Source of the DNA: Bacteroidaceae bacterium
GTDB lineage: Bacteria > Bacteroidota > Bacteroidia > Bacteroidales > Bacteroidaceae
DNA: 54,471 nt
Direction of reading: 5' to 3'
NCBI GenBank assembly: GCA_017442185.1
Contig: JAFSAT010000003.1
Span: 1 to 54,471 of the forward strand
The translations under genes were made by a program, and so were the position numbers. Shown piece after piece: positions 1-54,471 of this stretch (the first letter of the stretch is position 1; every line of letters begins with the position of its first letter). The notes under the pieces are model-generated. The model searched no databases. It saw only the letters and a list, made by a program, of their open reading frames with translations, and was not told the DNA's origin.

Positions 1-95
1 AAACAAGTTAGCAATTTCTTATCCATTGCCCATTCTCATGCAAGTTCTTCTTAATGGTTTGATACTCAAAGAATCTTAATCAAACTACATCAAAT

Positions 96-267
96 ATAAC
101 AACAAACGAGCGAAATAAAATAAAGTTTTACTTTATTATTTTGCAGCGAGTGCAGATTTATCTTCGAGATTTACCTCAAAGATAACAACAAACGAGCGAA
201 ATAAAATAAAGTTTTACTTTATTATTTTGCAGCGAGTGCAGATTTATCTTCGAGATTTATCTCAAAG
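96..267. repeat. Two tandem 86-bp direct repeats with internal stem-loop
   Basis: Unit 1 spans about 96-181 and unit 2 about 182-267. They differ at one visible position (ttacctc versus ttatctc). Each unit carries a short inverted repeat, AATAAAG-TTTTA-CTTTATT, followed by TGCAGCGAGTGCA. I see no ORF of note in 1-377. The repeats sit just upstream of the restriction-modification cassette and may be a boundary or a regulatory element; the function is not evident. Confidence 0.85.
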
Positions 268-377
268 AATGTTTCACGATAAAATAACAATGCTTTTTTT
301 ATGTTTGTCGGCACAGAAGGCTCTCAATTTCAAATTAAATAAGTACTTTTGTCATATTGAATATAAAAATTAGACAA

Positions 378-1283
378 ATGGCAAAAGCAAAACCTTTCAT
401 TAAATGGGTTGGAGGAAAAGGCCAACTCATTGAACAACTCGAAGCATTGCTTCCAGCTGACTTTGCAGAAAGGGAAAATGTCACCTACATTGAGCCTTTT
501 GTAGGAGGAGGAGCTATGCTCTTCTATATGCTACAGACATATCCAAACATTAAGTCAGCCGTTATAAATGATATCAATCCAGATTTGACATTATGCTATC
601 AGGTTGTAAGAGATAATCCAACAGAATTAATTAAGTCCCTCAATGTAATTCAATCTGATTTTTATGCTCTTCAAAAAGAGGAAGAACGTAAGACGTTTTT
701 CCTTAAACAACGTGAGCGATTCAACTCAAAATCATTAAATGAAATAGATAATACAACATTATTTTTCTTCCTTAACAGGACTTGTTTCAATGGACTTTAT
801 CGGGTAAATAAAGCCGGTAAATTTAATGTGCCATTCGGGAAATATACCACACCTACTATTTGTGATTCTGCAACAATTTATGCAGACAGCAAACTATTAC
901 AAAAGGTAGATATTATGACTGGGGATTTTGAGCAAACTTTTGCAAAAATTGAGGGAAACACTTTCTTCTATTTTGATCCTCCTTACCGACCTCTTAGTAA
1001 CACTTCAAGTTTTAATGATTACACCAAGGAAGATTTCAATGATAATGCCCAAATTCGCCTGAAATTATTCTGTGACCGTTTAAATGAGAATGGAATAAAC
1101 TTTATGCTTAGCAATTCTGATTGCATGGGGAAAGATGGTACAGATCGTTTCTTTGATGACTTATTCATTGACTATAGTATAGAAAGAGTTTGGGCATCAA
1201 GAAATGTAAATGCTATCGCTTCGAAAAGAGGAAAGTTGACAGAGATTGTAGTGAATAATTACAATAATAGATATTTATTCTAA
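378..1283 (+). CDS. D12-class adenine-specific DNA methyltransferase (Dam/DpnM type)
   Basis: A 301-aa protein that methylates adenine N6 using S-adenosylmethionine. The SAM-binding motif KWVGGKGQ lies at residues 9-16 and the catalytic motif IV DPPY at about 200-203. That order (motif I before IV) and the FVGGGA segment are typical of the D12/alpha class, whose Dam and DpnM members methylate GATC. The ATG at 378 is chosen; an in-frame TTG at 357 would only add seven residues. It is the first gene of a cassette with an endonuclease and a second methyltransferase. Base composition is AT-rich compared with the housekeeping genes, which suggests horizontal acquisition. GATC specificity is an inference; other D12 enzymes read other sites. 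Confidence 0.9.
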   Translation: MAKAKPFIKWVGGKGQLIEQLEALLPADFAERENVTYIEPFVGGGAMLFYMLQTYPNIKSAVINDINPDLTLCYQVVRDNPTELIKSLNVIQSDFYALQKEEERKTFFLKQRERFNSKSLNEIDNTTLFFFLNRTCFNGLYRVNKAGKFNVPFGKYTTPTICDSATIYADSKLLQKVDIMTGDFEQTFAKIEGNTFFYFDPPYRPLSNTSSFNDYTKEDFNDNAQIRLKLFCDRLNENGINFMLSNSDCMGKDGTDRFFDDLFIDYSIERVWASRNVNAIASKRGKLTEIVVNNYNNRYLF

Positions 1284-1293
1284 AGATAAGTTT

Positions 1294-1401
1294 ATGTCTG
1301 CAAAGAACAAGTTGGAAGAAGCTTTTTATGCAATACCAAACATTTATAATCTTACAACTATTGATGATTTTATCAAACAAATGAAGGAGGATACTTTATG
1401 A
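1294..1401 (+). CDS. Short ORF (35 aa) coupled to the endonuclease gene
   Basis: This small reading frame starts at ATG 1294, eleven bases after the methyltransferase stop, and ends in TGA at 1399-1401, overlapping the ATG of the next gene at 1398 (ATGA). It encodes a helical, charged peptide (MSAKNKLEEAFY at the N-terminus). Its last codons contain the purine-rich AAGGAGG that would be the ribosome binding site of the endonuclease. It may be a real small protein, a translational coupler, or the N-terminal part of the endonuclease separated by a frameshift. I do not recognise a family. Confidence 0.4.
   Translation: MSAKNKLEEAFYAIPNIYNLTTIDDFIKQMKEDTL
1384..1390 (+). promoter_or_regulatory. 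Strong Shine-Dalgarno sequence AAGGAGG before the endonuclease
   Basis: AAGGAGG lies 7 bases before ATG 1398. Such a strong site is uncommon in this window, where genes mostly lack one. It fixes the endonuclease start and hints that the cassette came from a lineage that uses Shine-Dalgarno initiation. Confidence 0.7.
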
Positions 1402-1946
1402 TACGTGGAGGTATTGGAGGTGGAAATACTAAAACCGGTCTTATATATGAAGCGAAAGTTGATTTAACTACTTTCCTAAATGGTCAAAAAGGATATGTAG
1501 TTAAAGATATGGATATTTTTTATAACGAAGAACTTGTTGGAAATATCTTTAAAAAACATGGATTATATAAGTTCTTAAAACAGAAAGGGATTGATTGGAG
1601 AAAACATTTGTCAAAACAACTTTTACCAGATAATTGTATTTATGTCATCATAAATAATACAATGAATATTATTGAGGTTAAACATCAAGAGGTTGGTGGA
1701 AGTGTTGATGAAAAATTACAAACTTGTGATTTTAAGAAAAAACAATATATTAAACTGTTTTCAGAACTTAATTATAAAGTAGAATTTATGTATATTTTGT
1801 CTGATTGGTTTAGACAAGAATGTTATAAGGACACTCGGGATTATATTATAAGTGTAGGATGTTCTTATTACTACAATTACATACCTTTGCATGAATTAGG
1901 TTTACCAGTACCTCCTGTTGATGAAAATGATCAAACCATATTATAA
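1398..1946 (+). CDS. Predicted type II restriction endonuclease, PD-(D/E)XK fold
   Basis: A 182-aa protein between two DNA methyltransferase genes. The N-terminus has a GGIGGGNTKTGLIYE segment (residues 4-18) with an acidic residue, then Pro77-Asp78 and Glu93-Val-Lys95, which fit a PD-x14-ExK nuclease core. After it comes GSVDEKLQTCDFKKKQY (101-117), a segment I associate with phage- and plasmid-borne type II endonucleases. It does not resemble DpnII/MboI endonucleases. It probably cuts unmethylated copies of the site protected by the neighbouring methyltransferases. Codon use is strongly AT-rich. The short length and the preceding 35-aa frame leave open that the N-terminus is truncated. Confidence 0.65.
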   Translation: MIRGGIGGGNTKTGLIYEAKVDLTTFLNGQKGYVVKDMDIFYNEELVGNIFKKHGLYKFLKQKGIDWRKHLSKQLLPDNCIYVIINNTMNIIEVKHQEVGGSVDEKLQTCDFKKKQYIKLFSELNYKVEFMYILSDWFRQECYKDTRDYIISVGCSYYYNYIPLHELGLPVPPVDENDQTIL

Positions 1947-2805
1947 ATCTCCCGACCGCGCCTTTACATTGCTACATGGAGATAGCTTTAAATTGCTATG
2001 TGAATTTGATTTCAAATTCAGTTGCATCTTTGCTGACCCACCTTACTTCCTCTCAAATGGAGGAATAAGTGTTCAGTCAGGAAAGATTGTGAGCGTGGAT
2101 AAAGGAGAATGGGATAAAGGAAAGAGCCAACAAGAAATGATGGAATTCAACATAGAATGGCTCGGTCTTTGTCGCGATAAACTAAAGGATAATGGCACTA
2201 TTTGGATTTCCGGCACCTATCATAACATCTTTTCCGTTGCTACTTGCTTGACGGAATTGGGATATAAGATTCTGAATGTAGTAACATGGGCAAAGACCAA
2301 TCCACCGCCTAATATCTCTTGCCGCTATTTCACATATAGTACCGAATTTATAATCTGGGCACGTAAGAGCGAAAAGAAACCGCACTTCTTCAATTACGAC
2401 CTGATGAAGCAGATAAATGGTGACAAGCAAATGACGGATGTTTGGCAATTGTCGGCTATTGCCCGGTGGGAAAAATCGTGCGGAAAACATCCGACACAAA
2501 AACCACTTGCTTTGTTGGCAAGAATCATAATGGCATCTACTAAACCTGGCGAGTGGGTGCTTGACCCTTTTTGCGGTAGCTCGACAACCGGTATTGCCGC
2601 TAATTTGCTTGACCGTCGTTATTTAGGTATCGACCAGGAACAAAAGTATTTAGAAATAAGCAAGAATAGGCAAGAAGAATTAGAGAACCAACAAACATAC
2701 CAGATGTATCGTTCTAAAATTAAAGATATTCAAGTTATGGATTCTTTGTATCCTTCGATGGTAAAAGAAGATTCAGATATAACTTACGGAGATTTACCTT
2801 TTTAA
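1921..2805 (+). CDS. DpnA-like beta-class DNA N6-adenine methyltransferase
   Basis: A 294-aa SAM-dependent DNA methyltransferase. Motif IV comes first (FADPPYF, about residues 38-43), then a GEWDKG-containing segment, TIWISGTYHN, HPTQKP, and motif I (LDPFCGSSTTG) near residue 218. The DPPY-before-FxGxG order is the beta class. The overall sequence resembles DpnA, the second methyltransferase of DpnII-type systems, which can modify single-stranded DNA during uptake. The start overlaps the endonuclease end by 26 bp; ATG 1921 is preferred over TTG 1918, and ATG 1927 is also possible. A pair of methyltransferases also occurs with asymmetric sites such as GAAGA, so specificity is unresolved. Confidence 0.9.
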   Translation: MKMIKPYYKSPDRAFTLLHGDSFKLLCEFDFKFSCIFADPPYFLSNGGISVQSGKIVSVDKGEWDKGKSQQEMMEFNIEWLGLCRDKLKDNGTIWISGTYHNIFSVATCLTELGYKILNVVTWAKTNPPPNISCRYFTYSTEFIIWARKSEKKPHFFNYDLMKQINGDKQMTDVWQLSAIARWEKSCGKHPTQKPLALLARIIMASTKPGEWVLDPFCGSSTTGIAANLLDRRYLGIDQEQKYLEISKNRQEELENQQTYQMYRSKIKDIQVMDSLYPSMVKEDSDITYGDLPF

Positions 2806-3041
2806 GGTAAATAACTTAGATATAACTCCATAAAGTCGTATAAAAAATTTTCACTGCAAAAAACATCTTATTTCATAAGCCTTTCATTGATTTATTCTGT
2901 GGGAATTTCAAGAGTAGCTTTATTTTTTCAAATCTAATTAAACATAATATTCATTATCATTCAAAAGGGCGATAATAAAATCAAGCACAGTTTTATAAAT
3001 ATGAACGTACTTCAGATATTCTCATATTCATTTCTTTATTG

Positions 3042-3049
3042 TATCTTTG
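3042..3049 (+). promoter_or_regulatory. Probable -7 promoter element (TATCTTTG)
   Basis: TATCTTTG matches the Bacteroidota -7 consensus TAnnTTTG and lies about 40 bases before the aminotransferase start. No clear TTTG is present at the expected -33 position. Confidence 0.5.
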
Positions 3050-3088
3050 CGCAGGAATTAAATTTTTCGGAACAAACAAATAAAAAAT

Positions 3089-4288
3089 ATGCCAAACTTA
3101 TCAGAACGTGCAATTCTGATGCCTTCGTCACCAATCAGAAAATTAGCACCTTTTGCAAATGAAGCAAAGAAACGTGGGATTCATGTTTATCATCTGAACA
3201 TCGGACAGCCCGACCTTGAATCTCCCGCGGTTGCACTTGAAGCAATCAGAAACATAGATAGAAAAATTCTTGAGTATTCTCCGAGCGACGGATTCCTGTC
3301 ACTGCGTGAAAAACTTGTAGGCTACTACGACCAATATCAAATAAAACTCAAAGCCGACGACATCATTGTTACAACAGGAGGTTCCGAAGCTGTGCTTTTT
3401 GCTTTTATGTCGTGTCTGAATCCGGGAGACGAAATTATTGTACCCGAACCGGCATACGCCAATTACATGGCATTTGCTATATCTGCCGGTGCTGTTATAC
3501 GTCCCATACGCTCTACAATTGAAGAATCATTTGCTTTGCCACCGATGGAGCGCTTCGAGGAACTGATAAATGAACGCACACGCGGTATTCTGATATGCAA
3601 CCCAAACAATCCGACCGGCTATCTTTACACAAGAAAAGAGATGAATTGCATACGCGACCTTGTTAAGAAACACGACCTGTTTCTTTTCTCCGATGAGGTT
3701 TACAGGGAATTCATATACACAGGTTCACCATATATTTCGGCGTGCCATCTCGAAGGGATTGAGAATAATGTAGTGCTAATTGATTCTGTTTCAAAAAGAT
3801 ACTCAGAATGTGGAATAAGAATAGGAGCACTCATAACAAAGAATAAAATTCTTCGTCAGGCGGTTATGAAATTTTGTCAGGCGCGTTTAAGCCCTCCCCT
3901 ATTAGGACAGATTGCAGCCGAGGCTTCGCTTGAAGCACCTCGTTCATACGCAATAAACACTTACGAAAAATATATAGAGCGACGCAACTGCCTGATTGAC
4001 GAACTTAATAAACTGCCCGGAGTATATTCTCCTATTCCCATGGGTGCGTTTTATACTGTTGCACGACTGCCGATTGACGACAGCGACAAATTCTGTGAGT
4101 GGTGTCTATCTGATTTCAGCTACGAGGGTGAGACCGTGATGATGGCTCCTGCTTCGGGATTCTATTCAGAGGAGGGATTCGGAAAAAATGAGGTGCGCAT
4201 TGCTTATGCTCTTGATAAGGCCGACCTTAAGCGTGCAGTGTTCATCTTGGGAAAGGCGTTGGAGGCTTACCCCGGACGGATTGGATAA
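3089..4288 (+). CDS. PLP-dependent class I/II aminotransferase (aspartate aminotransferase-like)
   Basis: A 399-aa fold-type I aminotransferase, full length for the family. NPNNPTG (171-177), SDEVY (201-205) and the PLP-binding lysine Lys236 in SVSKRYS are all present, as is a C-terminal EVRIAYA segment with the substrate-carboxylate arginine. It should move amino groups between an amino acid and 2-oxoglutarate in the cytoplasm; aspartate is the likeliest substrate, but aromatic or alanine specificity cannot be excluded. It is monocistronic, bounded by a -7 promoter box upstream and the shared bidirectional terminator downstream. Confidence 0.85.
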   Translation: MPNLSERAILMPSSPIRKLAPFANEAKKRGIHVYHLNIGQPDLESPAVALEAIRNIDRKILEYSPSDGFLSLREKLVGYYDQYQIKLKADDIIVTTGGSEAVLFAFMSCLNPGDEIIVPEPAYANYMAFAISAGAVIRPIRSTIEESFALPPMERFEELINERTRGILICNPNNPTGYLYTRKEMNCIRDLVKKHDLFLFSDEVYREFIYTGSPYISACHLEGIENNVVLIDSVSKRYSECGIRIGALITKNKILRQAVMKFCQARLSPPLLGQIAAEASLEAPRSYAINTYEKYIERRNCLIDELNKLPGVYSPIPMGAFYTVARLPIDDSDKFCEWCLSDFSYEGETVMMAPASGFYSEEGFGKNEVRIAYALDKADLKRAVFILGKALEAYPGRIG

Positions 4289-4309
4289 CACATTGATATA
4301 CACGCTGCT

Positions 4310-4376
4310 GTCGATACAATAAACTAAAAAAACTGCAATTCAATGAATTGCAGTTTTTTTAGTTTATTGTATCGAC
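4310..4376. terminator. Bidirectional terminator: perfect 33-bp inverted repeat
   Basis: The arms 4310-4342 and 4344-4376 are exact reverse complements around one central base. The core hairpin ACTGCAATTCA/TGAATTGCAGT is flanked by A- and T-runs, so it can terminate transcripts from both sides. It serves the convergent aminotransferase and TPR genes. Confidence 0.9.
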
Positions 4377-4382
4377 AATTTA

Positions 4383-5672
4383 TCAGTCTTTGGGGAGATA
4401 TTTCTCTATTTCGTTAAATTCTTTTTCCATTCCCAAGAACGAATAGCATTGTGCCAATCCGTATGACCATTTTGAAGAATCATCAGGATAGAGTTGACGC
4501 ATTTTTTCGCAAAGGGGAAGTGCTGCGCGATAATATCCGTCAAGAATTTCTTTGTCTTTTGCTATCTTGGCTTTATCGGTAACCTTTGTGGAGGCTTCGC
4601 TGTTTCTGTATTCTTGTGCTTTTTGCAGGTAGCAGATTGAGAGGTTAAGAATTGCACTCTCGTAGTTGGGGTCAACTTCGAGTGCTTTCTTATACTCTTC
4701 GATGGCTTTATCCCAATTTTGTTCTTGTGCTGCCATATAACCTTTTACATAGAGGAAGAATACGTTGCGTGGATCCTTTGCAATCATCTCGTCGGCAAAG
4801 GCTATCATCTCGTTGCGCTTGTTGTTGCTATCGTAATACTGTATAAGGTTCTGATAGAAATAGGGGTTGTTAGGGAACATTTGTGAGCACTCTTTTAATG
4901 TATTTATCCATGCCACGGTATCACCTAACTGTGATTGTGCCTGTGCTTTCAATTGGTATGCGTTCATTGCATTTGCCGAATCTTGTACGGCAAGGTCAAT
5001 GTGTTTGAGTGCTGCGGAGAAGTCTTCTGCTTCTGTTGCACTGTTCACCGAATAGAGTGCGGCAAGTCTGATATTCTCTATCATTCCGGGAGCATTCATA
5101 AGATCGAATTCTGCCAAACGGGGGAATTTTGCCGATACTACGAACATATCAAAAAGGTTGTAGGCATTTTTATAGTCACCGGCGTTGTAGAAATAGGCAC
5201 CTCCGTTAAAAAGGTGTGACCAGTTGTCGAGCAGCATCTTTTTTATCTGATCGCTATACTGAGGTTTTACGCGACCTTTCTCGTCGGGAACATTGTCGAG
5301 AGAGTCGCACAGTGCAAGGTGTTTAAAGAGGTCGTGGCAGTAGAGGTAGACTTTCTTCTCGTCGTAGGATTGTCCTTCTTGCGCTTTCAACAGTTCTTGA
5401 TTCATCACACCGAGCTTTGCATTTGCAAGAACATACCAAAGGTAGCTCTCATTTGCAACAAGTGAACTATGGTCACCTTCTAATGCGGGACGCAATGCGT
5501 CTATTGCTCCGGCGGGATTGTCCAAAATGGCTTTTTCGGCATCACCTATAAGACTCATAAGTGCTTTCTTCTGTCTCTTTTGGGCTTTAAGCTCTTCTTT
5601 TGACAGTTCCTGACCGAATGTTACGGTTACGGCCAGCATTAATGTAACAGATAAAAATAATCTTTTAATCAT
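4383..5672 (-). CDS. Secreted tetratricopeptide-repeat protein
   Basis: A 429-aa protein with a signal peptide (MIKRLFLSVTLMLAVTVTFG, likely cut before QE). TPR-like helical pairs occupy roughly residues 165-345 (for example WDKAIEEYKKALEVDPNYESA near 320-340). It probably acts in the periplasm as a scaffold. It lies 29 bp downstream of gyrA on the same strand, so the two are likely co-transcribed and end at the 4310-4376 terminator. The specific function is unknown. Confidence 0.8.
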   Translation of the reverse strand: MIKRLFLSVTLMLAVTVTFGQELSKEELKAQKRQKKALMSLIGDAEKAILDNPAGAIDALRPALEGDHSSLVANESYLWYVLANAKLGVMNQELLKAQEGQSYDEKKVYLYCHDLFKHLALCDSLDNVPDEKGRVKPQYSDQIKKMLLDNWSHLFNGGAYFYNAGDYKNAYNLFDMFVVSAKFPRLAEFDLMNAPGMIENIRLAALYSVNSATEAEDFSAALKHIDLAVQDSANAMNAYQLKAQAQSQLGDTVAWINTLKECSQMFPNNPYFYQNLIQYYDSNNKRNEMIAFADEMIAKDPRNVFFLYVKGYMAAQEQNWDKAIEEYKKALEVDPNYESAILNLSICYLQKAQEYRNSEASTKVTDKAKIAKDKEILDGYYRAALPLCEKMRQLYPDDSSKWSYGLAQCYSFLGMEKEFNEIEKYLPKD

Positions 5673-5701
5673 AAGGCAAAAAATTTATTGTTTATTGTTT
5701 G

Positions 5702-8224
5702 TTATTCGTTTATATCAATCTCATTAGCTGAGGTTTCCGCATTCTCCGCATTCTCCGCATTTTCGGCAATTGTATCTTCTTCGCGTGTTACTTTGCACAC
5801 AGAGCCTATGCAGTCGTTCTTTTTACCGAGGTTTATCACTCGGACGCCTTGTGTGGCACGACCTTGAACGGGTATTTGATCTACGCCTGTACGTATTGTT
5901 ATTCCCGATTTATTTATTATCATAAGGTCGTTCTCTTCGTTAACGTCCATCACTGCCACCAATGCTCCTGTCTTTTCTGTAACTTGGAGTGTTTTTACTC
6001 CTTTGCATCCGCGACTGACGGTTGGATAGTCTTCGGGGTTTGAACGCTTGCCGTATCCTTGTTCCGATAGAACGAGAATACTGTGTTCGGCATTGTCTTT
6101 TGGCAGAACTATCATGCCTATTATTTCGTCGTTCTCCTCTATGTCCATACCTTTTACGCCTGTTGCGGTACGTCCCATTGCACGCACTGCGCTTTCGGGG
6201 AAACGCACTGCCTTACCGTTGCGGTTGGCGAGTATTATGTCGCTGTTTCCATCGGTGAGTGCAACGCCTATCACGCGGTCGTCTTCGCGTATGCTGATGG
6301 CTATTATACCGTTTGTACGCGGACGCGAGTATTGCTCGAGACTTGTCTTTTTTATAACGCCTTGCTTTGTGCAGAAGATGAGGTTGTGACTTTCGATGAA
6401 ATTCTTGTCGGCAAGGGTCTTAACACGTACAAATGCGTTAACGGCGTCATCGGGCTCTATATTGAGAAGGTTCTGTATGGCTCTGCCTTTTGAATTTTTG
6501 TTGCCTTCGGGTATTTCATATACTTTGAGCCAATAGCACTTGCCGCGCTGTGTGAAGAAGAGCATGGTGTTGTGCATGGTGGCTGTGTAGATATATTCGA
6601 TGAAGTCTGAATCGCGGGTGTCGCTGCCTTTTGAGCCTACGCCACCTCGGTTCTGACTGCGATACTCTGTCAGGGGTGTGCGTTTTATGTAGCCCAGATG
6701 CGAAATTGTAATAACCATTTCGTCGTCGGCATAAAAGTCTTCGGGGTTGAAATCTTCGGAAGCGCTGTAATCTATACGGCATCTGCGCTTGTCGCCATAT
6801 TTTTCTTTTACTTCGATTAACTCGCCTTTCATCACCTCTTTGCAAAGTTCGTCGTTGGTGAGTATTTCGTTGTAATAGGCTATCTTGCGTTGCAGCTCTT
6901 CATATTCGGCATGTAGTTTGTCTTGTTGTATGCCGGTGAGCTGGCCTAAGCGCATGTCTACTATGGCTGTTGCCTGTACTTCGCTCAGTGAGAATCGCTC
7001 CATGAGTGCAGCACGGGCATCTGCCGGGGATTTTGCGGCTTTTATTATGCGAACTACTTCGTCGATGTTGTCCGATGCTATTATAAGACCTTCTATTATG
7101 TGTGCACGCTCTTGTGCTTTGCGAAGGTCGTACTGTGTACGTCGTATAACCACTTCGTGACGATGTTCCACAAAATTTGCTATGCAGTCTTTTAGGGACA
7201 GCAGATGCGGACGTCCGTGTACCAATGCTATGCAGTTGACACTGAAGGATGTCTGCAATGAGCTCATTTTGTATAGCTTATTGAGTATTACATTGGCATT
7301 TGCGTCGCGCTTTACGTCTATTACTATGCGCATGCCTGATTGGTCGGACTCGTCGTTGATGTTTGATATTCCCTCGATGCGTTTTTCGTTCACCATCGAG
7401 GCAATGTCTTTTATAAGTTCTTCTTTATTTACATTATAGGGAATTGCGGTTACAACAATCTTGTCGTGTGTTGCACCTGTCTCAATCTCGGCTACTGCAC
7501 GCATTATCACGCGGCCACGACCTGTTTCGTAGGCATCGCGCACTCCGCTTAGGCCGAATATGTCGCATCCTGTCGGAAAATCGGGTGCTTTGACATATTG
7601 CATAAGCCCGTCTGTGTCAATATCGGGATTATCTATGTATGCTACTGAGGCATCTATCACTTCTGACAGATTGTGTGTAGGTATATTGGTGGCCATTCCC
7701 ACTGCAATTCCGGCCGAACCGTTAACAAGAAGGTTGGGGATGCGTGTGGGTAATACTGTGGGTTCAACAAATTCGTCGTTGTAGTTGGGTCTGAAGTCTA
7801 CCGTCTCTTTGTAAAGGTCTTCGGCCATCTCTTCGCCAATCTTCTTTAGGCGTGCTTCGGTGTAACGCATGGCAGCCGGAGAGTCTCCGTCTATCGAACC
7901 AAAGTTTCCCTGCCCGTCTATAAGAGGATAACGCATTACCCAATCTTGTGCCATTCGCACAAGTGCTCCGTAGACCGATGAATCACCATGAGGGTGGTAC
8001 TTACCGAGCACGTCACCAACCGTACGTGCCGACTTTTTATATGGTTTATCCGATGTGTTTCCCAATTCCATCATTCCGTAGAGAATACGACGCTGAACCG
8101 GTTTTAATCCGTCACGCACATCGGGTAATGCGCGAGCCACAATCACCGACATTGAGTAATTGATGTATGCGGTGCGCATCTCCTCTTCTACATTGACTTT
8201 TATAATTCTGTCGTTGTCAATCAT
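5702..8224 (-). CDS. gyrA: DNA gyrase subunit A
   Basis: An 840-aa type IIA topoisomerase subunit that cuts and rejoins DNA while gyrase adds negative supercoils. The winged-helix/tower region begins at [11 protein letters not shown] (41-51), and the catalytic tyrosine is Tyr121 in AMRYTEA. A GyrA-box variant, QNRGGVG, starts the C-terminal beta-pinwheel near residue 550 and favours gyrA over parC. The quinolone-resistance region reads [10 protein letters not shown] (77-86): Ser82 matches E. coli Ser83, but Gly86 stands where E. coli has Asp87. The C-terminus is a low-complexity AEN-repeat acidic tail. A full promoter lies at 8274-8305. Confidence 0.97.
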
Positions 8225-8273
8225 TTATTTTGATACTATAAATTAATGTTTGTTTTTCACTTTTAAAACCTTG

Positions 8274-8305
8274 TAAAATTACAGAAAATCAACGGAACGG
8301 GCAAA
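8274..8305 (-). promoter_or_regulatory. gyrA promoter (TTTG-20-TAATTTTA)
   Basis: On the minus strand TTTG (8302-8305) is followed after 20 bases by TAATTTTA (8274-8281), a close match to the Bacteroidota consensus. The 5' leader would be about 40 nt. Confidence 0.7.
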
Positions 8306-8398
8306 TTTTTTAAGATTTATTACGATGGAGGAATAAAAGAACAGCGTCTTATTGCGCCATAAAACCATTTTTAAGGCGATGTACTCTCAAAAGCTCTA

Positions 8399-8809
8399 TT
8401 ATTTGCTTATAGACAAGTCCCAACCTTTTTCAACGTCGGAGGCAATGGCAGGTACTCCGTTTTCCATATATGACATAGCTGAAACTATGGCACACATCTG
8501 TTCTTTATTATAAATATGAGGTACAAAGTCCGATTTGCAACCGCTGCGCTTGCAAACGCAATCGACATAAGCTTTTGTATTATTCTCGGTGGGAGGTGCC
8601 CATCGCTCAACCCATTGTGCAATTGTTTGTAAACGATGTTTTTTGCGATAGTTGCGCAGTGTGATGAATGCAGCTCTATACCCCCACTCGGGAGCAACAA
8701 AGCTGAAAAATATTTTATCACTCTGAATTGCGGAAAGGCCTTTCCATGCTGTATTGTTGCGTTTGATGTTAAGCGGATTATTATTTCTCAATCCTCGTGT
8801 GTTTTTCAT
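8399..8809 (-). CDS. P5/endolysin-like protein (predicted lysozyme fold)
   Basis: A 136-aa protein starting MKNTRGLRNNNPLNIKR. The RGxRNNNPxNI segment is characteristic of small phage structural protein P5/endolysin-like proteins, often found in Bacteroidales chromosomes, that are thought to cleave peptidoglycan. EWGYRAAF near residue 60 also matches that group. No signal peptide is seen, so it may be exported by a phage-type or unknown route. It sits alone between gyrA and trmD with no other phage genes, suggesting a domesticated or remnant gene. Confidence 0.7.
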   Translation of the reverse strand: MKNTRGLRNNNPLNIKRNNTAWKGLSAIQSDKIFFSFVAPEWGYRAAFITLRNYRKKHRLQTIAQWVERWAPPTENNTKAYVDCVCKRSGCKSDFVPHIYNKEQMCAIVSAMSYMENGVPAIASDVEKGWDLSISK

Positions 8810-8928
8810 TTTTTTCGTACAAAACTACTGTCGTTGTAAAATTCAAAGTTGCGAAACAGATAAAACACGGCATTATAATTACAAAACAATGAAATAAAAA
8901 TCTTATCTTCGCAGAATATATATATGGC

Positions 8929-8947
8929 CACATAGGGGGGCTATGTG
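8929..8947 (+). promoter_or_regulatory. Stem-loop CACATAG-GGGGG-CTATGTG in the trmD leader
   Basis: A perfect 7-bp stem with a G5 loop, followed by TTT. It lies 18 bp after a possible -7 box TATCTTCG (8904-8911) and 170 bp before trmD. It could attenuate or stabilise the trmD leader; the function is inferred only. Confidence 0.45.
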
Positions 8948-8961
8948 TTTGAAAGAGATTT

Positions 8962-9053
8962 AGAGACTGTTTAAATTTATATCGCCATTTTTTTATATAG
9001 CAAAATACTGTTTCTATTAAGAAAAGATTTATTAGAAATTTAAACAGCTTCTT
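8962..9053. repeat. Dispersed intergenic inverted-terminus repeat (subtype B, copy 1)
   Basis: Bounded by GAGACTGTTTAAATTTAT on the left and AAATTTAAACAGCTTCT on the right. Internal sequence (ATCGCC, then AAGAAAAGATTTATT) is shared with the copy at 17102-17235. It fills the space before trmD; no gene is present in 8810-9116. Confidence 0.8.
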
Positions 9054-9116
9054 AAACTGCTTAAAATTATTTATTACATATTGACTATTTTTTGAATTTA
9101 CAAAATTAAATTATAA

Positions 9117-9791
9117 ATGAGAATAGATATTATAACCACTTTTCCGGAGATGCTTGAGAGTTTTTTCAACACCTCTATTTTAGGACGTTCGCAACGTCAT
9201 GGATTTACAGAAATACATTTTCATAATTTACGAGATTATACAACAGACAAGCATCGCAAGACCGATGATTATCCCTTTGGAGGTTGTGCCGGCCTTGTTA
9301 TGAAAATTGAGCCCATTGACAATTGTATTTCGGCTCTGAAGGCTGAACGTCACTACGATGAGGTTATATACACATCTCCCGACGGCGAAGTATTTGACCA
9401 ACCAATGGCAAATTCACTCTCACTTAACAATAATCTCATATTTTTGTGCGGACATTATAAGGGAATAGATTACAGAATACGCGAACATTTGATAACCAAA
9501 GAAATAAGTATAGGAGACTATGTGCTAACGGGTGGCGAATTGGCGGTAGCGGTAATTTGCGATGCTGTCATTCGCCTTATTCCCGGAGTAATTTCCGACG
9601 AAACATCAGCTCTTTCCGATTCTTTTCAGGACAATCTGCTTGCTCCACCTGTATATACACGACCGGCCGAGTATAAAGGTTGGAGAGTACCGGATATATT
9701 ACTCTCGGGACACGAAGCAAAAATTCGTCAATGGGAATTGGAACAATCCTTGGAACGTACCAAGCGACTGCGCCCGGATATTCTTAAATAA
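9117..9791 (+). CDS. trmD: tRNA (guanine-N1-)-methyltransferase
   Basis: A 224-aa SPOUT-class enzyme that methylates G37 next to the anticodon in tRNAs reading CUN, CCN and CGG, preventing frameshifting. The protein starts [12 protein letters not shown]; the SAM-binding trefoil-knot signatures [12 protein letters not shown] and [13 protein letters not shown] are intact (about residues 117-145). It is usually part of the rpsP-rimM-trmD-rplS operon, but here it stands alone, as is common in Bacteroidales. The length is slightly short but complete. Confidence 0.96.
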
Positions 9792-9990
9792 GCAAAATTC
9801 GACGATTTACATATGCAGCAAAATCACTTGTAAACAAAAAAAATCGACCGACATAAATGTATACAAAAGTATATCACCATGTATACAACACGGCCATAGT
9901 TATATATACTCTTACTCAATTATACTCTATATTTAATTTACAAATATCCACAAATCGTCGCGAGAAAGAACTTTTTTATTAATAGGACAA
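9792..9990. other. Non-coding spacer downstream of trmD
   Basis: AT-rich intergenic DNA with a few GTATAC-containing segments (about 9858-9892) and CACTTGTAAAC near 9826. I see no gene, and only the terminator at 9996-10037 further on. Confidence 0.5.
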
Positions 9991-9995
9991 AAAAG

Positions 9996-10037
9996 AAGCA
10001 ACGCAAAAGAAGGTATCAGATTTCTTTTGCGTTGCTT
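9996..10037. terminator. Bidirectional terminator between trmD and pyrD
   Basis: AAGCAACGCAAAAGAA (9996-10011) pairs exactly with TTCTTTTGCGTTGCTT (10022-10037) around a 10-base loop. It serves the convergent trmD and pyrD genes. Confidence 0.85.
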
Positions 10038-10095
10038 TACTTTTATAAGTTTATTATCCGTCGGGAACCAATTAATTAAATGTTCCGAATATCTA

Positions 10096-11007
10096 TCAGA
10101 TTTCCAAAGCCCCTATCAGCTCGTCAATCGAGTTCATGCCATGACGTACAAGATAGTTCTCGATATAATCTACAATTTCGCCTGTTACGGCAGGATTCAT
10201 GAAATTAGCAGTTCCAACCTCAATGGCTGTTGCTCCTGCAAGCAAAAATTCCACAGCGTCGGCCCCGGTGGTTATTCCTCCTATTCCGACAACGGGAATC
10301 TTTACAGCCTTGGCAACCTGCCACACCATTCGCAAGGCGATGGGCTTTACAGCAGGGCCACTCATGCCACCGGTAATTGTAGAGAGTACGGGACGGCGTT
10401 TCTCCGCATCTATTGCCATTCCAAGCAGAGTGTTTATAAGCGAAACACTGTCGGCTCCGGCAGCCTCTACCGCACGAGCTATCTCTGTGATATCCGTAAC
10501 ATTAGGCGACAACTTAACAATCAATGTCTTGGGGTAGGCTTTACGTACGGCAGCAACCACCTCGGCAGCCGATTTTGGCTGAACACCGAAAGCCATACCT
10601 CCTTGCTTAACGTTTGGGCACGATATATTCAATTCTATGGCAGGAATATTATCAAGCGCTGCTACCTTTTCGGCACATACAACATAATCCTCGATACATG
10701 CACCCGATACATTGACAATTACATTTGTATCAAGGTTTTTTAACTGAGGATATATATTTTGCGCAAAATAGTCAACCCCTTTATTCTGCAAACCTACGGC
10801 ATTAAGCATGCCTTGAGGCGTTTCGGCACTGCGTGGGTAAGGGTTTCCTTCACGTGCATTGAGTGTTGTACCTTTTACTATGAAACCTCCTAATTTTTCA
10901 AGGTCTACAAAATCGGCAAATTCAAGGCCGTAACCAAACGTGCCCGAGGCCGTCAAAACCGGATTCTTTAAATTCAATCCGCCTATTTTTACATCTGTTT
11001 TTACCAT
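10096..11007 (-). CDS. pyrD: Dihydroorotate dehydrogenase B, catalytic subunit
   Basis: A 303-aa FMN-containing TIM-barrel enzyme that oxidises dihydroorotate to orotate in pyrimidine synthesis. FGYGLEF (about 24-30) and [11 protein letters not shown] (127-137) are present; Cys130 matches the catalytic cysteine of class 1 enzymes. ATG at 11007 is chosen: it overlaps the pyrK stop (11001) by seven bases, implying coupled translation, whereas a longer frame would start inside pyrK. With PyrK it forms the NAD-linked class 1B enzyme. The terminator at 9996-10037 ends the transcript. Confidence 0.95.
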
Positions 11008-11768
11008 TTCAGTTCGTCTATTGAAAATACGGGACCATCTGTACATACACACCTATGACCGCTTGTTGTATCCTCGACACAACACAGGCAGGCTCCAAGA
11101 CCGCAAGCCATGCGATTCTCAAGCGATGCTTCGCAGGGGATTGATTTTTCGCGAGCATAACGAGCAACAGCCATCATCATGGGCTTTGGGCCGCAAGTGT
11201 ATATATAATCGAATTTCTCATTTAATAAGGTATGATTTGTTACATATCCTTTCTCTCCAAGAGTGCCATCCTCTGTGGTATATTCCACACGACCAAGCGC
11301 CTCAAATTCGGTCTTACGATATATGTCTTTTGCCGAGCGGGCACCGATAAGTATGGTAAAGTCGCAACCTGAATTTCTTAATTCCTGCGCAAGGGCATAT
11401 AGTGGAGCAGAACCTACTCCGCCACCAACGAGCAACAAACGACGACTGTTGTCGACAGGCAGAGTAAAGCCGTTTCCCAACGGAAACAGAACATTTACCT
11501 TACTCCCTTCTGTAAGAGAAGCAAGCCAACGTGTACCGTCGCCAACAACCTGAACAAGGAAACCAATCTCGTTGCTTGCCGCATCGTAACTGTGTATAGA
11601 GATAGGACGACGCAACATCACTGTGGGTGTCTCATCCACACGCAGCTCTGCAAACTGACCGGGTCGGCACGGCGGAAGAGGTTTATCATCGGTCATAACC
11701 AACAACACACAAGATGCATTCAGTTTACGTACCTCTTTTACAGTCAAATCAATAAGATTTTTTTTCAT
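11001..11768 (-). CDS. pyrK: Dihydroorotate dehydrogenase B, electron-transfer subunit
   Basis: A 255-aa FAD/[2Fe-2S] protein that passes electrons from the PyrD flavin to NAD+. RRPISIHS (53-60) is the FAD-binding motif; [12 protein letters not shown] (112-123) and CGPKPMM (192-198) form the nucleotide-binding part. The cluster ligands are Cys222, Cys227, Cys230 and Cys242 near the C-terminus. It is the first gene of a two-gene operon with pyrD. Confidence 0.95.
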
Positions 11769-11919
11769 AGTAGAGTTATGTCTTTATCTGATGTTTTTTA
11801 GAAACTGCTTTATGAATTAAGGATTGTTTTATGATTGACTGATACGCAAAAAGTCACAAACAACCCCGAACAACGATGCGAATATAACTAAAAAACGGTG
11901 AGCAACCAACAGCTTCGGA

Positions 11920-12453
11920 CTATTTTTCGGGATAAAGTATTTCGTATGTCCCATCATTATAAAATACACGCACTTCTTTTATCTTGCGTGTCGTACTCTG
12001 TACGAGGCGTGTCTGCGTGTTTTTACGTTGCATCCGTTCACTCTGTTGTGTTTTGTTTACCATTGGTTTTTGTAGCTTTTGCGCATCTTCGTTAAGGGAG
12101 AATGAGCGCTGATTCTGCGACGAAACATCAAACGAAAGAGGTTCACGAGGCACCTCTTGAATATCCGGCGATTGATTAGCAGCAGTTGTTGCGAACAGCG
12201 AAGCGGCAGAATCGTCGGAATTATCGCGTAATACCGGAATATGTGGAGCCTCTCCGATTCCCAACATCAACCATCTGGCGTCTACATCCTGAAAAACTGC
12301 TGCAACCTTCTGCAAAATATCCAAACTCGGTTTATTTCTGCCGCCTAATATGTGAGACACCGATGCACGTGGGATTCCGGTCTTGTCTGCGAACTGCGAC
12401 AGGCTAAGCCCGCTGTTGTCTATTATATATTTAATACGTTCACGCTCATTCAT
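11920..12453 (-). CDS. XRE-family helix-turn-helix regulator
   Basis: A 177-aa protein. Residues about 6-65 form a Cro/C1-type HTH (LSLSQFADKTGIPRASVSHI then GGRNKPSLDILQKV). The middle (about 80-140) is polar and low-complexity, and the C-terminal ~25 residues (KIKEVRVFYNDGTYEIL) look like a short beta-rich domain. It resembles the single-HTH regulators common in Bacteroidales. It has its own promoter at 12503-12533 and sits beside an unusually long non-coding stretch rich in palindromes, which may be its operators. Targets are unknown. Confidence 0.85.
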   Translation of the reverse strand: MNERERIKYIIDNSGLSLSQFADKTGIPRASVSHILGGRNKPSLDILQKVAAVFQDVDARWLMLGIGEAPHIPVLRDNSDDSAASLFATTAANQSPDIQEVPREPLSFDVSSQNQRSFSLNEDAQKLQKPMVNKTQQSERMQRKNTQTRLVQSTTRKIKEVRVFYNDGTYEILYPEK

Positions 12454-13348
12454 AATATATACATTTTATCAATAATACATTTGTAAGCAACAATTACAGG
12501 TACAAATGTAGCAATAAATTTACATATTACAAATACACAATATAAACAAAAAAATCCCAATCACACAGAACATATAAACAAAGAGAATAACTGTATACAA
12601 AAATATAATCTAATTTACAAAAAGAATCAAGAAAATCATACGCTTACAAATTGTAAACAACAAGATTGAGCACCATTAAACAAACAACTTTAACTAAAAT
12701 AAATTTTATTTTGATTATTAAGTATTTAAATAACACAAAAGGCTGCTTTTACACCCCACACCGTCCCTTTATGCAATTTTTCACAACAAGCACCCACAAT
12801 CTACACTATTTTACTTTATCTACAATTAAAAAGATATTGATTTTTAATAAATTATCATATACAAATTAACAGTGAATAATTTTTGCATAAGACATTCTGA
12901 CACCTTGCTACCCTATTATAATATATTAACAATTTAAGTTTGTGTAAATTCAATTTACAAATCAACAAAACAAATCGCAACACAAATCACCACTCGAACA
13001 CAAAAAACACACACGCACACAACCCTGTTACAATATACATTTGTAGACACAAAGACACTACACAATTGACAATTGTGCAAACAGAAAAAAGATGAATAAA
13101 TTTATAAAAATGATAATTTGCAGCAAGAATACACTCTTCCAAGCAAGAAGAAGATGCTCGAAAATGTTGTTTTAAAACAATTCCGAAGTTAAATGAATAG
13201 AGATTCTAATTTTTCGGGCAGATTATAGAATTGTAAATTTTCAAACGATTCTGAGAGCAATAAAAACAGCGCAATACCCTATCACACAACGACTTATATA
13301 CATTTAGAAATAAAGCCGGCTGCCTTCAAATAGAAAAAACGAATAAAA
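12454..13348. other. 895-bp AT-rich non-coding region with repeated TTTACAAAT-type palindromes
   Basis: No convincing gene is seen; the only frame, near 12666-12869, lacks recognisable protein features. Three palindromes stand out: TTACAAATTGTAA (12644-12656), GTAAATTCAATTTAC (12944-12958) and CACAATTGACAATTGTG (13061-13077). TACATTTGTA occurs on both strands (12476-12485, 12501-12510, 13036-13045). The stretch 12960-13080 is strongly skewed to A and C on the plus strand. It could hold operators of the adjacent XRE regulator or an unannotated RNA. Confidence 0.55.
12503..12533 (-). promoter_or_regulatory. Promoter of the XRE regulator (TTTG-19-TACATTTG)
   Basis: On the minus strand TTTG (12530-12533) is followed after 19 bases by TACATTTG (12503-12510), an exact Bacteroidota consensus. 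The leader would be about 45 nt. Confidence 0.75.
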
Positions 13349-14362
13349 TCAGTGTAAAATTTTATAAATAAGTTCGCGCATAATTTCATAATCGGAAAGA
13401 GCAGCACCCTCTGCACCTTTGGACTGAGCATCGGCCAGACGTATAAGATGCAAAATCTCCATCACATGCATTGCTCGATAATTTCGCATAGCTTTAAGAT
13501 AATCTTCCACCCCCCAGGCCGACTTCAATCCCAAGAAAGCAGCAATGCCGCGTTCGGTTTTTTCGGGCGAGTAATAGGCCATCATCACATTTGAGAAAAA
13601 ATTGAACAACAAGGCAAGTGTCATCTGTATCGGATTCTTCTTTGGATTTTGAGCAAAATTATTTATGATACGGTTGGCCTTGTAAACATCTTTGTTCACT
13701 AAAGCATTCTGAAGTTCAAAATTATTAAATTCCTTGCTGATGCCAATATGTTCCTCGATAAGCTCGGGTGTAACTCTCTTTTCTCCATCCGACAACGCTA
13801 TTGATAATTTATCTATTTCGCTTGCTATACGACTAAGGTCGGCGCCAATAGATTCTGCAATCATAAGCACAGCTTTATTGTCGGCCACAAGAGATTTTTC
13901 TCGCATATATGAGGTTATAAAGCTCGGGAGACGTTCATCGCGCAGACGTTTGCTATCAAGCACCACCGCCATACGCTCAAGCTCTGCCACAATTTTTTTA
14001 CGTCTATCGAGAGAGCCGTTTTTATGCGCAAAGACAAGAATGGTTGAGGCCAACGGCATACGCAGATAGTTAATCAAGGCATCAATGTTTTTCATCATCT
14101 GAGCCTCTTTTACTATCACCACTTGATACTCTGACATCATTGGATAACGTCGTGCAGCAGAAATAACAGTTTCGATGTTTGTATCAAGTCCGTAATATAC
14201 GCTTAGGTTGAATTCCTGTTCAACCTCGTTAAGCACGTTACGTGCAATATAATCGGTAATGCGGTCGGTATAAAATCCCTCCTCACCCATAAGGTAATAG
14301 ACAGGGCGATACACTCTGTTTTTCAATTCGTCCATTATCGATTCGTACGTATATTTTGCCAT
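13349..14362 (-). CDS. holA: DNA polymerase III subunit delta
   Basis: A 337-aa clamp-loader subunit that opens the sliding clamp. YYLMGEEGFYTDRITDYI (22-39) is the typical N-terminal segment of HolA, followed by an AAA+-like domain lacking Walker motifs and a helical C-terminal collar domain (LLFNFFSNVMM region). Length matches the family. It is divergent from the HsdR_N-like gene; a minus-strand TATCTTTG (14419-14426) is a likely -7 element. Confidence 0.92.
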   Translation of the reverse strand: MAKYTYESIMDELKNRVYRPVYYLMGEEGFYTDRITDYIARNVLNEVEQEFNLSVYYGLDTNIETVISAARRYPMMSEYQVVIVKEAQMMKNIDALINYLRMPLASTILVFAHKNGSLDRRKKIVAELERMAVVLDSKRLRDERLPSFITSYMREKSLVADNKAVLMIAESIGADLSRIASEIDKLSIALSDGEKRVTPELIEEHIGISKEFNNFELQNALVNKDVYKANRIINNFAQNPKKNPIQMTLALLFNFFSNVMMAYYSPEKTERGIAAFLGLKSAWGVEDYLKAMRNYRAMHVMEILHLIRLADAQSKGAEGAALSDYEIMRELIYKILH

Positions 14363-14385
14363 AGTCTGTTTTTTATATATCTTTG
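14355..14385 (+). promoter_or_regulatory. Promoter TTTG-19-TATCTTTG for the HsdR_N-like gene
   Basis: TTTG (14355-14358) and TATCTTTG (14378-14385) are 19 bases apart on the plus strand. The -33 box lies inside the first codons of holA, so the two divergent promoters overlap. Confidence 0.65.
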
Positions 14386-14431
14386 CATTAATGTATATAC
14401 ATTTGCGAGCAACGTATGCAAAGATAATGAA

Positions 14432-14902
14432 ATGTTCCCGTTAAATCTGCCTGAATACGACATAAAAATAGCTGAGAAAGATGGTAAACCCACAATATTC
14501 GACAATCTGAGGCGATGTTATGTGGCGCTGACCCCTGAAGAGTGGGTGCGTCAACATTTTATACATTTCCTCACAGAGAAGCGAGGCTACCCACCAACCA
14601 TGATGGCAAACGAAGTGAGTCTTATGCTGAACAACACTCGCAGACGATGCGACACTGTTGTATACGACCGCACACTCTCGCCCCGTATGATTATTGAATA
14701 TAAAGCACCGACGGTAAAAATAACTCGCGAAGTATTTGACCAAATTTTGCGATACAACCTGGTGTTGCAAGTGGATTATCTTGTTGTGAGTAACGGTCTG
14801 CAACACTTTTGCTGTAAACCCGATTATGTTGCAGGCCAATGCACATTCCTCGACAACATACCCACATACAGCGAAGTTATATCGGCATTGCAACAAGAGT
14901 AA
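14432..14902 (+). CDS. Stand-alone type I restriction enzyme HsdR N-terminal-like protein
   Basis: A 156-aa cytoplasmic protein resembling the N-terminal nuclease domain of type I restriction subunit R. The core reads RRCDTVVYDR then MIIEYKAP (about 70-91), consistent with a D...ExK nuclease fold. VRQHFIHFLTEKRGYP (35-50) is a family-typical helix. There is no helicase part and no hsdM or hsdS nearby, so it is not a working type I system. Bacteroidales often carry this gene next to holA; the role is unknown, possibly DNA repair. Confidence 0.8.
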   Translation: MFPLNLPEYDIKIAEKDGKPTIFDNLRRCYVALTPEEWVRQHFIHFLTEKRGYPPTMMANEVSLMLNNTRRRCDTVVYDRTLSPRMIIEYKAPTVKITREVFDQILRYNLVLQVDYLVVSNGLQHFCCKPDYVAGQCTFLDNIPTYSEVISALQQE

Positions 14903-14967
14903 ACCATGGGCGATGAAGAATAAATGTCTCTAATCACTTCATCAATAATTTACCTAAGCAGTTTAAT

Positions 14968-15015
14968 AAAACAAGGCTCAACTTATTTTTTTTGCAATAA
15001 GTTGAGCCTTGTTTT
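14968..15015. terminator. Bidirectional terminator
   Basis: AAAACAAGGCTCAACTTATT (14968-14987) pairs perfectly with the segment 14996-15015 around an eight-base loop. It ends the HsdR_N-like transcript and, on the other strand, the tRNA-Ser transcript. Confidence 0.9.
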
Positions 15016-15016
15016 G

Positions 15017-15104
15017 CGGAAAGAGTGGGATTCAAACCCACGGTACGGCAAAGCCGTACGCCGGATTTCGAGTCCGGTCCATTCGATCACTCTGGCATCT
15101 TTCC
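15017..15104 (-). tRNA. tRNA-Ser (anticodon CGA)
   Basis: The minus strand folds as a class II tRNA: acceptor GGAAAGA/TCTTTCC, a long variable arm (GTACGGC/GCCGTAC), T arm GTGGG-TTTGAAT-CCCAC, discriminator G. The anticodon stem CCGGA/TCCGG frames the loop CTCGAAA, giving CGA at plus positions 15068-15070, which reads UCG. CCA is not encoded. Confidence 0.95.
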
Positions 15105-15119
15105 CTTAATAAATCTGTG

Positions 15120-15149
15120 CAAAGTTAGCAAAAAAATATTCCATCCAAA
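15120..15149 (-). promoter_or_regulatory. tRNA-Ser promoter (TTTG-18-TAACTTTG)
   Basis: Minus-strand TTTG (15146-15149) and TAACTTTG (15120-15127), 18 bases apart, lie 16 bases before the tRNA 5' end. Confidence 0.65.
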
Positions 15150-15220
15150 AGATATTCATTCTTTTTTTATACAAAATAATCCACTGAACAAAACAAAATA
15201 TGGCTACTGCCCGGCTTAAT

Positions 15221-17062
15221 TCAACCCTCTGCCATAACTTTCATCACACACTCTCGACAATCAAAATGCAAACGGAAGCGCCTGCCATCGCCCGACACCA
15301 AATATAGCGGTTCTTTATATGGCACCTGCGCACCACTACGCTTACACCACCCCATAGAATATTTTATACAATGTTTGCACGACATAATTTCAGCATTTTC
15401 AACCATTTGCACTTCATAAGCCGAAGTAATACTTTCAACACCGTGCTCAACATAAAACTGCCGGGCAAGAGAATTAGCCACATTTCCACGATAATCAAGC
15501 TCTGATTGTGGATACTTGCAAATTTCACCAACAACGCTTTTGCGCTCTGCACGTTTATATCCGGCACGACGCGTCTCGACAAGAGCGATATTCAAGCGTC
15601 TGCGCATATCGGACAGCATTGACGAAGGTACAAACCACTCTTTAGATAGTTTAATTTCAACTGCTGTAATTTCAAAATGAGTATTTCCCCACTTTCTTAA
15701 TTGATTATCAATATTTTCGTACTGCGGATTACGCGCTTCACTCTTGGCGAACACCGTACAAACACTTGCACTGCAACCATCTTCGGTAAGCGCTGACAGA
15801 GAAAATCCATCTTCTGTTTCGGCAAATGTCAATTGTAGCAAGAGGCGTCGCTGCATATCTGAATTTGCGAGTAACTTCTCGAACTCAATATCGTAATTTC
15901 TGAAAAGTTCGGCTCCCTGATACAAAGGAGGCATCGACTGTGGAAAAATACGCCCTCTTTCAACCTTGTTTATTCTGAATCCATACAACTTACCATCCCT
16001 TCCAACAAAGCATGCGCCATCGCCGTTTCTATACTCTTTTCCACCCTGCATAGTGAAAAAGGAGCGCGCAACAACCCTTGCAATTCCCATGCGTTCACCA
16101 ATAGACTTAGGAGTGTCAAAAGAGGTAATACCCTCTTTATCACCTACTAATAAGTAATCCGTAAAACCACGGTTAAAACTCTTCTCGGGCGTTGCAACAA
16201 ATTGTGGAGACACTTGACCGAGAGATGAACGAACGTACTCGCTGCGACGTTGCATTATGGCGTCGAGCTTAGCACGATAATAAGCAGTAATGTTCTTTAC
16301 GTAGGAAATATCTTTCAGTCGACCCTCTATTTTCAACGACGTCACACCTGCATCCAACATCTCTTCAACATAATCGCTTCTATTCATATCTTTCAGCGAC
16401 AAAAGATGTTTATTGTTACAAATTATTTTACCGTCCGCATCAATAAGGTCGAAAGCAAGGCGGCAAAATTGCGCACATTCACCTCTGTTTGCACTGCGCC
16501 CAAAGCAGTGTTGCGAAGCATAGCATTGCCCACTGTAACTGACACACAATGCACCATGCACAAACACCTCAAGTTCGGCATCAGGCACTTCTTTATGAAT
16601 ATGAGCTATCTCTTGCAACGAAAGTTCACGGGCAAGCACCACACGTGAAAATCCCACATTGTTCAAGAAACGCACTTTCGCTACATCTCTGTTGTCAGTC
16701 TGAGTGCTGGCATGCAATTCTATCGGTGGCAAATCCATCTTAAGCAGAGCCATATCTTGTACTATAAGTGCATCTACCCCGACATCATACAGTTCACATA
16801 CAAGTTTCTCTACCGCCTCAATGTCAGAATCCTCTATAATGGTGTTAAGGGTCACATACACTTTTACACCAAAAACATGAGCATACTCTACAAGGCGCCC
16901 GATATCCTCGACACTGTTTCCTGCAGCCTGACGTGCGCCGAAACGGGGAGCACCTATATAGACAGCATCGGCACCATGATTAATTGCAGCAACACCCGTT
17001 TCAAGATTTCGGGCAGGTGCCAAAAGTTCTATTCTCCTAACGTTACACTTTGTCATAATCAT
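15221..17062 (-). CDS. U32-family peptidase / RlhA-type 23S rRNA hydroxylase
   Basis: A 613-aa cytoplasmic protein. The N-terminal TIM-barrel starts IELLAPARNLETGV, followed by GADAVYIGAPRFGAR. Conserved cysteines lie in HGALCVSYSGQCYASQHCFG (about 170-190), then RGECAQFCR; this arrangement is shared by U32 peptidases and E. coli RlhA/TrhP, where it supports an iron-sulfur cluster and prephenate-dependent hydroxylation of RNA. The C-terminal Cys-rich segment (CKHCIKYSMGWC) fits the same group. ATG at 17062 is chosen; a TTG codon just upstream and ATG 17056 are alternatives. A -7 box TATCTTCG lies at 17075-17082. Peptidase versus RNA-modification role cannot be decided here. Confidence 0.85.
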   Translation of the reverse strand: MIMTKCNVRRIELLAPARNLETGVAAINHGADAVYIGAPRFGARQAAGNSVEDIGRLVEYAHVFGVKVYVTLNTIIEDSDIEAVEKLVCELYDVGVDALIVQDMALLKMDLPPIELHASTQTDNRDVAKVRFLNNVGFSRVVLARELSLQEIAHIHKEVPDAELEVFVHGALCVSYSGQCYASQHCFGRSANRGECAQFCRLAFDLIDADGKIICNNKHLLSLKDMNRSDYVEEMLDAGVTSLKIEGRLKDISYVKNITAYYRAKLDAIMQRRSEYVRSSLGQVSPQFVATPEKSFNRGFTDYLLVGDKEGITSFDTPKSIGERMGIARVVARSFFTMQGGKEYRNGDGACFVGRDGKLYGFRINKVERGRIFPQSMPPLYQGAELFRNYDIEFEKLLANSDMQRRLLLQLTFAETEDGFSLSALTEDGCSASVCTVFAKSEARNPQYENIDNQLRKWGNTHFEITAVEIKLSKEWFVPSSMLSDMRRRLNIALVETRRAGYKRAERKSVVGEICKYPQSELDYRGNVANSLARQFYVEHGVESITSAYEVQMVENAEIMSCKHCIKYSMGWCKRSGAQVPYKEPLYLVSGDGRRFRLHFDCRECVMKVMAEG

Positions 17063-17101
17063 CAAATATCTGCGCGAAGATAGTGATTTTTACACAACTA
17101 T

Positions 17102-17402
17102 AAGAAACTGTTTAAATTTATGTCCTTAGAAACTGCTTAAATTTATATCGCCCAATTTTTTATATTCAAAAATGGCGAAACAAACAACACAGTTTCTGTT
17201 AAGAAAAGATTTATTGGAAATTCAAACAGCTTCTAAATTTTCACAGGTCTTTTTTTAGGATTTTCTTCATTTGTTAAAGGCGCATAGCGAACCATGCAAC
17301 CGCAAAAAAAGAGAAAAACAGGGAAAACAGCATAAACAGGCAAGAAAAATTCACTCATAATGTAAACATAATAATTTAAAGAAATTTAAAAAGTCTCTAA
17401 GA
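17102..17402. repeat. Composite of two dispersed intergenic repeats (subtypes B and A)
   Basis: 17102-17235 is a subtype B copy (AAGAAACTGTTTAAATTTAT to AAATTCAAACAGCTTCT). 17222-17402 is a subtype A copy in the opposite orientation; read on the minus strand it runs from GAGACTTTTTAAATTTC to AATTTAGAAGCTGTTTGAA and contains the GCGGTTGCATGG hairpin. Together they fill 17063-17488; no gene is present there. Confidence 0.8.
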
Positions 17403-17488
17403 CAGAGCGAAATAAAGAAAGAAAAATTCTTATGAAAAAACAGAGACTTTTTAATTCACCATTGACTATTTTTTATTAAATTTGCTAC

Positions 17489-18505
17489 ATGGAAAATTTA
17501 GAGAAATACATCAAATACCTCATAGCACGTCATAACTGCGTAATTATCCCCGGATTAGGCGCTTTTCTGACACGCACCGTACCTGCTCGCTACAATGTAG
17601 AAGAGCAAGTATTCACTCCCCCGCATCTTACTCTTGGATTTAACCCACAGGTTAACATTGATGATGCACTTTTAGTCTCCGGTTACATGGAAAATGGCAA
17701 ACGTACATACAAAGAGGCCGCAGACATAATGCAAAATGACATACGCTCGCTTCGCAGACTATTGTCTCATAAAGGCATGGCCCGCCTTGGAGAGCTTGGT
17801 ACGTTCCTGATGGACATCAACGGTTGTATAACATTCGAGCCGGATGTTAACGGAATAGACGACCCTGACAACTACGGATTTGAGCCATTGAGCATAGAAC
17901 AGTTGCACAGAAAGCAAGAGAAAACAATAACCATAAAGAGAAGAGACTTAAGAAAATACATTGCCGCCGTTGCAGCAATCATTCTGACATTCCTTTTTGT
18001 CACTCCGGTTAGTGACAAGGTTTTTGATGGCAACATTAAAGCATCACTAAGCGACTTTGCATCGTCTGAAAAAATTTCGATGATGCAGCAACTTGCCACC
18101 TCGGCACCGGCCCGCATTTCCGACAACACAGGTTGCGAAATATCACCTGTGCAATACTCCGGCAGAGCAAAAATTACAGAGCCGCAGCCTGTTTCCAATG
18201 AAAAACCCGCAGAACCCAATTCCGCAGCCAAGGAGAGCGCTGCAACAGAGAATCAACCCACTGGGCAGGTTGCAACACAAATACACTACATAATAGTGGC
18301 AAGTTCACCAAATTCAGAGAATGCCAATCTTGCCATAAAAGAACTTACGGCTAAATTTGCAGCAAACTACACAATAGTAAAATGCGGCAAACGCCATCGC
18401 ATAGCAATAGACAGCTACGAAAGTGAGAAACAAGCAATGGATGCTTTGACAGAATATCAAAAAACATTCCACGACGCATGGATACTCTCACCTGCTAACA
18501 AATAA
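17489..18505 (+). CDS. HU-CCDC81 and SPOR domain protein
   Basis: A 338-aa protein. Residues 1-75 and 75-135 resemble the two HU-like CCDC81 domains found in Bacteroidota (VIIPGLGAFLTR at 18-29; LGELGTFLMDING at 100-112). A membrane helix spans about 157-173. A low-complexity Pro/Ala/Glu linker follows, and the C-terminal 265-338 region is a SPOR-type peptidoglycan-binding repeat (IHYIIVASSPNSENAN...). So the DNA-binding-like half is cytoplasmic and the SPOR half periplasmic, suggesting a link between nucleoid and septal wall. A -7 box TAAATTTG lies at 17477-17484. It is probably co-transcribed with the FHA gene 6 bp downstream. Confidence 0.8.
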   Translation: MENLEKYIKYLIARHNCVIIPGLGAFLTRTVPARYNVEEQVFTPPHLTLGFNPQVNIDDALLVSGYMENGKRTYKEAADIMQNDIRSLRRLLSHKGMARLGELGTFLMDINGCITFEPDVNGIDDPDNYGFEPLSIEQLHRKQEKTITIKRRDLRKYIAAVAAIILTFLFVTPVSDKVFDGNIKASLSDFASSEKISMMQQLATSAPARISDNTGCEISPVQYSGRAKITEPQPVSNEKPAEPNSAAKESAATENQPTGQVATQIHYIIVASSPNSENANLAIKELTAKFAANYTIVKCGKRHRIAIDSYESEKQAMDALTEYQKTFHDAWILSPANK

Positions 18506-18511
18506 AAAACA

Positions 18512-19009
18512 ATGAAAAGAGTAACCTGCCCCAAATGCGACCATCCGATAGTGTTCGATGACAACGGCTATCCCATAGGACAGTCTCTTGTATTTGAATG
18601 TGAACATTGCCGCAAGAGTTTCACCATCCGCATTGGCGAAAAACAAGACGAAGTACAAGATGAAGACCTTGGGCACATCACCGTCATAGAGAACAGATTT
18701 TGCTTTAAGCAAACACTGCAACTATCTGAAGGAGACAACATTATAGGCAGATACAATAAAGGAACAATAATATCGCATCCTATTGAAACAACCGACCCCA
18801 GCATGGATAGGCGTCATTGCATAATAAATGTAAAGCGAAACAGTTCGGGAGAATCGGTATACACCATACGCGATAATTCCAGCGTCACAGGCACATTTGT
18901 GATGAATAGGATTTTAGGCAACCGCGAACGCCTGCGAATAGAAGATGGAGCAATAATAACGATAGGAGCCACCACACTGATTCTACACACCCCTGACAGC
19001 GAAGATTAG
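18512..19009 (+). CDS. Zinc-ribbon and FHA domain protein
   Basis: A 165-aa cytoplasmic protein. Cys6, Cys9, Cys30 and Cys33 form a zinc-ribbon-like knuckle; residues about 75-160 form an FHA domain (IIGRYNKGT, SMDRRHC, and the ITIGATTLIL end strand), which binds phosphothreonine peptides. The SMDRRHC segment matches the phosphopeptide-binding loop. It begins 6 bp after the HU-CCDC81/SPOR gene, implying one operon and possibly a shared regulatory role. The ligand is unknown. Confidence 0.8.
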   Translation: MKRVTCPKCDHPIVFDDNGYPIGQSLVFECEHCRKSFTIRIGEKQDEVQDEDLGHITVIENRFCFKQTLQLSEGDNIIGRYNKGTIISHPIETTDPSMDRRHCIINVKRNSSGESVYTIRDNSSVTGTFVMNRILGNRERLRIEDGAIITIGATTLILHTPDSED

Positions 19010-19038
19010 AACAGAAGTTTAAATGGTTTACAAGAGAA

Positions 19039-19812
19039 TCAAGGTGCTATACTATCAGTATAAAGCAGCTCCACTTTGCACATGAACTCTTCAGGTACAG
19101 CAGATGTATCATTAACAGTGAAGAGAGCCAAGCGATAATCGCACAGGGCATGCACAAGTCTGAAAACCACATTATCAAAAGCATCGGTATGCAATGCAAT
19201 CCACTCAATCTCTTCGCCACCAAAGACATCATACATAAGCATACGTTGCAACACCGTTGAATTTATATCATCAGCCATGCACGAATAAAGCACACGGTGG
19301 AAGCCTCGCCTTTTAAGCTCGCAATAATCATCATAACTGAATGCCTCTACCACCATTCGGCTTTTAAGATTAGGGAAAAAACGTTCCAACACATCTGCAT
19401 CGGATATTTTATCCGTTACAAAAAATATCTCACTATTCTCCTCAAAGAAAGTATTTATCATTTCGGCTGTGAGCGGTGTATATTTCCCATAAATGCGACG
19501 CGACATAAAATCATGCAGAGCAGGCGCCGTATCGCCACGCTGCAAAAATCCTGTCATACTATTATAATCCGACCAAGAATGTCCTGCAACAACAAAGCTG
19601 TCAGCAGTCATCAAAAGGTCTAACTCAATATACCTATACCCGGCATCTGCGGCTTTCTTGACAGCTTCGAGCGAATTTGTATACAGACAACCATCTATTG
19701 CTCCACCGGCATGAGCCACTAAACTATAAGAATAAGCACATTGTTGCTGTTTCTCTGAACAGGAGAGTAAAAGAAACAGCAACAAAAATGCCATATTCAT
19801 CACATTGCGCAT
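19039..19812 (-). CDS. Glycerophosphodiester phosphodiesterase-like lipoprotein
   Basis: A 257-aa predicted lipoprotein: signal helix and lipobox LLLSC with Cys18. A GDPD-type TIM barrel follows, with His in HAGG, NSLEA, the metal-binding pair in IELD, and the catalytic His in VAGHSW, so the catalytic set seems complete although HAGG replaces the usual HRG. It should hydrolyse glycerophosphodiesters or a related phosphodiester outside the inner membrane. ATG 19812 is preferred over GTG 19830, which overlaps the aminopeptidase gene. It follows aminopeptidase P closely and is probably in the same operon. Confidence 0.75.
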   Translation of the reverse strand: MRNVMNMAFLLLFLLLSCSEKQQQCAYSYSLVAHAGGAIDGCLYTNSLEAVKKAADAGYRYIELDLLMTADSFVVAGHSWSDYNSMTGFLQRGDTAPALHDFMSRRIYGKYTPLTAEMINTFFEENSEIFFVTDKISDADVLERFFPNLKSRMVVEAFSYDDYCELKRRGFHRVLYSCMADDINSTVLQRMLMYDVFGGEEIEWIALHTDAFDNVVFRLVHALCDYRLALFTVNDTSAVPEEFMCKVELLYTDSIAP

Positions 19813-19816
19813 AAAA

Positions 19817-21598
19817 TCACAGTGGTGCACAGGCGTGCTTCAGAAAATCAAACATTTCGCCTTCAAAATAAGGAGAAAGCATCTCAAACACCCACGCATG
19901 ATAATTATTGAGATACTCAACAGCCTCTATCCCCAACAAATCCTTTATTATGGGAGTTTTATCTATCGGGCACAATGTAAGAGGTTGCAACGCACAGAAA
20001 TCTCCAAATTCGGTGCAAGCATGGGGAACCACAAGCATTGTATTCTCTATTCTTATTCCGTGCCGTCCGGCTTTATATATGCCCGGTTCATTGGTTACTG
20101 TAGCTCCGGGGAGCAGTGGAGCCTGCACATAATTCATGCGAATTTGATGCGGCCCTTCATGCACATTCAAACGATGGCCCACTCCATGCCCTGTACCATG
20201 CAGATAGTTCTCGCCTGATTGCCACAACCATTGACGCGCCAACACATCGAGTTGAGTGCCGCTTGTTCCTTTTGGAAATTTTGCCATTGCAAGCGAAATA
20301 TGCCCACGCAAAACCCTTGTATAATCCTCTTTTTGCTCTTCGGTAAGCTCGCCTAATGCAATGGTTCGCGTAATATCCGTTGTTCCGCATTTATACTGAC
20401 CTCCGCAATCAAGAAGAAGAAATCCTTTGGCATGCAACAGCGCGTTATTCTCTTCTGTCGGCTCATAGTGAACAATTGCCGCATTGGCACCATACGCAGC
20501 TATGGTGGAAAAGCTCAATCCCAAGAAATTCTCGTCCAATCGTCTGTACTCGGTGAGTTTACGGTCGACATCCAATTCTGTGATTCCACCATTTTCAACA
20601 GCAGGATGCAGCCAATGTAACAGCTTCACCATGGCAATGCCTTCGGCAAGCATGGCTGTTTTGAAACCTTCTACCTCTACGCTGTTTTTAACAGCTTTCA
20701 TTGAGGCAACGGGAGAGTCTTTATATATAATGTGACAATTGGGATTTAGTCTTACTCTGACAGCAGCATTGCACCTGCTCGGTTGCAAAAGGATAGTAGA
20801 AAGTGGATAGCTTGCCAAATATTCCCAAACAGCAGTATATGGAGCAACCGTAATACCCTCTTTGTTGAGATATTTCAGCACAGAATCGTCTATTTTCTCT
20901 TCTGCTGCAAACAACGTTGCATTTTCGCAAGTAACAAGCAAATATGACACCAGCACAGGATTATAATCAACATCGGAGCCGCGCAGATTGGTAAGCCATG
21001 CAACCTCGTCGAGCATCGACACAAACATTCCATCGACACCAAGTTCTTTGAGCACTATTCGCAGACGCTTTAGCTTTTCAGCTGCGCTCTCTCCGGATAT
21101 TTCCAAAGGCATCACCTCGGCCTGTCCGTTGGGAACCTGTGGACGCTCTGTCCAAATAACATCGAAAGGGTCGGATGTTGCGTCGAGCGATATTCCACAC
21201 TCTGAAAGTCGCGCACTCCAGTTGTCTGCCTCGGAGATAGAACACACCGAACCATCGACACCCACCGTATCTCCTTGTTTCAAATTATTGCACAGCCAAT
21301 CTATTATGGAGGGTGTCTCTGCAAGCCCATCTTTCATTAGCTCATACTCAGAACCTTCGAGCATTTTTTCGGCAGCCAGCCAATATCTTGAATCTGTCCA
21401 CAAAAGAGTTTTTTCGAGCGTTACGACAACCGTACCTGCTGAGCCGTCAAACCCCGAAATCCATTCGCGACACTTCCATCTGTCGGCAACATATTCACTG
21501 CTGTGCGCATCACTGCTCACGACTATAAAAGCCGACAGATTGTTCACTCTCATATAATTGCGCAGGGACTCCACCCTATCTTTCACTTCTACCAACAT
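19817..21598 (-). CDS. Aminopeptidase P (Xaa-Pro aminopeptidase), long form
   Basis: A 593-aa M24 metallopeptidase, which removes N-terminal residues preceding proline. Two creatinase N-terminal-like domains (about 1-300) precede the catalytic pita-bread domain. All metal ligands are visible: Asp397, Asp408, His471 in GTGHGVGH, Glu504 in NEPGIY and Glu518 in IRIEN. The three-domain length matches the eukaryotic-like long form common in Bacteroidales. A full promoter sits at 21694-21724. Confidence 0.93.
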   Translation of the reverse strand: MLVEVKDRVESLRNYMRVNNLSAFIVVSSDAHSSEYVADRWKCREWISGFDGSAGTVVVTLEKTLLWTDSRYWLAAEKMLEGSEYELMKDGLAETPSIIDWLCNNLKQGDTVGVDGSVCSISEADNWSARLSECGISLDATSDPFDVIWTERPQVPNGQAEVMPLEISGESAAEKLKRLRIVLKELGVDGMFVSMLDEVAWLTNLRGSDVDYNPVLVSYLLVTCENATLFAAEEKIDDSVLKYLNKEGITVAPYTAVWEYLASYPLSTILLQPSRCNAAVRVRLNPNCHIIYKDSPVASMKAVKNSVEVEGFKTAMLAEGIAMVKLLHWLHPAVENGGITELDVDRKLTEYRRLDENFLGLSFSTIAAYGANAAIVHYEPTEENNALLHAKGFLLLDCGGQYKCGTTDITRTIALGELTEEQKEDYTRVLRGHISLAMAKFPKGTSGTQLDVLARQWLWQSGENYLHGTGHGVGHRLNVHEGPHQIRMNYVQAPLLPGATVTNEPGIYKAGRHGIRIENTMLVVPHACTEFGDFCALQPLTLCPIDKTPIIKDLLGIEAVEYLNNYHAWVFEMLSPYFEGEMFDFLKHACAPL

Positions 21599-21693
21599 AA
21601 AACTTAATTTATAAACTTTTTAAATTTTTCGTTAAATCGCCGACAGCTAACCTGTTGACAGATTTTAATTTGCGAAACTACGCATTTCTTTTG

Positions 21694-21724
21694 CGAATAT
21701 AACAAACATATAATAGAAAACAAA
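21694..21724 (-). promoter_or_regulatory. Aminopeptidase P promoter (TTTG-19-TATATTCG)
   Basis: Minus-strand TTTG (21721-21724), 19-base gap, TATATTCG (21694-21701). The leader would be about 90 nt. Confidence 0.65.
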
Positions 21725-21743
21725 AGAAGCCGGAATAAAACTT

Positions 21744-21779
21744 AAGAGAGTGTATCAAAATCTATTGATACACTCTCTT
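21744..21779 (-). terminator. Terminator downstream of tRNA-His
   Basis: AAGAGAGTGTATCAA (21744-21758) pairs exactly with TTGATACACTCTCTT (21765-21779), six bases past the 3' end of the tRNA on the minus strand. Confidence 0.85.
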
Positions 21780-21785
21780 TCTTTG

Positions 21786-21860
21786 GGTGACTAGTGGGAT
21801 TCGAACCCACGACATTCAGAACCACAATCTGACGCTCTAACCGACTGAACTATAGTCACC
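21786..21860 (-). tRNA. tRNA-His (anticodon GTG)
   Basis: The minus strand folds as a standard cloverleaf. The acceptor GGTGACTA pairs with TAGTCACC, including the extra G-1:C73 pair unique to tRNA-His; the T arm is GTGGG-TTCGAAT-CCCAC. The anticodon loop TTGTGGT gives GTG (plus positions 21823-21825). CCA is not encoded. Confidence 0.96.
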
Positions 21861-21893
21861 ATTCAAAATGTGCGCCTCCCGAGGAAAGCGATG

Positions 21894-21925
21894 CAAAGGT
21901 ATGAATTATTTTTTTAACAAGCAAA
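21894..21925 (-). promoter_or_regulatory. tRNA-His promoter (TTTG-20-TACCTTTG)
   Basis: Minus-strand TTTG (21922-21925) and TACCTTTG (21894-21901) are 20 bases apart, an exact Bacteroidota consensus ~35 bases before the tRNA. Confidence 0.75.
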
Positions 21926-22006
21926 CATTTTTGTGTTTTTCTTCAAAATTAAAACATTTTTGTAATCATCCATGAAGTGACGAGCATAAATTAAAAACCA
22001 CAGTTT

Positions 22007-23296
22007 CTATTCTCCATAAATAAAATACCACCAAAATGTCTTTCCGAAATATCTTCTTATATAATTGGAACGTACATGATATTCAGGATGTTCGGCCTCC
22101 AGCTTCACCATTCTTTGATATTCCTGCTTCAGTGTGTCCATGTTCAACAGCAGTTCTTCTCCGCCGGCAGGCATGGCATAGTCTCTGATTGCATCGCGAT
22201 AGTGCTGTGGCAATTCTTTATCGTACTTCCACCCAAACATACCAAGCAAAAGAAATTTTGTTCGTAATGTATCCGACTTAAAGGGGAGGTCATAATCCTT
22301 AAGCACAGTAGAATAGTATAATAAGGCCTCTTTATAGTGCCTTGGCAAATAATTATCTTCTGCAAGCTGATAGAATCGTGGCAGTTCCGACACAAATTCT
22401 TCTATTTTTTTTTCAAGCAAAAGCGCACACAGATAGTAATCGGCGACTTTTTTTGATGGAACACTGTCGAGCTCTATCACACGACGCAAATATGCCAACG
22501 CATCTTCATCACTTTTGCGTTGCACGCCTATTGCTGCATAAACAGTATCGGGCGAGAGCGGTGATGTCTGAGACAATTTTGGCAGAAGTCCTTCGGCGCC
22601 ATAGTATTGCGGATATTCAAAAAGAGCTTCTCCCAGCTTGCCTTGTTGCGACAAATAAAAGGCACGTGCCGCCGTCAGCTCGTGCGAAGCATTTGTCGAG
22701 CGTCTTGCCACATTCAGAGCGGCATCTATATCTCCACGTTTATAATGGGAATATGCGGCTGCCTCGTGCTTCAAATTATCATTACCGTTTGAAAGGGCGC
22801 CTGTAACACAAAACAGCACAGTGAAAAGCAATAAATTGCGCCACAAAATACGATTCCCCTCCATGTGGATGTTCTTTATCTTGGCAAACAGAACCTTTTG
22901 CAGCAGAAAGGCCGAAATAATATACACAAGAATTCCTGTTGCAAGCGTCAGCGCCCATGGATGCAGTGATTTTCCTCCTGTATATATCGACGCATCAATA
23001 TCTGTGATAAATGCAAGCAACAGAGACGATGGCAAATATGCCATTGCCGTCCATTCGCGTTGAAATTTAGCATAGCGATTCAGCCACAATGCAAGCAGCA
23101 AAAGCAGCGTGGTGACCGTAACGGCCACCACATATTCATTATATATCAGTTTCCCTGTGGCCACTTTGTCATATAATGCTTCGAGCAGTGGTGATTGATA
23201 CACCGCAATAAAACTGAAACAAAATACCACAAACACAATGGCACACAACCTACTTATGCTTCGTTGCAAGCGTTTCTCGCCTCGCTGTTCCCTCAT
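22007..23296 (-). CDS. Integral membrane protein with soluble helical C-terminal domain
   Basis: A 429-aa protein. The first ~175 residues hold about five hydrophobic segments (for example IVFVVFCFSFIAVY, VVAVTVTTLLLLLALWL, ILVYIISAFLLQKVLF). The rest is a soluble helical domain resembling TPR-like repeats (DIDAALNVARRSTNASHE and others). It starts 3 bp after the glgB stop on the same strand and is probably co-transcribed with it. I do not recognise a named function; it resembles uncharacterised Bacteroidales membrane proteins. Confidence 0.75.
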   Translation of the reverse strand: MREQRGEKRLQRSISRLCAIVFVVFCFSFIAVYQSPLLEALYDKVATGKLIYNEYVVAVTVTTLLLLLALWLNRYAKFQREWTAMAYLPSSLLLAFITDIDASIYTGGKSLHPWALTLATGILVYIISAFLLQKVLFAKIKNIHMEGNRILWRNLLLFTVLFCVTGALSNGNDNLKHEAAAYSHYKRGDIDAALNVARRSTNASHELTAARAFYLSQQGKLGEALFEYPQYYGAEGLLPKLSQTSPLSPDTVYAAIGVQRKSDEDALAYLRRVIELDSVPSKKVADYYLCALLLEKKIEEFVSELPRFYQLAEDNYLPRHYKEALLYYSTVLKDYDLPFKSDTLRTKFLLLGMFGWKYDKELPQHYRDAIRDYAMPAGGEELLLNMDTLKQEYQRMVKLEAEHPEYHVRSNYIRRYFGKTFWWYFIYGE

Positions 23297-23299
23297 TTT

Positions 23300-25312
23300 T
23301 TACTTGCTTTTTCTGTTCTTTTTAAGTACGAGTGCAGTGCGTGCAGGCAGGTAAAGCTGCAACCACCCTTTCTTACGACGTGCATGAAGTTTATCATACT
23401 GTGTAAAGTGTGTCTGCTTTTCATCTACAAGACCGTAACCGGCGAAGCGCTCATTATCGCTGCTCATCACAATAGAATAGTCGCCCTCGGGTACTAATAG
23501 TCCATAGTTTGTAAATGAGCGTGTAGGATTAAAATTGAACACGAACACCAAATCGCGACGCGAGAATGCGAGCACTTGGTCGCCATCGTTGTGCCATATC
23601 TCCTTTACGGGACGCTCTTGGAAGTTTTTCACACTGCCTATCAGTTTTGTCATCTCTTTGTCAAATTCGCCCAATGGTGCATAGAAGTAGTCGGGATTGT
23701 CCACAAGGCTCCATTGACGACGTGCATATTTATGGCTCCAGCCATTGCCTTCGCGTGGAAAATCTATCCATTCGGGATGTCCGAATTCGTTACCCATAAA
23801 GTTCAGATATCCGCCGTTTATTGTGGCAAGCGTTATCAGGCGTATCATCTTGTGCAGAGCTATTCCGCGTGTCACCATGCCTGTCTCGTCACCACGTTTA
23901 AAATGCCAATACATATCGGCGTCTATCAAGCGGAATATTATGGTTTTATCTCCTACGAGTGCCTGGTCGTGACTCTCGGCGTATGATATTGTTTTTTCGT
24001 CCTTACGACGGTTGGTAAGCTCCCAGAATATTGATGAGGGTTTCCAATCTTCGTCACGACACTCTTTTATCACTTTTATCCAATAGTCGGGAATATTCAT
24101 TGCCATGCGATAGTCGAAGCCGTAGCCGCCATCTTCAATGGGTGCTGCAAGACCCGGCATTCCCGATACCTCTTCGGCTATAGTGATTGCCTTGGGGTTT
24201 ACTTGATGGATAAGACGATTGGCAAGTGTAAGATAGCAGATTGCATCGCCATCCTGATGTCCGTTAAAATAGTCGCCATAGTTGCAGAATGCCTCTCCCA
24301 AGCCGTGGCTGTAATATATCATTGAAGTAACGCCATCGAAGCGGAAACCGTCAAATTTAAATTCTTCGAGCCAATATTTGCAGTTTGACAACAAGAAATG
24401 TACGACCTCGTTTTTTCCATAGTCGAAACAGAGCGAATCCCAAGCCGAATGTACCCGACGGTCGTTGCCATGGAAATATTGCGCAGGATCGCCATCGAGC
24501 AGCCCTAACCCCTCAAGCACATTTTTCACAGCATGAGAGTGCACAAGATCCATAATTACGGCAATACCCATGCTATGTGCTGTGTCTATGAGTTCTTTCA
24601 ATTCTTCGGGAGTGCCGAAGCGCGAAGATGGTGCAAAGAAGTTAGATACATGGTAGCCGAAACTTCCGTAGTATGGGTGTTCCTGAATTGCCATTATCTG
24701 TATGCAGTTGTAGCCATCTGCTGCTACACGTGGGAGCACTTTCTCGGTAAATTCCCTGTATGTACCCACTCGTTCTTCTTCTTGCGACATGCCCACATGA
24801 CACTCATATATGAGCAGGGGTGAGGTTTTGGGAACAAACTTTTTGGTTTTGAATGTATATTCCTCCTCGGGACTCCACACTTGTGCACAGAATATTTTTG
24901 TTGCTTCATCCTGCACTACTCGTCGTGCCCACGCCGGAATGCGTTCGCCGCATCCGCCATCCCAATAGACTTTCATTTTATAGTGCTGGCCGTGTTCAAG
25001 GGCTTTTCGGGGCATACGTCTTTCCCAAACGCCGCCCGGCAATGCCTTAAGCTCGTATTGCGGAAGCTCTTCCCAATTTGAAAAGTCTCCTATCAGCACT
25101 ATTCTGGTTGCATTGGGTGCCCACTCTCTGAAGCACCATCCTGTACTTGTCTTATGCAGACCGAAATAGAGATAGCCTGTTGCAAAATCCGACAATGTTT
25201 GTCTGCCGTTTTTTGTCAATTCTTTTTCTCTCTGAAGGAAATAACGGTATCTGCCATCTATCTCCAATGTGTAGGGCTCCAGATAACTGTCGCGTGCAAT
25301 TAGGTTCAGCAT
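23300..25312 (-). CDS. glgB: 1,4-alpha-glucan branching enzyme
   Basis: A 670-aa GH13 enzyme that makes alpha-1,6 branches in glycogen. An N-terminal CBM48-like domain (FREWAPNATRIVLIGDFSNW, 61-80) precedes the barrel. Catalytic motifs are visible: DLVHSHAVKN (255-264), the nucleophile Asp326 in DGFRFDGV, the acid Glu380 in IAEEVSG, and AESHDQ. It resembles the eukaryote-like branching enzymes of Bacteroidales. No other glycogen genes are in this window. It is upstream of, and likely coupled to, the membrane protein gene. Confidence 0.96.
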   Translation of the reverse strand: MLNLIARDSYLEPYTLEIDGRYRYFLQREKELTKNGRQTLSDFATGYLYFGLHKTSTGWCFREWAPNATRIVLIGDFSNWEELPQYELKALPGGVWERRMPRKALEHGQHYKMKVYWDGGCGERIPAWARRVVQDEATKIFCAQVWSPEEEYTFKTKKFVPKTSPLLIYECHVGMSQEEERVGTYREFTEKVLPRVAADGYNCIQIMAIQEHPYYGSFGYHVSNFFAPSSRFGTPEELKELIDTAHSMGIAVIMDLVHSHAVKNVLEGLGLLDGDPAQYFHGNDRRVHSAWDSLCFDYGKNEVVHFLLSNCKYWLEEFKFDGFRFDGVTSMIYYSHGLGEAFCNYGDYFNGHQDGDAICYLTLANRLIHQVNPKAITIAEEVSGMPGLAAPIEDGGYGFDYRMAMNIPDYWIKVIKECRDEDWKPSSIFWELTNRRKDEKTISYAESHDQALVGDKTIIFRLIDADMYWHFKRGDETGMVTRGIALHKMIRLITLATINGGYLNFMGNEFGHPEWIDFPREGNGWSHKYARRQWSLVDNPDYFYAPLGEFDKEMTKLIGSVKNFQERPVKEIWHNDGDQVLAFSRRDLVFVFNFNPTRSFTNYGLLVPEGDYSIVMSSDNERFAGYGLVDEKQTHFTQYDKLHARRKKGWLQLYLPARTALVLKKNRKSK

Positions 25313-25351
25313 AGCGGTATATTTTTATATTATTGTTGGGTTCCTGTTTTT

Positions 25352-25542
25352 TAGAAGCAGTTTAAATTTCTTTCAAATATTATGTTTATATTGCGTATAA
25401 GCGGATTACACTTGTCTTTTTATGCTCTTTTTGCCTGTTTTTTTTAAAGGTTACACAGCCTGCCATGCACCCTTAAAATGAAATAACATTATTAGATAAG
25501 AACCATAAAAATTCCAATTACATAAATTTAAACAGCTTCTTA
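25352..25542. repeat. Dispersed intergenic repeat (subtype A, full copy)
   Basis: About 190 bp with ends AGAAGCAGTTTAAATTTC and AAATTTAAACAGCTTCT. The interior has TTTCAAATATTATG, ACACTTGTCTTTTTATGCTC and GGTTACACAGCC, shared with the copies near 42352 and 52980. It lies between glgB and the YhcH-like gene. Confidence 0.85.
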
Positions 25543-25554
25543 GTGGTATTTTTT

Positions 25555-26004
25555 TTATTCAACGGCTACTTTTACAATCACTTTCCTTAGTTTTACAGGT
25601 GTAACGGCCGGGGCGTGACCATCTTGTGGAAAGAATATTGTAAACATCGAACGCTTTACATTTACATAGTCTGTTGCCAACATACCCACCGGGTATAATG
25701 ACGCGTCACCTTGCTCATCGTATTCGCGCTCGGGAAGTTCTGTCTTTGGTATATATCCCATCACTTCGTCACCTGTGAGGGGTATCTGTATGTCTATATA
25801 CTTACGATGAATTTCTATCGGAGCCTCTTCTTTTGTACGTGGCTGTGCCTCCATTACGTTGGCAAATACTTTATCGCCGCATACCTCGTTGCGCCCCAAC
25901 GGTAGTTTGTCGAGCTCGGTGTTGAGTATAAAGTCGATTGCTATGGGAAAATTAGGATTAACCCCTGCATATTTTCTCAAATTTTCTAATGAGTCGAGTA
26001 TCAT
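25555..26004 (-). CDS. YhcH/YjgK/YiaL family protein (DUF386)
   Basis: A 149-aa single-domain beta-jelly-roll protein. HRKYIDIQIPLTGDE (about 67-81) and MFTIFFPQDGHAPA (about 120-133) hold the His and Glu/Asp residues that bind metal in the cupin-like family. Relatives include EbgC and YhcH, linked to sugar metabolism (sialic acid, galactoside operons), but no sugar genes are adjacent here, so the substrate is open. Confidence 0.88.
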   Translation of the reverse strand: MILDSLENLRKYAGVNPNFPIAIDFILNTELDKLPLGRNEVCGDKVFANVMEAQPRTKEEAPIEIHRKYIDIQIPLTGDEVMGYIPKTELPEREYDEQGDASLYPVGMLATDYVNVKRSMFTIFFPQDGHAPAVTPVKLRKVIVKVAVE

Positions 26005-26035
26005 AGTAGTTGATTTTGGTTTAACGGTTTATGTA

Positions 26036-27265
26036 TTATTGTTTAACGTTCTTCTTTAACTGTCCGAGGACATATTCGCACTCTTTTATTATTGTGCCTG
26101 CGCTGTCTTTAACTACAAACAGCCCATTGCGCTGACCCTCGTAAAATGTTCCTTCGTAGCGGAGTCCGTCTTTATCTACTGCAACGCCTTTGCCGTGTTC
26201 GGCACCATTCTCAAACGAGCCGCGGTATTTAGTGCCGTTTACACGACGCAATATTCCCTCGCCATGCATCACTCCGTCTTCCCACTCTCCGTCGTAGACA
26301 TCGCCGTTGGCCCATGTGTATATTCCGTGTCCTGTGCAAATGTCATCTTCCCAATCTCCATCGTATGTTGCACCATTTTCAAAAAGCATTTTACCTTTGC
26401 CGCTACGCACTCCGTTCACAAAATCGCCATCATACACCGTTCCGGTTGTGCTTTTGTATACGCCTTTGCCATGCCATTCTCCTGCAAGATAGTTGCCTTC
26501 GTATACATCTCCGTTGGCAAAGGTATATTTTCCTTGTCCGTCGCGCACGTCATTCTTCCAATCCCCTTCGTAAACATCGCCATTTGCAAAGGTATACATG
26601 CCTTGTCCGTCGCGGACATTATTCTTCCATGTGCCAATGTATTTACTGTTATCGCTCCAGATGAATGTTCCCATGCCTTCGTGAACATCGTTGAGCCATT
26701 CACCCACGTATGACGAGCCGTCCGAATAGAAATAGCTGCCCGAGCCGCTGCGTTTGTCCTCGACCCATGAACCTACATAAAAGTCGCCATTGGGATATGT
26801 CATTTTACCGTAGCCCTGCTGATAATCGGCGTGCCAATTGCCATCGTAACAGCGTCCATCGACAAAGTAGCATATTCCTTTGCCATGTTGACGCCCTGCA
26901 TGAAATTCGCCCTCGTAGCGTTCGCCGTCGCTGAAGAGATACACCCCTTTACCCTGCATTTTGCCTTTTACGAAAGAACCCGTATAGACATTACCATTGG
27001 GGAATGTCATTTTCCCATTGCCATGCGGACGGCGCCCCTTCATTTCGCCAACATATAGCGAACCATCTTTAAGTTTGACCGAACGCACATTCTTGGCAAT
27101 CACCACTTTGGGGAGCTGTGCAGTGTTTTTCGATGTATAAATGCGTTCCACTGTTTCCAAACTGTCAGCATTGCTGCAGAATGGCAAAAAGGTGTTCGGA
27201 GCCACTCGGGCAATGGCACTGACTGTAACGAATGATATTATAAGTGTGAATATCTTGTGTCTCAT
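26036..27265 (-). CDS. Secreted MORN-repeat protein
   Basis: A 409-aa protein with a signal peptide (MRHKIFTLIISFVTVSAIA), then about a dozen tandem MORN-type units of 23 residues (pattern YxGxWxxGxxHGxGxxxxxxG; for example GEFHAGRQHGKGICYF, NVRDGQGKYTF). Two neighbouring units are nearly identical, as expected for recent duplication. The MORN module is often membrane-associated in eukaryotes; the bacterial function is unknown, and a periplasmic location is predicted here. The ATG at 27265 is chosen because a full promoter lies at 27422-27452. Confidence 0.85.
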   Translation of the reverse strand: MRHKIFTLIISFVTVSAIARVAPNTFLPFCSNADSLETVERIYTSKNTAQLPKVVIAKNVRSVKLKDGSLYVGEMKGRRPHGNGKMTFPNGNVYTGSFVKGKMQGKGVYLFSDGERYEGEFHAGRQHGKGICYFVDGRCYDGNWHADYQQGYGKMTYPNGDFYVGSWVEDKRSGSGSYFYSDGSSYVGEWLNDVHEGMGTFIWSDNSKYIGTWKNNVRDGQGMYTFANGDVYEGDWKNDVRDGQGKYTFANGDVYEGNYLAGEWHGKGVYKSTTGTVYDGDFVNGVRSGKGKMLFENGATYDGDWEDDICTGHGIYTWANGDVYDGEWEDGVMHGEGILRRVNGTKYRGSFENGAEHGKGVAVDKDGLRYEGTFYEGQRNGLFVVKDSAGTIIKECEYVLGQLKKNVKQ

Positions 27266-27421
27266 GTATAAACAAAAAACATAGTGTCGTGGAATATTCC
27301 TGCAACCTCTTTTAAGGCTGTTTAAGTATTCCCTGTTATTATAATTGTAAAGATAAAGAACAGGCGAAAAACAATAAATATTGCAGTTCAATCCTAAATT
27401 AGATATCTTCACGCTATACCG

Positions 27422-27452
27422 CAAAGATAACAAGAAGTTGGTAAAGGGCAAA
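27422..27452 (-). promoter_or_regulatory. MORN gene promoter (TTTG-19-TATCTTTG)
   Basis: Minus-strand TTTG (27449-27452) and TATCTTTG (27422-27429), 19 bases apart. It rules out a longer start for the MORN gene. Confidence 0.75.
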
Positions 27453-27510
27453 AAAAATGCAGGAATTTAATCTATTTTAATTGAGAAGTCATGTGTAAAT
27501 AATGCAACGG

Positions 27511-28779
27511 CTAAGCTCCCACTATCACAGTGGAGAAGCAATCGGAGTGGAGATATTTGCCGGCAAGGCTCTTTAATTCTTCGGCAGTTACACTGCGCAC
27601 AATGCCAAGATAATCGTTGACAATATCGAATGGTTGCCCCGATAACCAGGCATTTATAAACACCTCGGCCTTTGGCATAACACCCTCATATTCACGACAC
27701 AGTTCGCCTAAGGTGTAGTTGCGGACAAGTTCTAATTCTTCGGATGAGACTGATTCGTTCCTTAGGCGAGATATCTCATAATCGACCTCTTTCAGCAGCG
27801 GTTCCACGTAGGCATTATCTGTTTCGGTGCTGATCATAAAAGCGTTCTTTTTGCCATAAGCATCAAGCTCGGCCTCGATGTGATAGGTGTAACCGTTTTT
27901 TTCGCGTATATTGCTCATCAACCGGCTGCCAAAATATCCGCCCAGCAGCACTGTGAGAAAGCGGAACTTCAGATAATCGGCATCATCGGAATCCATTGCC
28001 ATGAAACCAATCTTTACGCCACTTTGCAACGCGCCATCCATGTGCACCTTTTTACACCCGTATGTGGGAACTGCTGTTTGAGGGGTAATAAATTGAATCC
28101 TACGGTCGGTTCCCCACGTGTCAGTTCCCATTACGCGTTCTATCGCCATCATTATTTTTTCATTGATTTTTCCCGATAAAAAGAGTGACAAGGTGTTGCT
28201 GCCATACACCTGTGCATGGTACTGCATGAGAGATTCTTGTGTAATTGCATCATAATCCCCTTCTTCGACAATGTGCCCTAAGGGATGAGCTTCGCCCCAC
28301 AAGGTATGTTCAAAATGGCGTTGGGCAACAACATCAACCTTGCGACTGTTTATCTTGAAGAAGGCTTTATTGCTTCCTCGCACGGTATTAAGATTCTTTT
28401 GCGGGAACAAAGGATGTCTGAGCATCGAATCCACAAGTTCAAGCAATGGTTCAACATGACGCCCCAATGTATACAGTGTCAGATGATTACAATTCTGCGA
28501 GGAATACATGTCTATCCATGCGCCGTAATAATCGAGACGGCGTGCAATTTCAGCAGAGGAGAAGTCCTTTGTACCCTCTCTTAACATTCTGTTTGTAAAC
28601 AGCGCCTGTAACGGCATTTTCTGCACACCATATCCACCGCTCATAAGCATATCAATGCGCACAACATCCTGTGTACCACCTTCTATTATATACAGCGGTA
28701 CACCGTTCCTCAGCGTAGCCTTGCACGGCAACGCCAGATTATGCATAGTCATTGGTTTTATAAGCGGTGGCGACGGCAT
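27511..28779 (-). CDS. M16-family (insulinase-like) protein without the HxxEH zinc motif
   Basis: A 422-aa M16-fold protein covering two M16 lobes. The region where active M16 peptidases carry HxxEH reads QALFTNRMLREGTKDF (about 64-79), so the zinc ligands are absent. It matches the non-catalytic partner subunits of M16 pairs, such as processing-peptidase alpha chains. No active M16 partner lies nearby. ATG 28779 is preferred over TTG 28818, which would overlap kdsB by 13 bp. It follows kdsB, probably in one operon. Confidence 0.8.
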   Translation of the reverse strand: MPSPPLIKPMTMHNLALPCKATLRNGVPLYIIEGGTQDVVRIDMLMSGGYGVQKMPLQALFTNRMLREGTKDFSSAEIARRLDYYGAWIDMYSSQNCNHLTLYTLGRHVEPLLELVDSMLRHPLFPQKNLNTVRGSNKAFFKINSRKVDVVAQRHFEHTLWGEAHPLGHIVEEGDYDAITQESLMQYHAQVYGSNTLSLFLSGKINEKIMMAIERVMGTDTWGTDRRIQFITPQTAVPTYGCKKVHMDGALQSGVKIGFMAMDSDDADYLKFRFLTVLLGGYFGSRLMSNIREKNGYTYHIEAELDAYGKKNAFMISTETDNAYVEPLLKEVDYEISRLRNESVSSEELELVRNYTLGELCREYEGVMPKAEVFINAWLSGQPFDIVNDYLGIVRSVTAEELKSLAGKYLHSDCFSTVIVGA

Positions 28780-28805
28780 CCTGTTATCTGTCTGCTTTTT
28801 TAAAT

Positions 28806-29573
28806 TCAATCGTTCCAACAGAGACCGATAGAAGCTGCAAATTGCTTTGCACGCTCAAGGTCTTCGGGTGTATCTATGCCAATCGTCTCAATATCGGTAA
28901 CGCCCACTCTTATCTTATAACCATTCTCAAGCCAACGCAACTGCTCCAACGACTCGGCCTTTTCAAGAGGCGACTGTGGCAATGTTGTGATTTCTTTCAG
29001 CACATTCACACGATAGGCATATACACCCAGATGTTTATAAAAGGTGTGAGCATCAAGCCACTTGCTCTTTTCCACTCCACGCAGATAGGGAATCACCGAA
29101 CGACTGAAATATATGGCAAAGCCATTTTCATTCATAACCACTTTTGGAGAGTTCGGACATTCCAGGCGCTCTAAGCCATCTTCGGGTACAAAAGGTTTCA
29201 CAAGAGTGGCTATATCTGTCTCATCATTATCGAAGCACTTCATAAGTGCCTCAACCTGTTTGCGTTGAATAAAAGGCTCGTCACCTTGAATATTTACAAT
29301 CACATCACAATCAAGCGCGAGATTTCTGTATGCGTCGAGACAACGCTCTGTACCATTATTACAGAGCGCCGATGTCATAACCACCTTTCCGCCGAATGTT
29401 TTTACACACTCTGCTATACGCTCATCATCAGTTGCCACATATAAATCATCGAAGCATCCCAACACCTGCTCATACACTCTTTGTATCACAGGCTTTTCGC
29501 CAAGCATAGCCAAAGGTTTCCCGGGAAAGCGTGTCGATGCGTAGCGTGCCGGTATTATTCCTACAAATTTCAT
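28806..29573 (-). CDS. kdsB: CMP-KDO synthetase (3-deoxy-manno-octulosonate cytidylyltransferase)
   Basis: A 255-aa nucleotidyltransferase that activates KDO with CTP for lipopolysaccharide inner core synthesis. The N-terminus IIPARYASTRFPGKPLAM (6-23) and the NIQGDEPFI motif (about 93-101) are typical and intact. It sits between the PBP1A gene and the M16-like gene, all on the minus strand, a cell-envelope cluster. Confidence 0.96.
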   Translation of the reverse strand: MKFVGIIPARYASTRFPGKPLAMLGEKPVIQRVYEQVLGCFDDLYVATDDERIAECVKTFGGKVVMTSALCNNGTERCLDAYRNLALDCDVIVNIQGDEPFIQRKQVEALMKCFDNDETDIATLVKPFVPEDGLERLECPNSPKVVMNENGFAIYFSRSVIPYLRGVEKSKWLDAHTFYKHLGVYAYRVNVLKEITTLPQSPLEKAESLEQLRWLENGYKIRVGVTDIETIGIDTPEDLERAKQFAASIGLCWND

Positions 29574-29621
29574 ACTTTTGTCTATATTTTATTTCTGTAT
29601 ATATTGTGCTTATATTGTTGT

Positions 29622-31997
29622 TTATTGGAACAGGTCGTCGAATCCGCCTGATGTTGTGGCAGGGGCTGATATTACTGATGAATTAATTTTCAGCGTGTCA
29701 CCCTCTTCGGTGGTTGTATATAGTTGTCCCAAGCATGGATCCCAACCTTCGGGAATATCAAATTTTTCGTCTTGCGAATATGGCAGGCTCTTATCGGCAT
29801 ACACCTTATTCATATACAATCCCCATATAGGCAATGCCATTGAAGCTCCCTGTCCATCGCTCATTCTGTCAAAGTGAATGTCACGCTCTTCGCCACCTAC
29901 CCAACATCCCGTCACCAGGGAGGGAGTGAAGCCCATGAACCAACCGTCGGAGTTATTTTGCGTGGTACCTGTTTTACCTCCCATATCTGCATTAATATTG
30001 TATACTCTACGAATCCTGCCGCCTGTACCCTCATTAATGACGGCACGCAACATCTCTATCATTCTGTATGAGCTCTCTTCGCTTATAACCTCGTTCTTTT
30101 GTGCAGTGAAAGTAGCCACGGTGTTTCCTTCATTATCCTCTATTCGGGTGACAAAGAGAGGAGCTGTGCGTATGCCCTTTCCCACAAAAGCCGTATAGGC
30201 GCTGACCATCTCTCCGACAGACGCATCGCAAACTCCCAGACAGAGTGACGGTGTAGGCTCTATTGCCTTATTTCTAAGCCCGTATTGATGGAGTATCTTT
30301 TTAAAAGAGTAGGGATTTAGTTTACTCATTAGATAGGCCGAAATCCAGTTATTTGAATTTGCAAGCCCCCATCGCAAATCTACAATCTCGCCGTATCGAG
30401 CCTTTGAAGTATTTTTCGGACTCCATATTTTTCCATCTTCAGTCAAAAGTGTCTGTTCTACATTTCGCGTTTCGTCGCATGGTGTAAATCCATTCTCCAT
30501 TGCCAAAGAGTAGAGATAGGGCTTTATTGTGGAGCCCACCTGACGACGACCCACGTTGGCCATATCGTACATAAAATGGTAGTAGTTGGGGCCTCCCACA
30601 TAGGCTTTCACCTCGCCTGTATACGGATCCATAGACATCACGCCCACTCGCAGGAAATATTTATAGTATCTAAGAGAATCCATCGGTGTCATCACAGTGT
30701 CTATCATTCCGTCATAACTGAACACCTGCATATTCTCTTTTGTGTTGAAGGCCTTCAATATCTCCTCTTCCGTTGCTCCATTTTTTTTCATAATGCGATA
30801 GCGCTCACTCTGACGCATTGCACGATCCATTATTTTGTTAACCTCTTCAACCGTTAGTTCGTCTGTGAAAGGAGCTGTCTTATGTCCTTTTTTGGCTTTA
30901 AAGAATCGGGGTTGAAGGTAATCGGCGACATGTTCTTTCACAGCCTCTTCGAGATATGTCTGCATGCGAGAGTCTATGGTTGTGTATATCTTCAGACCAT
31001 CGGTGTATACATTGTAGTACGAGCCGTCGGGTTTGCGATTTTTGTTGCACCATCCGTAAAGCGGATTTGTTTCCCAATCTAACGAATCCTCATAATACTC
31101 TTGCATTTGCCATCCTCTGTAATTCTTACGTTCAGGCTTTTTGGCTGTCATTATATCGCGCAGATATTCACGAAAATAGGGGGCAATGCCATCTTTGTGG
31201 TCGGCCGAATGAAAATTAAGCCCAAGGTCAGTTTTTTTCAAGCTGTCGGCCTCGGCCTGCGTGATGTAACCGGCTTTTACCATCTGCCCAAACACCACAT
31301 TCCTGCGCCCCAGGGTTTTCTCGGGACGACGACGCGGGTTATATAATGATGAGTTTTTACACATGCCCACGAGCATGGCAGCCTCTTGCACGTTTAAGTC
31401 CTTTGGCAATTTGCCAAAATAAATTTGTGCGGCGCTTCTTATACCCACTGCATTATATCCAAAGTCGTATTTATTCAAATACATTGTTATAATCTCTTCC
31501 TTGGTATATCGCCTTTCGAGCTGAACGGCTATCACCCACTCTACCGGTTTTTGTGTCAGACGTTCAATCCTACTGTCGGCTGCAACCTGAGTGTATAGCA
31601 ATTTTGCCAACTGCTGTGTAATGGTACTTCCGCCTCCGGCATTCTTTTGACGAAGCAATCCGGTTTTTATAATGGCACGCAACAACGAGCGTCCATCTAT
31701 TCCCGAATGTTCAACAAAACGAATATCCTCTGTTGCAATAAGTGCTTTAATAAGATTGGGGGATATATCCTTATAATCGACGTATGTGCGATTCTCTTTG
31801 CTGTATGACCATGTCTTCATCACTTTTCCATCGGCCGAAATAACCTGTGATGCAAATTTATATGATGGATTTTCAAGTTCTTCGATAGAAGGCATATACC
31901 CAATCCAACCGGAAGCAATTGCATAAAAAGCCAACACAACTGCCAAAATTCCGGCAACAAGCAACACCCACATGGCAATCAATATCTTCTTAACCAT
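29622..31997 (-). CDS. Bifunctional penicillin-binding protein 1A (transglycosylase/transpeptidase)
   Basis: A 791-aa peptidoglycan synthase. A single N-terminal membrane helix (about 4-27) precedes a GT51 domain with catalytic Glu90 (ATEDIRF) and GGSTITQQLAK (122-132). The transpeptidase domain has Ser489-Lys492 (STIK), SNN (548-550) and KTG (675-677); all active-site motifs are intact. It acts on the periplasmic face of the inner membrane. A -7 box TAACTTTG lies at 32211-32218, giving a long leader that contains a repeat copy. Confidence 0.95.
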   Translation of the reverse strand: MVKKILIAMWVLLVAGILAVVLAFYAIASGWIGYMPSIEELENPSYKFASQVISADGKVMKTWSYSKENRTYVDYKDISPNLIKALIATEDIRFVEHSGIDGRSLLRAIIKTGLLRQKNAGGGSTITQQLAKLLYTQVAADSRIERLTQKPVEWVIAVQLERRYTKEEIITMYLNKYDFGYNAVGIRSAAQIYFGKLPKDLNVQEAAMLVGMCKNSSLYNPRRRPEKTLGRRNVVFGQMVKAGYITQAEADSLKKTDLGLNFHSADHKDGIAPYFREYLRDIMTAKKPERKNYRGWQMQEYYEDSLDWETNPLYGWCNKNRKPDGSYYNVYTDGLKIYTTIDSRMQTYLEEAVKEHVADYLQPRFFKAKKGHKTAPFTDELTVEEVNKIMDRAMRQSERYRIMKKNGATEEEILKAFNTKENMQVFSYDGMIDTVMTPMDSLRYYKYFLRVGVMSMDPYTGEVKAYVGGPNYYHFMYDMANVGRRQVGSTIKPYLYSLAMENGFTPCDETRNVEQTLLTEDGKIWSPKNTSKARYGEIVDLRWGLANSNNWISAYLMSKLNPYSFKKILHQYGLRNKAIEPTPSLCLGVCDASVGEMVSAYTAFVGKGIRTAPLFVTRIEDNEGNTVATFTAQKNEVISEESSYRMIEMLRAVINEGTGGRIRRVYNINADMGGKTGTTQNNSDGWFMGFTPSLVTGCWVGGEERDIHFDRMSDGQGASMALPIWGLYMNKVYADKSLPYSQDEKFDIPEGWDPCLGQLYTTTEEGDTLKINSSVISAPATTSGGFDDLFQ

Positions 31998-32359
31998 ATT
32001 CTGAAGCTGTTTAAATTTCTATTTAAAAATAAAAGCTGTTTAAAATTCCAATGTTTCTTGTTTCACAAACCGTCTGCATCCTTAAATATACAGCATGTAG
32101 CTACCTCGATAGATAATCAAACAGCATGTATTTGCTCAACAAAACCAAACGACATAAATCAAGCAGCCTATTATTACATTTTCTTTGTCATTCATCTAAA
32201 AACATAGATGCAAAGTTAATAATAAAAATCCAATTATAAGCCATGAATGAAAATTTAGCACAATTATATATAGGAATCATTTTCTTTTACGATATTATTA
32301 TATACCTTTACGGGAAATTATATACGGGAAATCATACAGCCACAATCAATTCACAGTCT
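31998..32359. other. Divergent intergenic region between PBP1A and pyrB
   Basis: No gene is seen. It holds partial dispersed repeats (31999-32050), a minus-strand -7 box for PBP1A (32211-32218), and a plus-strand box TACCTTTA (32303-32310) that could drive pyrB. A plus-strand reading frame in phase with pyrB begins at 32243, but its extra 39 residues are hydrophobic and unlike PyrB. Confidence 0.55.
32001..32050. repeat. Partial dispersed intergenic repeats (GAAGCTGTTTAAATTTC)
   Basis: Two partial copies of the left terminus in tandem (GAAGCTGTTTAAATTTC and AAAGCTGTTTAAAATTCC) directly upstream of the PBP1A start. Confidence 0.65.
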
Positions 32360-33274
32360 ATGGAAAAGAGAAGCCTGGTATCAATAAACGATTTATCGCG
32401 CGACAAAATTCTGTCACTGCTAGAGAAAGCAAGTAAATTTGAAGAAAATCCCAACCGCGACATCCTCGCCGGGAAAGTAATAGGCTCGCTGTTTTTCGAG
32501 CCGTCAACCCGCACACGTCTCAGTTTTGAAACAGCAGCCATGCGCCTTGGAGCACGTGTAATTGGATTCAGCGATGCAGCCACAAGTTCGGCAAGCAAAG
32601 GCGAGACGCTAAAAGACACCATCATGATGGTCTCTAATTATGCCGACCTCATTGTGATGCGTCACCGTCTCGAAGGAGCGGCACGTTATGCGAGTGAAAT
32701 ATCTCCCGTACCTATAATAAATGCAGGCGACGGTGCCAATCAGCATCCGTCTCAAACGATGCTCGACCTTTACTCCATTCAAAAGACACAAGGAACGTTA
32801 GAGAATCTGCACATACACCTCGTGGGAGATTTAAAATACGGACGCACCGTACACTCCCTGTTGCATGCAATGAGACACTTCAACCCCACGTTTCATTTTA
32901 TTTCTCCCGAGGAACTTCACATGCCGGAGGAATACCGCATATTCTGTCGAAAAAACAACATATCATTCACCGAGACAACTGAATTTAACGAAGAGGTAAT
33001 ATCAAGCGCTGACATTATATATATGACACGCGTGCAACGAGAGCGCTTCAGCGACCTCATGGAATATGAAAAGGTAAAAGACTGTTACAGCCTGACAAAT
33101 GCCATGCTTGCAGGCAGCAAAGAGAATCTTCGCATATTGCACCCTCTGCCACGTGTCACAGAAATAGCCTACGATGTAGACGACAACCCAAAAGCCTACT
33201 ACTTCAGACAGGCACAGAACGGACTGTATGTGCGTGAAGCACTAATATGCGACGTATTAGGAATTGAGATATAA
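32360..33274 (+). CDS. pyrB: Aspartate carbamoyltransferase catalytic subunit
   Basis: A 304-aa enzyme that joins carbamoyl phosphate to aspartate, the first committed step of pyrimidine synthesis. The carbamoyl-phosphate loop STRTR (49-53), Lys80 in [18 protein letters not shown] and HPLPRV are present. ATG 32360 gives the usual 300-310 residue length; an upstream in-frame ATG at 32243 would add an atypical hydrophobic 39-residue extension. It pairs with pyrI immediately downstream. Confidence 0.96.
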
Positions 33275-33324
33275 AAGTGCTAAAAAAACAAAAAAAACAT
33301 TCCCCTCCCAAAAAAACAACAGCC

Positions 33325-33786
33325 ATGAACAATAATAAACCCGCACTACAAGTATCGGCACTATGCAATGGCACAGTGATAGACCATATTCCGGCCGACA
33401 AGCTCTTTGCAGTAGTAAACCTGCTCGACATACCCTCGATGCAGAGTAACGTAACGATTGGCAACAATCTCGACAGCAAGAAATTAGGCAAAAAAGGTCT
33501 CATTAAAGTAGCAGACAAGTATTTCACAGACGAAGAGGTGAACCGCATATCACTTGTGGCACCCAACGTCGTACTAAACATAATAAAAGACTACAAAGTA
33601 GTTGAAAAGCGCGAAGTACAGATGCCCGACGACTTTCACAATATAGTAAAATGCAGCAACCCCAACTGCATAACCAACAACGAGCCAATGGCAACACTGT
33701 TTCATTTGGTAGACCGCGAAAAAGGAACACTGAAGTGTCACTACTGCGAAAAGGAGAAGAACGTAAAGAAGACAGAACTACTGTAA
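33325..33786 (+). CDS. pyrI: Aspartate carbamoyltransferase regulatory subunit
   Basis: A 153-aa subunit that binds CTP/ATP for allosteric control and a structural zinc through Cys110, Cys115, Cys138 and Cys141. ATG 33325 matches the family length; a GTG at 33277 in the same frame would add 16 residues of poly-lysine-rich sequence. It follows pyrB by 50 bp in one operon. Confidence 0.94.
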
Positions 33787-33794
33787 CGCACAAC

Positions 33795-34376
33795 ATGAAA
33801 ATACATTGGAAACCCGGGACAATGATATACCCCCTGCCCGCCGTACTCATCAGTTGCGGCGACAACCCCGATAACTACAACATGTTCACCGTATCTTGGG
33901 TTGGCACAACCTGCACAAATCCCGCTATGTGCTACATATCAGTACGTCCCGAGCGCCACTCCTACCCTATTATCCGAAACAGCGGCGAGTTTGTAATAAA
34001 CCTCACAACCGCAGCCATGGCACATGCCACCGATTGGTGCGGTGTACGCTCAGGAAAAGACTACAATAAAGCAAACGAAACAGGCCTCACATACAGCCCG
34101 TCAAAAGAGCTGAAAGCACCTATCATAACAGAGTCACCACTAAGCATAGAGTGCCGCGTGAAACAGATAATACCATTAGGCTCGCACGACATGTTCCTTG
34201 CCGAAGTTGTAAACGTGCAGGCAGATGACAGTCTGCTAAACCCGGAAACAGGAGAGTGGAATCTTGCATCGGCCGACCCGCTTGTCTACGCACATGGCAA
34301 ATACTTTCATTTAGGTGATTTCATAGGCAAATTCGGATGGAGCGTAAAAAAAGATACCGCCAAGAAAAAAAAGTAA
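33795..34376 (+). CDS. Flavin reductase-like (FMN-binding split barrel) protein
   Basis: A 193-aa protein of the flavoredoxin/flavin reductase family, starting 9 bp after the pyrI stop. The sequence PLPAVLISCGDNPDNYNMFTVSW near the N-terminus and PERHSYPIIRNSGEFVINL around 50 are typical of the FMN-binding split-barrel domain. It may supply reduced flavin or transfer electrons; the link to pyrimidine genes is positional only. A long run of lysines closes the C-terminus (KKDTAKKKK). Confidence 0.85.
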   Translation: MKIHWKPGTMIYPLPAVLISCGDNPDNYNMFTVSWVGTTCTNPAMCYISVRPERHSYPIIRNSGEFVINLTTAAMAHATDWCGVRSGKDYNKANETGLTYSPSKELKAPIITESPLSIECRVKQIIPLGSHDMFLAEVVNVQADDSLLNPETGEWNLASADPLVYAHGKYFHLGDFIGKFGWSVKKDTAKKKK

Positions 34377-34581
34377 AATGCTGTTTTTATAACAAAGCAG
34401 TTTTATAGAACAAAACAGAGCATATTTTTTTAATAAGGTATATACAGCCATATAAGCAAGTGCACAAACAACAGCCCAAGCATTGCTTGGCAAATAAAAA
34501 AACGCTGTACCACCCCCAAAAAACATGAGACCCACTTTTTGAATATAAGAAACAAATAAAACAGAAACAATATATGATAAT

Positions 34582-35292
34582 ATGCGCATAATAATAGCAA
34601 TCATATTATTTTTATCACTGCCCATTACATCTACTGCACAAAAAGTAGAAGAAGAAAATACGGAGCAAAAGATTAAAGTCAACTATGGCTTTAAAGTGGG
34701 GTTTCATGCAGCAACATACAACAGCACCGAATTTGGCATCTATGGCTATAAGTTCGACGAGCGCATAATACAGAGTAATAAGATTGGTTATTCGGTAGCA
34801 CCTTTCATACGACTCTCAAAAAACAAATTCTATCTGCAAACAGAAGTAACAGCAAGTATCTCGCGACACTATTTTGAATTTGACGAAGAAACAGCCCTGT
34901 TAAGCAGTAGCAACAGCGATTTATCTCCAAAATATAAGCTTACCACCTACTGCATGCAGATACCACTGCTGATTGGTTACAATTTTGTGCAACAATCGCT
35001 CTACGGTATGAGTTTTTTTACAGGGCCAAAAGCTAAATTTGTGTTTACGGCACATGACAAGCAGGAGTTTTCACATTTTTCATACGACAATCTTTATGAA
35101 GAATTACGCCCTATTGTCTACTATTGGGAATTGGGTTTTGGTGTAAATATTGCTAACTTCTTTTTTGATTTTGTTTACGACATAGGTATAAGCAACAATG
35201 TCAATGGCATATACCACGCTGAGTCCGGTGAGAGGTTTCATTCTAATCGAAGTGACAATCTGCTCAGTTTCTCGGTAGGCATTATATTTTAA
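34582..35292 (+). CDS. Outer-membrane beta-barrel protein (PorT-like)
   Basis: A 236-aa protein with a signal peptide (MRIIIAIILFLSLPITSTAQ). It has alternating-residue strands (for example IGYSVAPFIRLSKNKFYLQTEV), ends in an aromatic residue (GIIF), and lacks cytoplasmic motifs: an outer-membrane barrel as in the PorT/opacity group. The function is unknown. It is followed by a terminator and is probably monocistronic. Confidence 0.75.
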   Translation: MRIIIAIILFLSLPITSTAQKVEEENTEQKIKVNYGFKVGFHAATYNSTEFGIYGYKFDERIIQSNKIGYSVAPFIRLSKNKFYLQTEVTASISRHYFEFDEETALLSSSNSDLSPKYKLTTYCMQIPLLIGYNFVQQSLYGMSFFTGPKAKFVFTAHDKQEFSHFSYDNLYEELRPIVYYWELGFGVNIANFFFDFVYDIGISNNVNGIYHAESGERFHSNRSDNLLSFSVGIIF

Positions 35293-35314
35293 AGAAGCAT
35301 TATTTAATAAAAAG

Positions 35315-35362
35315 CATATCCGGCAGTGTATTGTTCTTTAAGAAATCACACTGCCGGATATG
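35315..35362. terminator. Bidirectional terminator between the barrel protein and yebC
   Basis: CATATCCGGCAGTGT (35315-35329) pairs exactly with ACACTGCCGGATATG (35348-35362), followed by a T-run; an A-run precedes it, so it works for both convergent genes. Confidence 0.9.
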
Positions 35363-35380
35363 TTTTTTATTAAGATTAAT

Positions 35381-36103
35381 TTATTCTTGAGGCTTCATGT
35401 TGGTATATACATTCTGCACGTCGTCATCCTCTTCGAGACGCTCCACTATTTTATCTATTGTGGCACGTTGCTCGTCGTTTACATCTTTCAAGTCGTTGGG
35501 GATGCGTGTAAATTCGCTGCCTGTAATCTCGAAGCCCTGCTCCTCGAGATATTTTTGAATGGCACCGAAGGATTTCGGATCGCCATATATGGTTATTTCA
35601 TTCTCTTCCTCATCATACTCGTCTTCTACTCCAAAATCTATAAGTTCGAGTATAAGTTCATCCATATCAAGAGCGTCCTTTTTTGTAAAAGTAAAGACAC
35701 TCTTGTGTGTAAACATAAAGTCGAGACTTCCTGAGGTTCCGAGTGTTCCACCGAACTTGTTGAATACCGAGCGCACATTGGCTACGGTACGTGTAGTGTT
35801 GTCGGTGGCGGCATCCACAAAGATGGCAATTCCAAATGGGCCGTATCCCTCGTATGTAACCTCCTTATAATCCTTTTGGTCTTTACCAAGGGCATTCTTT
35901 ATTGCACGCTCTATATTGTCCTTGGGCATATTCTCGCGCTTGGCATTGGCTATTATGGCTCTGAGGTGTGAGTTTGTATCCGGATCGCCTCCGCCGGCCT
36001 TTACGGCTATGGCTATTTGCTTTCCGATACGTGTGAATGTGCGGGCCATATTGCCCCATCTCTTAAGTTTTGCGGCTTTGCGGTATTCAAATGCTCTACC
36101 CAT
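35381..36103 (-). CDS. yebC: YebC/PmpR-family regulator
   Basis: A 240-aa protein of the YebC/TACO1 family, which is implicated in translation of proline-rich stretches and in transcription control. The start MGRAFEYRKAAKLKRWGNMA is the conserved N-terminal domain, and the ANAKRENMPKDNIERAI segment (near 52-68) is family-typical. It is 36 bp downstream of pheT on the same strand, likely co-transcribed, which suits a translation role. Confidence 0.95.
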   Translation of the reverse strand: MGRAFEYRKAAKLKRWGNMARTFTRIGKQIAIAVKAGGGDPDTNSHLRAIIANAKRENMPKDNIERAIKNALGKDQKDYKEVTYEGYGPFGIAIFVDAATDNTTRTVANVRSVFNKFGGTLGTSGSLDFMFTHKSVFTFTKKDALDMDELILELIDFGVEDEYDEEENEITIYGDPKSFGAIQKYLEEQGFEITGSEFTRIPNDLKDVNDEQRATIDKIVERLEEDDDVQNVYTNMKPQE

Positions 36104-36139
36104 AGTATTTTTATTTAAGTTTTTATTATGTTATCTTGT

Positions 36140-38605
36140 TTATCTTTGTTTAGCACCAATGCGCTTCTCGAAATTATCCATCAGGCGAGCCATCACTTTG
36201 TCTATTTGCTTGTCATTGAGTGTTTGACTGTCGTCCTGAAGTATAAAACTAACCGCATAGCTCTTTTTGCCCTCTTCGAGGTTTTTACCTTCGTATACAT
36301 CGAATAGCGACACCTCTTTCAGAAGTTTCTTTTCTGTTTCGCGTGCAATCTGCTCTATTTGTGCGAAAGTTATGTTTTTATCTATCAGCAGAGCAAGGTC
36401 ACGCTTTACTGAGGGGTATTTGCTTATCTCGGCATACCCAACCTTGGCGTTGCGCACCACTCGCATCAGCTCTGTCCAATTTATATCTGCATAGAATATG
36501 TCACTCTCAACATCGAAGCGTTTCGCTATTTTTTTGCGTATCACTCCTAATCGGGCTATCTCTTTTTTGTTGCTCTGTGCTTGTATTCGTAGACCGGCTG
36601 AGAATATATCGTCGCTGAATGTGCTCACAAGGCGTGCCGAGGATTTAAATCCGAGACGGTCGAATATATGTTCAACAATGGCTTTTAAGTCGTACACCGT
36701 AACGGCACGACCTGCATCTATCCATGATGCGGCAACACTGTTTCCTGTCATCCAAAGGGCCAGGTGATGCGCTTCGCTGTATGGACTTAGTATTTTGCCC
36801 TCTGCACGCTTGTCGGCATCGAAACGGTAGCAATTACCGAATTCAAAGAAACTGATGTCGGTGTGTTTGCGGCTTATGTTACGTTGCATGCTCTCAAGCC
36901 CTCCGAACAGCAACGTTTGACGTAATACATTGAGGTCGGCACTCAGGGGATTCATCAAACGTACAAGATTTGAGTCGGGATAGGTTTCCAATCCTTCATA
37001 ATAGGCCGATGCGGTGAGCGAATTGTTCATTATTTCGTTAAATCCGCAACCTACCAACTGCTCCGATACAAGATTTTGCAATTTGTGTGAACGGTCTTCG
37101 GCTCCTTTTGTTATAATGGATGAATGGAGCGTGGTGTTAATGTCTACATTATTATATCCGTATATACGCAAAATATCTTCTACCACATCGCAGGGACGCT
37201 GCACATCCACACGATAAGGTGGCACGGCAAGTGTCAGTCCGTCGGGTGTTTCATCTGTTATCTTCATTTCTAAAGATGTAACAATGCTTTTCACTGTTTC
37301 CGGTGCTATTTGTGCTCCTATAAGATTATTCACATAGCTGTATGAGAGGTCGACTGAGAAGTGAGATACCGGAGATGGATAAACATCTTTTATTTCCATT
37401 GATATTGTGCCACCGGCCAGCTCTTTAATAAGCATTGCAGCCTGTTTAAGGGCATATATCACCATGTTTGGGTCGGTGCCACGCTCAAAGCGGAATGATG
37501 AATCGGTTTGCAATCCATGACGGCGTGCAGTCTTACGCACCCATGTAGGATGGAAATATGCGCTCTCGAGAAACACATTTTTTGTCTCTTCTGTTGTTCC
37601 CGAGTCGAGACCGCCGAATACTCCGGCGATACACATCGGTTCCTCGGCATTGCATATCATAAGGTCGCGCTCCGAGAGTTTACGCTCTTCTCCATCAAGA
37701 GTTACGAATGGAGTTCCCTCGGGGAAAGTGCGAACCACCACTTTGCCGCCTTTAATCTTATCGGCGTCGAAGCAGTGCATTGGCTGCCCATAGGCGTGGA
37801 GTATATAGTTTGTTATATCCACTATATTGTTTATGGGGCGCAGTCCTATTATTGTGAGCTTGTTTTTAAGCCACTCGGGGCTCTCTTTTACGGTAACGCC
37901 TTTTACGGTTACACCGGCGTAACGCATACATGCCTCGGTATTTTGCACGTCTATATCTATGCAGAGGTCGTTGTTATCTACTTTGAAATCATCTGCCGAT
38001 GGAAGGTGCAATGCGCTTTTGCCGGTTGCCTGCATTGTGTAGGCATATAGGTCGCGTGCAACACCATAGTGCGAGCATGCGTCGGCACGGTTGGGTGTTA
38101 TATCCACTCCTATCAGATAGTCGCTCTTTATGTTGTAATATTCCTTGGCAGGTGTTCCGGGTATTGCGCTGTCGGGTAGTACTATAATTCCGTCGTGACT
38201 TGTGCCTACACCTATCTCATCCTCGGCACATATCATTCCGTAGGATTCTGCACCACGTATCTTTCCTTTTTTTATTGTAAAGCATTGGTCGCCATCGTAT
38301 AGCTTTGTGCCGATGGTGGCCACCACCACCTTTTGCCCTGCTGCCACATTGGGAGCACCACACACTATCTGCACCGGATTACCATCACCTAAATTTACGG
38401 TTGTTATATGCAAATGGTCGCTGTCGGGGTGGTCTGCGCATGTAAGAACCTCGCCTATTACAAGACCCTCGAGGCCGCCTTTTATTGTTTGCACCTCTTC
38501 AACCCCATCTGTTTCAAGACCTATTGAGGTCAACGCTTCGGAGACTTTCTCGGGAGACATGTCAAAATCGACATACTCCTTTAGCCAATTATAAGAAATA
38601 TTCAT
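36140..38605 (-). CDS. pheT: Phenylalanine-tRNA ligase beta subunit
   Basis: An 821-aa class IIc synthetase subunit. An N-terminal EMAP-II-like tRNA-binding domain (about 40-150), B3/B4 editing domain, B5 domain and a C-terminal FDX-ACB domain (about 728-821, GYAEISKYPSVKRDLALL) can be followed in order, so it is full length. The alpha subunit gene (pheS) is not in this window. Downstream genes are yebC; upstream is the radical SAM gene. Confidence 0.97.
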   Translation of the reverse strand: MNISYNWLKEYVDFDMSPEKVSEALTSIGLETDGVEEVQTIKGGLEGLVIGEVLTCADHPDSDHLHITTVNLGDGNPVQIVCGAPNVAAGQKVVVATIGTKLYDGDQCFTIKKGKIRGAESYGMICAEDEIGVGTSHDGIIVLPDSAIPGTPAKEYYNIKSDYLIGVDITPNRADACSHYGVARDLYAYTMQATGKSALHLPSADDFKVDNNDLCIDIDVQNTEACMRYAGVTVKGVTVKESPEWLKNKLTIIGLRPINNIVDITNYILHAYGQPMHCFDADKIKGGKVVVRTFPEGTPFVTLDGEERKLSERDLMICNAEEPMCIAGVFGGLDSGTTEETKNVFLESAYFHPTWVRKTARRHGLQTDSSFRFERGTDPNMVIYALKQAAMLIKELAGGTISMEIKDVYPSPVSHFSVDLSYSYVNNLIGAQIAPETVKSIVTSLEMKITDETPDGLTLAVPPYRVDVQRPCDVVEDILRIYGYNNVDINTTLHSSIITKGAEDRSHKLQNLVSEQLVGCGFNEIMNNSLTASAYYEGLETYPDSNLVRLMNPLSADLNVLRQTLLFGGLESMQRNISRKHTDISFFEFGNCYRFDADKRAEGKILSPYSEAHHLALWMTGNSVAASWIDAGRAVTVYDLKAIVEHIFDRLGFKSSARLVSTFSDDIFSAGLRIQAQSNKKEIARLGVIRKKIAKRFDVESDIFYADINWTELMRVVRNAKVGYAEISKYPSVKRDLALLIDKNITFAQIEQIARETEKKLLKEVSLFDVYEGKNLEEGKKSYAVSFILQDDSQTLNDKQIDKVMARLMDNFEKRIGAKQR

Positions 38606-38753
38606 ATATGTAATTGTGTATTTTCCTATTTTACTGTTTCAATCTGCGAAATTACATTTTTTTTTGCAAATGGTAAAGCCTTACGAGGAAATATTATCTG
38701 TACTCTGCGGATTATTGTTCTTATGAGAGTGTAAGATGGGTGTTTCGGTTGCT

Positions 38754-39593
38754 TTATTTGCGGAAACGTTTTGTTACCGACGCATAGCCGCAACGACGAC
38801 ACAAAGGCTCCACGGCTTTGTGTCGGGTGAAGCCATCGTACAGCCTGCGGGCACGAGCGGATGCAAGTATCTCGTCGAGTGATTGCTCGAACAGATTACC
38901 TAAAGTTATACTTCCATCGTGGTCAAGACAACAGGGAACGACACTGCCATCTGCGAGCACTCCTATCTGATTGCGCAGAGCATAGCAAAATTGCTCGTCC
39001 GATGAATATTCGTTGCGTTTATCGTCGGGCCACTCAAACATATTATCAAATTCAAGATAGATATTATCGGAAAGACGCCAGCCGTCGTAACGTTCTTTCC
39101 ACGGGCGAGCTATATGTTGCGACAACAGCTCTATCAGTTGATTGTTGTTCTTATTGTAACCACCCTCGTTCCACAGCCTTAACACTATGATTATTCCCTG
39201 CTCGGCCGCTTTTTTTGTAAACTGCATAACATTGCTTATATACTCATCGAGATTGTCTCGCCTGTTTCCTTCATGTGCATGCAATGAGATTTGTATTTTG
39301 TGCGGCTGTGCCTCTATCACACTTTGTGCACGTGAGAGCAGTGTTCCGTTAGTGGTTATCACAGGTATAAAGCCTTTGGCTTTTGCATCTGCAATAAACT
39401 GTGGTAAATGGGGATGCAGAAGTGGTTCGCCCATAAGATGAAAATAGAGAAATTCAATTTCTCCTTGCAGACGATTTGTAAGTATATTAAATTCTTCGAG
39501 CGACATAAGACGCTTTTCTCTTCGGGTTTTTGGACAGAAGAGACAATCAAGATTGCAAATGTTGGTTATTTCAAGATAGCAACGGGTTATCAT
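38754..39593 (-). CDS. Radical SAM/SPASM domain protein
   Basis: A 279-aa radical SAM protein. Cys13, Cys17 and Cys20 (CNLDCLFC) bind the [4Fe-4S] cluster that activates SAM, followed by HLMGEPLLHP and TTNGTLL, which mark the barrel. The C-terminal VPCCLDHDGSITLGN and CRRCGYA form a short SPASM-like region with extra cysteines. Such proteins modify peptides or act in cofactor synthesis; no precursor peptide or partner is visible next to it, so the substrate is unknown. It is upstream of pheT, with ~150 bp between. Confidence 0.85.
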   Translation of the reverse strand: MITRCYLEITNICNLDCLFCPKTRREKRLMSLEEFNILTNRLQGEIEFLYFHLMGEPLLHPHLPQFIADAKAKGFIPVITTNGTLLSRAQSVIEAQPHKIQISLHAHEGNRRDNLDEYISNVMQFTKKAAEQGIIIVLRLWNEGGYNKNNNQLIELLSQHIARPWKERYDGWRLSDNIYLEFDNMFEWPDDKRNEYSSDEQFCYALRNQIGVLADGSVVPCCLDHDGSITLGNLFEQSLDEILASARARRLYDGFTRHKAVEPLCRRCGYASVTKRFRK

Positions 39594-39737
39594 CTGTGTT
39601 TCATTATATACTGTTTGTCTTTCATTGAAAATATCTCTATCATGCGGTTTTATATCAGATATTGCCGATAAAAAAGTTCTATCGAAAGTTTTATCAAACA
39701 GTTTCTTAATTCAAGAGTAAAGTTAAGTAATATCTTA

Positions 39738-39764
39738 AAAGTGTGCAAAAATTGCACACTTTTT
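39738..39764 (+). promoter_or_regulatory. Hairpin GTGTGCAA/TTGCACAC upstream of the ABC permease
   Basis: A perfect stem AAAAGTGTGCAA/TTGCACACTTTT with a short A-rich loop and T-run lies between divergent genes, about 30 bp before the permease promoter. It looks like a terminator but there is no gene to terminate on the plus strand; it may insulate the permease or be an operator. Confidence 0.45.
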
Positions 39765-39793
39765 CTCGAAAAAGTACGATTTTATATTTTTTT

Positions 39794-39825
39794 CTTGTCA
39801 TATTTTTCTCATGGGAATAAATTTG
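39794..39825 (+). promoter_or_regulatory. Promoter of the ABC permease (CTTG-20-TAAATTTG)
   Basis: CTTG (39794-39797) and TAAATTTG (39818-39825) are 20 bases apart and lie 25 bp before the gene. Confidence 0.55.
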
Positions 39826-39850
39826 CCATAAAATCAAAAAAGAAATTAAA

Positions 39851-42259
39851 ATGAGGCTGATAAGAAAAGTTTTTTCATCAATAAGACAATATAAGCTGTT
39901 GGCAGTTCTGAACATTTTCGGTCTATCAATAGCTTTTATGCTTCTGCTTATTCTATTGACAGTATTACATCATCAGTTATTTACCAACTGCAACATAAAA
40001 GAGAGTGAAAGAATTTTCCGCCTCGATGCTCGTTGTGACACATCTGCGTGGGACGCCCGACACGTTGCGGAATTTACCGAGGAGATTGTAAATTCAATTC
40101 CACATGTAGAAAGCTACCATTTTTACAATGAAAGATATTGCTATGCTTTTTCGGCTTATAAGCCCGAGACACCTTATAACAGTATTACATTAATATCTAT
40201 GCGAGTGGTGCCTGCGAGCATCAATCTGTTGGGCTTTGAACTTATCGAAGGCGATTGGGAAACGCTGTTCAACAAAAAAGCCATTGCCGTTACCGAAGAG
40301 ATATCGGCCCGTCACAATCTTAAGATTGGCGATTGTATAAATATTCTTACCGGCCATCCGCATAAAACCAATAGCTGCGAGATTGCCGCAATATATAAGA
40401 GACTGCCACACAGCGACATAAGCATGGGAGAGACGCTTATTCCCATCGGAGTGGACGAAACAGACAAGAATGCCGAACGCACGCTGCTTGTCAAGCTGCA
40501 CAACAAGCATGATGTTGATGATTTTCTGCGTTGCATCCCTGCCATACTCGATAAATTCAAAGGAGATGAAAGGTTTGGTAAATATAATAATGTAACCATC
40601 GAAAATATCGAGGAGTATTTTCGTCTTGTCCCATTAGACAGCACCGGTCTTTATTATGCTGATAATGCCGACGAACAACAATGGCAAGGGGATTTTGTAT
40701 GGACAATAATTCTGCTTATCACTGTGATTCTGTTCATAGCCTTCACTAATTATTTCAATTTCTTTGTATCACTGATGCCCATGCGTATACGCACCATCAA
40801 TATATACAAGATTATGGGCGGACTGAGCTTAAGCATACGCATGGAGCTTATTATGGAGAGCATCATTATTGTAATAATTGCACTCTTGGTGTCGGCCTTT
40901 ACAATGTGGATTGTTGCCGATTATGAGATAATAAATATCTTATGGAACATAACATTTGACAGATACCTTGCAAGCTACATTGTATTATGTATAACTGCAG
41001 TGGTTACGGCAATAGCAACAGCATTGTATCCCGCATACTACACAACCTCATTCACGCCGTCGTTTGCCTTGAAAGGTACATTTGCTGCTACTAAAGCCGG
41101 GAAAAGCCTGCGCACTATGCTCATGGGGTTGCAATATGTAATTGCATCGGTGTTTATAACATTGTGCGTAATTATGTTTGCTCAATATTATAATATGATA
41201 AATAAGGATAGGGGCTACAATCGCGACAATGTATATGAATATTCGCCGGAGGCCGGCAATTTAAGTATTAAGCAGACCGAAGAATTGCGCATTGCACTGA
41301 TGAATCACGACAATATCCTCGATGTCTCTTGTACTATGATTCCATTCTCCATTCCTGTTCCTCATGATGTGCAACCGAACGGCTCTGATAAAAAGACAAA
41401 AGCCGATGTAAAATATGTGGATAGAAATTTCCACAGAATGTTTGGAATTGATATTGTGCAGGGACGCTGTTTCGACAATGATGAGAGTGACGGAAATACC
41501 TGCGTCATCGTAAGCTGCGAGATTCAAAAGCAGCTCAATGTATCAGTGGGAGATATTTTAAATATTAATAATGCTCATGGCAAAGTTGTAGGTATTTGCG
41601 AAGATATCAAGTGCCCCATTTTTGAATATAATGGAGATTTTCAATATGGGAAAGATGGAATAACCCCTGTAATATATATGTATAGAGAAGACTATACTTT
41701 TTCCAATTTTTACATAAAATTTGCCGATGGATGCAATGTGAGTGATATTTGCCCGTACATATTCGATGAGTATGAAAGAATAAGTATGATGCCCGATGAT
41801 GCAGAAACCAAGAATCCGCTGTTGAGCATCATTGAGCGGGAAAAGATTCACTATTATTTGATAAAATATATGATATTTATATTCGGTACGTTCAGCATAA
41901 TATCTATTATCATAGCTTTGCTCGGGGTTTTTGGAATGGTTTGTTTAGAGACTCGTTACCGCAGAAAAGAGATTGCGATACGTCGCATCAACGGTGCCAC
42001 AAGGGAGGAGATATTAAGACAGCTGAACAGACAATATATCAAGATTGTGTCGGTATGCTACATCATTTCGCTTGTTATTATATTTCCGCTTGTTGATTTG
42101 TTTCTTAACAATACCATGGCCGACAGAATATCGCTAAGTCCTATGTTGTTTATTTTTACATTCTTTGTCATTGCCTCTATCTCTGTACTTACAGTATCGG
42201 CAAGTGCATGGAGGGTTGTAAATTGCAACCCAACAGAGGTGCTCAGCAAAGGAGATTGA
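39851..42259 (+). CDS. FtsX/MacB-like ABC transporter permease
   Basis: An 802-aa permease. A membrane helix near 15-40 is followed by a periplasmic MacB-type core (about 45-280), then helices near 282-305, 335-360 and 375-400, a second periplasmic core, and C-terminal helices with a conserved RRKEIAIRRINGATREEI loop near 705-725. Two FtsX domains in one chain match the Bacteroidales MacB-like permeases involved in efflux or lipoprotein/peptide export. No ATPase partner gene is adjacent, so it is an orphan in this window. Confidence 0.85.
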   Translation: MRLIRKVFSSIRQYKLLAVLNIFGLSIAFMLLLILLTVLHHQLFTNCNIKESERIFRLDARCDTSAWDARHVAEFTEEIVNSIPHVESYHFYNERYCYAFSAYKPETPYNSITLISMRVVPASINLLGFELIEGDWETLFNKKAIAVTEEISARHNLKIGDCINILTGHPHKTNSCEIAAIYKRLPHSDISMGETLIPIGVDETDKNAERTLLVKLHNKHDVDDFLRCIPAILDKFKGDERFGKYNNVTIENIEEYFRLVPLDSTGLYYADNADEQQWQGDFVWTIILLITVILFIAFTNYFNFFVSLMPMRIRTINIYKIMGGLSLSIRMELIMESIIIVIIALLVSAFTMWIVADYEIINILWNITFDRYLASYIVLCITAVVTAIATALYPAYYTTSFTPSFALKGTFAATKAGKSLRTMLMGLQYVIASVFITLCVIMFAQYYNMINKDRGYNRDNVYEYSPEAGNLSIKQTEELRIALMNHDNILDVSCTMIPFSIPVPHDVQPNGSDKKTKADVKYVDRNFHRMFGIDIVQGRCFDNDESDGNTCVIVSCEIQKQLNVSVGDILNINNAHGKVVGICEDIKCPIFEYNGDFQYGKDGITPVIYMYREDYTFSNFYIKFADGCNVSDICPYIFDEYERISMMPDDAETKNPLLSIIEREKIHYYLIKYMIFIFGTFSIISIIIALLGVFGMVCLETRYRRKEIAIRRINGATREEILRQLNRQYIKIVSVCYIISLVIIFPLVDLFLNNTMADRISLSPMLFIFTFFVIASISVLTVSASAWRVVNCNPTEVLSKGD

Positions 42260-42263
42260 ATGA

Positions 42264-42425
42264 AATTCAGCTTCTTAAAATAGAATAATTCCGAAACTGT
42301 TTAACTGTAACAATGTATCAGGTGGCGTTAAAAAAACGGCAAAAATCCAGAAGCTGTTTAAATCTCTTTCAAATAGCATTATGAGCGAATTTCACTTGTA
42401 TTTTTATGCTCATATTTTTTAGTAA
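42264..42425. repeat. Dispersed intergenic repeat cluster (subtype A and fragments)
   Basis: ATTCAGCTTCTTA (42265-42277), GAAACTGTTTAACTG (about 42293) and a subtype A copy from AGAAGCTGTTTAAATCTC (about 42349) through ACTTGTATTTTTATGCTC (about 42411). It occupies the gap before the acyltransferase. Confidence 0.75.
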
Positions 42426-42522
42426 CACCCATTTTTTCTCTATAAAAACTAAATGGAATTAATAAAACAGGTTGTTAATCTTTTTGCTAAATTTGCCCTC
42501 TAATAATAAATAAATTGAGGGA

Positions 42523-43509
42523 ATGAGTGATTGTAAACAACGTATAGAATTCATTGATCTTGCAAAAGGGATATGTATCTTGCTTATTATCATAGGACAT
42601 TCGGGGGTACAAGTAGACTACCCCGGATTAACTGCCATGCGCACTCCACTTTATCTGACTCTCTCCGGACTGTTTTTTAAAGATTATGGCGGACTTTTTA
42701 ATCTTTTCATCCGCAAATGCAATAAGATTCTGATTCCTTTTCTTTTTTTCTATCTGTCGAGCTACGCACTTTTTTATCTCTTCAACGCTATATACCCGGG
42801 GCTGATAGTGAGTGAAGCAAAGGGTATAATGGATGTATTTACACAAACGCAGTATTTCAATGGGCCGCTGTGGTTTCTTTTGGTCATCTTTTGGGATAAT
42901 ATTATTTTCGGTATCATCCATTTGAATATCAAGAGCGAATGGTCGAGAGCTTTTTTGGTTTTAGCAATCGGTTGTTGCGGACTTTTGTTCTATAAACACA
43001 ATTTGTTGGTTGCATGCTCGATTGATGCTGCATTTACGTGTCTGCCGTTTTTCTATTTTGGCTATTTGCTGAAAAGAAGCGACATTCTTGTACCTTATAA
43101 ATTGGATTATCTGAACATATTGTTCGCTGCGATATTGTTCTTTGCTGCATATATTATTGATACATACAGCCATCCGACACTATTTTTCCACGACCGTATA
43201 ATTTCGGGGAATATTTTTGCTGTTGTTTTTCTGCCACTCACGAGTGTCATGGGGTTATTGCTGCTCTGTAAGGCCATAGGGTATTTGCCTGTTGTTTCAT
43301 ATTTTGGACGATACTCCATTATTCCACTGTGTACGCACCATCTTATTTACAGACCTATACAGTTGGTTATTGCCCGTTTCGTTCCGCTTGATGATGGCGG
43401 TGCATATATTGTGGCAGCAGCTACTGTGTTTATTTGTTTAGCTTGTATTCCTTTATTCGTAAGATTTCTTCCATACGTAACTGCACAAAAGGATACAATA
43501 AGAGTGTGA
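42523..43509 (+). CDS. Membrane acyltransferase (acyltransferase-3 family)
   Basis: A 328-aa protein with about ten hydrophobic segments. The N-terminus reads IEFIDLAKGICILLIIIGHSG, with the catalytic-type His (near residue 26) and Asp that mark the family, and PLWFLLVIFW around 108. Such proteins acetylate or acylate surface sugars. No polysaccharide locus is nearby. A -7 box TAAATTTG is at 42488-42495. Its stop codon lies inside the terminator stem. Confidence 0.88.
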   Translation: MSDCKQRIEFIDLAKGICILLIIIGHSGVQVDYPGLTAMRTPLYLTLSGLFFKDYGGLFNLFIRKCNKILIPFLFFYLSSYALFYLFNAIYPGLIVSEAKGIMDVFTQTQYFNGPLWFLLVIFWDNIIFGIIHLNIKSEWSRAFLVLAIGCCGLLFYKHNLLVACSIDAAFTCLPFFYFGYLLKRSDILVPYKLDYLNILFAAILFFAAYIIDTYSHPTLFFHDRIISGNIFAVVFLPLTSVMGLLLLCKAIGYLPVVSYFGRYSIIPLCTHHLIYRPIQLVIARFVPLDDGGAYIVAAATVFICLACIPLFVRFLPYVTAQKDTIRV

Positions 43510-43537
43510 ACCTATTCATGTTCACACTCTTATTGTA
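43494..43537. terminator. Bidirectional terminator between acyltransferase and trpS
   Basis: TACAATAAGAGTGTGAAC (43494-43511) pairs exactly with GTTCACACTCTTATTGTA (43520-43537). It overlaps the acyltransferase stop codon and serves convergent genes. Confidence 0.9.
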
Positions 43538-43562
43538 TATATATGCGCTCTATGGCTGCTTA

Positions 43563-44669
<1,107 letters not shown>

Positions 44670-44930
44670 TCAAACAATTATATAAGGTTGTTTAATTTCT
44701 ATTTTAGAGGGTGTCTATTCTTTTAGTTCTGTTTTATATTCATCGTGGCCTGTTTTTTACTCTATTTAAATAACAATGCTTCTGAGAATATATACAAGGA
44801 TTAGCCTGTGTAAAATTTAGTCGCGAAGATACGAAAATTACATTAAACAATATCTTTGGTAGAAGAAAAATATAAGACCTTTCTATTTTTTATCTTCAGT
44901 GAACGCCTCCGGTTGATACATTCATCATTA

Positions 44931-45806
44931 TCATTTTTTAGGAGAACGGCGTGCCGTTATGTGAAAGCAGGCCTGCTTGGCTTCGTGCTTCACATAGCAA
45001 CAACCCTCTTTCTTCAAGTCGCGTAACACCTCGCCCAACACCAGCTTAAGTTTGGCGGAATTATCTGTTGTTTCGCCATTTTCCGAAAAGAAACGTTTAT
45101 ACGAGATATCAAACGTAGTACCGTAGCAATGCGCCGAATTTGCCGAAGAGTTCACATTGCTGCGTCTGAGACGTTTAACATCGCTTTTTGTTCGCAAAAC
45201 AGATGTTACTATAAGTTTGTGCGGAGGAAGATGTTTCATCACAAGTGAATCTTGGAAATTATTTCCTATTGCCGATAGAAGTGCGGCAGCCTCGGGCACA
45301 AGATAGGGAATTGAGTGTGTCAGTTTATCAACCATATACTCCTCGGCTTTATCTATACAGACAATTTTACGGGTTGCATCATCAACCGTCTCGCGTGACT
45401 CCAATGGTGCTATACCTATCTTTTTTGCTGCCGAGAGATGTTTCTCGTTAAGGTCGTTGAACTGTCTGCGATAATTTATGTTTGCTATTCTGTGTGCTTT
45501 GTCGGGACGCTTCACACGTGGCTTGCGTGTAAATGTGTATCGCTTTGCTTTATCCCCGGAGTCGCCATCTGCTGCTGTTTCGCCACCGCACATTTTTATC
45601 GTTAGCAGTAGCAGCGACACACACAAGAGAACCCCCAACCACTTGAGCCATGGTTTGTTAAAATTCAGTTTTAATGCAGGCACACGCATGCACCCCACTA
45701 ACCGGACAATATCACGCCACAAGCGCTGACCTCCTATCTTAAGCAGTTTGACATCATCCTTTAAGTCGTTAAATATCTGCCCTCTTTTTTCCTTTATATC
45801 ATTCAT
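44931..45806 (-). CDS. DUF5715-family membrane-anchored protein
   Basis: A 291-aa protein with one transmembrane helix (about 51-67, LKWLGVLLCVSLLLLTIK) and a C-terminal domain with SVLRTKSDVKRLRR, SAHCYGTTFDIS and CYVKHEAKQACFH. The SxHxxGxxxDI arrangement with later His resembles the metal-binding M15-like D-Ala-D-Ala peptidase fold. It may act on peptidoglycan; catalytic function is inferred. It has a clear promoter at 45828-45859. Confidence 0.75.
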   Translation of the reverse strand: MNDIKEKRGQIFNDLKDDVKLLKIGGQRLWRDIVRLVGCMRVPALKLNFNKPWLKWLGVLLCVSLLLLTIKMCGGETAADGDSGDKAKRYTFTRKPRVKRPDKAHRIANINYRRQFNDLNEKHLSAAKKIGIAPLESRETVDDATRKIVCIDKAEEYMVDKLTHSIPYLVPEAAALLSAIGNNFQDSLVMKHLPPHKLIVTSVLRTKSDVKRLRRSNVNSSANSAHCYGTTFDISYKRFFSENGETTDNSAKLKLVLGEVLRDLKKEGCCYVKHEAKQACFHITARRSPKK

Positions 45807-45827
45807 TCTGTACTATTTTACGGTGCG

Positions 45828-45859
45828 CGAAGATAGCATAAAAAACAGATAAGTGCAAA
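45828..45859 (-). promoter_or_regulatory. DUF5715 gene promoter (TTTG-20-TATCTTCG)
   Basis: Minus-strand TTTG (45856-45859) and TATCTTCG (45828-45835) are 20 bases apart, about 20 bp before the start codon. Confidence 0.7.
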
Positions 45860-45888
45860 CGCTGTACGCTGTTATTAAGCAACTGTTC

Positions 45889-47073
45889 TTAAAGCACCAC
45901 TTTGTGCAAAATGCCTGTGAGTGCTGCAATGGCTATGCCGTAATTGGTTATAGGCACACCTTGTGCTTTTGCCTGACGTACACGTGAAAGAACATGTCGG
46001 CGAGTGAACATACAGGCACCGCAGTGTATAACAACATTGTATTGTGTGAGGTCGTCGGGGAAATCATTTCCCGAGACTATATCTATCGTCAATCCGTCGC
46101 CTAAGCGTTTGCGCAAGAGACGCGGAAGTTTCACACGACCTATATCTTCGTTCTTTGGAATATGTGAGCAACTTTCGGCTATCAGCACGCGCCCACACCC
46201 GGGAATGTGCATAAGGGCATCTGCACCATTGCGAAAGGTCTCAATGTCTCCTTTGCTACGCGCCATAAGCACCGAGAAAGAGGTGAGCCTGCTCTCGGGG
46301 GGTGTGAGGGCCTGTACTTGAGCAAACACCTGCGAATCTGTGATTATGAGTGCAGGGGGAGCAACCAGCGATGCTAACATTTGAGGAAGTTTCTCGGGTG
46401 TGCAACATAGTGCAAGACAGTGTTTGTCGAGAAGATTGCGCAAAGTTTGCACCTGTGGCTGTATCAAACGCCCTTTGGGTGCTTGTGCATCCTGTGGCAT
46501 CACCAGCACCACCACATCTCCCGCTTTCACCAATGAATGGGTAATATCGTCAACGTTATTTTCGTCATTATAAACCTTGGCAATTGTTTCTATAAGCGTG
46601 TCTAATCCTTTGTGCTCTTTGGACGATATTTGCATCACACTGCATTGCAATACCCTGCTCCATGCTTGGGCTACGGCCTCGCAGGGGTTATCGCATTTGC
46701 CCAAAAGGGTGATTACCGGTATTCCGGCTTTGTCGAAAGTCTCTTTCCATTGCTTTTCAAAGGTTGCATCGCCGGCATCACCATGAAGCAACAGCAGTGC
46801 AATGTCAATGCGTTGTACGGCCTTGCGTGTGCTCTCTGTGCGCATCGAACCTAACAAGCCCTCATCGTCGTATCCGGCAGTGTCGGCTATAACGGCTGCA
46901 CCGATGTTCGGTAGTTCGATATTCTTCCACACTGTATCTGTTGTTGTGCCTGCAATATCCGAAACTATCGAAATTGCCTGTCCGCATAGTGCATTCATAA
47001 GACTTGATTTTCCTGTGTTGCGGCGACCGAATATCCCAATATGGTAGCGATTGGAGCGTGGTGTTTGGTTCAT
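45889..47073 (-). CDS. hydF: [FeFe]-hydrogenase H-cluster maturation GTPase
   Basis: A 394-aa scaffold/carrier GTPase that assembles and hands over the diiron subcluster to HydA. The GTPase motifs are visible: P-loop GRRNTGKS (16-23), DTAG (64-67) and LGKCD (124-128, in place of NKxD). The C-terminal [4Fe-4S] signature is complete: Cys302-x-His304, then His350-Cys351-x2-Cys354. It is the last gene of hydE-hydG-hydF; 94 bp separate it from hydG, and that gap is a dispersed repeat. Confidence 0.96.
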   Translation of the reverse strand: MNQTPRSNRYHIGIFGRRNTGKSSLMNALCGQAISIVSDIAGTTTDTVWKNIELPNIGAAVIADTAGYDDEGLLGSMRTESTRKAVQRIDIALLLLHGDAGDATFEKQWKETFDKAGIPVITLLGKCDNPCEAVAQAWSRVLQCSVMQISSKEHKGLDTLIETIAKVYNDENNVDDITHSLVKAGDVVVLVMPQDAQAPKGRLIQPQVQTLRNLLDKHCLALCCTPEKLPQMLASLVAPPALIITDSQVFAQVQALTPPESRLTSFSVLMARSKGDIETFRNGADALMHIPGCGRVLIAESCSHIPKNEDIGRVKLPRLLRKRLGDGLTIDIVSGNDFPDDLTQYNVVIHCGACMFTRRHVLSRVRQAKAQGVPITNYGIAIAALTGILHKVVL

Positions 47074-47105
47074 ATAACTTTTAACTATTATTCAGTAATT
47101 ATTTT

Positions 47106-47166
47106 AAGAAGTCGTTTAAATATATGTCCTTGAAATTTTTATGGATTTTTTAAAACAGCTTCTAAA
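47106..47166. repeat. Dispersed intergenic repeat filling the hydG-hydF gap
   Basis: AGAAGTCGTTTAAATATATG at the left and TTTTAAAACAGCTTCTA at the right, with ATGTCCTT as in the copy at 17102. It makes up nearly all of the 94-bp spacer between hydG and hydF. Confidence 0.75.
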
Positions 47167-47167
47167 T

Positions 47168-48586
47168 TCAGAAACGGAAATCACTCTTTCCTTCATTTAT
47201 CGCAGCCAAGTATTTTCGAGCTGTGGAGCGTGCTTTCTCGTTTGGTATGTCAGTCAGAAGTTTTTCTATCATAGCTTCGCCTTTACGTTTAACCTCGGGC
47301 GAGGCATAATCTCTCATATACTCTTTCAGTGTCAGCAAGGCGTTTGGCAGACAGCAGTTTGCTATCTGTCCGTTCTTGAGCAGTGTCATAAATCGGTCAC
47401 CTGTGCGTCCTTCGCGGTAGCATGCAGTGCAGAAACTTGGTATATGGTCGAGGTCGAGCAGCCACTCCACTATTTCGTCGAGTGTGCGATGGTCGGCGAC
47501 ATCAAATTGAGCGGAGTTTTCTTCGGGAGCCTCATCGTGCATATATCCGCCCACACTTGTGCGTGACCCTCCGCTCATCTGCGAAACGCCCAATTCCAAA
47601 AGCTTTGCACGGCTTTTTTGACTTTCGCGTGTGGAAATTATCATTCCTGTGTATGGTACAGCTATACGTATTATGGCAACTATTCGATAGAACACATCAT
47701 CGGGAACAGCATTTTTAAAGTCGGCAGTATCAATATCATCAGCCATGCACAGCCTTGGAACGCTTATTGTATGCGGCCCCACTCCATAGGTTGCTTCAAG
47801 GTGCTCGGCGTGCATTAAAAGACCTGTAAAATCGTAACGATATGTTTCAAGTCCGAAAAGCACGCCAATCCCTACATCGTCGATACCTCCCTGCATGGCA
47901 CGGTCCATAGCCTCGGTATGATAAGCATAGTCGCTCTTGGGGCCTGTGGGATGCAGCATCTGATAATTCTCCTTGTTATATGTCTCTTGAAAGAGAATAT
48001 ATGTGCCTATGCCCGCATCATGCAGACGGCGATAGTTCTCGACAGTGGTAGCGGCTATGTTTACGTTTACACGACGTATGGCGCCGTTTTTGTGTTTTAT
48101 ACTGTATATTGTTTTTATGCTTTCGAGTATATACTCTATTGGGTTATGCAGCGGATGCTCACCTGCTTCAAGAGCCAGGCGCTTGTGCCCCATGTCCTGA
48201 AGCGCCATCACCTCGTTGCGTATCTCGTCTTGCGTAAGTTTTTTGCGTCTGATGCTCTTGTTCTTTGCATGATAGGGACAATATACACAACCATTTATGC
48301 AGTAGTTCGACAGATAAAGTGGTGCAAACATCACTATGCGGTTGCCATAGAAACGATGCTTTATTTCGCGTGCAAGTGCATACATCTCTTCGACAAGCTC
48401 CGTGTCGGTACACTCTAACAGCACGGCAGCTTCGCGATGTGTAAGTCCTTTGCATGCACGTGCTTTTTCAAGAATTTTCTTCACAAGTTCACGATCGTTG
48501 CGGTGTTCAGCCGCATATTCGATAGTGCTGCGTATTTCGCTGTCGCTTATGAATTCTTCGGCAATTTTGGATTTTACGTTATACAT
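47168..48586 (-). CDS. hydG: [FeFe]-hydrogenase maturase, tyrosine lyase
   Basis: A 472-aa radical SAM enzyme that cleaves tyrosine to give the CO and CN ligands of the H-cluster. Cys96, Cys100 and Cys103 (CINGCVYC) bind the radical SAM cluster, and the auxiliary cluster motif CX2CX22C is Cys386, Cys389 and Cys412. The ATG at 48586 overlaps the hydE stop by 8 bp and implies coupling; an ATG 45 bases upstream is an alternative inside hydE. Member of the hydE-hydG-hydF operon. Confidence 0.97.
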   Translation of the reverse strand: MYNVKSKIAEEFISDSEIRSTIEYAAEHRNDRELVKKILEKARACKGLTHREAAVLLECTDTELVEEMYALAREIKHRFYGNRIVMFAPLYLSNYCINGCVYCPYHAKNKSIRRKKLTQDEIRNEVMALQDMGHKRLALEAGEHPLHNPIEYILESIKTIYSIKHKNGAIRRVNVNIAATTVENYRRLHDAGIGTYILFQETYNKENYQMLHPTGPKSDYAYHTEAMDRAMQGGIDDVGIGVLFGLETYRYDFTGLLMHAEHLEATYGVGPHTISVPRLCMADDIDTADFKNAVPDDVFYRIVAIIRIAVPYTGMIISTRESQKSRAKLLELGVSQMSGGSRTSVGGYMHDEAPEENSAQFDVADHRTLDEIVEWLLDLDHIPSFCTACYREGRTGDRFMTLLKNGQIANCCLPNALLTLKEYMRDYASPEVKRKGEAMIEKLLTDIPNEKARSTARKYLAAINEGKSDFRF

Positions 48587-49658
48587 TTGCTTCTGATGTT
48601 TTACTGTGTTCAACATAATCGCCGCGACCATAATCTATATAATGACCAATGGCTTTTAATTTATTTTCAAGCTCAATCAGGTTTTGCGCCGACTCGGAAC
48701 CGTAGCTTTTTTTATTATTATAAATGGAATACATTTCACGCACTCTAAAAGGCGACAAATTTGGCATAACCACATTGGCTCCGGCAAGCACAGCCTGTTC
48801 CATTCCTTCGGGATGCAGTGAGGCAAGCGCTGTGGTGGCAGGAATCAATGCATCGGGAAAGCGCAAACGCAACAAAGATACAACAAGAATTGTTAAATCG
48901 GGCGATCCCGGAGGAAAATCGGCCATCGGTGTTCCCGATGCAGGAATAAAAGGGCCTGTTCCTATCATCTGCGGATTAAGTTCTTCAAGGAAAAGAATAT
49001 CATCTATAATATTGTCAATAGTCTGCCATGGAGAACCTATCATCATTCCGCTACCTGTTTGAAAACCCAATCTCTTGAGCGTAAACAGACAGTGACGCCG
49101 TTCGGCAGCACTCATCGCAGAGGGATGCAAACGGGCATAATGTTCATCGTCGCGTGTTTCGTGGCGCAAAAGATAGCGGTCGGCACCGGCATCAAGAAAC
49201 ATACGATAGGCCTCTGTGCTCCTCTCACCCACAGAGAGAGTCACAGCCTTTTGCGGAAATTCTTTTTTTATGGAGCGTACAACATCGGCCATCCAAGCAT
49301 CATTCTGCGCAGGGTCTTCGCCACCCTGCAGCACAAAAGTGTTAAAGCCCAGGGATGCTCCCTCGCGACAGCAATCCAAAATCTGTTCTTTGCTCAATCG
49401 GTAACGCCTTGCCTCTCTATTGGCACAACGCAAGCCGCAGTAATTGCAATTATTGCGACAGTATGAACTAATCTCAATAAGCCCACGCACAAAGACGCCA
49501 CGTCCGAAGCGCAGCTCCTTAACCTCGGCAGCACGTTGCATAAGCATCATTCGGCTCTCTTCGTCTCCCATTGTCAAAAGCGACCTCCACTCATTGCGCT
49601 CAATGGAATATCCGCCCGACAACTTATCTATCAGATTCAAAAGGTTTACATTGCTCAT
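48579..49658 (-). CDS. hydE: [FeFe]-hydrogenase maturase HydE
   Basis: A 359-aa radical SAM enzyme needed to build the dithiomethylamine-bridged diiron subcluster. Cys67, Cys71 and Cys74 (CRNNCNYC) bind the SAM-activating cluster. GFNTFVLQGGEDP and RHETRDDEHYARLHPS are typical HydE segments. It is the first gene of the maturation operon and divergent from the hydrogenase; a minus-strand -7 box TAATTTTG (49998-50005) would give a ~340-nt leader. Confidence 0.96.
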   Translation of the reverse strand: MSNVNLLNLIDKLSGGYSIERNEWRSLLTMGDEESRMMLMQRAAEVKELRFGRGVFVRGLIEISSYCRNNCNYCGLRCANREARRYRLSKEQILDCCREGASLGFNTFVLQGGEDPAQNDAWMADVVRSIKKEFPQKAVTLSVGERSTEAYRMFLDAGADRYLLRHETRDDEHYARLHPSAMSAAERRHCLFTLKRLGFQTGSGMMIGSPWQTIDNIIDDILFLEELNPQMIGTGPFIPASGTPMADFPPGSPDLTILVVSLLRLRFPDALIPATTALASLHPEGMEQAVLAGANVVMPNLSPFRVREMYSIYNNKKSYGSESAQNLIELENKLKAIGHYIDYGRGDYVEHSKTSEANV

Positions 49659-49687
49659 ATTAAAACATTTGCCGACAATATATTTTG

Positions 49688-49857
49688 TAGCAGTTTAAAT
49701 TTTCTATCAAAATTGTTTTTACATTATCATGCTCATTTTTGATCGTTTTTCCCTTTCTTGCGCTCACATAGTCTTTTATATGCCCTTAGAGGATGAACAA
49801 ACACTCTAAACCGGAAACTACAAAATATCCAAGAATAGGAATTTAAGCAGTTTCTTA
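49688..49857. repeat. Dispersed intergenic repeat (plus-oriented copy)
   Basis: AGCAGTTTAAATTTTC on the left, TTTAAGCAGTTTCTTA on the right, with TCATGCTCATTTTTGATCG and GCTCACATAG inside. It lies in the leader of the hydE operon. Confidence 0.75.
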
Positions 49858-49983
49858 CTTGAAACTATCAAACGCACATCGCAAATAAAGCATCGGGCAT
49901 AAAAAAAGAATCAGCCATTGTTGAATATAAAACATAAAACAGCCTCATAATAATAATTTTGATGAAAATTTAAACAGCATATT
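49838..49983. repeat. Dispersed intergenic repeat (minus-oriented copy)
   Basis: Read on the minus strand it runs from GCTGTTTAAATTTTCATC through TTTTTTATGCCCGATGC to AAGAAACTGCTTAAATTCC, overlapping the right end of the previous copy. The two copies form a large inverted pair that fills the hydE-hydA divergent region; no gene is present there. Confidence 0.7.
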
Positions 49984-50071
49984 AAAACTTTCTTCCGCAA
50001 AATTACAAAATTTACAGCTTTTTCTATATTTTTACGCCGTCTTTTAAGAAACAAAAATAACACAAACATAT

Positions 50072-51511
50072 ATGGCATACAATAACAACGTAATGTTCGT
50101 AAGATACAATCTTCTTACTGAACTTGTGAAGATGTGGAAAGAAGATACTCTGGCCGATAAAATAGACCACATGATTATCGAGAGGTATCCTCGCAAAAGA
50201 AATCCGAAAGGACGTTGCTGCATATACAAAGAGCGTGCAGTGATGAAATATAAAACAATGGCCATGCTGGGATTCAACATGGAGGATGAGCGCGACGAAA
50301 CAGACACCCTTGGCAGCTACGTTGAGCGTATGATGGAGCGCAACATGCCCGACAACGAGAGAGGCATTCTCAGCGTAATGGACGAAGCATGCTCATCGTG
50401 CGTAAAGAAGAACTACGAGATTACCGACCTTTGTCGCGGTTGCGTTGCACGCCCATGCTACACAAACTGTCCCAAAGATGCCATCTCCTACGATAGCAAC
50501 GGCAAAGCCCACATCGACCACGAAAAATGCATCAGTTGCGGCAAATGCCACCAAGCCTGTCCCTACCACGCAATTGTGTATATTCCGGTACCATGCGAGG
50601 AGTCTTGCCCCGTAAAGGCAATCTCCAAGGACGAATATGGCGTGGAGCATATCGACCCAAAGAAGTGCATATATTGCGGAAAATGTCTTAACGCATGCCC
50701 ATTCGGCGCAATCTTCGACCAATGCACAGTGTTCGACGTGCTCAAACGCATAAGAGCAGGCAAAAAGGTAATAGCAATGGTAGCCCCGTCGGTGTTGGCA
50801 CAATTCGGAAAGCCCATCGAACAAGTATTGGGAGCATTCAAAGCAGCAGGATTCACAGCTGTCATTGAGGTTGCTTACGGCGCCGAAGAAACCACACGCC
50901 GCGAATCGGCAGAATTTAAAGAACGAATGGAAGAGGGCGAACCTTTCATGACCACAAGTTGCTGTCCTGCCTACGTAAACCTTGCACGCAAACATATCCC
51001 CGACCTTGTAAAATATGTATCCACAACAGCATCTCCAATGGTATACACCGCACAGTATGCAAGAGAGAAATATCCCGACGGAGTAAACGTATTCATATCG
51101 CCCTGCGCATCCAAAAAGGCCGAATGTCGTGAGCACGATAGCGTAGACTTCGTGTGGACATTCCGCGAGGTTGAAGCCGTATTTGCAGGAATGGGCATAA
51201 ACATAGACGAGTGCGAGCCATACACTCCCGCTGAAAGTGCCGGCAAAGATGCACACGGCTTTGCAAAAACAGGCGGCGTGTTTACAGCAGTTAAAAATCT
51301 GCTCGACGAGCCCAATCTCGAAGGTCTTGTCATTGCCGACATTAACAAAAAGAACATAGCCCTGCTGCGCGCCTATGCAAAAACCGGCAAATGCCCCGGC
51401 AAGATGGTAGAGGTAATGTCCTGTCCCGGCGGTTGCATCACCGGCCCGTGCTCATGCAGCGACAATGCCGAAGCACTTCGTCGTTTTGAAGCTGAGATGA
51501 AAAAGAAATAA
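50072..51511 (+). CDS. Monomeric [FeFe] hydrogenase (ferredoxin-type N-terminus)
   Basis: A 479-aa hydrogenase that interconverts protons and H2 at the H-cluster. The three signatures are complete: L1 TSCCPAY (295-301; Cys297 would be the proton-transfer cysteine and Cys298 a ligand), L2 SPCASKKAE (343-351), L3 EVMSCPGGCITG (447-458). The N-terminal half has ferredoxin cysteine sets at 121-133, 153-163 and 199-209 plus Cys107, Cys110, Cys175 and Cys179, so about three to four [4Fe-4S] clusters. The TSCCPAY/SPC forms suggest the poorly studied group B type, likely ferredoxin-linked. No HydB/HydC subunits are next to it. It is divergent from hydEGF. Confidence 0.93.
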   Translation: MAYNNNVMFVRYNLLTELVKMWKEDTLADKIDHMIIERYPRKRNPKGRCCIYKERAVMKYKTMAMLGFNMEDERDETDTLGSYVERMMERNMPDNERGILSVMDEACSSCVKKNYEITDLCRGCVARPCYTNCPKDAISYDSNGKAHIDHEKCISCGKCHQACPYHAIVYIPVPCEESCPVKAISKDEYGVEHIDPKKCIYCGKCLNACPFGAIFDQCTVFDVLKRIRAGKKVIAMVAPSVLAQFGKPIEQVLGAFKAAGFTAVIEVAYGAEETTRRESAEFKERMEEGEPFMTTSCCPAYVNLARKHIPDLVKYVSTTASPMVYTAQYAREKYPDGVNVFISPCASKKAECREHDSVDFVWTFREVEAVFAGMGINIDECEPYTPAESAGKDAHGFAKTGGVFTAVKNLLDEPNLEGLVIADINKKNIALLRAYAKTGKCPGKMVEVMSCPGGCITGPCSCSDNAEALRRFEAEMKKK

Positions 51512-51566
51512 AAGAACACATCAACAGCTGACAACAGATATTCAGCGCAACGGAAACTGTAACGAC

Positions 51567-51610
51567 AAAAAAATGCTTTTCCCGAATATTAATAGGAAAA
51601 GCATTTTTTT
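51567..51610 (+). terminator. Terminator after the hydrogenase gene
   Basis: The stem AAAAAAATGCTTTTCC (51567-51582) pairs with GGAAAAGCATTTTTTT (51595-51610), ending in a T-run. Confidence 0.85.
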
Positions 51611-51612
51611 GT

Positions 51613-51740
51613 TAGAAACTGTTTAATTTTTATTTCGGAATTACTTGAGAACTGTTTTAGAGTATATTTTCTTTGTTATATTGCAGTGAATAGCAAGCTA
51701 TTTCCAAAAGATAACAAAGAAAATATGCCTGAAACAGACT
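51613..51740. repeat. Dispersed intergenic repeat with 16-bp inverted repeat
   Basis: Starts TTAGAAACTGTTTAATTTTT and ends near CCTGAAACAGACTC. Inside, ATATTTTCTTTGTTAT (51664-51679) is an exact inverse of ATAACAAAGAAAATAT (51711-51726). No gene is seen in 51512-51946. Confidence 0.7.
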
Positions 51741-51910
51741 CAAAGAAGCCGAAACAAAGCCCTTAATTCAGTGAGCTACAAAATCAATTCCCCAATATAA
51801 GCCAAGATAGCGTTTGGTGATTGCTATTCCTAATTGTGTATTCAAATTTTAATAAACCATATATTTTGAAAAATATTTGAGTTGTTTGTATTTTTTGATG
51901 TTTTTCATTA

Positions 51911-51918
51911 TATCTTTG
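51911..51918 (+). promoter_or_regulatory. -7 element (TATCTTTG) before the GHKL/STAS pair
   Basis: TATCTTTG lies about 30 bp before the GHKL gene; a TTTG is 22 bases upstream, slightly beyond the usual gap. Confidence 0.55.
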
Positions 51919-51946
51919 CAGTATAAGTATTTGTTATACATTTGGT

Positions 51947-52600
51947 ATGAACATATCTGTACTCATAAAACAGTATTTCTCATCAATAAGTGATGATATT
52001 ACAATAGATGTTTTTGATGAAAAGAACATCTACGATGTATATCAACGCGTTGTTGGTGTGCTTACACAGTATATTGATATTGAAACGACTGTGTTGCAAG
52101 CTATGAGTTATTGTTTTTATGAAATTTTGGATAATGTGCTAACCCATTCCGGGAAAGAACTTGGTACAGTTCTCACTCACTACGATTCTACAAACCATGT
52201 TCTAAGCTTCTTGGTGGCAGACGATGGCATTGGTGTACAGGCATCACTCTCGGAAAATACAGAATATGCCGGAATATCTGAACCTGATGCGTTGAAAATA
52301 TGTATTAAGGATGCCATTACTGACGGTAAAGGTATGGGATTCGGATTGTACTCAACATCGCTGCTTGCAAGGGATGCAGGATTGGTTTTTGAAGTCCGTT
52401 CCGGTAAACACACTATGCAAGTACAGGATGGTGTTGAAGAAACAAAAGATAGTGACTTTTGGCAAGGCACAATAGTCTATCTACAGCTTCATACAAACAA
52501 GGAGATTAATCCGGCTGACGTTGTTGCCAATCGTGCTAATGTGGCTGCACAATATAATGAAACATTCTTGAATGACAATGAATTGACTGAGCTATGGTAA
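51947..52600 (+). CDS. GHKL-type ATP-binding protein
   Basis: A 217-aa soluble protein with a histidine-kinase-like ATPase fold. The N box has Glu59 and Asn63 (EILDNVLTHS), the G1 box is ADDGIGV (91-97) and the G2 box is GKGMGFGLYS (127-136). There is no phosphorylatable His domain or transmembrane region, so it is like anti-sigma/serine-kinase GHKL proteins rather than a sensor kinase. It overlaps the downstream STAS-like gene by seven bases, implying a coupled pair. Confidence 0.8.
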   Translation: MNISVLIKQYFSSISDDITIDVFDEKNIYDVYQRVVGVLTQYIDIETTVLQAMSYCFYEILDNVLTHSGKELGTVLTHYDSTNHVLSFLVADDGIGVQASLSENTEYAGISEPDALKICIKDAITDGKGMGFGLYSTSLLARDAGLVFEVRSGKHTMQVQDGVEETKDSDFWQGTIVYLQLHTNKEINPADVVANRANVAAQYNETFLNDNELTELW

Positions 52601-52884
52601 CTTTTAATTTTAGAGAATACGGTGAGAATTTAGGTACACGCCCTTTGGGTAAGCGTGTGCGTGAATCTTTGCAGCCATTGATTGAGCAGAATGACCTTGT
52701 TGTGCTAGACTTCACTGGTGTAAATGTTGTAAGCAATTCATTCGCCGATGAGTGTATTGCAAAATTATTGCTGGTTATGTCGTTGGCAGAACTAAAGAGC
52801 CGCACAACTTTCCGTGGACTGAATCCAATAGCATCGGAAAGCGTACTGACAGCACTCCGTCGCAGACATCTTACAATAGCATAG
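52594..52884 (+). CDS. STAS-like domain protein (DUF4325)
   Basis: A 96-aa single-domain protein. A beta-alpha STAS-like core is visible: LVVLDFTGVNVVSNSFADEC (35-54) is the DUF4325 signature, where Ser/Asn residues replace the phosphorylated serine motif of anti-anti-sigma factors. The start ATGG overlaps the GHKL gene stop. With the GHKL ATPase it may act as an antagonist or partner-switch; targets are not visible. Confidence 0.82.
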   Translation: MVTFNFREYGENLGTRPLGKRVRESLQPLIEQNDLVVLDFTGVNVVSNSFADECIAKLLLVMSLAELKSRTTFRGLNPIASESVLTALRRRHLTIA

Positions 52885-52906
52885 CCCAAAGTTGCTGAAT
52901 GAAATA

Positions 52907-52955
52907 AAAATCCCCCCGGAACCGCCTATATAACAAGGTAGCCCCGGGGGGATTT
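52907..52955 (+). terminator. GC-rich terminator after the GHKL/STAS pair
   Basis: AAAATCCCCCCGG (52907-52919) pairs with CCGGGGGGATTT (52944-52955) around a long interior region, followed by a short T-rich stretch. Confidence 0.75.
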
Positions 52956-52969
52956 GTGTTTAGTCGTAT

Positions 52970-53100
52970 GAGCAAATATTTTGTTTGCTTTTAATGCTCT
53001 TTTTGCGGTTACATAGTGGGAACTGTGTAACCGCAAAAAAATGAATAAATATTCTAAAAAAGGTCTATAAAAATTTTAAGAATATAAGACGCAGCTTAAA
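52970..53100. repeat. Dispersed intergenic repeat (subtype A) with GCGGTTAC hairpin
   Basis: Contains TATGAGCAAATATTTTG, TTTAATGCTCTTTTTGCGG, and the stem-loop 53000-53040 (GCGGTTACATAGT-GGG-AACTGTGTAACCGC), followed by AAAAAATGAATAAAT and AAAAAAGGTCTATAAAAATTT as in the copy at 17222-17402. It separates the STAS gene from nadC. Confidence 0.75.
53000..53040. other. Stem-loop in the repeat element
   Basis: A near-perfect stem (13 bp plus flanking T/A pairs) with a GGG loop. It is followed by A, not T, on either strand, so it is not a standard terminator. Confidence 0.65.
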
Positions 53101-53113
53101 TGTTTTATAAATC

Positions 53114-53965
53114 TTATTTCACAGCCTTAAAGCTCATATCCAATCCCTTTACCGAGTGAGTGAGTGCCCCCACCGAGATATAATCGACACCGCATAGAGC
53201 ATAGTCGCGCAACGTATCAAATGTAATGCCGCCGGACGATTCAGTCTCATAGCGTCCGGCCACCATCTCTACAGCCTGACGTGTTTTTTCCGTATCAAAG
53301 TTATCAAACATAATACGGTGTACTCCACCAATCTCAAGCACCTGTTGCAGTTCATCAAAATTACGCACCTCAATCTCAATCTTCAAGTCCTTGCCATTCT
53401 CCTTGCAATAGTCCTGTGCACGTCGTATGGCATTCTGAATACCTCCGGCAAAATCCACATGATTATCCTTTAGCAATATCATATCGAAAAGGCCTATTCG
53501 GTGATTCACTCCTCCACCGATGCGCACAGCCTCTTTCTCCATTATTCGCATGCCGGGAGTGGTCTTTCGTGTATCGAGCACTCGTGTTTGTGTCCCTTCG
53601 AGACGCTTAACGTATCTACGTGTCATGGTTGCAATTCCGCTCATTCGCTGCATCACGTTAAGCATCAATCGTTCGGTTTGCAAAAGAGAGCGCACACTGC
53701 CTGTCACATACATTGCAATATCGCCTTTCTTCACCTCGGCTCCATCCTCAATCAGCACTTCAACCTGCAATGTCGGGTCGAAACGCTTAAAAATACGCAG
53801 TGCCATATCCATGCCTGCAAGCACTCCATCCTCTTTTATAAGAAGCATGTTCTTGCCCATTGCATCTGCCGGAATAGAAGAAAGTGTTGTGTGGTCACCA
53901 TCACCAATATCCTCGGCAAAAGCCAAATCTATCAGTTTGTCGATTAATTCGTCTTTTATATTCAT
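53114..53965 (-). CDS. nadC: Nicotinate-nucleotide pyrophosphorylase (carboxylating)
   Basis: A 283-aa enzyme (ATG 53965) that makes nicotinate mononucleotide from quinolinate and PRPP in NAD synthesis. AEDIGDGDHTT near the N-terminus, LDTRKTTPGMR (about 134-144) and HRIGLFDMILLKDNH (about 160-174) are the family motifs for PRPP and quinolinate binding. An in-frame extension to 54139 overlaps the promoter at 53983-54014 and looks non-coding. Confidence 0.96.
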   Translation of the reverse strand: MNIKDELIDKLIDLAFAEDIGDGDHTTLSSIPADAMGKNMLLIKEDGVLAGMDMALRIFKRFDPTLQVEVLIEDGAEVKKGDIAMYVTGSVRSLLQTERLMLNVMQRMSGIATMTRRYVKRLEGTQTRVLDTRKTTPGMRIMEKEAVRIGGGVNHRIGLFDMILLKDNHVDFAGGIQNAIRRAQDYCKENGKDLKIEIEVRNFDELQQVLEIGGVHRIMFDNFDTEKTRQAVEMVAGRYETESSGGITFDTLRDYALCGVDYISVGALTHSVKGLDMSFKAVK

Positions 53966-53982
53966 AGTAAAATATTTTTTTG

Positions 53983-54014
53983 CGAAGATATACAAATATG
54001 CCATGCCGAACAAA
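53983..54014 (-). promoter_or_regulatory. nadC promoter (TTTG-20-TATCTTCG)
   Basis: Minus-strand TTTG (54011-54014) and TATCTTCG (53983-53990), 20 bases apart, close to the chosen start. Confidence 0.75.
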
Positions 54015-54208
54015 TTGTTACACATTTTTTTTATCTGTCTCATCCATTCACTTTGCTCACAGTCGGCAGGCATCTTTTCGCAACAAGTTTGAAGAACTAT
54101 GGACATTTTAACATTATCTAAATGAAATATTAATGCCACTAAAAGCGAAAAATAGCAACAAATATCCGATTATAGCATATACTGTCAAGATAGAAGTGCA
54201 ACAAAATT

Positions 54209-54255
54209 CCCCTTGCTCACGACTTTGAGCGTAGCGAAAACGAGTGAGCAAGGGG
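54209..54255. other. 12-bp inverted repeat (CCCCTTGCTCAC / GTGAGCAAGGGG)
   Basis: The arms 54209-54220 and 54244-54255 are exact reverse complements around 23 bases that contain GAGCGTAGCGAAAACGAG. It is just upstream of the transposase leader; it could be a terminator from beyond this window or an insertion boundary. Nothing else is recognisable in 53966-54280. Confidence 0.6.
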
Positions 54256-54308
54256 CGCCCGACAAGTGAGAGTGCAAAAGTCAATCAGCAATACAAAAAA
54301 ATAAAAAA

Positions 54309-54326
54309 GGGAGACCGCTGTCTCCC
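54309..54326 (+). promoter_or_regulatory. Leader hairpin GGGAGAC-CGCT-GTCTCCC of the IS transposase
   Basis: A perfect 7-bp stem with a 4-base loop, 26 bp before the transposase start, enclosed by GCAATACAAAA (54288-54298) and TTTTGTATTGC (54340-54350), which are reverse complements. Such structures often limit transposase read-through. Confidence 0.6.
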
Positions 54327-54352
54327 AAGGATTAACTAATTTTGTATTGCAA

Positions 54353-54471
54353 ATGTATAATCACTTAATCCGTGAGCAAAGGTACGTAATCTACCTGGAA
54401 CTACAAAGAGGAACATCACAAAAAGTAATTGCTCAACTTATAGATGTCAGCAAATCCACCGTCAGTCGTGA
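54353..54471 (+). mobile_element. IS30-family transposase, 5' part (runs off the window)
   Basis: The frame from ATG 54353 reads MYNHLIREQRYVIYLELQ then a helix-turn-helix SQKVIAQLIDVSKSTVSR, cut by the window end. This matches the N-terminus of IS30-type transposases such as that of IS4351 in Bacteroides. The inverted repeat at 54288-54350 may relate to its left end. An insertion element therefore borders the nadC locus. Confidence 0.8.

Follow-up and report, generated by a model that had tools for sequence, protein, structure and literature searches.

The ends of a dispersed repeat family in the window, the 54,471-bp stretch of DNA analysed here, together with duplicated TNA triplets beside them, point to MITEs that have been moved in trans by an IS5-family transposase, a reading to which we assign a probability of about 0.93. 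The ends, the length of the duplication, a nested insertion, the absence of copies at two sites and a matching IS elsewhere were all observed directly. The transposase would be supplied by an autonomous IS of ~0.9 kb with similar 16-bp ends, and its target would be a TNA triplet, usually TTA or TAA, that is duplicated upon insertion of the element. An earlier note on this DNA had proposed a MITE or REP-like element; the former is now preferred, and the IS5 source, a subtype C and a shared hairpin tip go beyond that description.

Copies and target-site duplications

In the genome (2.36 Mb), the end motif occurs 97 times, compared with 0 for the reversed control. The dispersed family is therefore real, and the genome-wide scan recommended in the earlier note does recover many copies. 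The window alone contains 18 end matches with at most three mismatches, where 1.1 were expected and the maximum of 100 shuffles was 5. The 65 complete copies in the genome, 41-194 bp in length, possess 16-bp terminal inverted repeats, GAARCTGTTTAAATTT, and lack a transposase gene, being too short to encode one. Subtypes A and B, as previously distinguished, exist, alongside a third subtype, C, and a shortened version of B. This ~105-bp form of type B may be a deletion derivative that has lost the tip and is still mobile. None of the nine untyped complete copies has an exact duplication, and these may be ends paired by chance.

When copy midpoints were compared with mechanical ORFs of at least 80 aa, 62 of the 65 complete copies fell outside them, so the claim that all copies lie between genes holds for these and fails for three. 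The intergenic bias may arise through the loss of copies that insert into genes. The further claim, that copies often lie in 5' leaders, is correct insofar as 49 of the 55 gaps with complete copies are tandem or divergent and hence upstream of a gene start, but the excess over 34 element-free gaps is not significant (Fisher p = 0.08; suggestive at most).

According to the profile HMMs, all nine places originally listed in the window contain element sequence, with the caveat that the copies at 8963, 17129 and 25354 were in the alignments behind the profiles. The weak partial matches suspected near 11798, 27308, 39684 and 44684 appeared neither in the end-motif scans nor with the profile HMM (E up to 1). 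The first copy, a complete short type-B MITE of 89 bp at 8963..9051 (+ strand, 58.6 bits), is flanked by TTA at 8960-8962 and 9052-9054 and lies 65 bp before the start codon of trmD (PF01746). The complete type-A MITE at 17104..17397 (+), with TAA on both sides, is split by a second MITE nested within it. The inserted element, a short type-B copy of 105 bp at 17129..17233 (+, 88 bits), has the non-identical flanks TTA and TAA, and without it the outer element matches all 189 positions of profile A (116 bits). Another complete type-A MITE, of 186 bp, at 25354..25539 (-, 140.9 bits) has TTA on both sides and lies upstream of an alpha-amylase-like gene (PF00128 and PF02922).

The remaining copies are damaged to different degrees. 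They include a degenerate type-B copy at 32003..32167 (-, 23.1 bits, E 1.5e-6), which is longer than earlier listed; a truncated type-A copy with one end only at 42350..42413 (-, 34.8 bits); and an internally deleted type-A copy of 55 bp at 47108..47162 (+, 19.1 bits) with TAA on both sides. A type-A copy with one mutated end at 49687..49854 (-, 57.7 bits) adjoins a weak type-B-like remnant at 49872..49981 (+, 19.3 bits, E 2e-5), whose end lies at 49966-49981. The type-C copy at 51615..51754 (60 bits) has lost its right end and is palindromic, so that both strands score alike, and the type-A copy at 52956..53088 (-, 47.5 bits) has decayed ends. Additionally, two type-C interior fragments (27.6 and 26.6 bits) occur at 124..267 (+) in an 86-bp tandem repeat (86-257).

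The check for target-site duplications gave a positive answer both at home and in congeners. Of the 65 complete copies in this genome, 30 are flanked by an exact 3-bp direct duplication (18.5 on average in permutations, p = 0.0012) and 35 are not; TNA is present on both flanks of 48, and in 13 of these 48 the two triplets are inverted, most often as TTA/TAA. Among congener copies, 40 of which were picked from the best-scoring matches, 38 had both flanks; 29 of these 38 show the exact duplication and 37 have TNA on both sides (p = 0.0002). In one congener genome, 20 copies have a median identity of 97%. Copies are also absent from relatives at both orthologous sites compared. At one of these, the gap upstream of aroC is 151 bp here (41 + 105 + 5), while in congeners it is 7-80 bp at 18 of 19 loci, with the copy missing, and unreadable at one; the names slyD and aroC are presumptive and follow from motifs.

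The probable IS5-family source

The earlier observation that no transposase with matching ends lies in the window was correct and extends to the whole genome (94% complete), where searches found no PF13340, no PF13586 and no IS5 relative, and a single partial PF01609 match without a MITE-type end. Among 44 genomes of the genus, PF01609 has matches in 17, PF13340 in two, both apparently broken, and PF13586 in none. Exact ends occur at two of the 29 PF01609 loci. At L098 a MITE-like end pair is separate from the PF01609 match, and L112 is the IS. Because MAGs tend to lose multi-copy IS, the absence of a helper is weak as counter-evidence, and the helper IS may have been lost from the window's genome.

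IS5 relatives whose open frame is 255 aa or longer provide further evidence for the source. All 10 loci have end pairs resembling the MITE ends, and TNA lies on both sides at all nine readable loci, with an identical triplet at six; the combination of such an end pair with TNA on both sides is absent from all 80 control loci. Some IS5 subgroups target TNA, which fits these flanks. The transposase was assigned to NF033580, a search run on one protein, and the ends point to an IS5-family element of this group as the source of the MITEs.

The IS with the same ends that the earlier note had suggested looking for was found in part in a congener and more fully in another genus. In the congener G020, an exact MITE end precedes an IS5 transposase gene by 115 bp, and the first 21 bases of this IS are those of the type-C copies; its right end is not recognisable. 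Genome G301, from another genus of the same family, contains an intact 899-bp IS, flanked by TAA/TGA, whose transposase gene is open over 257 aa. The left end of this IS is identical to the ends of G301's own 192-bp MITEs and its right end is 2 bases off. The pattern finds 18 such MITEs in G301, and the 10 that were fetched are all 192 bp long, perfect at their ends and bounded by an exactly duplicated TNA. A G301-type IS may mobilise the MITEs, presumably by cut-and-paste chemistry.

The hairpin and its tip

Full-length copies (types A, B and C2; ~155-194 bp) each fold into a single long, imperfect hairpin, the tip of which, ATAGCNNGCTAT, is conserved. Among the 32 copies of at least 150 bp that a search by ends alone recovered in this genome, 24 have the tip. 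It is missing from 15 short copies among the 65, and these appear to have moved nonetheless. In our view, the conserved tip most likely serves the hairpin itself, through cruciform or transcript folding, rather than transposase recognition. Tip matches in this genome number 13 on either strand at nine places (control, 1). Eight places are in known element copies and the ninth fits profile A (58 bits); because all nine match elements, independent copies of the tip outside elements were rejected.

The same hairpins could be selected regulatory RNAs or terminator-like structures with a REP-like function, mobility being their origin only. Whole-element folding is strong (z -4.9 to -16.7), the tip recurs in 13 hand-chosen elements that represent 10 genera and six end sequences, and trmD and aroC each have a copy shortly before them. 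In type B, paired changes point the same way, with 32 cells compared with 12.3 in shuffled alignments and nine pairs compared with 5.8. However, one of the five covariation measures was not raised (30 further pair types vs 31.8 shuffled), and type A shows little covariation, with two-sided change in one of 20 consensus pairs. Moreover, template switching in palindromes can yield paired changes without selection. In type B, two-sided change affects four of 27 pairs, or nine of 58 in the structure from one member. The paired changes in type B reflect in part one split between two sub-lineages. A selected role is also opposed by the lack of conservation of copies at the two orthologous sites, the tipless short copies, and the lack of orientation bias in tandem gaps (12 sense vs 11 antisense). 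Rfam recognised two tRNAs only in the window; at 12 loci it gave five matches, to families of microRNAs and snoRNAs, none of which reached the gathering score. Overall, this explanation seems improbable.

REP or REPIN elements, which depend on a RAYT (Y1) transposase, are likewise intergenic, palindromic and of high copy number, but they are a very improbable source for repeats with 16-bp IS5-like inverted ends, 3-bp duplications and lengths of up to 194 bp; such elements are 20-40 bp palindromes without a target duplication, and Y1 transposases are not known to leave one. Chance likeness of A/T-rich intergenic DNA, which the A/T-rich end motif might suggest, is refuted by the 97-to-0 count and further opposed by the excess of ends over shuffles in the window, the profile HMM matches and the duplications in this genome and its congeners.

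The tip is also present in MITEs of other genera, some of them with different ends. ATAGCGGGCTAT and neighbours such as AGG before it and TGAC after it are conserved across 11 genera from two families, and weak model matches occur in the genera g28 and g212. Genome counts from the profile and model scans are bounded by how many candidates were scored. The terminal repeats of its carriers are GAARCTGTTTAAATTT, GAARCTGTTTTGAATT, GAGCCTGTTTAAATTT, GGTAGGTTCTAAAAAT, GGGTGGTTCTAAAAAT and GTAGGTGTTCAAAATT. Elements with GA..TGTTT ends have 3-bp TNA duplications, while five of seven carriers with GG..GGTTCT ends have 4-bp duplications and were therefore probably moved by a different transposase. The two GTAGGTG-ended copies show no duplication. 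The first choice of ends in other genera favoured matching TNA flanks and was redone with ends chosen by motif alone, the motifs being derived from the very loci tested. In family f60 (11 loci in G209 and G302), an end pair was then present at three loci, two with a 3-bp duplication, and absent from eight. The other-genus elements are uninformative on absence of the tip because the model or pattern used to find them contained it, and the 13 representatives were picked by the author. A resident IS could be compared in G301, and its left end is identical to those of the MITEs there.

Tentatively, at somewhat less than even odds, these elements represent a long-lived Bacteroidales MITE lineage with exchangeable ends, in which the tip is kept while ends and duplication differ. 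The cargo would then be the lineage, and ends would be swapped to suit the available transposase. The 4-bp duplications of the GG-ended copies make such an exchange more likely, and the tip may have its own job in the host or hairpin, because tipless short copies appear to move without it.

Relation to known elements and significance

No prior description of these elements was found in the openly accessible literature searched, and text searches there for the tip and for 13 bases of the end motif gave no match. Blastn with one type-A query returned no phage or plasmid match, and three other-genus queries returned no plasmid match. The end motif has ten candidate matches in viral contigs. The three viral-contig matches of the tip lack inverted ends within the searched range and were attributed to chance.

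A close likeness is to BrickBuilt, MITEPgRS/464, MITE239 and MITE700 of Porphyromonas gingivalis, which are also Bacteroidales MITEs with ends matching IS5-family IS (PMC4596501). ISPg4 and MITEPgRS share the left end GAGACTGTTGCA, and BrickBuilt has no transposase remnant (PMC4596501). In contrast to the 16-bp ends and 3-bp TNA duplications here, their ends are 11-12 bp (22 for MITE239) and BrickBuilt duplications are irregular; BrickBuilt and 464/PgRS also have internal tandem repeats, and the available portion of that text describes no cross-genus interior motif, whereas the present tip spans genera (PMC4596501). The MITEs resemble IS5-family IS (NF033580; PF13340 + PF01609) in terminal repeats and TNA flanks, but none of the five IS tested contains their hairpin core (2-3 mismatches at best). 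Amoebophilus IS5 elements of 860-991 bp are similar in size to the IS here (PMC3196728), and the target of bacterial IS5 elements is given as ANT, not TNA (PMC4482050). MITECca01 of Cardinium, a MITE of ~240 bp with 169 mostly intergenic copies, is comparable but of IS982-family origin and reported as unique to one strain (PMC9769881). PIF/Harbinger and their kin have IS5-related transposases and 3-bp target duplications but are eukaryotic (PMC4482050, PMC2213677).

The MITE reading explains a large intergenic repeat family of an uncultured herbivore-gut genus, in which mobile hairpins may sit immediately ahead of housekeeping genes (trmD, aroC). PIF/Harbinger elements, for their part, are two-protein systems. 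If the shared tip with differing ends is confirmed, it would provide a natural experiment on what selection keeps inside a MITE, and the cargo would have persisted through changed ends and transposase, unlike the usual view of a MITE as the decayed copy of a single IS.

Copy number, anatomy and genomic location

Allowing up to three mismatches, the window contains 18 matches to the end motif of the elements, AGAAGCTGTTTAAATT, against 1.1 expected. In the genome scan proposed by the earlier note, AGAARCTGTTTAAATT occurred exactly 97 times in the 2.36 Mb of the window's own genome, while the reversed control occurred 0 times. The motif has at least one match in 29 of 36 congeners, the genomes of the same genus, and none in 24 genomes from other families. 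The nine places that the earlier note listed as repeats were each found by subtype profiles (three window copies are in the training alignments), with several boundaries corrected by this search; its four weak partial places gave zero profile matches. The host belongs to the Bacteroidaceae and is uncultured. Its nine nearest trmD loci are 88-92% identical; seven are from MAGs titled Bacteroidaceae bacterium, from samples of rectum, colon or cecum taken from deer, yak, sheep and goat, and two are titled Bacteroidales bacterium.

The own-genome set comprised stretches around exact matches (73 territories, 285,713 bases including the window). When ends were paired in these at up to three mismatches, 65 elements were complete (41-194 bp) and 66 ends were left without a partner. 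Sorted by interior, the complete elements recovered the proposed subtypes A (18) and B (16) and added short B (15; about 105 bp, B minus its middle) and C (7), with nine untyped. Types A and B co-occur in congeners G006 and G029, and for this reason the split probably predates these species.

The midpoints of 62 of the 65 elements lie outside ORFs, though ORFs make up 84% of the stretches, so that the claim that all copies lie between genes stands for 62 and fails for three. Gaps holding elements were tandem (33), divergent (16) or convergent (6), compared with 20, 5 and 9, respectively, among element-free gaps of at least 60 bp (p = 0.08). Within tandem gaps there was no orientation bias (12 sense, 11 antisense). 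These data therefore give no positive support to a regulatory role. Several copies sit at contig ends in MAGs G005, G012, G015, G026 and G066, so the MITEs probably break these assemblies.

Two other repeats were observed in the window. An 86-bp tandem repeat at 86-257, with units 98% identical, includes pieces of the type-C interior, a pattern resembling tandem duplication of a decayed MITE. At 26289-26629, a 65-bp direct repeat occurs three times inside the minus-strand ORF 26036-27451, and probably encodes repeated protein motifs.

Signs of transposition and a probable IS5-family source

With element boundaries set at GAARCTG.../...CAGYTTC, identical flanking triplets were found at 30 of the 65 own-genome elements, compared with 18.5 when right flanks were shuffled (p = 0.0012), and TNA stood on both flanks of 48. 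Exact duplications occurred in 11 of 15 short B, 8 of 16 B, 8 of 18 A, 3 of 7 C and 0 of 9 untyped elements. Of 40 full-length copies from four congeners, picked among the best-scoring matches, 38 could be read on both flanks; the triplets were identical in 29 of these and TNA on both sides in 37 (p = 0.0002). The target-site duplication that the earlier note had asked about is thus 3 bp. The within-genome median identity of these congener copies was 92-98%, indicating recent activity in the four congeners. Among the 48 own-genome pairs of TNA flanks, 13 are inverted, mostly TTA/TAA, and such pairs are present in congeners too. Flanks that are inverted instead of direct were also seen in other copies (GACTTA...TAAGTC, AATTCA...TGAATT and TCA...TGA at L041:1534-1574, L052:1412-1483 and L057:1526-1588, respectively). 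Inverted flanks could result from recombination between oppositely oriented copies or from misassembly across near-identical copies.

Insertion is also visible at individual sites. The type-A element at 17104-17397, with TAA on both flanks, is split by a short B copy flanked by TTA and TAA; once this insert is removed, the host matches profile A across all 189 positions (116 bits). Elsewhere in the own genome, a short B copy between two TAA triplets sits 41 bp after a gene that we take from its tail to be slyD-like and 5 bp before one that, from a motif, is presumably aroC. In congeners this junction has a gap of 7-80 bp and no element end in 18 of the 19 loci returned, the remaining one being unreadable. 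The copy is therefore absent at these 18 loci as judged by gap length and ends, the intergenic DNA being too diverged for nucleotide-exact alignment of empty sites. Across 80 named loci, no counterpart was found of the MITE at 8963-9051 before trmD; L159, among them, shows a lone end-like match with three mismatches at a similar distance.

The likely source is an IS5-family element. In congener G020 a transposase gene of the IS5 family, now broken (NF033580, 131.7 bits), is preceded at 115 bp by an exact end with a TTA flank; a search for the right end of this IS did not find it. When the open 154 residues of the transposase were used as a query against 393 genomes of the order, relatives appeared in 21, none of them the window's genome. 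Of 30 fetched relative loci, the 10 whose frames reached 255 aa or more were tested for ends, likeness being set at 10 or more of 16 bases for each end. All 10 had a MITE-like end pair 880-1078 bp apart, with TNA on both flanks in 9 of 9 readable cases and an identical triplet in six. Some end pair was present in 13 of 80 control loci, with TNA on both sides in 0. An IS of the kind that the earlier note had proposed to look for is present in G301, from another genus of the family: it is 899 bp long (L123:1391-2289) and has an open transposase gene of 257 aa. The 192-bp MITEs of G301 match its left end, GAAACTGTTTTGAATT, exactly at both of their termini; the right end of the IS is 2 bases off, and the IS is flanked by TAA and TGA. 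G301 has 18 MITEs by pattern, and all 10 fetched had perfect ends and exact TNA duplications; one (L123:2340-2531) is a near neighbour of this IS, about 50 bp away. The IS and the 192-bp MITEs are the clearest putative helper-and-MITE pair. Elsewhere, L121 (G012:C49) holds a broken IS5-family transposase between diverged ends GAATCTGTTTTGAAATG; a complete MITE lies some 0.7 kb off. That the elements are IS5-type MITEs is close to settled.

Subgroups of IS5 differ in target. The TNA observed here does not match the ANT given for bacterial IS5 in part of a paper on related eukaryotic transposons (PMC4482050). Passages of other reports describe IS5-ended MITEs in Porphyromonas gingivalis (PMC4596501) and a MITE derived from IS982 in Cardinium (PMC9769881), and the main text of a 2024 review of prokaryotic MITEs contains no word starting with 'Bacteroid' (PMC10969869). 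The papers listed by literature searches included no earlier report of these elements.

A conserved hairpin tip and its different ends

Full-length copies form one long predicted hairpin (z -5.3 as RNA for one type A copy, -6.7 as DNA for one type B copy). In type B, four of five measures of paired change were higher than in shuffled or slid controls; on the fifth, further pair types were not raised relative to shuffles. The hairpin tip, ATAGCNNGCTAT, was near the centre at up to two mismatches in 24 of the 32 own-genome copies of at least 150 bp, which were found by their ends alone, compared with 6.7% anywhere in shuffled interiors. When 13 chosen representatives were aligned, the 14-column window of highest identity fell on the tip (95.6%; best elsewhere 77.5%, median 61%), and the tip was predicted as an apical stem-loop in all 13. 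It was absent from the five IS tested. The tip is not needed for transposition, because the short copies that lack it show the highest share of duplications. Around the tip, for example in L331 and L329, GGGA / GACC would permit tandem G-A mismatches beside the stem, which are characteristic of structured hairpins in RNA or DNA.

Across the family, 23 of 121 genomes have a match to the type-B model; they represent 12 of the 30 genera, including that of the window. Twenty loci were fetched from eight of the other genera. Each is an element of 171-203 bp with the exact tip, and assignment of ends from motif alone gives several end kinds. GA..TGTTT ends occur in 12, with a 3-bp duplication in 11, and one locus has a GTAGGTG end without duplication. 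The other seven (L323-L328 and L334, from genera g223, g219 and g215) have GG..GGTTCT ends, with duplications of 4 bp in five (TTAC, ATTA, TGAA, TTTT, TTAA) and 3 bp in two. Because of the 4-bp duplications, these elements probably use a different transposase; no IS matching their ends was found. Among 393 genomes of the order, 4 contain the strict tip pattern. Two of these belong to a different family, f60, where nine of 11 loci are element-like (165-175 bp) if flanks guide the choice of ends and three by end motif alone. A named carrier is Prevotellamassilia timonensis Marseille-P2831T (L178:5567-5747), with GTAGGTG ends and without exact duplication.

The lead from these comparisons, in which relatives were selected by the tip and representatives are few, is a single cargo borne by different ends. 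The GA..TGTTT kinds may instead share common descent, their ends having drifted. Between GGTAGGTTCTAAAAAT and GAAGCTGTTTAAATTT ends, exchange is the simpler account, because the centre of about 30 bp is near-identical and the duplication length is different.
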